Shown here: piece after piece, positions 1-64,000 of the stretch
How positions within the stretch are numbered: position 1 is the stretch's first letter
How the letters are laid out: the number at the start of each line of letters is the position of its first letter
Assembly (NCBI GenBank): GCA_037783545.1
Contig: JBBELK010000514.1
Coordinates: 310,001-374,000, forward strand
Direction of reading: 5' to 3'
Length of the DNA stretch: 64,000 bases
DNA from: Henricia sp. BOLD:AAB3569
Taxonomy: Eukaryota > Echinodermata > Asteroidea > Spinulosida > Echinasteridae
Made by a program: the position numbers and the translations under genes
Notes under the pieces: generated by a model
What the model was told of the DNA's origin: nothing
Seen by the model: only the letters and a program-made list of their open reading frames with translations
Databases searched by the model: none

Positions 1-440
1 TGTGATCAGAGATCCGAGTTACGCTATTTGAGTTTGAGATCTCAGTCACGCTTTTAAAGTCCGAAAACCGGGTCATGCTATTAAAGTCCGAGACACGAGT
101 CACGGTAATTAAGTCCTAGATCGGAGTCGTATTATTCGAGTCTAAGATCCGAACGACGTTATTCAATTCAGAGATCGGAGTCATGTTATTCGAGTCGGAG
201 ATCTGAGTCGCGCTATTATAATCCGAGTCATGTTGTTTAAGTGAACCATCCGAGTCGCGCTCTTCAAGTGCACGATCCGAGTCGTGCTGTTCAAGTGCAC
301 GATCCTAGTCGCACTGTTCAAGTGCAAGATCCGAGTTTGCCTTGTTCAAGTGCAAAATGCGAGCGGAGTTATTTGAGTGTAAGATCTGAGTCACGCTATT
401 CAAGTCCACGATCCGAGTTTAAGACCTTAGTTCAAGTCCA
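1..440. repeat. Degenerate tandem repeat, about 30-bp unit
   Basis: A unit like GATCCGAGTCGCGCTATTCA followed by AGT recurs from the window edge to about 440 with many substitutions. The open frame across it on the plus strand is a by-product of the period. It lies in the intron that splits the second SEA domain. Confidence 0.85.
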
Positions 441-555
441 ACTTCAGAGTCACGCCGCGCACCCAACACTCTTAGGGTTGAAATTTGAGCAATTAAATTT
501 GAGTTTAATTGTCACAACTTCAGAGAGAAATTTCCCGAAATCACTCTCCACTTAC

Positions 556-668
556 AAATGTTGAAATTTGTGATGCCACTTGTTGGAACTCCGGAGAATT
601 TTTATCCCTCAAGTTGTCTGTGAAAGCGAGCGTTGGAAATCGTGCTTGAGCTGTGAATGCAGATACAC
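556..668 (-). CDS. Exon: SEA domain 2, first half
   Basis: The acceptor is a long T-tract ending ATCAG and the donor is GTAAGT; the exon has 113 bp and goes from phase 1 to phase 0. It reads [20 protein letters not shown] and then [17 protein letters not shown]. The L-x-D-x-NS-x-x-F motif is a textbook SEA start. The split phase (1-0) is exactly that of the first SEA domain, so the phase-0 partner exon should lie just below position 1 of the window. Its discovery shows that the gene continues past this edge. Confidence 0.82.
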
Positions 669-3600
669 CTGATAAAAAAAAAAAAAAAAACCTTTTTTGA
701 AGAAAATAATTTGGTTTCGATACTGACAACTGTGTGTATCCTTTATTGTAAAAGCCAATTTCATAAAGCTGTTTAGCAGAAAAATCTGCTTAATCCAAAA
801 TTTCTTTGCTTTATAAAAATGGTTTAATAGTCAAAATTGTATGTCAAATTGTGTTCTTACCTAGAATAGCACCAATAACACCAGTCGATTGCAATATCAA
901 ATTTTAAATGCTAACCCATTTTTATAAAGTAAACAAAATTTGAATTAAGCTAATTTTTCTTCTAAACAGTTCTATGAAATTGGCCCCAGGCCTTTCGGGC
1001 TTCAAATGGTGTTCAACGTTTGCTGTTGTCATGTCGTTTGGATATAATTAACTCTTTCAGTGCTCATATTGTTGTTAACATTTAAACCTAAAGTGCCAAA
1101 CTTTTTGCATTTTTGTATTTGTTTTGTTTTTATTTTAAATTCATGAATACCTTTTACGCATCCCTATTGGCTGAGAGCACATCACGTGGACAGTCTTAAA
1201 CTAGCGATAATGACCAGTGATAATGCCCGGCCGGCTGGCCCGTGTTTGTGCCCTAGTCAGCGCAGATACGGAACACGCACATGCACAAATTCAAAGAAAC
1301 TGCACATGCCCGAAAGCAAATTGTGCACTTATATCCAGTCGTGTGGGTGGGTGCGTGCGCGCGCACCATGCCTGCGTTACGCGTAACGCGCGCGATCGAA
1401 CAAAAACATGACGCACTGTGGGTGTAGGAAAGTGACTGCAAAACATGGCAAAATGACGAGCTAATTCTGGCGAGTTTTACCGATTTACACGAAAAGGTAT
1501 TTATGAATGGGATTAAAAGTAGGTTTGGCCAATCTTAAACAACCCGTTTAAAACCAGCTAGGGGTCCTGGGTACTGATAATGCCCTCGCCTGGCAGCTCG
1601 GAACCCCAGCTGGCTTTAAACGTATGTTTAAGATTCGCCAAACCTACTTTTTATCCTAATAGTGTACATGCGCGACGGTTGGCGAGTTGGAAGAAAAAAA
1701 ATTACACAATGGAGATCGTACATGTATGATACCACTTTCAGGGTACATACGATAGATCGTACATGTACGACCTTGGCACTGAAAGGGTTAATAATTAAGT
1801 TTGCCTGCTGTAGAACAAATGTATTGTCAAAAGTCTGCCATTTTGTTTTTACCCTCAATGAGAATCAAGGTTTTATTTGTGACCAGCGTTTCTGTCTGAA
1901 AGCCCTGTCCCTCGCACCAGTAGTACCCGCGGTCGGTCCCCGTCGCCCCAGGTATGGTGAGGAATGACATATCCCTGGTCCCCTGTAGCACGTCGTCGTT
2001 GCGATACCAAACAAAGCTTGCCACGTTCTTAAAGCCACATTCCAACGTAATCGATTCGTACTGCTCCACTTTTGGTGAACTTGCTTCTGGGTGTACCACA
2101 ATGATTGGTGGACCTTCAAAAAAACAAAAACAAAAGAGAATCGTTGTGAATCATTTCTGTCGACACAAAGAGTACAGGGCATGATTCCATTAAAAGGCCT
2201 TAGACACGGCATAGAGCAAATTCAATCGACTATAATTAACTATCAGAGTTTTGGTTTATTTGGTATTTCGTCATACATACGTTTATACAGCAGACATATG
2301 GAACCAAAATGGTTTTACATATAGATAATACAGGATTGAAAACTTTTACAAACGGCATTAATGATTTCCATGAGTGATCGAGGATGTGTATGATAAAATC
2401 CAACCTGTGTATATAAAGTCAGCTCAATATCTTTCCAAGAAAACAATAAAAAACTGTGTCCATATGCCTTTAAAAAAAATTGTGTAAAGGCACCATCCTA
2501 TTTAGGCTGGTTCCCTGGTTATACTATAGGAAAAATTTAGCCATACTGTATACCACGATAGTCAGGGACCTAGTTTGGTGTGCACACTCATTGATATAAA
2601 GTCTTTCCACGGTAAAGGGGGCATTTTGGCAACACAGACCATATTTTCCAGAAAATACCTTTGTCTGGTCTCAGAATAAAAGAAATAAGTTTCAGTTGTT
2701 CTGAAGAGATAACTTAGGCCCAAAAAAGGGTTACGAATAGTGTGACAACATGCCTTTCTAAAAACCCTGTGTAAAAATTTCCAATATACGCTCGTAACCG
2801 GGACGGACACATTTTAGGCCATCCCGGTTACGAGCGTATATTGGAAATTTGCACACAGGGTTTTAAGAAAGGCATGTTGTCACACTATTTGTAACCCTTT
2901 TGGGCCTAAGTTATCTCTTCAGAACAACTGAAACTTTTTTTTTTATTTTGAGACCAGACAAAGGTATTTTCTGGAAAATATGGTCTGTGTTGCCAAAATG
3001 CCCCCTTTACGTGGAAAGACCCACATGGGCTTTATAACTACATGTAACTACTCTCTGAATTATGCAGCCGATGACCCACCTTGAGGCATAACATTGAGGC
3101 CACAGTTTATTCCTTTGAAGTCTCCCGAACACACACACTCATAGCTGCCGCTGCCTTCTGTTGATACGCATGTTCCCTGATTCAAACATGGGCTGCTTTC
3201 ACAAAGATCAAAAGCTGTATTAAGGAAAAACAAAAAACAAAAAACCATTACAATTTTTGAATTATACAAAAATTCAAGAAAGTTGAAGGTAGCCTACATT
3301 TTTAAACGACATTGAGGGGTTGCAATACATATACAAGCTGTTTTAAACACATAATTTTTTAACACATGTTCTTCAAGCATCTTTGGTAGAATTGTAACCT
3401 CCTTAAAAATTGATTGCAATGTCATTCCCAATAAGCGTGATTTTTTTGTTTTTATTAATTTGTTTTCTTTTTTTGTACCATGCTTTTTAAGAAAGGTTTT
3501 ACAAAAATATTTTCCATCAAGATGCTTGAAGGAAAAGTGTTTAAAAATAAACAACTTCAATATGTAAACACTAAATACGAATACAATAGAAATCATATGA

Positions 3601-6600
3601 AAATGTCGAAGGGCTCAGTAAATTTATTTTTGTTTTTGTTTTGTTTTTTGCATCTCTTTCATCCATGAAAGTCGAACATCCAGATTTTTAGGTTCAAAAT
3701 AAAAAAAGACCAGAATTCTGTCAATTGCTGGAAATTAAGAAAAAAGTCAGCAAAATGTAAAAATAAAGGTATTAAATTGGTAAAAATGCCTCAGTGTTGT
3801 ATTTTGTAAAGAATTTTGTGCAAGGCAAGACAGAAAAGCTTCAGGTACATGCAATATCTTGAAAGGCCTCGATCCGTTTTTGCAAATGAACTCTACATAT
3901 GCATACTAACCATTACAAACTATTCCATCGCCGCTGTAACCCAGCCTCTTCAAGCACATACAGCGGTACGTTCCCGGCTGATTGATGCAAGTCGCATTGC
4001 TATGGCAATCATACAGGTTCTCATTTTGGCACTCGTCGATATCCATGCAATATGACAGACTGGAAGATTGACTGATACTCATCAGCTGGTAACCGTCTTG
4101 GCAAGTGCACAGGAAGGAGCCGACTGTGTTGGTGCAAGAGGCGAGTGTAGGGCAGACAGATTTAGGGTTTAGGCACTCGTTCACGTCTGCAAATGGAGCA
4201 AATTTAAAGCTCTAATACATCATTTGCAGTTGAAAAAAACAATTTAGTAAAAGTGTTGATTGCAATGGTAACAAACACCAAATGATTTTTTGTCTGTGTA
4301 AAATGGTACCTTTGTGGGAGAATAGACGTTTATCACGGTGCGGCCATCTTCCCTTTTATCCTATTAAAATGAACGCAACCAAACCGAGGCTTGCTGAAGC
4401 GTTGCGCGATCAAAAGAGCGCGCAGCGTCGACAGTGATTTAACGGGAGGTTACACGCGCTATCGCGCGGTTGCGCAGACGCACTGATCGTGCCCGCCACC
4501 ATGCCTGACACGTACTATGGGGAACAATACAAAGATAGACGCACCGTGATAAAGGTCTATTGCCAACTGAAGGTAGGTTTTTTTTAAAGTTGTCAGTAGA
4601 AAACTTTTATAACATTCATAAACACAAAAAGCATGAATGGATTTTTAGTATTACTGAAATTCTGTGCAATTTATAAACGGACATGTTTTTGGTATCATAG
4701 TTTTGGAAAAGGCAGCTGTTGTATTTACCCACACAACAGAACCTGTACACTGCAAATTACAATCTGAGCGAAATTTCACCCACCAATTTTTCCCATGGAT
4801 GTTGAAATTGTGATACCATATCAATTGTCATATTTTTCTCATTACCATTCTGAAATTTCACATTCTCAATCCGTATATCATCGAAAACCCCCCAATGTTT
4901 TGTAAACTAATTTGTCTGGTTCCATTAAAAGCAGTGCAGTGATTACACCAGTAACCTTTTTGGTTCCACATCCAAAATTGGAGATAGGAAATTTCCTGTT
5001 TTATTCCCATGGATAATATTTTGGGGAGGTATTTTATACGATTGTTAGCTTAAAACAAAATCCATTTTTCTTTAACTTAAAAAGTAGTATACTTGTTTGA
5101 TTTCCACTGGTAATCGAAAGCATAGGTCAAGAAAACTACCTTGTAGAAATTTTAGCCACATAGATGCAGTAATAGTTTAGTTCGGTTTTTGTGCATGAAT
5201 TAATGGCTCCAAAGACTCAAAAGGTTTTGTTATTTTTCTCATGAATGGGGGCACTTCAGACGAAATAATTTCACAGGATGATTACTACCATTACCATCTT
5301 GATAACAAGTAAGCTTAAAGATAATAATTCAGAAAGTTTTTTGGAGGGTAATTTCCAAACAAGTAGACTACCTTTAAAGGCCCTGTAGATGATCTGTTTT
5401 TGAGCGATTCTGCGAATAAAACCATTATAAATCAAAAGAAAGACATCAACAAACTCATCCAAAGAAATTTCAGCTTTGTCAAATGTACCACGTTAAAAAA
5501 AAACATGAAAATCCATATGCTTTTTCCTGGTCTTAGCGGGGTGTTTCAAATATTCGTTCTCAGTTGATCGGGTACTATGTGGCTTGCGTCATGCACTCTG
5601 TGGCGCACATCATATACTGCGTGTGCGCGCGATCCATAGCAGTACACAGCGCCCATGCATTTTGGACCGCGTAGATGCGAACCAAAAATAAGTAAATCGT
5701 TTGCAAACGATCTAAATAATTTCATCTTTACGGATTATTTTCTGGTAAAATTATATCATTTTGAGCGGAAACCTTTCATTGGGTAGTTGCTATTAATTCA
5801 ATCTTTACTTTCAGAACTTTTCCCCTGTAAACTCGTTGATTACTTTTTGGGGTCATTGCAAATGATACACTGGGCCTTTAAGTCACAAGCTATTATTTTG
5901 TGCATGTACATCTTTTGTTGCTTGTAACTGGATTTGTGAGGGATTTTGTAAAGGAGTCGACTATGATTTGAACCAAATTTAGATTACTGTGCCTGAACAT
6001 GACTAGTCTTTTTGCCAGAGATACATGCATCAAATTACCTGCGCAGTGATTGCCATTCCACGTGTATCCATCAGGGCACAGGCAAGTGAAGCTCCCAACA
6101 GTATTCTCACATGGCAGCATGGCTGGACAGACCGCCGTTGGTTGTTGGCATTCGTCAATGTCTGCAAAAAAAGAAATGACAGAAATGTTTAAAAAAAGAA
6201 CTCCAAATTATACTTTGACCCAAGAATCAAGGTCAGTATTGTGTGTGAACACCTTGTATGTGGCAAGGCAATCACCAGCCTCCATAAGAACCGCTGAGGT
6301 AGGGTGTGCCACTCTACCTGAAGTGCCTCCCCGAGCTCCTGCACTTCTAGGACTGTTTGGGAGATATATCTATCTATCTATGTCCCGTAGCTTGGAGGCC
6401 GTTGGGGCGAAATGCTGATGGCTCTTCAAACACAAGGTGTCTCTGTCCATTATTGTCGTTGCAATGGGTGATAATGTTCCACTCAGTGGCACCTGTCTCC
6501 TCTCTGAGAGGCAATTCATGGCAAAGTGCCTTGCCCAAGGGCACACACACCACGGATACGGGCAGACCCGGATTCGAACCCACGACCTGCAGAACTAACC

Positions 6601-9600
6601 ACGGTATTGAGTTCGAATCACTAGACCGCTCGGCCATGGTGCCCTAGAGATGCGCAGATGCAATAGTCAGCTTATCCCACACAGGTTTAAAACCCAACAA
6701 AATAGGTTTTCCTGAGAGCATTTAACTTTACATACAGGGTGTTTCCAGAAACAGGCAATGTCATACTTAATTGCTGTGGGAATCATTTTATTTAAAACAG
6801 TTCCACTTGGAAGTGAACCTGGATGAAATCACTGAAGCAGAACAGTCTTGGAAGCGAATCTAAACTCTAATCAGTGCCTTCCTATCAACAAGTTCTGTTC
6901 TGATCAAGAAATGGTATTTTAAGAAAATTTAATTTTTTGGGGAGAGTATATAATGTTACTACACCTCATAAATATTCATGAGCAAATTGGAGCGCGTCAT
7001 TGGCCGATTCAGCCGCGCGATTGGGAAGTAAAAATGCTACGCGCCCAGGTGACTTCAGCCCAGTGAGTATCCAACTGGCTGCCGTGCGTTTTTTTTTTCT
7101 GGTAGCACCAAAAATTCCCTCTGGAACCCGCCTCGTAAAATATGTATTGGAATCTTCACGGAACCAGACTAATTCAACTCTATTGCCATGGTATGGACCT
7201 CTGCAGCTCATAAACAACAATGGCAACATTTCTGAGTTTGGATTACAAGAAAATAGCCTAAATTGCTTGTTGTAATTGTATACTGTACTCGCCTTGAATC
7301 TGTTATTTTGTCAATTTGCTCATGAAAATTTCTGAGGTGTAGTATTAAAAAACAAATACAGCATGGTTTATTTCTGGAAAGTAGTGGGAATTACTGGTCC
7401 CATAGTGTAGGTCAGCTTGACTACCTCCCTCCGCTTCGCGTCAGGAGGTAATCAAGCTGACCTACAACTCGGGACCAGTAATTCCCACTACTTCCGCTCA
7501 AACCATGCTGTATTTGTATAATCTGCATCGGAGAAATATCAAAGAACTGTGTACAAACTATAGTGGTTTTTACCTTCACAGTGAGTTTCATTCCAGTTGA
7601 ATCCATCAAGACACAAGCAGCTGAAAGTTCCCACAGCATTGATGCATGTGGCTCCTGATGCACATGGGGACTCAAGACACTCATTAATATCTGGAGAAAA
7701 ATTTTCACAAAATTCAAATACTGCCTAAAGCCAGCGGGGAAAAAATGATGCAATTTCCAAAGTTTCTGCATCGATTGTATCTGAAAGGCCCGCTATATTG
7801 TTTTTATTTATACATATCTAAAGAGGAATGTTGGTCAACCAGCCTGCAGAAATTTCAGCTATTGACCGCCTTCGAACACGTGCAAACACGCCATTTTGGG
7901 AGTCAAATAATGCTGAGTCATTGTGGAAGCGATGTGCGTGCGCGCTGTGTGTGTCTCTGGTGGGCGTAACGCGGTTTAATTCACCAATGGGAGCCTTAGC
8001 ATCGCGTGTTACGCACGCTATGGACACACACAACACTTCCACAACGACGCGGCATTATTTGACTCCCGAAATGACATCATTGGCACGAGCTCAATACTAA
8101 AAACAGCAATGTCTAATAGAAAATCCTTAAAATTTTAAAAGTTTGACGTGCGTGCGTGGCAGATGGAATGACGCGCTCCATCAAAAAGCGTTATTGGCTG
8201 TTTGTAATGGTAAAATAATGCTGCTCGCACCGGCAAAAACCTTCTTCAAGCAGGATTTAATTTGCCGGTGCGCATACTGGCAACTAACCGTTTAAGGCAG
8301 TTTTTACAGGAAGCATACTGTTTCCGAAGCGTTTCAGAAACGGTTATCATGCTCAGTAGAAACACTCTAAAATGACAAAAGCATGACGGTTGTACTTTAT
8401 CAACCCCCACCTGCTTCACAGTTGTTGTCTGTGTATCCTGGGGCACATGTGCATGTGTAGTAATTGACACCCTCGGTACATGTTGCTCCATTTAAGCAAG
8501 GGCTGGAAGCGCACTCGTTAATGTCTGAAAAAGAAAAGTACCTATTATTATATAAAATGAAGCTTTTGTGTATACCGTGCGTTTCTGATACTGTGCAGCA
8601 CAGAGCCCCAATCTTATGTGCGTACAAACTGTGCGCACCCAAGCACACGCACGTCATGCATTAAGTGAACATATTGTGCGTGTGTGCACGGCGCACTCGC
8701 GCGAGTACAAAAAACACTGTACAACAGTAACAAAAGCTGACAAAAAAGCAGGTAGTTGTAAACGTTGGAAAGAAAGCAAAGTTTTCAACCCAAACAGACA
8801 AAAATCTTGTGGAAATCTTACAAAATAAAGAAGGTATAAGCTTCTTTTACATAACAATAGTAATATATTGGATGTCTTTTCGGGTGATATGAGAATAATA
8901 CCGCACTCGTCATGAAAATACCAAAACTCGCATTCGGCTCGTTCAGTATTTAAAATCTGCTCCAGCGTTTGTGACTCGGGCACATAACTTGAAATGGAGT
9001 CATACTCCAGTCACAATATTTTAGTGCAACCAAACATGGGATAAGAGAAAAACTGTGTGGTCCTCATTGGAATTCGAACCCGAGACCTCTGGCAAACCAG
9101 GCAGATGCTCTACCAGCCGAGCTATGAACATCCCATGTTCAGATGGTTATTTCATCAGTTGTTTCATTTTCATGATGATTAGGCACCACATTTGTTAGTT
9201 TGCACATCCATTTAACACCGAGAGAAAAGTATACCACTGTGCCTCATAACTCAGCTGGTAGAGCATCTGCTCAGTGAGTCAGAGGTCTTGGGTTTGAATC
9301 CCGACAAGGCCCAAATGATTTTTCTCTCATCTCAGCTTTGGGATGCAGTGAAAAGCAACTTGGCTCCACCAGGATTCGAACCGCGGACCTTCTGCTTAAC
9401 GTGCAAAGACACTACCAATTGAGCTATGAAGCAAACTGGTGGTCTCGAATCACGGTAGAGCAGTTGTTCCTCACTGATTGGGATTGGCTATCACGTGAGC
9501 TTAGCAAGCCCTACAGAGGGATAAACCCTTCAATGAGATAACACCCCTCCCAGAGATCACTTAAGATACGCCCCAAACCCCTTGCCCCAATTAAGAATTT

Positions 9601-12600
9601 AGCGAGAGGTATTTTTGGCATACAGTCTGAAATTGCTAAAATGTTCCTCTATTTTTAAAATTACCATTATTCATTAAGCTAAAATGTTCTGTAATCAAGA
9701 CAATAATTGTGAGCAGTGTGCTTTATTTACCATGCACATTTATCCGGTGAGTCAGAGGTCTTGGGTTTGAATCCCTCACACCAAGTTTGGCCGTTTCATT
9801 TCAATGGTTCTAGCAGCATGCCAAATGTTGCGTGCATTATGAGTTAGTAGTGTAATGACCAAGGGCCTTATCGGGATTCGAACCCGAGACCTCGGACTCA
9901 CAGGGCAGACGCTCTATCAGCTGAGTTACACGACATAGTTGGTATACTCCCTCAGGTTTTCCCCAGGGATTTGAATTAAGATTTGCTCTTAAAAATAACT
10001 CTAGTTGCTTTGCATGCAAAATAAAGAACTACGTAGTACATGTACATGCCATCCATTTTAGATGGTTTTTACCTGTTGTGCAGTTTGTATCAGTGTACCC
10101 TGGAAGACATATGCATGTGTACATATTGACACCATCAGTACAGCTTGCTCCATTCATGCAGGGGTTGGGATCACACTCATTAATATCTGAAAAAAAGAAG
10201 AAAACGTAGCAATAAAAAGAGAAGCAAGTTAGGAATTAAAAGTAGGTTTGGCCAGTCTTAAACATACATTTAAAACTAGCTAGGGGCCTGGACGCTGATA
10301 CTGGCCGGAGCTGGCAGGCGAGGGCCATTATCAGCGCCCAGGACTCTAGCCGGTTTTAAACGGATTGTATAAGACTGGCCAAACCTACTTTAAATCCCAT
10401 TCATAAATACCTTTTTGTGTAAATCGGTAAAACTCACCAAAATTAGCTCGTCGTTTTGCCATGTTTTGCATTCACTTTCCTATACCGCGTTCCTATGAAC
10501 TGCTAGCTGTGCGTCAAGTTGTTTTTGTTTTATCGCGCCCGTTATGCGTAACGCAGGCATGTTGCACGCACACGCATACAACCGAGTACTTGTCCCAGTG
10601 CACATTTTGCTTTTGGGAGCGTGCAGTTTCTGTGTGCGTGTGCGTGTTCCATACGCGCCGACTAGGGCGCAGGCACAAATGCGGGCCAGCCGGCTGGTCT
10701 TTATCACTGGTCTGTATCGTCCATTTAAAACTGGCCATGTGACTTGCTCTCAGCCAATAGGGATGCGTAAACTGTCTAAGGTATTATGAATATGTGATTA
10801 ATTAACTAAAGCATGTATACAGGATTTATGTCCCCAAATTTTAAATCAACCACTTGACTGAAAAAACCTCACTCGATCATATGGAAGATATAGAAGCGGT
10901 TCCAACTGTCCAATACAATGATTCTGCCCGAAATTATATCTCTTTATAAAAAAAACGATAATTGGAAATGTTTGGTGGTCAACAGTCACGCTCGTACGCC
11001 ACTAGACGCACATGGACACGCGTAAAATATACTCACCAGCGTATTTTCATTCGAAGATGCCGCACGTGCTCGTTGCGATACGTTCAAATTATTGAGCATG
11101 CACTCAGCTTGTAAAAACAAAAGTGCTTTTACTTGATCGCGATTTTTAGCCTTAAAAAAATACATTTTATCTTTATCGATACAACAGACGGGACAACATA
11201 AAGCAAGGTTAAGCAACAGAGGTAAGTGCAACCAATGCGCTTTTATTTGTTTTTGGCCGGTTATCACTCGAGCCACGTGGGTCATGAAAAATGACAACCA
11301 AAAAGGTGGATGGAAGGCGTGACGTCACCGGAAAGCAATCAATTGAAGATGCACGCATTTTTTGTTCAAAACAAAACCACTCATGTGAACAGAACTAAGC
11401 CCCGACTACTGTTATAATATGGCTTCGTTTTCCTTGCCAGGGAACCCACCTAAATAGGACGGTGACTTCCCATAATTTCTTGAAAGTGCATGGACAAATG
11501 TTTTCATTGTTTTCTCGGACCTAGATGAGGTACTGAGCTGACTTTACACAGGTTGGTTTTTATCAAACACATCCTTGCAATCACACAAGGTAAAAAAAGG
11601 GGTTTCGCCCCAAAACCACTTTGCCCTGAACTATTTCCCTCTAAACCACGGCCTGTGCACGAAGTGGTTTTGGGGCGTAGTGGCATTTGGGCGATATTGT
11701 GTTTGGACGAAGTGATTGGAGGCGAAATGGCACTCGAGCGAAGTGGTTTAGGGGCAAAATGGCACTTGGGCGAAATGGTTTTGGGGCGAATTGAATTTTT
11801 GTCACTTCAGACAAAACCATTTCAGGGGAAGTTTGCTACGGTCATCATGTTTATATTGTGTAAGTTAGGCGTAAATCTGTGAACATTTCTGATTTTCGAG
11901 ATTACCAATGATGTACATGTATACTGCCTTTAAGAGAAAATAACATAGGAAATCATTTATTAAGCTAGGAAGACCCTTCATGTATGTACAGACACTGGAA
12001 ACAATAGCCGTTTCCAAGCGATCACATGCTTAAGCACGCCGCGACCATGAAATAGCACTTAACTCGTCTGCTACAGTAATAATAATAATAATAATAATGA
12101 TTAGATTTGTATAGCGCACATATCCACCCTGCAGGGCGCTCAAGGCGCTGTTACCATTATTACCGCTGCCATCAGGGAATCACCAGAACCATTTCGCTTC
12201 AACTAGGTGGCTGCTGGTCAGGCGCTCAACCCTATCAGCAGTTAGATTGTGGCATTCCCCTTAACAGCTTCCCATATATCGCTTGGGTTGACGAGGCAAC
12301 TGGGATTAAGCGCCTTGCCCAGGGACACAGACACGTTGGTCGAAGTGGGGCTCGAAACCCCAACCTCTGATTGGGAGTCCCGCTTCATACCCACTAGACC
12401 ACACGCGCTCCCAAAAGTACACCGTTACTGCTTGCGCTTAAGCAGCGCTATGAAATTGGGCCCGGTTGTGAAGTACAGTTGCTAAGCATTGGCGTGCACT
12501 ATGCACAGAGCAACAGCATCATATAGTATGTTGACTTTGTAAGGGGCCGTCCATAAAGTACGTACGCACGCACGAAATGCCATGTACGCATGGGTGTACG

Positions 12601-15600
12601 CATTGGCTCTAACTCCCCTCTGTGCGTACCTACTTTATGGACGGCCCCTAAACCGTACTTCCATTCGAAAGTGAACAATTTGGGACACCAGTCATAGTGC
12701 AAAGGTTACACACAAAAGGCTACTCATCAGCTTCATAGAAAGATAAGATATGACTGGTAAATATCGCTTGTTTCTTGGGTATCCTCCTCCTTTTAAAATG
12801 CATACCTGTTATGCAGTTGCTGTCTGTGTATCCTGGGGCACATGTACAAGTGTAGGTATTGACACCATCATTACATGTTGCTCCATTCATACAAGGGCTC
12901 GAAGCACATTCGACAATATCTGAAAAAAATGAACACAAATGAAATTGGGGACCATTTTTTTTCGCAAAATTTGACAAACCTGCTAACCAAACAACTCCTA
13001 AAAAAAAACTTAGCCTCACCTGTGGCACAGTTGCTATCCGTGTATCCTGGGGGACATGCACATGTGTGGGTATTGATACCATCAGTACATACTCCATTCA
13101 TACAAGGGTTAGGATCACACTCATCGATGTCTAGAAATATTCATAAAAATGTGAGAATTTTACACAATCAAAGCAATAAAAATATACTGCACAGAATTAC
13201 ATTTTGTTTGCTTGTGTGAATTCGGGTGTTTCGCAATTGATAGCTTTCGACCACGTGCAACGTCTGGGAATGTTTGGGTGTCACCGGCCACGCGCGTACA
13301 TGTACATGCGCACGCCAATAGACGCACATGAACATGCTTAAAAAATACCCACCAGCGTATTTTTATTCGAAAATGCCGCACGCAGCGGAAAGCCAGCGTA
13401 AAAATAAAATGATGCCTGCAATTTCCAAAGTTGCTGCATCGATTGTATCTGGAAGGCCCACAATAATAAAGGAATAAAAGTGGGTTTGGCCAGTCTTTAT
13501 TGTCCGTCTAGAAGCCGTTAGGGCTTCGCGCTACGCGCTCGCTATTTAATTGTCATCAGCATTTCATGCTTAAAAATTTCACGCCCGCCACCCCCTTTTC
13601 AAAATCCTGGATCCGCCCCTGGTATTTATGAATGTTTTTTATACATATATAAAGAGGAATGTTGGTCAACCAAGACAACCAGCCTGCAGAAATTTCAGCT
13701 ATGCAAAAAACAGCAATGTCTAATAGAAAATCTTTGACGTGCGTGCGTGGCAGATGGAATGACGCGTTCCATTAAAAAGCGTTATCAGCCATTTGTATTG
13801 GTAAAATAATGCTGCTCGCACAGGAAAAAACCTTCTCCAAACAGGATTTAATTTTCCGGTGGGCGTACTAGCAACTAACCGTTTGGGGCAGCATACCGTT
13901 TCGGAAACAGTTATTGTACACAGTAAAAACACACTAAAACAACGGTCAGAAAAGCATGGCGGTCGTACTTATCAAACCTACCTGCTTCACAGTTGTTGTC
14001 CGTGTATCCAAAATGCCGACTTTTTAATAGACTCCCCTCCACCATGTATGCAAACGTTGGGTGTACGCATTGGCTCTAACTCCCCTCTGTGCATACCTAC
14101 TTTATGGACGGCCCCTAAACCGAACTTCCATTCGAAAGTGAACAATTTGGGACACCAGTCATTGTGCAAAGGTAACCCACAAAAGGCTACTCATCAGCTA
14201 CATAGAAAGATAAGATATGACTGGTAAATATCGCTTGTTTCTTGGGTATTCTCCTCCCCCTTAAAAAGCATACCTGTTGTGCAGTTGCTGTCTGTGTATC
14301 CTGGGGCACATGTACATGTGTAGGTATTGACACCGTCATTACATGTTGCTCTATTCATACAAGGGCTCGAAGCACATTCGACAATATCTGAAAAAAATGA
14401 ACACAAATGAAATGGGGGACCATTTTTTACCGCAAGATTTGACACCCCTGCTAACCAAACAACTCCTAAAAAAAAAACTTAGCCTCACCTGTGGCACAGT
14501 TGCTATCCGTGTATCCTGGGGGACATGCACATGTGTAGGTATTGATACCATCAGTACATACTCCATTCATACAAGGGTTAGGATCACACTCATCGATGTC
14601 TAGAAATATTCATAAAAATGTGAGAATTTTACACAATCAAAGCAATAAAAATATACTGCACAGAATTACATTTTGTTTGCTTGTGTGAATTCGGGTGTTT
14701 CGCAATTGATAGCTTTCGACCACGTGCAACGTCTGGGAATGTTTGGGTGTCACCGGCCACGCGCGTACATGTACATGCGCACGCCAATAGACGCACATGA
14801 ACATGCTTAAAAAATACCCACCAGCGTATTTTTATTCGAAAATGCCGCACGCGCATGTTGCGATACGTTTAAATTATTGAGCATGTACTCAGCTTGTAAA
14901 AAACGAAAGTGTTTTTACTTGATCACGATTTAGCCTCAAGAAAGACAGTTTTAGCCGTGGCGCAACAACATAAAGCAAGGTTAAGCAACAGAGGTAAGTG
15001 CAACCAATGCGCTTTTCTTCCTCTTTTTACTGGTTGGCACTCGGGCCACATCGGTCATGCTTGTCAAATGACACCCAAAATGGTGGATGGCGTGACGTTA
15101 CCGGAAAGCAATCAATACACGCGCCACCAAGAGTTTGATGCAGAAAGGCTACGTTCCACTGTGTGCGCGCGCACATCAGGGGAAAAAGTTGACACAAGCA
15201 TTGTTAGACATGTGATAAAGTATATTATTATGTTGTCTATTCTCAAGAAAAAAGCATAGATTTAACTCTTTTTCGCAAAAGATGTTAACCGTGTATGAAT
15301 AATCTAGGCTTCCTAAATAAACTTCAACCTCTAAATCAGGTATTCATTTTCAAGTCAAATCTGAATTGTTTGTGCAATAAATATATACACCGATGTCGAC
15401 TACTCTGTCAGAAAATGCCCTCTCCAACAAAAAAACGCTATTATTTTGAAATGCCCAAATTAAGAACTTTATCATTACCAGATGATTTATCAAAATGAAC
15501 TATAGGTAGTGAAAGAACACAATTTTTGTATCCAGAAAAAAACATAAAACATTGTTGATTCCTAAAACCGTTTCAAAAATGATCGATGGAAATCGAACGT

Positions 15601-18600
15601 GGGCACATATTACACGCACACGCAGCACACATGTGTGTACGTATATATCCAGTATGCAGTAGTCACAAGATTGGAAAACAAAGAGGAAAAATGAAAGTCA
15701 AAATCTGGCCAATTTTGTCGCTACAAATCAGTATTTAGTGCAAGTTTCTCTACTCACTAGTTTCGCAATTCTCTCCTGTGAATCCCACTACACAGTTACA
15801 CGTGAAGCCGTTGATGAGATCCGTAGGCGTACACGTGCCCCCATTCATGCAAAGTTCAGCGTTGCACTCATTAATTTCTGAAATTGAATTTACATAATAT
15901 CTCAACAATCCTATTTAGAGCCTGTTTTGGGGTTTAAAACAAATGTTTTTGTTTTTATGCTAATGAAAATATGCATATTCATGACCAAGGTCATGATGTT
16001 ACAAAAGGCAAACACAGGAAAATCACATTCAACTGTGCACAAAAGATTCCACCTTTTTTTATCAAGTGTCCTGGAACGTTTGTAATCCATGACTGTTTGA
16101 GTTTGTTCTACATGTTTCCTGTTGTAAGCTATGACAAAACTGGGGGAGAAAACTCAAGCAATTTTCCACAAGTCCAACTTGAAGTCTTATGTTTTTTATT
16201 AACTTTTCCCTTCTGTCTTCCTTACGAGATGCACTCCGAACAGCGCCCTCTGTCTGTTGTTTATTGCAATGAAATCTTCAAAGTTGAAAAAGGCTACCTT
16301 TTATTGATTTTACATCCAAACGAACAATAGCATGTCTTGCTGAAGAAGTAATCCATTATATGGAGCAAAGATTAGGCAAAAAGTTGTTTAGCTTGTTATA
16401 GCCCTTTAATGAAATTAGCCCCAGGTGCCATTTTTGAAACCTCTGGAGATGTCAAAATCAAATAATTTTTTTCAGGGATGTAAAAATATAATACAATTTC
16501 AATTTTATCTACAATTTTATGAGTGTATACTTTTTTGTATACACCCTGTATGTGTAGGTACCCTAACTTTGGAAATCTCTGTCCTTGGTGAGAAGAAGTA
16601 TGTAGCAAACTTGCTGCACAAAGTCCGGGGGCTATGGGATAATGGGTTTTACTGGCCGTCACACATAAGATGTGTGCAGGCGGGACGCACGTCGGCGGAG
16701 CGTAACTGCAGAGGAGATCCGAGCCTAGCCCGGAACCCCGAGCGGTCACACTCCCTTGCCGGCTTCCGCACGGCGCGTAGGGAGACCGGTTTCCCGGCGT
16801 GCTGTGGGAAGGCAAGCTTCCATGGGGGTCGCCCTGAGACACTGACCCCGGCCACCACGCCAGCTCCGTCGTGGAGCTAGCAGGCGGGACGCACGTCGGC
16901 GGCGCGTAACCGCAGAGGAGATCCGAACCTAGCCCGGAATCCGAAGCGGTCACGCACTGCCGGACCGGAAAAACTCTGCATCGGTAAATCCCCTGGGAAA
17001 CTCCGAGCTGAGCTCCATCGACCAGCGACAGCGGCCCCCTCGGGGACCGCTCTGCTGGTCGACGGCTGGAGCGGTCACGCTCTCCCGTGTCCGTAGCGGC
17101 ACCGACTAGCACCGGCGTGCTGAGGAAAGGCAAGCTTTCCTGGGAATTGCCCACGAGGGGCTGGCCCCGCCCGCCACGCCAGCTCCGCCATGGAGCTAGC
17201 AGGCGGGCCGCACGCCGGAGGCGCGTAACCGCAGAGAGGATCTGAGCCAAACCCGAAGCTGTCACACTCTGCCGGACCCGAAAAAATCTGCATCGGTGAA
17301 TCCCCTGGGAAACTCCGAGCTGAGCTCCATCGACCAGCGACAGCGGCCCCCCTCGGGGACCGCTTTGCTAGTTGACGGCCGGAGGTGTAGCGTGAGCAGA
17401 TTGTACACCGCGAGTCCCTCGCTTGGATCGGCCTCACCGATTCAGCAGGGGTCTCACCTTTCTTGCCCATAGCGGTACCAGCAGGTATCGCAGGCACGAG
17501 GACCGGAGCCCTGTTAGGGTTAGAGATGGTTCTGGAGCCCTCTTGGGCAACATCCCCATCAGAAACCCCCAAATTTTCCCTTGTCCCTCACCTAGCGCAC
17601 TCGCGGCGAAGGCTCTATTACCATGACCAATTAACAATGGAAATTGGGCACACACCATTGTTAATAACAATGGTTCGCGCCCAACCTCCATTGTGAGTCG
17701 CTCAGAGTGTATGCGGCTTACGTTCGCTCGATGGCTGAAACTGCGCGACGGTAAGCCCAGAGCAGCACAGGAGCACTGGGCTTGCGGAGCACGACCCGGG
17801 AGCGTGTAGGCAGGATAAGGGACCCAGCGGGGAAAAGGGCGCGAGCAGTAGTGAATTGCAAACGCGCCGTGGCGGGGGCGGTACCAGGTGGATATGCACG
17901 CCGCTGAAGCTGCAATAAAAAATCTTAACCGAGTGTCGAAACTGTTCGATACTGTCCGCTCACGAGAACTATCTAGAGCGAGGGGTTAAGAAAATGCAGT
18001 GGCGCAAGCACATCGACAAAAACAACTGTATTCTTACACCCGAGTACACAGAGGCCGGTTCCCAACGCTAAATCAGGCCGACTTCGTGCAAGCCAGAACT
18101 GAAATTTGCACGATTATTTTAAGGATATAGAGGTGAAATCCGCCCCAGAGTCACTTTGTTTGCCAGGAGAACAGGTAGGAGAATCCTTGGAAGCGTGGGC
18201 AGAATCTGAAGGAGACTCTTTGGAAGACTAACAGAAATCCGATCTTGAAATTGGTTGAAACACCGGAGCACTACAGAAGTACGTCTGGTCAGGGTGAAGC
18301 CAAACGAAAAGTGAGGATGATCGCTGGGCCACGTGGCATGACCTGGGGTCATGGGGCTAGACCACACGGGCTTGAGGGGGTGGTTTTAGTGTTTATTTGG
18401 GTGAACTTATTCTCGCAAAAGGAATGCAATTGTTCAGTCAACTATGGAACAAGGTAAGCAGTTCAGTGTAATAATCTTAAAAGAATGCGTTTAATATTGT
18501 GAGAAGCACTCCTTATGTAAAGGAGGGAGACTGTGGTCGTAGATGTTGTAAGCCCGCTGTACTTGGGTTGCGGGAGACCAAGGAGTTGATTCTAGAATGA

Positions 18601-21600
18601 TGAAATGAGTTGCGGAGATACCGGTCTGTGTGAGTTGGCTTGCAGACGTCGTGCCCGAGGGTACCGTCTGGACATCAGGAAATATGGACGTCCAGGAGGA
18701 AAATGGGATGTCCTGGATCGTGTTCCTTCCCGAGCTTGATGTGAGATGCAAGTTGTTCAGAGGGTCTAACAACAACTTAAGGTCTTGCGGTACATATTAT
18801 ATGTGGCCATATGGTGAAGGTGTCATCTACGTGGCGAAGCAGGTGCTTGGGCATCGGTCTGCTGTGAGGAGTGTTGTGGTTTTAGACTTGTCCATGCACA
18901 TTCAGGGCTTTCAGGCTAAGACCCGAAATGAAAGATATTCCGTGGAAGTCCTACTTATTTATTCAAAGAATCTATCTCTCCGTCTGAACCAAGATGATGA
19001 GACGCAGGCGAGCATCCCGTCATGAATTTGGTCAAGAGAGAGAGAGGGCTAGTTGTGCGCTCACATGCAGCCCCCTTGAGATGTTGGGTCTAACTGGCTT
19101 GAGAACTTGGTGGATTTTCATGCGGAAATTATCTGCAGCAGTCTTGTTGTGGTGTTGCAATGCTAGCTGCCTCTGTTGACTGAATTTTCAAACTGGGATC
19201 GTCCCAGGTGGGTTGGTAAAGTTCAGTGCGGACGTGAGAATATAAAAGATTCTACTGCCCGACTTTGAGTAAAAGGGCGAGGACTGACAAAGCTGATAAA
19301 ATTTCCTGATCTGCTTGCGACAAGTGGTCTTGTACGTAGGAGTGGGTTGCTTGACGATAGGTGTGCCACTCTATCTGAAGGGCATACTCCCAGAGAACCT
19401 GCATTTGTATGCATTTTTGTCGATCATATAAAGAGGTCAGCTCTTGGACCTGGAGGAAATCATGGAGACTTCTTGAAAGCGATTTCAAGGTGGCTGGTTC
19501 GTGCCTTGTTATTCACACTGTACTCGACAAACTTGTATTCTTATCAAGAATTGGCATTTTAAGAATATTGCATTTCTTTGATGGGACAGGATACACCATG
19601 ATGCATTTGTGTTTTTTACTGTTTTAGTGTTGGTGCCCTACCGACAAGACTGCTAAAGTGAAAATGTCACCGTCTGTGTGTTGCCGGCCAAGGTACTGGG
19701 TCTAAATGGCCATCTCAGTACCGGTAGTGCCCCCGACTCTGCGGCCAAGCCCTACCTACATGTCTACCCCGAACTCAACTCAAGCAGAAACCCCAAGTGA
19801 ACTGCAAGTAGGGTCTTTTTATAAATTAGGGGTCCAAAAGTGTGACATTTGGTGTCCCCCGTTACACCTGATATGTTATTTTTCGTACAAAAATCATTAA
19901 AATGGCTTTTAAACCATTTTGTATGAATTGTACTTTATGTACTCACTCTTTGAGATGGAAAGTAATTAAAGAATGTGTCCTGAATTTACAAAAACAAGAT
20001 GTAAAATGCAACGGGGGACACCAACATTGGACCCCTAATTTATAGAAAGACCCAGTACCCTTTCTGCTGTATAGAATGACACCCGACTTGAACACATGTA
20101 CATGTACCTGCACACGAACTGGGCCCATAGGGAGACTCTTTTGTCTATTTGGTGCCTTTCATGTATTATTTAAATTTACAGGATCCTGTTCTTTTGTGTA
20201 TTTATTTTTCCATTGCCCTTCTACAATTTAACCTTACGTCTTACGATAAAAATTAATCCATTGTACAATTCTCGTATCTGCAGAGTTCATTAAAGTTATT
20301 GATGTCTACCGGTGGACTCCTGCCATTTTGAGACTGCGAACCACGGGTTACATATGATTGTTAGGTTAAAATTGATGGAGGAAAAATCTAGACAAGCTTC
20401 TTTTAAACGAATTTGTCAACTACCAAACGGCAGTACTTTTTCAGAAGGATGACTTTTTTTCCCCATTTTTTTGGGGGGCGGGATTATGCCTTACCTGTCA
20501 CGGTCACGGTTGACGTATCAAAGCTCAGTGGCCGAGTGGTGCTGTCGCCCTCTAGTGTGCCTTTACTGGTTAGCGCGGCCCTCACATCTGCGACAGCTGC
20601 CAATTGACCCACAGGGTACGATGCTGTTAATGAAGCCACAATGCTTCCTGGCTGCAGAAGCACAACGCGGACACGTCGAACGAGCCGCACTAGTCCAGTA
20701 CTTTGCGATAATCGCAACATCACCTGGAAAATTTGACATCTTAATTAATTGTCTTGCTCAATGCCAATTGTGCCTTGAATAAAAATTAGACGAAAAATTG
20801 AACAATTTTCTTGATTTGACCATGTTGTTAGCTTTGGGATGAGAACAAAAATCACACGGTCCTCATTGGGATTCGAACCCGAGACCAAAATAACAGTTAT
20901 TTTGATCTTCATCAGTGCAATGTGACTGGGAAAACCTGAACACCACTGGGCTCAAAAGCTCAGCTGGTGAAAGCATCTGTCCTATGTATCAGAGGTCTTG
21001 GGTTCAAATCCCAATGATGACCATGGGATAGTACACAGAACGATCGACTTACCAGTGTTTCTAACCGGCTAGCAAAGCGCTGGAATGCAATGGTGGCCTT
21101 ATTGTTGAAAGCGATTAAGTAATCGCCAGTGACACTCAGTTGGATAATAAGTGTTGGCAAAACTGCAAAACAAACATGTAGCATACAACATCAGTACATT
21201 TAAAGCTTTACAAGTGTACAAGACCATTTCTGAATAAGTTTTTGGTACTGCAAAATCAGAATATAGAATTAAGTAACGACAAAGACATATCCTGAAGCTT
21301 TTCGATTTGCACTCATCAGAGCAAAACGCAAGAATGGCGTGGGTATGCTTATCAATATAATAGGGAGGTTTAGATGTACGTAAAACGCGAACGTGAACGC
21401 GAAATTCTTTCAGCACCGGTCATTTTATGAGGAGGTCGAGCTTAGAACTCTGGCTCGAATCTTTCGCCACGAAAGATTTGTTTTCATCTGTTCTAAGATC
21501 TCCTCAGAATAGTGACCAAGTGTTAAAAGCATTTCACGTTCGCGTTCGCGTTTTACGTGCATCTAAACCTCCCTAATATAAGGCTGAAAGCGGGAATGCA

Positions 21601-24600
21601 TCGTTCGGAATGCTGCACGCTGATTGGTCAGCTGACAACAGCAGGGAGCACGCTGCTGCGTATGTGCAGTTAGACCACATGTAGCGTGTGCATGAACAAA
21701 TTCTTTTTGACGATCGACATAACACAGGTTTAGTGAAGTGTATGTACATGTATGTGGCTTTGAGCATGTGCAGATGCATGATACTGCGTGCTCTGGCCAG
21801 TACAGTGAACTGTTTTTTGCTGTATTGTTTCGAGCACTCAGGGTAATCAAGCAGATGTGCAGATGTGCATTCGGGCTGTGTGGCAGCTTTGCGAGCATTC
21901 TTGCAGACACACGACGGCTGTTTGCGGGAAGCAGGCAAGTTGTTGCGGATGGAGGATGGAACATGCTGTTTAATGCGATCTGCCAGACATTAAGACGTAC
22001 GCCGTACGTACTGAGCTTTACATTGGCACCGAAACTCATAAATAACATTGTTAAGTTGTGTGGTAGGTAGTACGTCTTTATGGACTGCCGGAAGTAACTT
22101 GCGCGCAATGAATATTACACATGGCTGACAAATTCTATGCAACGTACAATAGACTATAATGTATTAGTGTGGACTCTGAAATCTTAAAACACATAACGCG
22201 TGCATCCAGTTTTGTTTTGTTTTTGGAAAAATCACGCCATGGAATCCTGGCAACAAGGAATTGTGCGTGACTTGAGTACAGTTGCGATTATTGTGTGTCG
22301 TGTTGCCGTTTGTTCAGCGATATACTCATACAATTTGTTCTGACTTGTGACTGTCGTGTTACTTTGTTACCTGATGCCGAGTGTTCCGTCGCGGCACAAG
22401 AAAATCGCAGGTCAATCCGAGGGCAGCTTTAGTACTTAATTGTAAAAATATAAAGCATCTTACGTGAACATGAACCGTCTACATTCTGGTCAAATCCGTC
22501 CATAGTTCTACACACACATGTGAAAAAGGTGTGGTCATTGGTCCGTACACACTTCTGTCCCGTTCCAGTGCAGGGATTACCAGACGGAGCCAAGCATGGG
22601 TTTGCTTCTGTAAAACAAAAAGGAACAAATTTTGGAGTTTAAACTTTTAAAAAGAGCTAATAACTTTTATTATTAATTTGCTAAAAGTCCCAAAAGCCAA
22701 ATGTGGAGTGAAATTGCCACAAATCGTAAGTCTGAAAAAACCTGTGAAGAAAAGATGATGAAAAAATGCTCAGTTTTAGAGGTGGGAGGAAAACCCCTAC
22801 ATAATTTTTATCTGGGGGGAAACCCACAGAATCAAGCGGGAACTGAGAACCCCATACACATACTGATCCAGAGGGAATCCACAAGGCCACAGAGGTTTTT
22901 TTTCTTCTAAATTGCAGGCTTGCATTTGGCTAGAAGAAATTCAAAAGCTTTAGAAATTCGCTGTTTTTTAACCATGCAGTAATCTGGTAATTTGTCTCAC
23001 CTGTGCAACTCACTCCTGTGAGCGACTCTGGGCAATCACACTCACAAACAATTGGATCAAGAACTCCACCGTTTAGGCATTGCAACTGGCATGCTGATAA
23101 AAAGAGAATTATTTGTTAAAACAAAATTAATAAATACCTTGGACAGTTTACGCATCCCTATTAGCCGAGAGCACGTCACATGGGCAGTCTTAAATTAGCG
23201 ATAAAGAATAGTGATAATGCCCGGCTGGCTGTCCCGCGTTTGTGCCCTAGTCAGCGCGTATATGGAACACGCACATGCACACACAGACTGCACGCGCCTG
23301 AAAGCAAATTGTGCCCTTATATCCAGTCGTGTGCGTGCGCGAGCAACACGCCTAACGTGCGCAATCGAACAAAATCAACATCACGCACAGCTCGGAGTTG
23401 TACGAACGCCGTGTTGACACTAGACTGTAGGCATAGGAAAGTGAATGCAAAACATGGCAAAACGACGAGCTAATTTTGGTGAATGTTTTCGATTTACACG
23501 AAAAGTTATTTATGAATGGGATTAAAAGTAGGTTTGGCAAATCTTAAACAACCCGTTTAAAACCAGCTAGGGGTCCTGGGCACTGATAATGCCCTTGCCT
23601 GCGTGTTTAAACGCGTGTTTAAAATTGGCCAAACCTACTTTTAACCCCTAATTAAAAATTCTACCTGGAGTTGTCAGTACCGTAGGGATGCCTGTGGCTG
23701 TTTGCGGTGCAGCTGTTGTTTGGCCAGACACTGCGGGTACACAGGAATCATTGCAATTATAAAATCAGGTTAAGATTCAGTCAAAAAGTAAACATTATTT
23801 TCAACAGCACCTTTCAAATTTGTAATAATAATAATAATAATAATAGTACTTATATACCGCCCTACATGTAAAAAACATCTCAAAGCGGTTTACACTAAAA
23901 ATGTTTACATCAACGTTATACTATAAAAGCAGCTAAAATGATAATGTATTGCACAAAATTCACAACTACACTACACACAACTTGATACATATAATTAAAC
24001 GTTATAGTACTGGTCAAAAAGATGAGTCTTCAATCTATGCTTAAATAAATCATACGACTGAGCAGTCTTAAGTGTCAAGGGCAAATTATTCCATAGTCTT
24101 GGACCACATATTGAAAATGCCCGATCACTATAATACGCATTGCCCTCAATAGGTTGGTGCAGCCTGATTTCCCCCCTTGACTTCTGACGGAGACTTCGAC
24201 CACAGTGCACTTCGCGGGGGTGGGTGGGGGGGGGGGGGGGGGGGTTGGGGGTTGGGGGTGGGGGGAAGGCAGCAACAGTCACATAGGACTTTACATGCAC
24301 TGTAAAATGTTGACAAGTCATGGTACTGTAACAAGGTTTTCTCCCACTCGTTATTTGCTAGTCGACACAAGGAAGAACTCACAGGAAAACTTATATAGAC
24401 CGTATTCTTGAACGCGTGCGGGCGCTCGAACAAGGTGATTTGGGGGGAAATGTCCATAAACAGTAGAAAAGTGGGGATACGTGCATATACGTACGTATGT
24501 GGGGAAATTTGTGTACTCTGAGCGCGCAGAACTGTGGCGCACGCACAGATTTCCATTCAAAATAAACGTTTGGAAGGCGTGTGCGCGTAGCGCGTTTTGT

Positions 24601-27600
24601 GTTCGAACATAACGCACGATGGGCACGGACCACTTGACTAGCGCCCTCACACGTTCAGGAATACGGCCTATTCAGAAACAAGTCACTCCAAACAAGTATC
24701 CATATTACAGCAGCCATATTACAGCAGCCTAGATTTTAAACTTTGCAATTTTGCTTGAGACAAACAATTCTGGTGACAAGCAACAACATTAGGTTAAATG
24801 ATATTAAACAAAATTCTACCTGGAGTTGTCAGTACCGTAGGGATGCCTGTGGCTGTTTGCGGTGCAGCTGTTGTTTGGCCAGACACTGCGGGTACACAGG
24901 AATCGTTGCAATTATAAAATCAGGTTTAAGATTGTCAAAAAGTAAACATTATTTTCAACAGCACCTTTCAAATTTGTACATCATAAAATAAGAGGGGGAC
25001 CAAAAGTCTTATAGTTTGACACTGATGATACATTTTTTCACACCACTCACATTTTATTTGGGGGGCGCGGGGTGGGGGTGGTGGCAGCAACGGTCACATA
25101 TAGGACTTTACATGCACTATCAAATGTTGACAGGTCATGGTACTGTAACAAGGTTTTCTCCCACTTGTTATTTGCTAGTCGACACAAAGAAGAACACACA
25201 GGAAAACTTATATTCAGAAACAAGTCACTCCAAACAAGTATCCATATTTTTTTAATACAGCAGCCATATTTTTGTCTAGGTTTTAAACTTTGCAATTTTG
25301 CTTAAAGGCAGTATACATCATTGGTAATCTCGAAAATCAGAAATGTTCACAGATTTACGCCTAACTTACACAATATAAACATGATGACCGTAGAAAACTT
25401 CCCCTGAAATGGTTTTGTCGGAAGTGCTATAGTCTTTGAGAAATGAGTAAAATAGTTAGTTTTCGTCTCATGAGACGAAAATTCAAATCGCCCCAAAACC
25501 ACTTCGCCCGAGTGCCATTTTGCCCCAAATTACTTCGTCCAAACACTACATCGCCCAAATGCCACTTCGCCCCAAAACCACTTCGTGCACAGGCCGCGGT
25601 TCAAGGCGAATTGGTTCAGGGCGAAGTGGTTTTGGGGCGAAATGACTGCAAACACTTTTTTGACTGTTTTCTCAAAAGTTAGATGAGGTACGGAGCTGGT
25701 TTTTGCTCAGGTTGGTTTTAATCATGCATATCTTCAACCACACAAGGGGATAAAACTATTTGTAACAGTTTACCAATCATGTATACTATCTTTAAGACAA
25801 AAAATTATGGTGACAAGCAACAACATTAGGTTAATGATATTAAAATCAATTCTACCTGGAGTTGTCAGTACCGTAGGGATGCCTGTGGCTGTTTGCGGTG
25901 CAGCTGTTGTTTGGCCAGACACTGCGGGTACACAGGAATCGTTGCAATTATAAAATCAGGTTTAAGATTGTCAAAAAGTAAACATTATTTTCAACAGCAC
26001 CTTTCAAATTTGTACATCATAAAATAAGAGGGGGACCAAAAGTCTTATAGTTTGACACTGATGATACATTTTTTCACACCACTCACATTTTATTTGGGGG
26101 GCGCGGGGTGGGGGTGGTGGCAGCAACGGTCACATATAGGACTTTACATGCACTATCAAATGTTGACAGGTCATGGTACTGTAACAAGGTTTTCTCCCAC
26201 TTGTTATTTGCTAGTCGACACAAAGAAGAACACACAGGAAAACTTATATTCAGAAACAAGTCACTCCAAACAAGTATCCATATTACAGCAGCCATATTTT
26301 TGTCTAGGTTTTAAACTTTGCAATTTTGCTTAAAAGCAGTATACATCATTGGTAATCTCGAAAATCAGAAATGTTCACAGATTTACGCCTAACTTACACA
26401 ATATAAACATGATGACCGTAGAAAACTTCCCCTGAAATGGTTTTGTCGGAAGTGCTATAGTCTTTGAGAAATGAGTAAAATAGTTAGTTTTCGTCTCATG
26501 AGACGAAAATTCAATTCGCCCCAAAACCATTTCGCCCAAGTGCCATTTCGCCCGAAACCACTTCGCCCGAGTGCCATTTTGCCCCAAATTACTTCGTCCA
26601 AACACTACATCACCCAAATGCCACTTCGCCCCAAAACCACTTCGTGCACAGGCCGCGGTTCAAGGCGAATTGGTTCAGGGCGAAGTGGTTTTGGGGCGAA
26701 ATGACTGCAAACACTTTTTTGACTGTTTTCTCAAAAGTTGGATGAGGTATTGAGCTGGTTTTTGCTCAGGTTGGTTTTAATCATGCATATCTTCAATCAC
26801 ACAGGGGGATAAAACTATTTGTAACAGTTTACCAATCATGTATACTATCTTTAAGACAAAAAATTATGGTGACAAGCAACAACATTAGGTTAAATGATAT
26901 TAAAATCAATTCTACCTGGAGTTGTCAGTACCGTAGGGATGCCTGTGGCTGTTTGCGGTGCAGCTGTTGTTTGGCCAGACACTGCGGGTACACAGGAATC
27001 GTTGCAATTATAAAATCAGGTTTAAGATTGTCAAAAAGTAAACATTATTTTCAACAGCACCTTTCAAATTTGTACATAATAAAATAAGAGGGGGACCATA
27101 AGTCTCAGAGTTTGACACTGATGATACATTTTTTCACACCACTCACATTTTATTTGGGGGGCACGGGGTGGGGTGGGGGAGGGGGGGTGGAAGGTGGCAG
27201 CAACTGTCACATAGGACTTTACATGCACTGTAAAATGTTGACAAGTCATGGTACTGTAACAAGGTTTTCTCCCACTCGTTATTTGCTAGTCGACACAAGG
27301 AAGAACACACAGGAAAACTTATATAGACCGTATTCCTGAACGCGTGCGGGCGCTCGAACAAGGTGATTTGGGGGAAATGTCCATAGACGACAGTAGAAAA
27401 GTGGGGATATGTGCATATACCTACGTATGTGGGGAAATTTGTGTACACAGAGCGCGCAGAACTGTGGCGCGCGCACAGATTTCCATTCAAAATAAACGTT
27501 TGGAAGGCGTGTGCGCGTAGCGCGTTTTGTGTTCGAACATAACGCACGATGGGCACGGACCACTTGACTAGCGCCCTCACGCGTTCAGGAATACGGCCTA

Positions 27601-30600
27601 TTCAGAAACAAGTCACTCCAAACAAGTATCCATATTACAGCAGCCATATTACAGCAGCCTAGATTTTAAACTTTGCAATTTTGCTTAAGACAAACAATTC
27701 TGGTGACAAGCAACAACATTAGGTTAAATGATATTAAAAACAATTCTACCTGGAGTTGTCAGTACCGTAGGGATGCCTGTGGCTGTTTGCGGTGCAGCTG
27801 TTGTTTGGCCAGACACTGCGGGTACACAGGAATCGTTGCAATTATAAAATCAGGTTAAGATTCAGTCAAAAAGTAAACATTATTTTCAACAGCACCTTTC
27901 AAATTTGTACATCGTAAAATAAGAACATTTGTTCAGTTCGGGTTCGGCAAGTATTGTCGGCAGTGTGGGTTCCGGTTAAAAGTGATCACGCACGTGCAGC
28001 TAGCTTTCTTTATAAATTAGGGCATATGTATTTTTTTTTATCTTCAAACCCGCTCTTTTACACGATTTATTTGTCATAAAGAAAAAAAAACGGCGTTGGT
28101 GGGATGAAATGGACCCGGGAAACTTAACAGAATCCGAGGCTGGAGCGCGGCACTACTGTCGGAACTTGCATTGTGCATGCATTTTGTGATTTGTACCACG
28201 TGCAAACCATCGTGAGACTGCGTGGGTTGGTATTTTTTCCTAGCCTTTGGTGTTTGTAGTACCCGAAAGTATATCGCTGTATTTCTGTAAGAGGGCTTAT
28301 TGATTTCCGTGAAAATGCTTTTCACAATGTTGTGCGAAAAATTATGTCCAAGAAAATTCTGTCCCGAAACGCCATTTTCACAATGCAAATGTATATGCCA
28401 CGCCGCTAGACGGCGTTTTCAATCAAACCGTTCCGATCAATCGACAGTTATTATCAGCAGATCGTGCAGATGCATACTGCACGCTAACTCTATGGCTTTG
28501 GCACGTTGCGGCGATGGAGCCAATACAATACTTGATCGGCACCGATCGAGCAACATTCGTGTAGATATCGATCGTGAAGTCATGTCTGTACGGAGTCCTG
28601 CATGTCGGTACGGTGGGCGCCAGCGCGGGGCTCAAAATGTCGGATCTGATTTGGCACAAGAATTGCTTTGTACAGTGCATATGACGTTCGACAGTTAAAC
28701 ACGAAGCGCTTTTGCAAGCATAAGAAGTAATTTCGAGTGGTTTTTGACATTCAGGAAGCCAGCTGCCTTTCACATTTTACAGTTAAAATATGTAAGAGTG
28801 AAACACTCCCGAACAGCCGAACTGAGTGAAATGTTCGGTTCGGTCCGGTTCGGTTCGGAAGTGCCAAGTTCGGTAAAATCCCGTTCGGTTCGTATGTTCG
28901 GTTACAGCATTACTGCCAGGTACTCATTGTTCATAATCCAAATTATGATTCTAGCAGTCAACCTAGACAGTTTTTTTAACATTCTAAAATCAATGTACAT
29001 GTATGCATGTTCAATGACTACTTATATGAGGCTGCATTAATTGTAAATTTATTCTTTGAGTAAATGGGGTCATTTTAATGACGATTTTGGATCTAATTTG
29101 CATATTTATGACATCATAAAGACTCCATTCGTAACGCAACTATCCTTATCATACTTCTTGAACCTGAAAACATTGGAAAAGATGTCATGTTTGTCAAAAC
29201 TGGTTGTGGATTGGCACATATCGTGCTGCATAATACGCATTTTTATGCATATTTATGACATCATAATTGACTCCATTCACAACTCAACCAATCCCATCAT
29301 GATCATTGACCCTGAAAACATGGGAAAGGATACCTTGTTTGTCAAGATTGGTTGTGTATAATTGGCCGATTTATTGAGAAAGTAAGATTTCTCCATGAGG
29401 GGTAAGCGGAAATCATTGAGGGGCGGGTCTGCAGAAAAATGTATACAGATTTAGGCTTGACACCAAAACGTTTTTGAAAGGTCTTGGTACGTACAACAAT
29501 AAAATCATGGGTCACTTCGTACATCTTTGAGATGGACACGAACTCCCCCTAGAACCTGGACTAAATATTTCAATGTCAACTTAAAGGATGCATGAAATAG
29601 GACTTTTGTTACATAAATCTACAGTAGAGAATGTGTTTTACACATTTTAATCAAATTCAGGGAAATTAATAGTTGCGTTTTGGTGTAATTGCAAGTTTTC
29701 TATTTTTATGCTAATGAAAATTTGCATATTCATGACCAAAGCTGTGATGTCATCTCAGGACAACAGAGAAATTCTCTATAGACTTGCGTACAAAAGTTGG
29801 TGTCATTTTCACTGGCTTCTTGATATCATGAACTGAATCAGTTTACTGAGTTTGTTGAGTATGTCCATTTGCAACAATCCTAACAAATGGATCAGTGGGC
29901 TACCCTTACAAAAAAGTTTTATAGAATTCTATAGAACGCTTTATAGAGTTCTATAGAACTCTATAACATTCCAGATTCTCTATAGAACTTTTAAGGATTC
30001 TCTATAGAAATCGGTTTCCTCTATAGAATTCTGTAGAATTAGTTTTCTATAGATCTAAATTTCTATAGAAAATTTAATTTAAAAAAATGGCGTCCCCGCT
30101 TCTCTATAGAATTTTTACGGTTGTCTATAGAAATCGATTTCCTCTATAGAATTCTATAGAATTAGTTTTCTATAGATCTAAATTTCTATAGAAAATTTAA
30201 TTTAAAAAAATGGCGTCCCCGCTTCTCTATAGAATTTTTACGGTTGTCTATATAAATCGGTTTCCTCTATAGAATTCTATAGGCCATTCTATAGAATGTT
30301 TTATAGAGATTCTATAGAGGTCCGTTATAGATTTCTATAGAATTCGTATAGAAAAGTGTCCCACTTTTCTAAAGAATCTCTATAAAACATTTCTATAGAA
30401 TTGCCTATAGAAATTCTATAGATTTTTTTTTATAGAATTCTACAGAACTTTTTTGTAAGGGTACTGTTACTAGCTGTTTGAAATGTACTGTTTTTCCCTT
30501 TGTTTTTCAACTGTGGGTTCCATCCATTTTTACATAGAGCAATTAAATAGAAACTTTGCGTTAAATGCTATTAACCAGTAAAATTCCAGATGTTTAATAA

Positions 30601-33600
30601 AAACACACCTTAGTGTTGATAGTTCTTGATTTTTTTGCCCCCGAGACCCAAAACTTACCAACAACATTGACGTACATCTCACACGTTTCAGTATTTGAGG
30701 AGTTGTCGGTTGCACTATACAGCACTACATGGGGTGATGTTGCAAGGTCAAATGTGACAATGTCACCAACAGAATACGTAGTTTCATTCACATCAATGGA
30801 CAGAGTGTAGAATCCAAAGTTATCCACACCAGACACTACATCAGGTAGCTGCACTGTAGCATAGTTTTGGCCTGTTTCGGTGTCAACTGTCCGGTTGGCT
30901 GGACATGTGATGTTAGGAGATTCCTGATCTATAAGAGGGTACATGTACTACGTGTCAAAAAGAAAAACATGTCCTACTTTTGATCTTAAATAACCTTGTC
31001 ATTTTTAAACCAAAATTTCACATCATATAAATGAGGCCTGACAAATGTTATTGACTGAGTTTCATTAGCTTTGTCCAAGATAGTAAAATTTAAAAGCCAT
31101 ACGGGGAAAAAAGTGAATTTCAAAATTCGCCACTTTCGACTGGCGCTGGAGACAGTGGTGGAATGTGTGTGCTGCAGACGAACGCTTCTGAAGGAATAAA
31201 GGATCACTCAAAATGTTATTGCAAACCATCTCGATCGTTTCACGAAATTCATCAAGAGGTGCAAAGGGACCTCAGACATACACATTTTCCTTGACAATTG
31301 CGGATGCCAAGTCGGAAGTGGCAAATTATGAAATTGAGGGTTTTTAAATCTCACCCTCTTGGACAAAACTGACAAAACTCACTCAAAAGAATTTCTCAGG
31401 CCTTGTTTACATGATCTGAAATTTTTGATAATTAAATCCGTTGGGAATTCACAAACTTATTTAAGATCAAAAGTAGGAGTAGGACATGCTCTTCTTGACA
31501 CGTATGCTATACAAATATATAACATCATTTGAGGGTGTTTGAATATATCAGCGCTGTAAGATGCGAGTCCTGACTTTTCAAGGACTCGGCCAGTCAGGAC
31601 TCTGACTCTGTCTCTGACTCAAATTTAGAATTGACGAATTTCACATTAGCCATCCTCTTGCAACAGTGCCCCTTTAACGCACTCCCTAACTCCTGCGTAC
31701 AGTGGCCCTGTTGAAAAAGGCCCCATTTCGCGGTGGGACTAGCGACAGAAATCTTGTCGCCTCTGCTGGACCAATCAGGACGCTTGGCAGTGCATTGCAG
31801 CATGAGCAGGCCTTTGGGCCACAGTGACTTCACTTTTGTTCATCCTGGCCACCTTAGATTGGTTTGTCTTTGTGTCTTGTTACGTGTGTTGCTACAAGTA
31901 CAAATATTGTACAGTGACTGAATGAGTGTTTGTGTATGTGTGCTTTTCTGCGTGGCATTTAGGAGTGATTGTGCTTTCAGGCGAGTACATTCTTTCACTT
32001 TAGTTGCTTAATAAGAAGAGCCTCGTTATCAAACTCAGAAGTGGGTTTCAAATTGGTAAATTTGCGATTCATCTATAGTATAAATTAGGAGATTTGGCAT
32101 GAGTCCATTTTGTACATGTGTACAGTAAGACACATTTTACAAACAAGTATATTATTACGAACGCCAGAAATTATTTCAAGACCCTACTATAAATTATGTT
32201 GGGGCCAAAAATATATCAAACATGCAAAATGCGTAATAAATAATTTCAACTGCAATGATTTTGAACTTCTAAATACATTTTCACATCCCAAAGAAATATA
32301 TTTCTTTGCCTAAAGCTAATTTACCAGCTCCCATTGATGATAGGCACGATCACCGACACTTGACAGTCACTTATTTAGATTGAAACAAGAACTCTGGACT
32401 TTGACTCAGACATATGCTGGACTCCAACTCGAACTTGACTACGTACATTGTAGTTAATATTAGCTCTCGATCCTCAGTATTTGAATTTGACGGGTGAGTG
32501 GACAGTGGGGGGAGGAACATGGGGGCACACTTTCGGAGGCCATGTGCCCTCCAGGTCTTCTTGATGGCGCCGCTGCCTGACATCAGTGAAAATCCCATAT
32601 GTATACATAACAATCATGTTTTTTTTACGATGGGCCCCAGCAGTTTTTGTGGGACGATCTCTGGCTACGATGTTAATTGTTCCAGAAGGTTCAAGAAATC
32701 AGCAAAAGAGTACAACAAAAAACATTCTTTCTTTGATAATTACCTTCGACAGTGATGAAATATGTACACGTAGCTGTTAACCCAGCGGGGTCAGAAACGT
32801 GGCAGTCAATAGAGAAGCTGCCAACATACCACCCTGTTCTATCTCCAACTGAATTATCCAATGTGCAAGACCCGCTCGGCATACCAGAGTTGTCCGATAC
32901 GAAAGGAAAGATATTCCTGTATATGGATACCATTCTACCCGGAGAGGTGGGCAGTGTTCTGTTGGCACAGCCCACAAGACGCGGGGGCTCGGTATCTGAG
33001 GAACAAGACCATACTCATGTTATGTGTGAGAGGTGTGTCAATAAGGAGATTAATATATAAAGATTTGGCAGAAGCAGCGAGGAAAAGTAGGCAAGGAAAT
33101 TACTTTTGTTCAGACAGATGATGATATGCAGATGTTTTACCAGCAGTTGTTGATGAAAAGTATGAAAGCAAGTACCAAGTACTACAGAAGGAGAGTCCAA
33201 AAATTTATGAGCTGAGCTATGAGCCACATATAGACACCACGGCAAAGCACTTAAGCGAAGAAATAAAGATCGAAACTTAAAGGATTTAAGTTTGGATTTT
33301 TAAGTTTGCTCAGATTTTTCCAGAAAATGGATTTTGTTTCAACTTAGCAATCATATAAATTACTTCGCAAAAATTAAGCCTGGGTGATTATCAAAATTTT
33401 ATAATTGATTAATTGAGAGCAAAATAATTGCGATTAATCGCGATTATTTTGCTTAAAATTTGTGAACATCATTTCGAACCTTCAATTGTGCTCAAAACGC
33501 CAATACCATGAAAAAATAGTAGATCGTATCCAAAACCTGGGTTATAGTTCCAAAGGTAGTGGGTTCAAATCCCGGTCCGGTCCATCCATGGTGCGTGTAC

Positions 33601-36600
33601 CCTTGGGCAAGGTAATTTGCTACGCATTGCTTCTCTCCACCCAGGAGCAAAATGGGTACCTGAGAGGGTAGCAAAAGTTGATGTGTTTTATTAGCTGTTG
33701 AGCGCCCAAGGCAGCCCGGGTTGTATACTCCCCAGGGAGTTGAGGTGGTATATGGAGTGATTTAATGGAGCCATATGATCAGGGGTGATGATAATGTAGG
33801 CGCCTTGATCGGAATGAATATGGAAATAGTGGGCAGCCGGAAGGGGGAATCGAAACACGTACGTAATGCACTGATACGATGCAGACATCTGTAGCATATT
33901 GTACATCGTGTTTGGCTCAATTATAATCGCGCTACATGCACTGTGCTACCATCGATGGAGCTGCTAATCGCGATTAGTTGGAAATAATCGCGAGAGGCAG
34001 ATTAATCGATTGTTCAAAAAACCCGCGATTACTGGTAGTAATGCACATCAGCCATCGATTAATCACACTAATCACACAGGCTTACCCAAAATACTATCAA
34101 CGGTAAGAAAAGAAATGGATTATCTCCAATTTGGATGTGGAAGCAAAAAAGGTTGGTGTGATATCACTGCACTGCTAATGGATAAATTAGTTTTCAAAAA
34201 TGTTGATGATCTTTGAAAATACTCGAATTGAGGAGAAATTTCAGAACGGTAATGAGAAAAATACATGTATGACAAATGATGGCATCAAAATCTGAACACC
34301 CATGGGAAAATTGGGGGTGGTGGGGGGAGGGGGAGGGGGAGTGGGGGGAGGGGGAGTGGGGGGAGGGGGGGTGGGGGGAACGGTCTCAAGAATGTGATCT
34401 GCATGGACACGCTCTTTTAAGGCAATTAGCACCGTTGGCACTGTGTTACTTTTACTTAAAACATTTGTTGTAATCGATTTTTATTAATATTTATGAAGGG
34501 TATATATAGGTTTCACATTTATAAGTAAATTATAATTACGTTGTATTTCTAATGCAAAAGTAAAGAAAAACATAACACGCCCTGTGCAGAAGACACAAGG
34601 CTGTGGTTCAGGCTCATTGGGTAGTCTGGTTCCTGGACCAAAAAACTGGCCACTGTTCGCCACCAGACGCCACTGCTTGGACCTGTTGCATGCAACTGGG
34701 CTTCACTGCGTCTTGGCTCAAGAAATTGAACCTTTTTTTCTTTGCGAACATTGTCAACCGTGTTTAAATAATCTAGGCTTCCTAAATAAACTTCAACTTG
34801 ATTTATCGTTTTCAAATCAAATCTAAAAACACCAATGTCGACCGCTCTGTCAGAAAATGACCGCTCTGACAGAAAATGCCGTCTCTGACAGAAACGCTTC
34901 ATGGCACTAAGTATTGTGAAACTCCCAAATTAAGCGCAAAGCATCGGAAACAGCGGCGTAGGTTATCCCCCCCGCCCCCCCATGAAAAATCGTCCCCCCT
35001 GTAAAAACGGTAAAAACAGATTTACATGATCTACGTCATTTTCATCGCCCGAAATTCATGTCATTTTGATTGCCCCAAAGGTCGGCCCCCTCGCCCGCAC
35101 ACAGTACTTCAGAGTAATATTGAATGACAACAAGAGGATATAAGGGAAAGAAGGTCATCAGCAGCAGCAGCAGCAGCATTAGCAGCAGCAGCCAGCACCT
35201 CCAGCACCTCCAGCTCGCCAGTGTCGTTATGCATTGCTAGGCTATCGAATCATGCACGTGCGCTATAGTTGTGTTTGTTGTTGTACACATGTATGTCGTT
35301 TGTTCCCATATATGGTCAATTCAACCATCTGTATGACACCTTCTTCAAGCAAATGTGAGCTGTAATACATGTATAATATGTATAATACATGTATAATGTG
35401 AATATGGCTGAAACTAAATGTCATGAATTTACAAAGGGTGTTTTTTTTATGTGAGAAATATTTGATTTCGAAAAGATGCACTCCCTATTTGCAGAATGGA
35501 CGAGGATATTAGCCTTCACCATGGCCCTACAAACCCTCTGGGACCGTAAAAGCAGCTGACAGGGCAAGATAATTGGAGCGCGGTGAAATACGTGGCACAA
35601 ATTAGTAATTTTCCGAAGAATCTGTTGCAAAATCCGGGAGGGTTGGAAGCTCTGCACAAACACGTGTATTTTGTGTTTTTTTTCCTCCTTTTGATACTTT
35701 GCCAACTACTCGCGATTAATGGAGTACTACTCGTGAGTAATTGCTCCAACTGCTCGCGAGTAGCAAAATCAACTACTCGCCCAGCGCTTCCCGCTATATC
35801 ATCTAATCAAATGACAGGGATCAAGCGTTCATGGTTCAATACAATACAATTTAAGTTACGCTTTTACCTGTGATGTTCACAACTAATGTACAGTTATTGG
35901 TATTGCCGCTGGAATCCGTAGCAGTAAACTCCACGATGTGTTGTCCAATACTAAACGCAGATCCAGATGTTGCACTGGATACAGTAGTAACTGGCTGCAT
36001 GGAGTTATCAGTGACGCCAGGTGGGGGCCAGAAAGCGAGACCAAATGGCAGACGGGGAGTTGTCGAGTTGGTTATGTTATTGGGACACACAAGTTGCGGA
36101 ACCTCACGATCTAAAATTTTGAAACATAACATTAAAAAGGCCGGGGTAATTTGTTTGTCTAATCGTACACATTATGTTACATTCTTGGGGGGTCTGCTGG
36201 GATCATGATAATATAAAGTCCCATTATATCAGTTGCAATGACACAAATTTTACATCATGAGTGGACAAGAAAGCCTTAAATTTATTAATTAGATTTGCAT
36301 ATTTTAAAGTGTACACATCCTTTAAGGGGTCACTACTTTACAAGCTTTGATTTCTGAGAATCTCCTATATTGACGATTTGCTCTTTGTCTGTGCTCTTTG
36401 TTTATATCTAAAGCGTCCTCTGTTGAAAATTGGTCGTCATTATGAGGGCGCATCCCGTTTTGCATAAATTTGGTTTGGTAATGATGCCAAAGGTCAGATA
36501 ATTCAAAGAGTTGGCATGCGACCTCATTCCCAAACCATATTTATGTTTTTAAAAAATGGCGGCGCGCATTAACGCCAAGCATGTTTTGGTTTGTTGTGAC

Positions 36601-39600
36601 GTCAGGCGGCACGTCATCTACGGTTAATTATCAATGAATGTTAAATTTACCATTTAAGTTTGATGAAGTGGAAATAAATCAATTGAATTGAATTGAAAAG
36701 TCACGTTTCTATTAGGACCCATTTACTAGATCCACTATTTTCCGGTAAATAGTGGAGATAATTTTCTTCTGGCAATTTTCCTTCTCGAGGAAGAAAAATG
36801 TCAGTGAATTTTTCCGGCAACACCAACAGAAACACACGTTCTTCTCGAGTGCGTATACAGGGGAGAAAACAGAAACATGTTTATTTATTTATTTATTTAT
36901 TTATATACCACATCCAACAGCGGATGGACCGCCAATTACAGGAATGGGAGCAAGTGTGGTTGAGTGCCTTGCTCAAGGGCACAGGTGCCACAACCCGTCA
37001 CGGCCAGGAATCGAACCTACATTCTAGTACTAGTGTAACCAACCGACTTGGTAAAGTCGATTGCTTACTTACTTAAATTTGTATTGTATTAATTTCAACA
37101 TGCGAAACCTGATAGAACGTTTCTGGAATGTATGAATATTCAGTAGCCTCCAGCGTTAAGATATTTTCGTTGTTCGGCTACTGGAAGGTTCTTGTCGCCT
37201 TTTGTCCCGCCCACGAGTGGAACGCTTGTGTTCACCCAAGCAGTTTGCCTTATGCAGCGCGAAATTCAGCGTTCATTCCCTGCACGTGCCACCGTCGGAG
37301 AGGGCCAGGGCTGGGTAGAGCAAGTGTTATATTCTACGTTCACTTTCGTTGTTGAGTTTGGCCCGTATTTGTTTTCTGCGTTATTATTTATTGGCCGGTT
37401 TTGCTCTAGACGCTTCCCTGTAACAACCATCGTGTATGCAGGAGAATATTCCGGTGAGTTGCGTTTCGTATGTTGAAATACTTATTTTATATTGCTATAT
37501 TTGTGTAGTTTGATATTATACTTCTGTGGGTGAAATTTGAACATTATAGTACAGGATTTTGCGATTTCACAACATTTAAGGTGAACTATGGAATCTCTCG
37601 TAATAGTTTTGACATGAAGCGCTTATCTTTAAATATTGCTGTTTGACATCGTTAATGCAAATTGCCATAAAATGTTGGTGCTAAAAACCTGGTTATATTT
37701 TGCATTAGGTGTGGAATTATCGTGTGACTTTTTCATGTATATTGACATATAATGGTGAATAATTTTATTTCAGTTAGTGTACATTCTACCTATGGGTTTA
37801 GATTGACCAGCAGCCGTTCTTAGCCCCCTCGATGCTCTCGAAGGTACGGTTGTGGTTTTATTCATTTTACAACTTCTTGTGGGCAAACAGTATATCATTT
37901 TGTGAAAAACTTATTGAACTCAAATTTCATTAGAATTGCTAACATTTACACAATTTTTACATATGTGTCGATTGGGAATATAGATTTCTATTTGCATCTT
38001 AAACGAAAATCACTTTAATAATCTGGTATGAAATTTAGTAAATTTAATATTTTATTTGTTGCTGGTTGTCTCTGCAATGGCTTTGAGATTACTTATCGGT
38101 TTTATACAAATACTTAATATTTTTGGGCAGTTGCCGTGGCAACCGGTTACCTTTGCGCTATGTTGTATACTACTACGGTGTATATTTATTGACATTGTTT
38201 AATCTATTTTTTTACAGGCTCCTCCCCTCGTTGTCTGGTAGCCTTGTTATGGCCCGGTTACGGCCGTGTTAAGCCTATAACTTTGGGGGTCCTGATTAAA
38301 TAAAACATGTTGTCAGACCTGAAACTCAGTTGCACCAGTTGTACTCTTTACCACCTTGAGTCCGCTTGGTTACACATGGCGTAGTCATGGGTCAGTGTAG
38401 AGTTGGGAATGGTTGTATTTGTTATGATCTGTCTATTCTCGGTATATAATATGCTTTGTGGATTGATCAGTGAATCTCCCCACAGCATATCACTAGGAGT
38501 TATTTTAATAGTTTTGGTTATTGTATTTTGTCCTAATAGATGCAGGAATTTGATCCAGTCAATTGGGCTCTTAAGACTCTACCTTGATTCTTGAACTTCA
38601 CTGGCAGTGCAGCGTCTTGTGCCCGTAGACCGAATTTGGTGAGTTGCACAATGGCTGGTTATCTATGTTTCCCTTTTTTTAAAGATTAAAATCGAATTTT
38701 ACGATGGCCATGTTAGAGTTTTTGCTCGATTCTTGGGTTTTGCCCAGGACATGGTAGACGTCGTGCCGGTTTAGTTTTTTTTGGGAAAATTATTGGTTTT
38801 GACCGGTCAGCCATTGTGTGGAAACCGCCCAGTTTGGTAAACGTGGTTCAGACGTAGGGAATTTGTAAATAGCAAGTACTGAGTGTTTAAAAACGTGTAT
38901 TTTTTGGTGAATTTGAATGTTAGAGGTTATCATTGCAATAAGATTTATGTCTTGTTCTAAGATGACGAAATTCTATGTATTTAATGTATAAACAAAATTC
39001 AGGTCGCGTAAAGTGTTTAGGGACTTATATTTTTTCATGTGGCTTTGGAAACTTCAATTCTGGGGTGTGTGTAACCAACCGACTTGGTAAAGTCGATTGC
39101 TTACTTACTTAAATTTGTATTGTATTAATTTCAACATGCGAAACCTGATAGAACGTTTCTGGAATGTATGAATATTCAGTAGCCTCCAGCGTTAAGATAT
39201 TTTCGATGTTCGGCTACTGGAAGGTTCTTGTCGCCTTTTGTCCCGCCCACGAGTGGAACGCTTGTGTTCACCCAAGCAGTTTGCCTTATGCAGCGCGAAA
39301 TTCAGCGTTCATTCCCTGCACGTGCCACCGTCGGAGAGGGCCAGGGCTGGGTAGAGCAAGTGTTATATTCTACGTTCACTTTCGTTGTTGAGTTTGGCCC
39401 GTATTTGTTTTCTGCGTTATTATTTATTGGCCGGTTTTGCTCTAGACGCTTCCCTGTAACAACCATCGTGTATGCAGGAGAATATTCCGGTGAGTTGCGT
39501 TTCGTATGTTGAAATACTTATTTTATATTGCTATATTTGTGTAGTTTGATATTATACTTCTGTGGGTGAAATTTGAACATTATAGTACAGGATTGTGCGA

Positions 39601-42600
39601 TTTCACAACATTTAAGGTGAACTATGGAATCTCTCGTAATAGTTTTGACATGAAGCGCTTATCTTTAAATATTGCTGTTTGACATCGTTAATGCAAATTG
39701 CCATAAAATGTTGGTGCTAAAAACCTGGTTATATTTTGCATTAGGTGTGGAATTATCGTGTGACTTTTTCATGTATATTGACATATAATGGTGAATAATT
39801 TTATTTCAGTTAGTGTACATTCTACCTATGGGTTTAGATTGACCAGCAGCCGTTCTTAGCCCCCTCGATGCTCTCGAAGGTACGGTTGTGGTTTTATTCA
39901 TTTTACAACTTCTTGTGGGCAAACAGTATATCATTTTGTGAAAAACTTATTGAACTCAAATTTCATTAGAATTGCTAACATTTACACAATTTTTACATAT
40001 GTGTCGATTGGGAATATAGATTTCTATTTGCATCTTAAACGAAAATCACTTTAATAATCTGGTATGAAATTTAGTAAATTTAATATTTTATTTGTTGCTG
40101 GTTGTCTCTGCAATGGCTTTGAGATTACTTATCGGTTTTATACAAATACTTAATATTTTTGGGCAGTTGCCGTGGCAACCGGTTACCTTTGCGCTATGTT
40201 GTATACTACTACGGTGTATATTTATTGACATTGTTTAATCTATTTTTTTACAGGCTCCTCCCCTCGTTGTCTGGTAGCCTTGTTATGGCCCGGTTACGGC
40301 CGTGTTAAGCCTATAACTTTGGGGGTCCTGATTAAATAAAACATGTTGTCAGACCTGAAACTCAGTTGCACCAGTTGTACTCTTTACCACCTTGAGTCCG
40401 CTTGGTTACACTAGCACAGGAACTTAAGTTCGACGCACTAGACCGCTCGGCCATAACACCCCACACATGTGACCGTGCAATGACTGATGATCCAATGACT
40501 ATATATACTTGACCCCTATATAGTATACGATACTTATTTGGCAAATAACGAAGCGCGATGGAAGGCAAGCAAGCTTGGCTAATTTTTACATAGAGCAATT
40601 TAATACAAACTTTGCGTTAGATGCTATTTACCAGTAAAATTTCAGATGTTCAATAAAAACACACCTAAAGTGTTGATAGCCCTTGAATTGTTTGCCCGAG
40701 ACCCAAAACTTACCAACAACATTGACGTACATCTCACACGTTTCGGTATTTGAGGAGTTGTCGGTTGCACTATACAGCACTACATGGGGTGATGTTGCAA
40801 GGTCAAATGTGACAATGTCACCAACAGAATACGTAGTTTCATTCACATCAATGGACAGAGTGTAGAATCCAAAGTTATCCACACCAGACACTACATCAGG
40901 TAGCTGCACTGTTGCATAGTTTTGGCCTGATTCGGTGTCAACTGTCTGGTTGGCTGGGCATGTGATGTTAGGAGATTCCTGATCTATAAGAGGGTACATG
41001 TACTACGTGTCAAAAAGAAAAACATGTCCTACTTTTGATCTTAAATAACCTTGTCATTTTTAAACAAAAATTTCACATCATATAAACGAGGCCTGACAAA
41101 TTTTATTGAGTGAGTTTCATTAGCTTTGTCCAAGAGGGTAAAATTTAAAAGCCAAACGGGGAAAAAAGTCAATTTTAAAATTCGCAACTTTCGACTTGGC
41201 CTCCTTACAATGTTACTGGCGCTACATGGAGACAGTGGTGGAATGTGTGTGCTGCAGCTCAAAGCTTCTGAAAGGATAAAGGATATCTCCAAATGTTATT
41301 GCAAACCATCTTGATCATTTCACGCAATTCATCAAGAGGTGCAAAGGGACCTCAGACATACACAATTTCCTTGACAAAGGCGGAAATGGCAAATTATGAA
41401 ATTGAGGTTTTTTTTCGTATGGCTTTTAAATCTCACCCTCTTGGACAGAACTGACGAAACTCACTCAGAAGAATTTCTCAGGCCTTGTTTACATGATCTG
41501 AAATTTTGGATAATTAAATCCGTTGGGAAATGACAACATGCTCTTCTTGACAGGCATATATGCTACAAATATATAACATCATTTGAGGGTGTGTATATCA
41601 GGCGCGGATCCAGGGGGGGCCCAGGGGGCACGTGCCCCCCGGGCAAATTGAGTCCAAAAAAAAAAAGGAAAGGAAAGGAGAGGAAAGGAGGTAAAAGAAA
41701 AAAAGAGGGGAGGGCAAGTAGTTGAGTCAAAAAAAAAAAAGTGGGGGGAAGGAAAGGCCGTAAAAAAAAAAGAGAAATCGGAGGGCAATCTTCTTAAAAA
41801 AAATACCGATGCCGATATTTAACATCTAAAACCAAGAAAAAATCCGGAAAATAAGAAATGATGATGGGTAAAAACTGCATATTAAATGCCAAATTGGGGA
41901 GGGAGAAACTTTATAGATTTTTGTCAACTTAACCGGGCGAAAATAATGGCTAAAAATAATGGCGAAAATAATTTTTCAACAATCTTCAAAACTTTTGCTT
42001 TAAAAAAGTCAGTTAAAAGTGGCAAGGAATCGCCTTAGATTGCACCACAGATTGCCCCGGACCCCACGCCGTAAGGGCTTCGCGATACGCGCTCGCATTT
42101 GTCCCTTTTTGTTGTGCCCCGCCTTCTACAAAATTCCTGGATCCGAAAATAATTCTTCATACACACAATTCTCAAAACACACAACAATCTTCAAAACTTT
42201 TGCTTAAAAAAGTCAGTTAAAAGTGGAAAGGAATCTCTAGATTGCACCACAGAGCATCTAGAATCCAAAATTTTCCGGGGCCCTTATAAGCGGGCCCCGG
42301 ACCCCACGCCGTAAGGGCTTCGCGATACGCGCTCGCATTTGTCCCTTAATTTTTGTTGTGCCCCGCCTTCTACAAAATTCCTGGATCCGAAAATAATTCT
42401 TCATACACACAATTCTCAAAACACACAACAATCTTCAAAACTTTTGCTTAAAAAAGTCAGTTAAAAGTGGCAAGGAATCGCCTTAGATTGCACCACAGAG
42501 CATCTAGAATCCAAAATTTTCCGGGGCTCTTAAGCGGGCCCCGGACCCCAGGCAGTAAGGGCTTCGCGCTACGCGCTCGCATTTGTCCCTTTTTCTTGTG

Positions 42601-45600
42601 CCCCCCGTCTACAAAATTCCTGGATCCGCGCCTGTATATCAGCGCTGTAAGATTCGATCGAGTCCTTATTTTTAAGGACTCGGCCAGTCAGGACTCCGAC
42701 TCAGATCTGTTTCGGACTCAAATTTGGACTCGACGAATTTCACATTAGCCAGGTCTGCGCACTTCCACATTAAACCAAAGCTCTTCATGTCAAGTCAGCA
42801 GTATGTGTGTACTACAAGTACAATATAGTACAGTGACTGAACTTGAGTGTTTGTGTATGTGTGCTTTCACGCGAGTACATTCTTTCACTTCAGTTGCTTA
42901 ACACAAAGAGCCTCGTTATCAAACTCAGAAGTGCGCAGCTAGGTCTCAATTTGGTAAATTTGGGATTCATCTAAATTAGGAGATTCGGCTTTAGTCCATC
43001 GGAGTCCATTTAAACAAAAAAAATAAAAACACATACATACAAGGCCAGAAATTATTTCAAGACCTTATTATAAATTGTGTTGGGCAAAAAATATTTTAAA
43101 CATGCAAAATGTGAAATAAATAATTTCAACTGCTTAAAATAAATTTGAGCATCTAAATAGCCTACATTTTCACATCCCAAAGAAACATTTTTCTTTGCCT
43201 GAAGCTAACTTACATTGTACAAAATGTAGTTGATATTGTAGTTGATATTAGCTCTCCTCAGTATTCGACTGGGAGGTGGAAAGTGGGGGAGGGACATGGG
43301 GGCACACTTTCGGAGGCCATATGTGCCCTCCAGGTCGTCTTGATAGCGCCGCTGCCTGACAACAGTTTTTTTTAAGATGGGCCGCAGCAGATATTGTGGG
43401 CCCCCCTTGCCGCTGATCTCTGGCTACGGTGTTGTTTCGGAAGGTTCAAGAAATCAGCAAAAGAGTACACCAAAAATATATTCTTTCTTTGGTAATTACC
43501 TTCAACAGTGATGAACAATGTACACGTGTCTGTTAACCCAGCGGGGTCAGAAACTTCGCAGTTAATAGAGAAGCTGCCAACATACCACACTGTTGCATTT
43601 CTATCTCCATTTGCAATACTCCAGCTGCAAAACCAACTCCACCTACCAGAGTTGTCAGAAAAGGAGGGAAAGACATCCCTGTTCATGGCCACAAGGGCGA
43701 CCATTCTACCCGGAGAGGTGGGCAGTGTTCTGTTGGCACAGCCCACAAGACGCGGGGGCTCGGTATCTAGAGGAACAAGACCATACTCAAGTTATGTGTG
43801 AGAGGTGTGTCAAGAGATTAATCCAAGATTTGGCAGAAGCAGCGAGGAAAAGTAGGCAAGGAAATTACTTTTGTTTAGACAGATGATGATCTGCAGATGT
43901 TTTACCAGCAGTTGTTGATGAAAAGTATAAAAAGCAAGTACCGAGTACTCCATCAAAAAGTCAACAAATTTATAATTATTATGAGCTGAGCCACACAGAC
44001 ACCGAGGAAAAGTAGGCAAGGAAATTACTTTTGTTTAGACAGATGATGATCTGCAGATGTTTTACCAGCAGTTGTTGATGAAAAGTATAAAAAGCAAGTA
44101 CCGAGTACTCCATCAAAAAGTCAACAAATTTATAATTATTATGAGCTGAGCCACACAGACACCAAGGCAAAGCGAAAAAATAAAGATCCAAACTTAAAGG
44201 ATTTAGGTTTAGATTTTTAAGTTTGTTCAGATTTTTTCCAGAAAATGGATTTTGTTTCAACTTAACAATCATATAAATTACTTCCCCAAAATGCCAAAAT
44301 GCTAAAATGCTATCCACGGGAAGAAAATAAATAGATTATCTCCAATTTGGATGTGGAAGCAAAAAGGTTGGTGTGATATCACTGCACTGCTTTATGAAAT
44401 GGATAAATTAGTTTACCAACATTTTTATGATCTTTGAAAATATCCGAATTGAGGAGAAATTTCAGAATGGTAATGAGAAAAATACATGTATGACAAATGA
44501 TGGTATCAAAATCTGAACACCCATGGGAAAATTGGGGGTGGTGGGGGGGTGGGGGAAACGGTCTCAAGAATGTGATCTGGACACGCTCCTTTAAGGCAAT
44601 TAGCACCGTTCAGGCACTGTGTTAAATTTTCTTAAAACATTTGTTGTAATCGATTTTGATGAATATTTATGAAGGGTATATATAGGTTTCGCATTATAAG
44701 TAAATTATAATTGCGTTGTATTTCTAATGCAAAAGTAAAGAAAAACATAACACGCCCTGTGCAGAAGATACAAGGAAACCATTTGATTCACTGCATGGTT
44801 GGCCACTGTTCGCCACCAGAGGCCACTGCTTGGACCTGTTGCAAGCAACTGGGCTTCACCGCATCTTGGCTCACCGGTACAGTAGGACAAGCGCACAGCC
44901 TTGGACAAGGCTACGTACACTCGTCTGCTTGTAACAGTGTACAATAAACACTTGGTACATTTTAATTTTATGACAGGCACCCCAGCTGTGAGCGACTGTT
45001 TTAGCTAACATGTTGTCTGTACATATATAGGCTAGCAAATGAAAACAATTGGGGCGTTTCACAATACACGCGCTATACCAAGAGTTTGACGTAAAAGTGG
45101 TACTTGCGCTGTGCGTCATGGGGAAAAAGTTGACAACTAGCATTGCTAGACATGTGTTGTCCATTTTAGAGAAAATAAATTGAACCTTTTTCTTTGATAA
45201 CATTGTTAACCGCGTTTAAATAATCTACATGTAGGCTTCCTAAATAAACTACAACCTGGTTTATCAGGTATTCGTTTTCAAATCAAATCTGAATTGTTTG
45301 TGCATTAAACGAATACAGTGCACCGATGCCGACCACTCTGTCAGAAGATGCCCTCTCTCACAGAAACGCTTGGTGGTGCCAAGTATTGTGAAATGCCCAA
45401 ATTAAGCGCAAAGCATTGGAAAAGGGACTTTATGACAACTGATCTGAAAGTAACAGCAGACAATCGACGTAGAAAAGGCTATACATACTGCAAAGGTTAG
45501 AGATCCAGCACACCGAGGAAAACTGTATGGATGACAACCTACACCAAAAGCCAAGCATGTGAAATGGATTGTGTTAGAGGGATCAAATGACACTCATATG

Positions 45601-48600
45601 CTTGAAGCAATTAGACACAAACACCATTTGTAACACCAAAGTATAGCCATGTAGGCTATAATAAATGCTGGGAAAGGACTGCTCATTTGTCAAATTGGTT
45701 AGACCTGCAGAAGGACCTTTGAAGAAAGCTTTGCATGAGTGGCAGATCCAGTATCATTAAAATACAGGCATTATTATTAGGGGGTCAGACCCCCGCTTTT
45801 GCTTTGTATTCCTGTATTTTAATGAGGCTGGATCTGACACTGCTTTGTCATATGGCTTACAGAACAGGACTGATCATATGCGGATCCAGAATACATGTAT
45901 GTTGAATTTTTTGGGGGGGAGAAGAGGGGCTATAAGAGTCAATTGTTTTCTTTTTCAAAACTCCAGTCCCAATGTTTAAAAACGTGATATGTTGGGTCCA
46001 AGTTTAATACCTGGACTACATACATGTAGTGTAGGCCTACTCCCATAGACTACGGGAAGGGGAGTGCATTCTTCCCCTGCGTTTTTTCTTTTTTTTAAAT
46101 TGCATATAAGACTAACAGGGCATATTGTTCAAAACATCCAGTATACAACTTCTTCTTAGAACCACACATACTCTAAAGAAAGGTCGATTCCATAGACCTT
46201 TTCACAATTTTGCAGGACTGCATTGTGGGAAGGACAGTGATCAAATAACCTTCCCACAAGTTTTTCCCAAGTTGTATAATTCTTTATTTGGAACAGAAAA
46301 TATCTCCTGGGTTTATTGCAGAATACAACCTTTTTTAAGCCTTTGCATCACGGGCGACAATTAAAGGGGACAGTTACAATGTCACTGTGCGTTATACACG
46401 AGTACGAGTATATAGGCTCTTTGTGGATCTGTCACATTTTATTCAAATGGTGGCGGATCTTTTTTAAACAGTGGGGGGGGGGGGTTTGAGGGGGTTGCAT
46501 CCCCTCCCTTCAGCGGCGAACTAATGTTTAATGACAACATAAATAAAATATTGCATTAAAAATCCCTCTCCTGAAACCTTTAAAAAGCCCAAAGTGCCTT
46601 GGATTGCAGGAAAAAGCACAAATTTCAAAATTTCCCGGGCACCCCTAGCAGCGTGTTTTCGGCACACAGTAGGGGCCACAGCCCCACCCTTAACCAAAAG
46701 CAAAATCCGCCCCTGTGAAATGTAAAAACCTACCTGAACGACCTATTCAAACCAATTGATTTTTGAATTGGAATGAACTGGTCTTAATTGGCTCCAATTG
46801 GTCCTCAATTGGTACTGAATTGGTTTCAATTGGTCTGATATTCCTCCTATCAATTTATTTTCATCCAATCGGAATTTCCAATTGGTACTGAATTGGTTTC
46901 AATCGGTCTGTTATTCCTTCTGCCATTTTTTAATGTCCAATTGGAATTTCCAATTGGTACTAAATCCAACTCGAGAACCAACTGAAACCATTTCAATCCA
47001 ACTCGAGAACCAACTGAAACCATTTCAATCCAACTCGAGAACCAACTGAAACCATTTCAATCCAACTCGAGAACCATCTGAAACCATTTCAATCCAGTTC
47101 GAGAACCATCTGAAACCATTTCAATCCAGTTCGAGAACCAACTGAAACCATTTCAATCCAATTCGAGAACCAACTGAAACCATTTCAATACAATTCGAGA
47201 ACCAACTGAAACCATTTCAATCCAGTTCGAGAACCATCTGAAACCATTTCAATCCAGTTCGAGAACCAACTGAAACCATTTTAATCCAACTCGAGAACCA
47301 ACTGAAACCATTTCAATCCAGTTCGAGAACCAACTGAAACCATTTTAATCCAACTCGAGAACCAACTGAAACCATTTCAATCCAATTCGAGAACCAACTG
47401 AAACCATTTCAATCCAATTCGAGAACCAACTGAAACCATTTCAATCCAGTTCGAGTACCAACTGCATGAAACAATTTCAATCCAATTCAAGAACCAACTG
47501 AATTGAACCATTTCAATCCAATTCGATAAGAAACCATTTCAAGAACCAACCGAATTGAACCATTTCAATCCAATTCGAGAACCAACTGAAACCATTTCAA
47601 TCCAATTCGAGAACCAACTGAAACCATTTCAATCCAATTCGAAAACCAACTGAAACCATTTCAATCCAATTCGAAAACCAACTGAAACGATTTCAATCCA
47701 ATTCGAGAACCAACTGAAACGATTTAAATCCAGTTCGAGAACCAACTGAAACAATTTCAATCCAATTCAAGAACCAACTGAAACCATTTCATTCCAATTA
47801 AAGAACCAACTGAAACCATTTCAATCCAATTCGAGAACCAACTGAAACCATTTCAATCCAACTCGAGAACTAACTGAAACCATTTCAATCCAATTCGAGA
47901 ACCAACTGCAACCATTTCAATCCAATTCGAGAACCAACTGAATTGAACCAATTCAATCCAATTCGAGAACCAACTGAAACCATTTAAATACAATTCGAGA
48001 ACCAACTGAATTGAACCATTTCAATCCAATTCGATAAGAAACCATTTCAAGAACCAACCGAATTGAACCATTTCAATCCAATTCAAGAACCAACTAAATT
48101 GAACCATTTCAATCCAATTCAAGAACCAACTGAAACCATTTCAATCCAACTCGAGAACCAACTGAAACCATTTCAATCCAATTCGAGAACCAACTGCAAC
48201 CATTTCAATCCGAGAACCACCTAAAACCATTTCAATCCAATTCCAGAACCACCTGAAACCATTTCAATCCAATTCCAGAACCACCAACTGTAACCATTTA
48301 TATAATAAATACCAATTTAGACCCATTAACCACTATAAACCAAATAATATTGAATAAATAAAATTGTATACCAAACCATAACCAACCAAAACCATAAAAC
48401 CATTAAACCATCCAAATAACCAATTCAGACAACTTCCAAATTTAACATTCCATAATTTAGTCAGCATGAAATTGTAATAATTTGATTGGGGTTTAAAAAC
48501 ACAAGTCTACTTTCTGGTCATTATGGTTGTTGGAATTATGCTAATGCATGTAGTTATCCCACAGGTGTTCAACTTTATCCTGGCCTCTTTAATTGAAGCA

Positions 48601-51600
48601 TAGTATATGAAAGTTGAATTAGTACATATACAACAAGGGGAAGTTTGTTGATTTTCTCTATTTAAACATATTGTATATATCAACTAAAGACACCACAGTT
48701 GATTTTTGGATCGAAATGGTTTGAGTTGGTTCTCGAATTGGATTGAAATAGTTTCAGTTGGTTCTCGAATTGAATTGAAATAGTTTCAGTTGGTTCTCGA
48801 ATTGGATTGAAATAGTTTCAGTTGGTTCTCGAATTGGATTAAAATAGTTTCAGTTGGTTCTCGAATTGGATTGAAATTGTTTGAGTTGGTTCTTGAATTG
48901 GATTGAAATGGTTTCAGTTGGTTCTCGAATTGGATTGAAATGGTTTCAGTTGGTTCTCGAATTGGATTGAAATGGTTTCAGTTGGTTCTCGAATTGGATT
49001 GAAATGGTTCAATTCAGTTGGTTCTCGAATTGGATTTAAATGGTTTCAGTTGGTTCTCGAATTGGATTGAATTGGTTCAATTCAGTTGGTTCTCGAATTG
49101 GATTGAATTGGTTCAATTCAGTTGGTTCTCGAATTGGATTGAATTGGTTCAATTCAGTTGGTTCTCGAATTGGATTGAATTGGTTTCAGTTGGTTCTCGA
49201 ATTGGATTGAGTTGGTTCAATTCAGTTGGTTCTTGAAATGGATTGAAATGGTTTTAGTGAGTTCTCGAATTGGATTGAAATGGTTTCAGTTGGTTCTCGA
49301 ATTGGATTGAGTTGGTTGCAGTTGCATGGTTCTCGAATTGGATTGAAATGGTTTCAGTTGGTTCTCGAATTGGATTGATATGAAAATGAAATGGTTTCAG
49401 TTGGTTCTTGAATTGGATTGAAATGGTTCAATTTAGTTGGTTCTTGAATTGGATTGAAATGGTTCAATTCGGTTGGTTCTTGAAATGGTTTCTTATCGAA
49501 TTGGATTGAAATGGTTCAATTCAGTTGGTTCTCGAATTGTATTTAAATGGTTTCAGTTGCTTCTCGAATTGGATTGAATTGGTTCAATTCAGTTGGTTCT
49601 CGAATTGGATTTAAATGGTTTCAGTTGGTTATTGAAATGGTTTCAGTTGGTTCTCGAATTGGATTGAAATGGTTTCAGTTGGTTCTCGAATTGGATTGAA
49701 ATGGTTTCAGTTGGTTCTCGAATTGGATTGAAATGGTTTCAGTTGGTCCTCGAATTGGATTGAAATGGTTTTAGTTGGTTCTCGAATTGGATTGAAATGG
49801 TTTCAGTTGGTTCTCGAATTGGATTGAAATGGTTTTAGTTGGTTCTCGAATTGGATTGAAATGGTTTCAATTGGTTCTCGAATTGGATTGAAATGGTTTC
49901 ATGCAGTTGGTTCTCGAATTGAATTGAAATTGTTCAGTTGGTTCTTGAATTTGATTGAAATGGTTTCGGTTGGTTCTTGAATTTGATGGAAATTGTTTCG
50001 GATGGTTCTTAAATTGGATTGAAACGGTTTCAGTTGGTTCTTGAATTTGATTGAAATGGTTTCAGTTGGTTCTCGAATTGGATTGAAATGGTTTCGGTTG
50101 GTTCTTGAATTTGATTGAAATGGTTTCAGTTGGTTCTTGAATTGGATTGAAATGGTTTGGGTTAGTTCTTGAATTGGATTGAGATGGTTTCGGAAGGTTC
50201 TTCAATTGGATTGGAATGGTTTTGGTTGGTTATTGGGATTCTTTAAATTGGTTTGTAAATTGGTGCTTAATTGGTTTGAATTGGTCCAATTGAAAAAAGC
50301 GTCCCAATTTCGCATTGGAACCAATTGATATCCAATTAGAAAATGAATTGGTTCCAATTGGTAAATGAATTGGTATAGACAAATTGGTTCCAATTGGAAA
50401 ACCAATTGGCCGTTTTCAATTGGCCGGTGCACAAGGTCTATTTGTTTTCTGCTGACAGAACTGTTTATGCCCCGAAAAATATATATAAACACTTTTACCA
50501 GTTTGCATTAACTTTACCTTCAATGCGCACAACAAATGTACAGTTAGTGGTATTGCCGTTGGAATACGTAGCAGTGAACTGCACAATGTGCTGTCCAATA
50601 CTAAACGCAGATCCAGATGTTGCATTGGCTTCAGTAGTAACTAGTTGCGTGGATTTATCAGTGTCGCTAACTGTAGGTGCGGGCCAGAATGCAAGACCAG
50701 TCGGTAGACCGGGACTTGTAGAGTTGGTCACGTTATCGGGACACTCTAGCTGAGGAATCTTGATATCTAAGAAAACAGGATGGCACTTTATTTCAAGTGC
50801 AGTCTTTTAATGCAAGACATAAGTCAACTTATACTTTCCCATGGTAAAATGCTAAACTTGGGATGAGAGAAAAATCGTATAGTAAAATGCTGTAAAAGAT
50901 CTGGTATTTTTCGTTATCACAAACATTGGTGTGTGTGTACCCAGGTCTGTGCCAACATAATACTAACATAAACAAAACACCTTTCGCCTCGCGCTGAACT
51001 GTGCTTATTATTCACTGCTAGTATATACTGATCAACGATGTTTTTCAATGATCCAGTACCGGTCTTCATATTCGTATTTGTATGTTGAACATTAGCTCAG
51101 GGAACTTGTCTATGGGCGAGAAAGACGATGTGACAAATGTGCAAATTTAACCTCCAACTGATGTCGTCACGTCACAGTCCAAATAGTCAATGTGACAAAT
51201 TTTGTTGGGGGTGGGGGCGGGGGGGGGGCGGGGGGGGGGGGGGTGTGGTGTGGTGGAGGGGAGGAGCTAGAGGGGAGCATTGCGGGTGTAGGGCCCGGGG
51301 TTGGAGGGCGAGGGCCGAGAACGGTTTGGTACATGTAGAGCAAATTTCCTAACTCCATGACTCTTTATATCCGCCAGTACATTTAGATAAAAATTCCTTA
51401 TCTAGTATTTGTAAGACGACATTAACTGGCACAAATTAGGAAACTATTTGGGACAAATAAATCTGAAGCTTGGTACGTGTTGGCATGTAGCTTGATACAG
51501 CAGCAAATGGCATGCATAAGTAAATGATGTAAAAAAATAAAAAATAATTCACAACCCTGCAGCACATTGGCTTCTACACAACAATTCGATTAAGTGGTTG

Positions 51601-54600
51601 AATGCACAAGTTAATTACACTAAGTGCGACCCCATGCTTCAGAGAAATCATGCATCCTTCTACATTACCGGTACAAAGGCAAGTTCTACATGTACCCCAG
51701 GGTTCTGCTGCTACTTCAGGCAATACACTAGTGCAATGACAAAGCGTGCAAGAGTGACACATTTGTTGTGACAAAGTGCAGTTTCAGGGGTAAATTTTAC
51801 CTCTCAAAAAAAAAGAGAAGAGAAATTATTGATGCACCTCTTCTTCAGTATTAAGAACCTATTTTCTTTTTGACAAGCCATGCATATGCACATTAGTCTT
51901 TCCACAGTAAAGGGGGCATTTTGACAACACAGACCATATTTTCCAGAAAATACCTTTGTCTGGTCTTAAAATAAAAGAAATAAGTTTGTTGTTCTGAAGA
52001 GATAACTTAGGCCCAAAAAGGGTTACAAATAGTGTAACATGCCTTTCTAAAAACCCTGTGTACAAATTTCCAATATATGCTCGTAACCGGGACGGCCTTA
52101 ACACAAGTACCGTATGGCGAATATGCAGTTCGAAGTGTGACTGTCTTGGGGGTGGTTATACAGAATTAGCCCATGGGTCAGTACCAGGGCAGAGCTGGTC
52201 TCTTATCTTGTTGGCTTGGGGTCAAGTCAGTTTTTGGTTTTTGACTAGCTGCGACTTGACTCTGGAGAAAATGACTTGTGACTGGACTTGGGAAATGAGA
52301 TTGATTTACGACTTGAAATAAAAACCAGTCATCAAGTCTCCAGCCCCAGAGACATACTGCATAACCAAAACTGCAAGCGCAGTCTCCCACTCCAGGGGAA
52401 TAAATTGGAAAATTCCAAGCTGTTAGAAGTGGTTAACAATGTACATGTATAGTGTAATGAAATGAAGGTATATTTCCATGCAACATGCAACAATACTATT
52501 ATTACCAATTAGAGTTCAGACCGCTTTTGAGAATAACACAACCTGAAACTGAAAAGTCAAACATGTAAAAAATTGATGTAAATCTAACTATAAAGTTTCA
52601 ATCCTGTTGTACAATAATATTGATAGCTTTCGACCACGTTGACGTTGCTTGCAACATCCGGAAATGTTTGGATCGCCGGCCACGCGTGTACACGCGTGCG
52701 GGTTTATCTATTCAAACCGTGGACGTTTTCTCTGGTTTAAAGGGAACAATATCGTCCGCGATTGCCAAGCGAACGTCCGCGATTCGTCTCGTGTACAAAA
52801 CAAACGAGAAGACGAAGAAAAAAAACTATGTCCAAACAAAAGAGGAACAATGGGACGTCCGCGGTGGGAGGTGAATTCACACCTATATGCGCGAGCGCCA
52901 ATAGACACACATGAACATGCGTAAAAAATACCCACCAGCGTATTTTCATTCAAGAAAGCCGCACGCGCGCATTGCGATACGTTTAAATTATTGAGCATGT
53001 ACTCAGCTTGTAAAAATTGATTACTTGATCACGATTCAGCCTGAAGAAAGACAGTTTTATCTTTCTCGATACAACAGCCGTGGCGCAACAACATAAAGGT
53101 TAAGCAACAGAGGTAAGTGCAACCAATGCGCTTTTCTTGCTCTTTTTTGCTGGTTACCACTCGGGCCACGTGGGTCATGATTGTCAAATGACACCCAAAA
53201 TGGTGGAAGGCCGTAAAGCTATCAATAGACCTTTAGCACGGAAGTATCTTGTTCCCCCCCCCCCCCCCCCCCCCTCTCGATTAAGATGCAGATGCCCTAC
53301 ATGTCCCATGCCATACTGGCAAAAGCGGATTATGTATGGTCCAAATATTTTCATGTTATAACAACCATATTGAAATCATTTTTATACAATTACCTCCAGG
53401 GTTAAAAGTAATGACATTTGATGTGAGATCTGTCCAGTACTGTGAGTACTCAAACACAACTGTTGCTCTGGAAAGAGAAAGGAAAAAAAATGAAAATACA
53501 TGTAAAAAAGGTTCTTTTAATACTTAGTAATCTTGTGTCATGCCAAAATTATAAACAGCCAAAGAGAACGGTACATACATGTTGAACAAAAAGAAGGAAA
53601 TGTAAAAAGTCAAAAAAGTTAAAAAAAAAAGTAAATAACATTACTGCTTGGAAACTATTCCAAAATTGCAAACAAAATCACATCCCGAGGAGTGAATACC
53701 AATAAACAGTTTTTATATGGCAGGGTTGTAAGTTGTAATATTTGTATTAAGTCAAGTTGAAAGTAACAAGTCAATTTGTTTTGAAGTTTATGTGAACATT
53801 CTTTTCATATACATACCAGTGTGCTAATTTCAGTTCCACACTGGACAATATGTTGACAAGGGAAAACAAAGTGGGGAAAAAGGGAAGCTACCAAACAAAA
53901 AGTGGAGGTCATTTTTTCCCCGACAAAGCTGTTAACTTTAGGCAAACTGACCAAGTTAATTAGTATACATTTTTTTTAGTCAATTTATTTATCAGGGTAG
54001 AATTATCCTACAGTACAACTTAAATCAAATTCAAGTACACTGCCAAAAATGATTTTCTTACTTGAGAAACATTTTCTTGAAACGAGAAAATATATCTTAT
54101 TTTAAGAAAACTGCTGTGAATTCTATGTTGCCGTTAGAAATATTTTCTTGAAATGCTAGAATGTGTTAGCTGTTTTGTGTAATTTTCTTGAAACGAGAAA
54201 CTATATCTTATTTTAAGAAAACTGCTTTGAATTCTATGTTGCCGTTAGAAATATTTTCTTGTCATTAAGAAAACATTTTCCTACATTAAAGATATTTTCT
54301 CAAAACAAGAATATTTTGAATTTTTTCCGAAATTAAAAATATTTTCTCAAAACAAGAATATTTTTTACCAATCTCAGAATACTTTTCTAAAAACAAGATT
54401 TTTCCCTTTCCATTCAGCATGTTCATAAATTGTGTATATTAAATACAGCACGAGCATGTGAACTTTGACTGAAGTATTAAAGATACATGTATACATGCAT
54501 GCTTCCTAGCTTTCCACCTCCCCCCTTGCACATGTATTTTGGAATGTTTGCAGAGCTCTAGTAGAATCTTTATAGGTCCAAGTTGCAGGGGACTTAAAGG

Positions 54601-57600
54601 CATAGGCTCGTCGGCAATGCGCGCCCGCCAAACGTGTGCCACGCAATACGCAGCTCCATAGCAAAGGCATGGAGCTGCGTGTTTCGAGCACGAATTTGGC
54701 GGGCGCGCATTGCTGACGAGCCTGTGCCTTTAACAGAAACTATAAGGAAAACCTAAAGAACAAAAAAAGACCAAAACCTTTCCTTCTAAGTAGAATATGT
54801 TATCGCTACTCTGAAGTTCGCTTGACTGCACATTACATTTTTAAAAGAAAATATATCTTGAAATGTTTAATAATTATTACTTTAAGAAAGATTATCTTGT
54901 TTTAAGAAAACAGTTTTCTTGGTATAAGAATTAAACCTCTATTAAAAAATAATAAAATCTAGGGTTTAGGAACATTCCTAATTAATTGTTCCTAAGTCAT
55001 TTAGGAACAATTTATTTGGGAAAATTCCTAACTTAGGCATGATTAATTATCCTAAGTTAGGAACAATAAGTTGAGAATTTATAAAAAGCTCCTATCTTTA
55101 TAGTAAGTGAAAGCATGGTAGGAAGAGGCTGTGTGACCTTTGACCCATGTGTTCACTTGAAAAGTTGAGAGAGTGACCATTCTTTTCTTCAAACAGTCCT
55201 AATTTCTGTAAGTATTTGCTTCATATCTCAATATTCTATGAATATTAGTTTAGTATAAGATTAAAAACGATAATTGTAATACACATGGAGGGAATGTCAT
55301 CTTCCAGGTAAATCAGAAAGTTGCATTTTAGGTAGATTTTAGCCTCGGTTAGTGCATCAAATTAACACACACTAAACTCCCCTATACAAATACATACAGA
55401 AACTTGTGTTGGTAAATATTGAACTAGGCCTATATGCAGTGTTACATACACACACTATGAACATCTAACAATGGAAATTGGGCATACACCATTGTTACTA
55501 ACAATGGGGTTACAATGAACATGTACATGTTCTTGCTCATAGTGACATGTAGGCCTGCAGGAAAAAAATGGTTCTATGCATTTTTTATATCAAAACCTTC
55601 TTTTCTGTTTAAGCTTAATTAGGCCTAGCCCAGGGGCCAATTTCATGGCGTTGCTTAGCACAAATTTGCACAAATTTGCTTAGGACAGAATTTTTTTGCT
55701 TTATTTTGCAAAAATGGATTGCCAGCCAAAATCCTAATTGATATTAAAAGGTACATTGTATTCTCCTACTCTTGCGAAGAACACAAGTTGGCGTATATTT
55801 TTTGCTTGTAATCCATTTTATAAAGCAAATAAATGTAGTGCTAATCAAATTTGTGTGCTTATAGCAGCGCCATGAAATTGGCCCCAGGTTGGACTCCATA
55901 TATGACGCGCGTGCTGATGATTTTCTCTTTGTTTTTTTTGCATGGAAAGTGACGCACGTGCGCTAACACTAAACTGGGAAACCTAACGTTTTGGACCCCT
56001 AATTTTGAGAATTACCCATATTCATTGCACAATGTAATTCCCGTCATTGGCTCTATAATTTTCATGCATGCTTTATTTAAAAAAAGAAATAACTAGTTTT
56101 GAGAAAATTTAATGAGAAAATAATTCTTGGTTTTGAGAAAAAAATTATAATAACCACCTTAAAAAGTATCTCGTTTGTGTTGGACATCCCAGAAAAATGT
56201 TTTTCTTTAATCAAGAAAAATAAAGTTTTCATGTCTCCCAAGAAAAAATGTGCGAGAAAAGATTTCTTAATTTTTTTCTTGTTTCAAGATGTTATCATAG
56301 TTGAGAATTTTTTTCTAAAAAGGTTAGAAAAAGTTGTTAAAACTCTTTTCTAATTTTTAGAAAATTATTCTTGACCTAGAAAAAAATAATTACTTAAATC
56401 AAGAAAAAAAAAGGATTTTCTAGCTATACTCCCAAGAAAATATGTGCGAGAAAAGATTTCTTAATTTTTTTCTAGTTTCAAGATGTTGTTTTCTTAATTG
56501 AGAATATTTTTCTAAGAAGATCAGAAACAGGTTTTAAAACTTTTTTTCTAATTTTTAGAAAATTATTCTTGACCTAGAAAAAAAGATTACTTAAATCAAG
56601 AAATTAGGAATAAAAAGTTTTCTTGCTATACTCCCAAGGAAAAAAATCTTGAAATAAGTTTTTTTTTCTTAAAATGAGAATTTCATTTTTGGCAGTGTAC
56701 CTTCAGTTCTTTAAAAGCAGGCTTTGAAAAAAAGATTTGTAAACAAAAATTTAGCCCATATAGGAATTGCTTTTTATAACCGAGTTAAGATTTAAAATTA
56801 TCCTTCATGCACCGTCATTTTTCACAAGTAATCATGCCCTCCAGTATGTAATGTACTCTTGCACTTTACCTGGGAATTTTGGTATTTGTGGCTGGCTTGT
56901 ACTGTTTAACCGGTTTTGTTTTGTTTTTGGTTTTTTTAAGCTGGTGCTAGTCTGGACATACCTGGCCACAAGAGGGCCGCTGTCTTCCTCCGGAGGCAGC
57001 CATTGAGCAGTGACTGAAGTTTTCTCATTGTTATCGCTATGTCCCCATGCATCCTGAAATAGAACAAAGTGTTAGATGGCTCAAACTACTGGCACATGAT
57101 ATACCCGGTACGTACTACTCACAAAAATTTGAAAGGCCTAAATGCCGCCGCACACGAGATATCGCTGAGCAAACGATCATTCGTGGTCGTTTGCTCAACG
57201 CTTGGCTCACCGTGTGCGGTAAAATTTTGCTTTGTTTTCCGCCTCACTTTCCGCCTCACGAAGCCGTGAGACAAAAATCTAACATGTTTGATTTTTTTGG
57301 CCTCGCCCAGCCAAAATCTCACCGCCAGCCAAGGTCACAGCACTTTCACTTTGAAAAAAGTAGACAGCAAGTGCAGTGACCTCGGCAGGAGCAGCGCGCA
57401 CTGTCTTCATATCACGTGAATAGGAGATTTTTGTATTGGCCAGTTACATTCATTTTAGCTCAGCACTTGGCTGCGTAGACTGGTTCCCGCTCCACATATT
57501 CCACATAAATAGATGAGGACCGGCAGCCAACACGTTGAAAATAGTAACATGACGTCATGCGTTTATTTTTTTAGGAGCGCAGCTATGATTAGTTGCAGCT

Positions 57601-60600
57601 CATAACTGCAGCCATCATATAACAATTTCAAAGGGGTTGTATATTCCATTTATGGCCAATAAAAATGTAATCTAACCTTTGACGTACACGTATATACCGT
57701 GTAAAGATTTGATGATAAAAATAATATGAGGAAAAAATATCAAAACTTTTTAGAACTTGTTTGCCTTAAAAATGTCCACATGCCCATATACTATAGGAAC
57801 AAAAAATCAAATTCAAACCTTGTCTGCATCATTACCAATAAACATTTGGCGGCACGCGGCATTCATGCCATTAAAATTCTCGAAACACTGACGAATCGCA
57901 CCCGACGATCAATGATAACATCCGGACGTTAACCATTCGGGTAACTCCGGTTTAAATCGGGGGAGAGGGGGGGGGGGGAGTTAAATCTAGTAAATCAAGT
58001 AAACCTATACTGGACCTAAATCTCGGGGTTAATAATAATAATAATACAGATTTATAAAGCGCACATTCTAATACAAATAATTACTCATGGCGCTGGTAGG
58101 AAACAAAAATAGGGAAGCCAATATGCTTGCTTAAATAATAATGTCCTTAGGTCCCTTTTAAAAACTGCCAAAGACGGGGAGTTCCAGATATAGTTTGGCA
58201 ATTTGTTCCAAAGAGTTGGTCCCATATGTGGTTAAAGTGTCGTGGGAAAAAGCCTTGGGTGGCTGACTAAACATTGAGAGTATTCTTTAGCAATGAATGG
58301 TGCATGGCTGTGTGCAATATCTCGGCGTACTCGGATTTGGGTTTGGAATTTGTCTACTATACAGAGACATCATAAAGCATTAAAGCATGCATATACTTAC
58401 AATGACTGCCAATAAATTAGTGAATAAACCGTCAAAAATGGGGGGAAAGTAACTCGTCGGTTTGAGATACTAACCTTGGGTGGATACATCCACGTGCGTT
58501 TATAGTACGTATGTACTAAATGTATACCTACTCTCTAAATGCAAAAGAGTGAAAAACCTCACTCTTTAAAAGAGTGACTCCCTTATAAAACCACTCGGAA
58601 ACAGTGAAAATCACTCTAAAAGGAGTGAAATTCTGTAAAAAGAGTGGCAATCACTCCAAAAAGAGTGGGAAAAACCACTCCACAAAGGAGCCATATAAAG
58701 GACAGCTCGAAAAAAAGCTGTCCTTTATATGGCTCTTCCTTTGAGTGGTTTTGTCCACTCTTTTTGGAGTGATTGCCACTCTTTTTACAGAATTTCACTC
58801 CTTTTAGAGTGATTTTCACTGTTTGCGAGTGGTTTTATAAGGGAGTCACTCTTTTAAAGAGTGAGTTTTTCACTCTTTTGCATTTAGAGAGTATAAACCT
58901 CCGAATTTTTGAAAAGTTTAGTTGCAAGTTTTAAATTACTGTAGATATGCTGATGTCCCGTACATGTACGTGCAGGGCCAAATTTTATGGAGCTGTTCAG
59001 CAAAATACTGCCCTTCATCAGCTATATTTGTATACTTTCGAGTAGTACTTTATATACATATACCAGTGTTTATATATGCCGAGGGTAATCTTTTATTCAT
59101 AAATACTGCTGCCTTTCCGGGTATTTGGAGTGTCACCCGGGTGTGTGCAATCAGTTAAATAGTTAAAGGACTAGCTGCCAGGAAGGGCTGGACAGTTAAT
59201 TCTTTTGAGAGACAACCAGCAGCCACCACGCCTAGGTTATATTTAGGCAGACCAAGCATGGGCGGTTCAGTGGCTGAACGCTGCACAGCACCTCTGAGCC
59301 GAGTGACCAAGAAACTGTATGCTCAGCCACATGAGTCTTATCGAACGGGACCGCACAACCAAATACGAACTCCTAAGTCTTCCGCACCGACCACTTGACC
59401 GAGAACGCATTCGTCTAATCGAAATCGCATCGCACCACCAAGTTAATTCTGCTCACCGCCCGGATATCGCTCGCAAAATGCCACATACCGGTAGCTACAT
59501 GTACATGTAGATGTTTTAATTAAACCCCAAAGAACAAAAAAACATGTTAATTGGCAAAATATGATAGGTTGCAGATGGCGGCCATCTTGGATTTCAAAAT
59601 GGCCACCATTTCGGAACCATTTTCAGGTTTTTTTTAGTGGTTTCTGGTTCTACTGAATGTGGTGAAAAAATTGACTGGAAAAAAGTATACCTAAATCAAT
59701 TCATTAGAAATGGGTGGATTCTAGGTCAATTCCAACATGGCCGCCAATGACATTGAAAATCGCTGAAATGTCTGTAATTTCCATAATATTTGGAGTAAAA
59801 CAGTGATTTAAATGTCTACCCTGGGGTTTTTAGGGTCAGGGAATTCACTGGCATCAATAACATTTCAATCCAACCTTCGACAAACAATAAAAGCCATAAA
59901 CTCAAAATGGTGGTCATAATACAGGTATGAATAAAGGAGGTAGAGAAAATGACTTCTCTTAACTGCTTATGCCAGATGTAGCTTAATTCTTTTATTGGTC
60001 AGTAATGTGCATAACAAGACCCCGCGCCCCCATCCTGTGGCAAGGCTGGCTGCATCAGTCGACCATACGAGCCGCTATAAGACAGGGTGCGCCATTCTGC
60101 CAGAATTGACTACCTGACAATCTGTACTTCTAGGGCCAGGGCTGTTTTGGAGACGCGTGGTCCCATCCCAGCCCAGCCTGAAGCCATCCCAGCCCAGCCT
60201 GAAGCCATCCCAGTCCAGCCCGAGGCCGTCCCAGCTAGACCAGCCCGAAGCCAGTTTACCATGTCATGGGCCCTTTAAGTGAATAAATACTACCAGAAAA
60301 CAGTTTTTTCAGTGTTTTTTTAAGCATACCTTCATAAAACTAATTTATATAGGCTAATTTGGCTAAAACAATGGGAAAATCACCGATATTCCATGCTTAT
60401 ATATTTTCATTGCCTTCGGCAGGGGTTGGCACTATATCCCATACACCAGAAGGCTCAAAAAGAAAACGTTTGGAGTCAGAATTTGCATTGTTGCTAAGGA
60501 CTTTATGCCTTAACAGAAGTAAAACCTTCTACGCCATTTTTCTCTAAAGCGCTTCTTAAAAAACTGTACTCTTGGTCATCACGGAAATGGTAATAACTTG

Positions 60601-61805: not shown

Positions 61806-61959
61806 CTGCATGATAAAAGGAATATTGATGAGAAAGAAAGAGTTTTAACCAGTTATTATAACGCTGGGATTATTTCAAACATTGATGTCCGTAGGCACGG
61901 GTTTATTTTTAGTTGAAGCATGAAGGAAGGAAAACAACTGAACTCATCAACCATCATCC

Positions 61960-62110
61960 TTTTGCAACAGTGCCCCTTTAACGCACTCCCTAACTCCTGC
62001 GTACAGTGGCCCTGTTGAAAAAGGCCCCATTTGGCGGTGGGACTAGCGACAGAAATCTTGTCGCCTCGGCTGGACCAATCAGGACGCTTGCAGTGCATTG
62101 TAGCACGATT
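61960..62110. repeat. Dispersed repeat shared with 31640-31800
   Basis: The block of about 150 bp shares GCGTACAGTGGCCCTGTTG. It differs from the other copy by few bases. Confidence 0.85.
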
Positions 62111-63080
62111 GCAGGCATTCAAATGTAACGCGCGCAGATTGTAAACACCGTGCATGCATGTGATACATGTACTCGGTAATGCTGGCCGTTGTCCGCGTCG
62201 GCGATTGGCTGCTATTTAAAGCATACTGGGGAATCCGTTCCATTACATTCGTCAGCATGCATCCCTATTTTTAATGTGAACAACTGCGGAGTAAATAAGG
62301 TTCGTCGTTTGAAAGTTTGGTAGGAATGGGACAGTCATAAGGAACGGAACCCAATACAATTTCTGGAAAGTATAGAAATTGTTTCTTTTCGGCATAACAT
62401 GACCGAATTGATTAAATTACATCAAAATGACTCGGGCGTGAGTTGGCTCAAGACAACAGCCGGCTCGCTCCACAGATTTGCGTGTATTTCCTCAGGGTAT
62501 TGTCACGTCGCTTCGCATAGTGGAAATTCCCTGAGATCTCAGGATGATCAACCATATGCGCAGTAAAATATTGTTATGTCGATACACCCCATTGCCGCTT
62601 TGTTATAAACTCTTTTGCCTATTTTCCTCGTAAATTACTGCGAGTAACATGTCAATTAACATGCCAATTAACATGCTAAATAAGCAATTTCGCCGTTATA
62701 AATAAGGTTGGAAGAAAATACATGTATTTATATTGTACAAGCGTCAAACCACCAAATTAGCATTAAGACCACGTACATGTACATGCTTCGCCGACACATG
62801 GCAAGTCGTAACCCACAAAAGAAGTATCTCATTTCAGCTTTTTAAGTTTCAAATGATCGGTTTCGAATGTGAAACAAAATCAAAACCAATGCAGATTTAA
62901 GGATTTTTAAAAGTCCCAATACTAATTATAAAGCACACTTGAGAAAATGTATATATATTTAGGGAAATCGCTTCATTTGACGTATATTCGACAATGATTT
63001 GACAAAGATTTCTAATACGAATATGCACGGTTAATTATTTTTTCTAAGAAGATTATAGAATCTAAAGTGTATATATCTCA
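62111..63080. other. Upstream intron or flank without recognisable features
   Basis: No exon, signal-peptide frame or repeat family was recognised on either strand. A CCAAT/TATA-like arrangement near 62210 is on the wrong strand for this gene. Confidence 0.45.
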
Positions 63081-63081
63081 T

Positions 63082-63634
63082 TATATACCTCATGCGTAGA
63101 TTCCAGTCATCTGATTGGTTAAAAGTGGGGGCATTGAATCGGCTAGACCCGGCGCGTATATGCCAACTGGTCAATAGTCTTTGCCATGCCCCGGGCATAG
63201 TCATTTAGCGGGTTCCGGACGCGCGCATTACATGTGTTAGCATATAGCTAGTTGTGCACCAACTATGCAGCTGGGCATAGTCATTTAGCGGGTTCCGGAC
63301 GCGCGCATTACATGTGTTAGCATAGCTATAGCTGTGCACCAACTATGCAGCTGTGCGCTTCACGTAAACATTCATCAGGACGGTAATGGCGGAATCTCGA
63401 CGTCATTTTGTCGTCTGTCGTAGATGATGAAGTGGCCTACAGTTAAAACTGTGTCAGGTGAAATGTGCTACTAAAGTGCCAGGTGATTATGCTACAATGT
63501 TTGCTGTAAATATACAACTTTTCCGCCGTAGACCAGCTTCCGAAATCGAAACGCGAAGGACCACTGTCATGACTGTATGATGTCTCGTTACTTTTAACCA
63601 ACCAGATGACAAAAATCTACACATTCGGTATATA
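63082..63634. mobile_element. Element with inverted ends and an 80-bp internal tandem
   Basis: The ends contain CATCTGATTGGTTAAAAG and its near complement. Inside, GGGCATAGTCATTTAGCGGG through CAACTATGCAGCT is repeated in tandem (63193-63272, 63273-63352). Confidence 0.8.
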
Positions 63635-63660
63635 AAAAAAATATTGACTGCTGTTTATTC

Positions 63661-63784
63661 GGGTCATGGTTAAGATTATAGGCCCTCGGTGATCTCGAAG
63701 CCATGACTATGCCCCTCGGCTTCCGCCTCGGGGCATAGTCATGGCTTCGAGATCACCTTGGGCCTATAATCTTAACCATGCCCC
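63661..63784. mobile_element. Hairpin, near-perfect, next to the 63.1-kb element
   Basis: The 55-bp arms (TGGTTAAGATTATAGGCC; GGTGATCTCGAAGCCATGAC) pair around CTTCCGCCTCGG. Its GGGCATAGTCAT word is shared with the tandem at 63193. Confidence 0.88.
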
Positions 63785-64000
63785 TCATTGCAGTCAATAT
63801 TTGTATACTATATTTATGTCAATTAAGCTACATAGTTTAATTGAGTGTTACTGTATTTATAGGCCTGACCATGCAGTCCTGATCAACATCTCTGGATCGA
63901 AATGTTGACAAAGCAATTTCCCAATGTGAATGTATGGGGTTCTTGTCCTCATTTGCCCCCAAAAAGTGTAATGTTTGTAGTGTACGTACATGTAGCTGGC

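Follow-up and report, generated by a model that had tools for sequence, protein, structure and literature searches.

The four word-rich elements F1 to F4, located in a 64-kb stretch of Henricia sp. DNA (hereafter the window, that is, the whole stretch analysed), combine a short tip of the form CNCT with arrays of a family-specific subterminal word. F1, F3 and F4 are multi-copy mobile families with inverted ends and word-rich interiors in the 740.7 Mb Henricia sp. assembly, and a fourth family is represented by F2, a damaged copy. F1, F3 and F4 are mobile and leave 2-bp target duplications, the plan of the four elements is common to elements of the same genome that encode a PF02992 (EnSpm/CACTA) transposase, and the tip and word of F1 stand beside a decayed gene of this type. 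We consider it likely that F1 and F2 are non-autonomous animal EnSpm/CACTA elements of the TRC-like kind, with F3 probably in the same superfamily and F4 working alike; F3 and F4 are not filed as TRC members because their tips begin with CACTG and CTCTCT, not CCC.

Architecture of the four elements

The features of the window are as follows (coordinates, strand, description).

29901..29902, no strand, F1 left target duplication TA (2-bp duplication established on other copies)
29903..30461, plus, F1 element, 559 bp, tip CCCTTACAAAAAAGTT, word TCTATAGA
29976..30282, plus, F1 internal direct tandem repeat, 123 bp unit, 2.5 copies, 95% matches
30462..30463, no strand, F1 right target duplication TA
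46740..50418, plus, F2 element, left limit approximate, word CCAATTGG, right tip lost after 50418
46963..48283, plus, F2 left arm, 32-bp direct tandem array
48706..50231, minus, F2 right arm, reverse complement of the 32-bp array
54036..54037, no strand, F3 left target duplication TA
54038..56697, plus, F3 element, 2660 bp, tip CACTGCCAAAAATGA, AAGAAAA/TTTTCTT in the outer parts
54598..54729, no strand, MITE nested in F3, TTAA on both sides
56698..56699, no strand, F3 right target duplication TA
58529..58530, no strand, F4 left target duplication TA
58531..58891, plus, F4 element, 361 bp near-perfect inverted repeat, tip CTCTCTAAATGCAAAAG, words GAGTG/CACTC
58892..58893, no strand, F4 right target duplication TA

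The sequence-only reading had proposed a single plan built from unrelated words, and this is supported. Each element has a word excess over 200 dinucleotide shuffles, scored within limits slightly offset from the exact elements (29911-30462, 46740-50430, 54041-56698 and 58529-58893). Specifically, TTCTATAGAA occurs 25 times in F1 with at most one mismatch (shuffle mean 0.3, maximum 3), CCAATTGG 62 times in F2 at the same tolerance (mean 4.1, maximum 11), AAGAAAA/TTTTCTT 21 times in F3 (mean 3.5, maximum 10) and GAGTG/CACTC 20 times in F4, 10 per orientation (mean 0.7, maximum 4). The accompanying claim of word-rich interiors needs correction for F3, in which the words are confined to the outer parts. 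Apart from 54838-55038, its middle (about 54438-56037) contains almost no words, and its right part alone contains 9 words, not above the shuffle maximum of 9. Among the six other plus-strand F3 copies compared, the nested MITE is missing from L122, L125, L128 and L136, present in L120 and ambiguous in L126. Helical phasing of the words at 10.5 bp was rejected as a general property: it is not supported in F1 to F4 or the remaining arrays, and among the 14 arrays tested, with uncorrected p values, support comes only from two of the transposase loci described below, L139 (R 0.78 on unique distances, p about 0.002) and L141 (R 0.88, p about 0.005).

The term foldback, in its strict sense of long inverted tandem-repeat arms around a middle, applies to F2 alone; in F1 and F3 the inverted ends are short, and F4 is one long inverted repeat. 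F2 appears without clear ends since the right tip is missing from the window copy. Four other F2-family copies finish with ...CCAATTGGCCGTTTTCAGTAGGG, giving a tip of CCCTACTGAAAACGG followed by CCAATTGG, which is of the CCCT type; the CCC tip of TRC elements is thus present at these four right ends, and it is found in F1 copies as well. The F3 tip starts with CACTG (CACTGCC) and that of F4 with CTCTCT (CTCTCTA). Within each of the F1, F3 and F4 families, copies compared across the genome share their interiors, which are therefore inherited and not made afresh in each copy. In IMG/VR, the F1, F3 and F4 tips match 1, 20 and 34 stretches, respectively, where BLAST finds at most 26 bp of F1 to F4.

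Target duplications and transposase-bearing relatives

Each of the exact F1, F3 and F4 elements is flanked by TA in the window, as the sequence-only reading had noted, but the border is not fixed to TA in other copies. Matched flanking dinucleotides occur in 7 of 8 two-ended F1 copies (TA, TC, TG, CA and CT; L116 is unmatched), in 4 of the 5 readable F3 copies among 6 examined (TA and TG; L136 is unmatched) and in 27 of 33 F4 copies (TA 23, AA 3, CA 1). The 6 unmatched F4 copies include L076, which has TA on both sides and a disrupted left tip, while five F4 length variants were picked for perfect tips at both ends, a selection that favours matched borders. Homologous empty sites hold TA once for the F4 copies L080 and L078 and CT once for the F1 copy L117. 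Defining the duplications in genome copies, a check that the earlier reading had named, thus gives 2 bp, the length found in TRC-like EnSpm/CACTA elements, with TA as one of several dinucleotides duplicated. Within the window, the paralogue pair 30526-34950 / 40582-45422 does not serve as an F1 or F2 empty site, its flanks failing to align at the insertion points.

A profile search of the genome yields 23 PF02992 matches. The three loci examined from this list (L139, L140 and L141) each carry an intact frame of 757-898 aa, downstream of which lies a word array of CCATGG in L139, CAGTTG/CCAACTGG in L140 and GCAAGCTTGC in L141; PF02992 elements follow the plan of F1 to F4 with different words, namely CCATGG, GCAAGCTTGC and CCAGTTGG. 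In L139, transposase, tip and word are united in one element, its intact frame being followed by the CCATGG array and, at the right end, the tip CCCTTACAAAAATGT. Matches on five further contigs are 100% identical up to ...GTAAGGG and end there, 2.5-2.7 kb past the same frame; these places are counted by contig in an assembly that contains duplicated loci, e.g., L064/L071. An empty site at C242 together with the left flank at C8:331606 defines an element of 14,929 bp bordered by CT/CT, with its left end positioned from its flank at C8:331607. The left end was not found in L139:1-1300, a stretch occupied by another word-built MITE, and the tip of L140 was sought without success.

A candidate for the partner transposase with matching ends, which the earlier reading had suggested seeking, was located for F1: at L143 (contig C267), the tip CCCTTACAAAAAAGTTCTATAGAATTCTATAGAA closes an array and lies 2.3 kb beyond a decayed PF02992-type transposase gene, the exact tip and word being seen at this one locus and at its right-hand end. 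The L143 transposase, interrupted by in-frame stops, is 41-43% identical to the protein of L139; its strongest segment reaches 22.7 bits, below the Pfam cut-off of 28.6. The chance of an F1-type end falling within 2.5 kb of a transposase match is about 0.03 (59 x 79 x 5000 / 740.7 Mb), as calculated from 59 scored transposase candidates and 79 first-look F1 candidates that are not all distinct loci. Across six transposase loci (L139-L141 and L142-L144), the F3 and F4 tips were not found; L142 and L144 bear none of the F1, F3 and F4 tips, and their second frames have no Pfam match. L142 (contig C409) was rejected as an F3 partner, with F3 fragments ending about 3.4 kb upstream of its transposase-like frame and the F3 tip absent. 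The tip CCCTTACA[A/G]AAA is nearly constant in F1, L139 and L141, whereas the words differ (TCTATAGA, CCATGG and GCAAGCTTGC, respectively).

Growth of the interiors and alternative origins

A separate foldback class that grows by repeated inverted duplication of its words through hairpin replication errors, as the sequence-only reading had put forward, is highly improbable. It would account for the words in both orientations, for the single arm-scale inversion that is real in F2 and in F4, and for a mean flank identity of inverted word pairs that modestly exceeds the background in several arrays (0.343 versus 0.258 in L139, for example). However, among word pairs whose flanks are at least 70% alike, direct pairs outnumber inverted pairs in 15 of 15 arrays, a set in which two F1 rows overlap and F4 contributes only 1 versus 0. 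Direct versus inverted counts are 15 versus 2 in F1, 609 versus 4 in one L116 array, 1782 and 2503 versus 0 in the two F2 arms and, at the weakest, 17 versus 9 in L143. Moreover, the five F4 length variants comprise 7 deletions and 1 insertion that directly repeats its neighbour; none of 28 regular F4 copies has an indel of at least 5 bp, these being best-scoring copies and hence biased against indels. A first count of mirrored substitutions between the F4 arms (12 versus 3.1 under a uniform expectation) would favour hairpin copying, but column-wise permutation of 27 copies, with only 169 pairs complementary in the consensus and L071 dropped because it has flanks in common with L064, gives 7 versus 4.4 mirrored changes (reached by 12% of shuffles) and 5 versus 2.5 complementary changes (reached by 9%), neither indicating significant arm-to-arm correction. 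Judged from these alignments, direct tandem duplication, rather than inverted copying of words, appears to be the main way in which the interiors lengthen.

The TA borders of all three tips in the window and of 23 F4 copies among the 27 with matched dinucleotides, together with palindromic interiors, could also identify F1, F3 and F4 as Tc1/mariner MITEs. TA is the sole target duplication of Tc1/mariner elements, and exactly matched TC, TG, CA, CT and AA copies, the F1 empty site carrying CT and the F1 tip adjoining a PF02992-type gene make this assignment improbable. A mixed origin, with the CCCT-tipped F1 and F2 in EnSpm/CACTA and F3 and F4 in another superfamily with 2-bp duplications and a convergent architecture, is rather unlikely. 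It draws on the F3 and F4 tips, which lack a partner transposase at the six loci and are unlike CCCTTAC, and on Harbinger-related (PHIS) elements, which according to the portion of PMC12730594 available can also leave 2-bp duplications; against it, the CACTG of F3 resembles the classical CACTA tip, and F3 and F4 have the same plan and 2-bp duplication as F1.

Relation to known elements and proposed mechanism

The architecture is already known, and this genome is an unusually clear example set: in place of the unnamed class once supposed, the plan fits TRC elements and plant CACTA subterminal repeats, and PF02992 elements reside in the same genome. TRC elements (SmTRC1 and relatives) are animal members of the CACTA superfamily with a Transposase_21 (PF02992) protein, a CCC tip and a 2-bp target duplication defined from empty sites, and transposase relatives are reported in Strongylocentrotus purpuratus (PMC1636069, in part). 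The Henricia elements, with the transposase as in L139 and the CCC tip as in F1 and F2, resemble them in these three features; tandem repeats lying 3' of the frame and truncated copies are further points in common. Unlike the TRC account, which in the available part of PMC1636069 describes a 54-bp terminal repeat containing a repeated 15-bp motif, together with a single tandem region, with no long palindromic-word arrays reported there, Henricia contains several families in one genome, each with its own word. Spongebob_HMa (EnSpm-4N1_HM) of Hydra likewise has a CCC tip and a 2-bp duplication and is assigned to CACTA TRC elements, the portion of PMC4298943 at hand describing no word array. In plant CACTA/En-Spm elements, subterminal motifs vary by family, lie in direct and inverted orientation and are recognised by TNPA-like proteins (PMC2613891 and PMC8978399, in part). 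The present elements share the family-specific motifs and both orientations, and subterminal 10-20-bp units, direct and inverted, as described for plant-type CACTA in the relevant part of PMC8978399, are present. However, those plant elements carry CACTA at their tips and leave 3-bp duplications (PMC2613891 and PMC8978399, in part); F1, F2 and F4 start with neither CACTA nor CACTG, only F3 starts with CACTG, and the duplications are 2 bp, which sets the elements apart from CACTA sensu stricto.

Galileo is a member of the P superfamily. The foldbacks Tetris, Galileo and sea urchin foldback have long inverted tandem-repeat arms and modular non-autonomous copies, Galileo internal repeats contain extra transposase sites, and most foldbacks seem to be Mutator members, with exceptions (PMC4079207, in part); F1, F3 and F4 differ in leaving 2-bp duplications.

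In the mechanism that we propose, the transposase encoded by the element would cut at the tip, and the words would be candidate sites at which the transposase or a partner protein docks, by analogy with TNPA of plant CACTA. Arrays would lengthen via direct tandem duplication, through unequal exchange or slippage, and interiors would shrink through deletion, with longer arrays perhaps favoured because more sites may mean better mobilisation. The expected left ends are CCCTTACAAAAA followed by CCATGG for the L139 element and CCCTTACAAAAA followed by TCTATAGA for the F1 partner at C267.

What is freshest here is the pairing of a nearly constant tip with an interchangeable word, the F2 family (CCAATTGG) carrying a related CCCT tip. 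More tentatively, a conserved transposase may read the tip while a fast-evolving second reader reads the word, such that families could escape cross-mobilisation by word swaps and arrays could expand in a docking-site contest; on this reading, the palindromic words suggest a symmetric, putatively dimeric reader. The elements also counsel caution: Tc1/mariner does not follow from TA borders seen in one window, and "foldback" interiors rich in words can have an origin other than hairpin copying. The several near-identical places of the 14.9-kb CACTA-type element, along with families of common tip and different word, provide a testable case, and such families could answer which protein reads the subterminal words, how quickly this specificity shifts and whether mobilisation is driven by array length.

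Word-rich elements and their copies

Four elements of the window carry interiors made of many copies of a short, family-specific word:

29903-30461, F1, TA on both sides
~46740 to 50418, F2
54038-56697, F3, TA on both sides
58531-58891, F4, TA on both sides

Tested against dinucleotide shuffles of the same stretch, words are in excess in all four elements (F1, 25 against a shuffle mean of 0.3; F2, 62 against 4.1; F3, 21 against 3.5; F4, 20 against 0.7). The word-rich interiors described in the sequence-only reading are therefore upheld, except within F3, whose middle is almost without the F3 word and whose right part, taken by itself, stays within the shuffle maximum. The F3 middle also holds a fifth short word-built patch (54955-55100; TTAGGAA/TTCCTAA, 3 + 3 copies in 400 bp), through which F3 copy L120 aligns. 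A MITE nested in F3 (54598-54729, TTAA on both sides) looks piggyBac-like; four other F3 copies have a clean empty site in its place, and a 92% relative lies at L140:6674-6760.

Family copies were sought in the 740.7-Mb assembly G000, in which the window is C514:310001-374000. For F1 there are two further complete copies, 98-99% identical, besides a few partial ones, and its tip (terminal sequence) is matched at both ends of four longer elements of 4.8-7.2 kb. F2 has 15 further right ends at 71-85%. Four of them, fetched, extend to the tip ...CCAATTGGCCGTTTTCAGTAGGG, the point at which the window F2 breaks off. The left 390 bp of F3 gives 30 further near-full matches, 19 of them at 98-100%, some being duplicated loci of the assembly (C885/C489 and C752/C727 have identical flank). 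The F4 copies are 93-97% identical to the window copy in the better orientation (40 places scored of 369 candidates), each place being detected on both strands because F4 is a palindrome; allowing up to one mismatch, its 22-bp tip is found 369 times and the reversed pattern 0 times. Additionally, contig C501 holds 25 of the 77 matches of the F3 22-bp tip pattern (one mismatch), 18 on the minus strand within the first 0.91 Mb and 7 on the plus strand beyond 1.17 Mb; these form a cluster of a family whose tip is F3-like.

Open frames of the window resemble exons of EGF, HYR and Ig type from an animal gene, and on this ground the DNA was taken to be that of a deuterostome. Direct repeats of ~1.34 kb (37034-40410; 99% identical, TGTAACC...GGTTACA, CTAG on both sides) enclose ~0.7 kb in which no long frame is seen, and look like a young non-autonomous LTR element. 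Three multi-copy palindromic families (2600-3020 and 51895-52101; 754-993 and 55627-55882; 1153-1656, 10232-10809 and 23109-23648) do not look word-built on inspection. G-rich runs lie at 24216-24265 (50 bp), 34313-34379 (67 bp) and 51207-51243 (37 bp).

Target duplications

Genome copies of F1, F3 and F4 are mostly bordered by 2-bp duplications. Specifically, the dinucleotide is matched in 7/8 two-ended F1 copies (TA, TC, TA, TG, TA, CA, CT), the exception being L116 (GT/TG). For F3, the window copy has TA, two fetched copies also have TA, a third has TG and a fourth is unmatched (CG/CA); the right end of one examined copy was not found. F4 shows 18 TA, 3 AA and 1 CA matched among 28 copies, of which loci L064 and L071 are one duplicated locus with common flanks; with five length variants picked for intact tips (TA in 5/5), the total is 27/33. 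At 1/16 each, the chance of so many matches is 3e-8 for F1, 7e-5 for F3 and 2e-27 for F4. At homologous empty sites the dinucleotide stands once: a single TA for F4 at L080 (against L144, 82% identity) and L078 (against a second, element-free copy of its flank, 91%), and a single CT for F1 at L117 (against L098, 77%), where three further matches carry extra bases at the insertion point. The comparisons for L068 and L077 are ambiguous. Given the matched non-TA dinucleotides and the empty sites, TA is a favoured target, strongly so in F4, rather than a fixed border.

Word arrays beside transposase genes

A genome search with PF02992 (Transposase_21) gives 23 matches, and one with a PF02992 protein at least 61 (59 of 123 candidates scored). 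Six loci were fetched, L139-L141 from the former and L142-L144 from the latter. L139, L140 and L141 have intact frames (757, 759 and 898 aa), each followed downstream by a short-word array: CCATGG 31 times in L139 (30 before the tip), CAGTTG/CAACTG 47 times in L140 and GCAAGCTTGC 27 times in L141. The arrays of L139 and L141 terminate in CCCTTACAAAAATGTCCCATGG (read inward) and CCCTTACAGAAATTTGTGATTGCCGCAAGCTTGC, respectively; a tip was not found for L140.

Array and gene lie in one element at L139. Its end is matched at 100% through ...GTAAGGG on C1324, C1776, C1368, C899 and C560, and the match stops there (one base later on C1324); the flank of these five contigs is therefore unlike that at C8, which carries L139. 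All five hold the L139 transposase frame, 99-100% identical, ending 2.5-2.7 kb before the tip. The right flank matches C242 at 99% with the element absent (...GGT CT TGTG...), the left part of C242 aligns with C8 up to 331606, and a third contig, C1051, has both flanks adjoining (87% and 96%). The empty site and flank match thus set the element at C8:331607-346535, 14,929 bp, with CT duplicated and the left limit placed by flank match. Inside it, L139:23-560 is a further word-built MITE (CAACTCGACCGT in both orientations), with at least 23 matches of at least 470 bp at 92-99% (40 of 3052 candidates scored).

For a partner transposase with matching ends, raised in the sequence-only reading, F1 has one decayed candidate, beside a single matching end. 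L143 carries a PF02992-type gene with stops, 41-43% identical to the L139 protein (best piece 22.7 bits against Pfam, under the cut-off), after which comes an array of TCTATAGA, closed 2.3 kb on, at 6680, by F1's own tip CCCTTACAAAAAAGTTCTATAGAATTCTATAGAA. More distant are L142 and L144, a group with 30-34% identity in the protein search and without a Pfam match; no F1, F3 or F4 tips were seen in them. Second frames downstream of their diverged transposases (L142:7194-7577, L144:4397-4834; no Pfam match) are candidates for a putative word-binding partner protein, and six places score like C189 in the protein search. Separately, the element at L141:5400-6210 has inverted ends and contains a AAACAGTGTTTATCG array; L144:265-690, with ends resembling it by eye and the array absent, is perhaps a length variant of that family.

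Change of the interiors and class assignment

The interiors had been proposed to grow by inverted word duplication, perhaps through hairpin copying. Among word pairs with flanks at least 70% alike, direct pairs outnumber inverted ones in 15/15 arrays, and where inverted pairs rise above background they are few (L143 9/452, L114 4/312). Mean inverted flank identity exceeds background in several arrays (L139, 0.343 vs 0.258; L140, 0.335 vs 0.262; L141, 0.342 vs 0.266), a rise that could stem from palindromes extending beyond the word or from some inverted copies of old date. F1 contains a 123-bp tandem repeat, F2 a 32-bp array and F3 tandem copies at 97.5% and 83%. The five F4 length variants show 7 deletions and 1 insertion, the latter a direct repeat of neighbouring sequence, and new changes mirrored between the F4 arms show no significant excess. 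Taken together, the array and F4 results speak against continuing growth through hairpin copying, and arm-scale inversion must lie in the past of F2 and F4.

A limited search of an open-access library showed no paper on the F1-F4 families. The view that no named class fits is not supported. Foldbacks are a named structural class, in which Galileo has extra transposase sites within internal repeats (PMC4079207). TRC elements are described as animal CACTA relatives that combine Transposase_21 and tandem repeats with a 2-bp duplication and a CCC tip; relatives of the TRC transposase occur in Strongylocentrotus purpuratus (PMC1636069). A CCC tip and 2-bp duplication are reported for a Hydra EnSpm element (PMC4298943), and 2-5-bp duplications for the wider CACTA-Mirage-Chapaev-Transib clade (PMC12730594). 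The hallmark of plant CACTA elements is units of 10-20 bp, some direct and some inverted (PMC8978399); such motifs differ from family to family and are bound by TNPA-like proteins (PMC2613891).

The most likely identity of F1 is that of a TRC-like EnSpm element of the non-autonomous kind, and F2 is very likely another. F3, with its CACTG tip, 2-bp duplication and common plan, probably belongs to the EnSpm/CACTA superfamily. F4 works like F1-F3 and is left outside any class, since its tip is of neither the CACTA nor the TRC type and the loci fetched yielded no partner. The words themselves are best read as putative docking sites.
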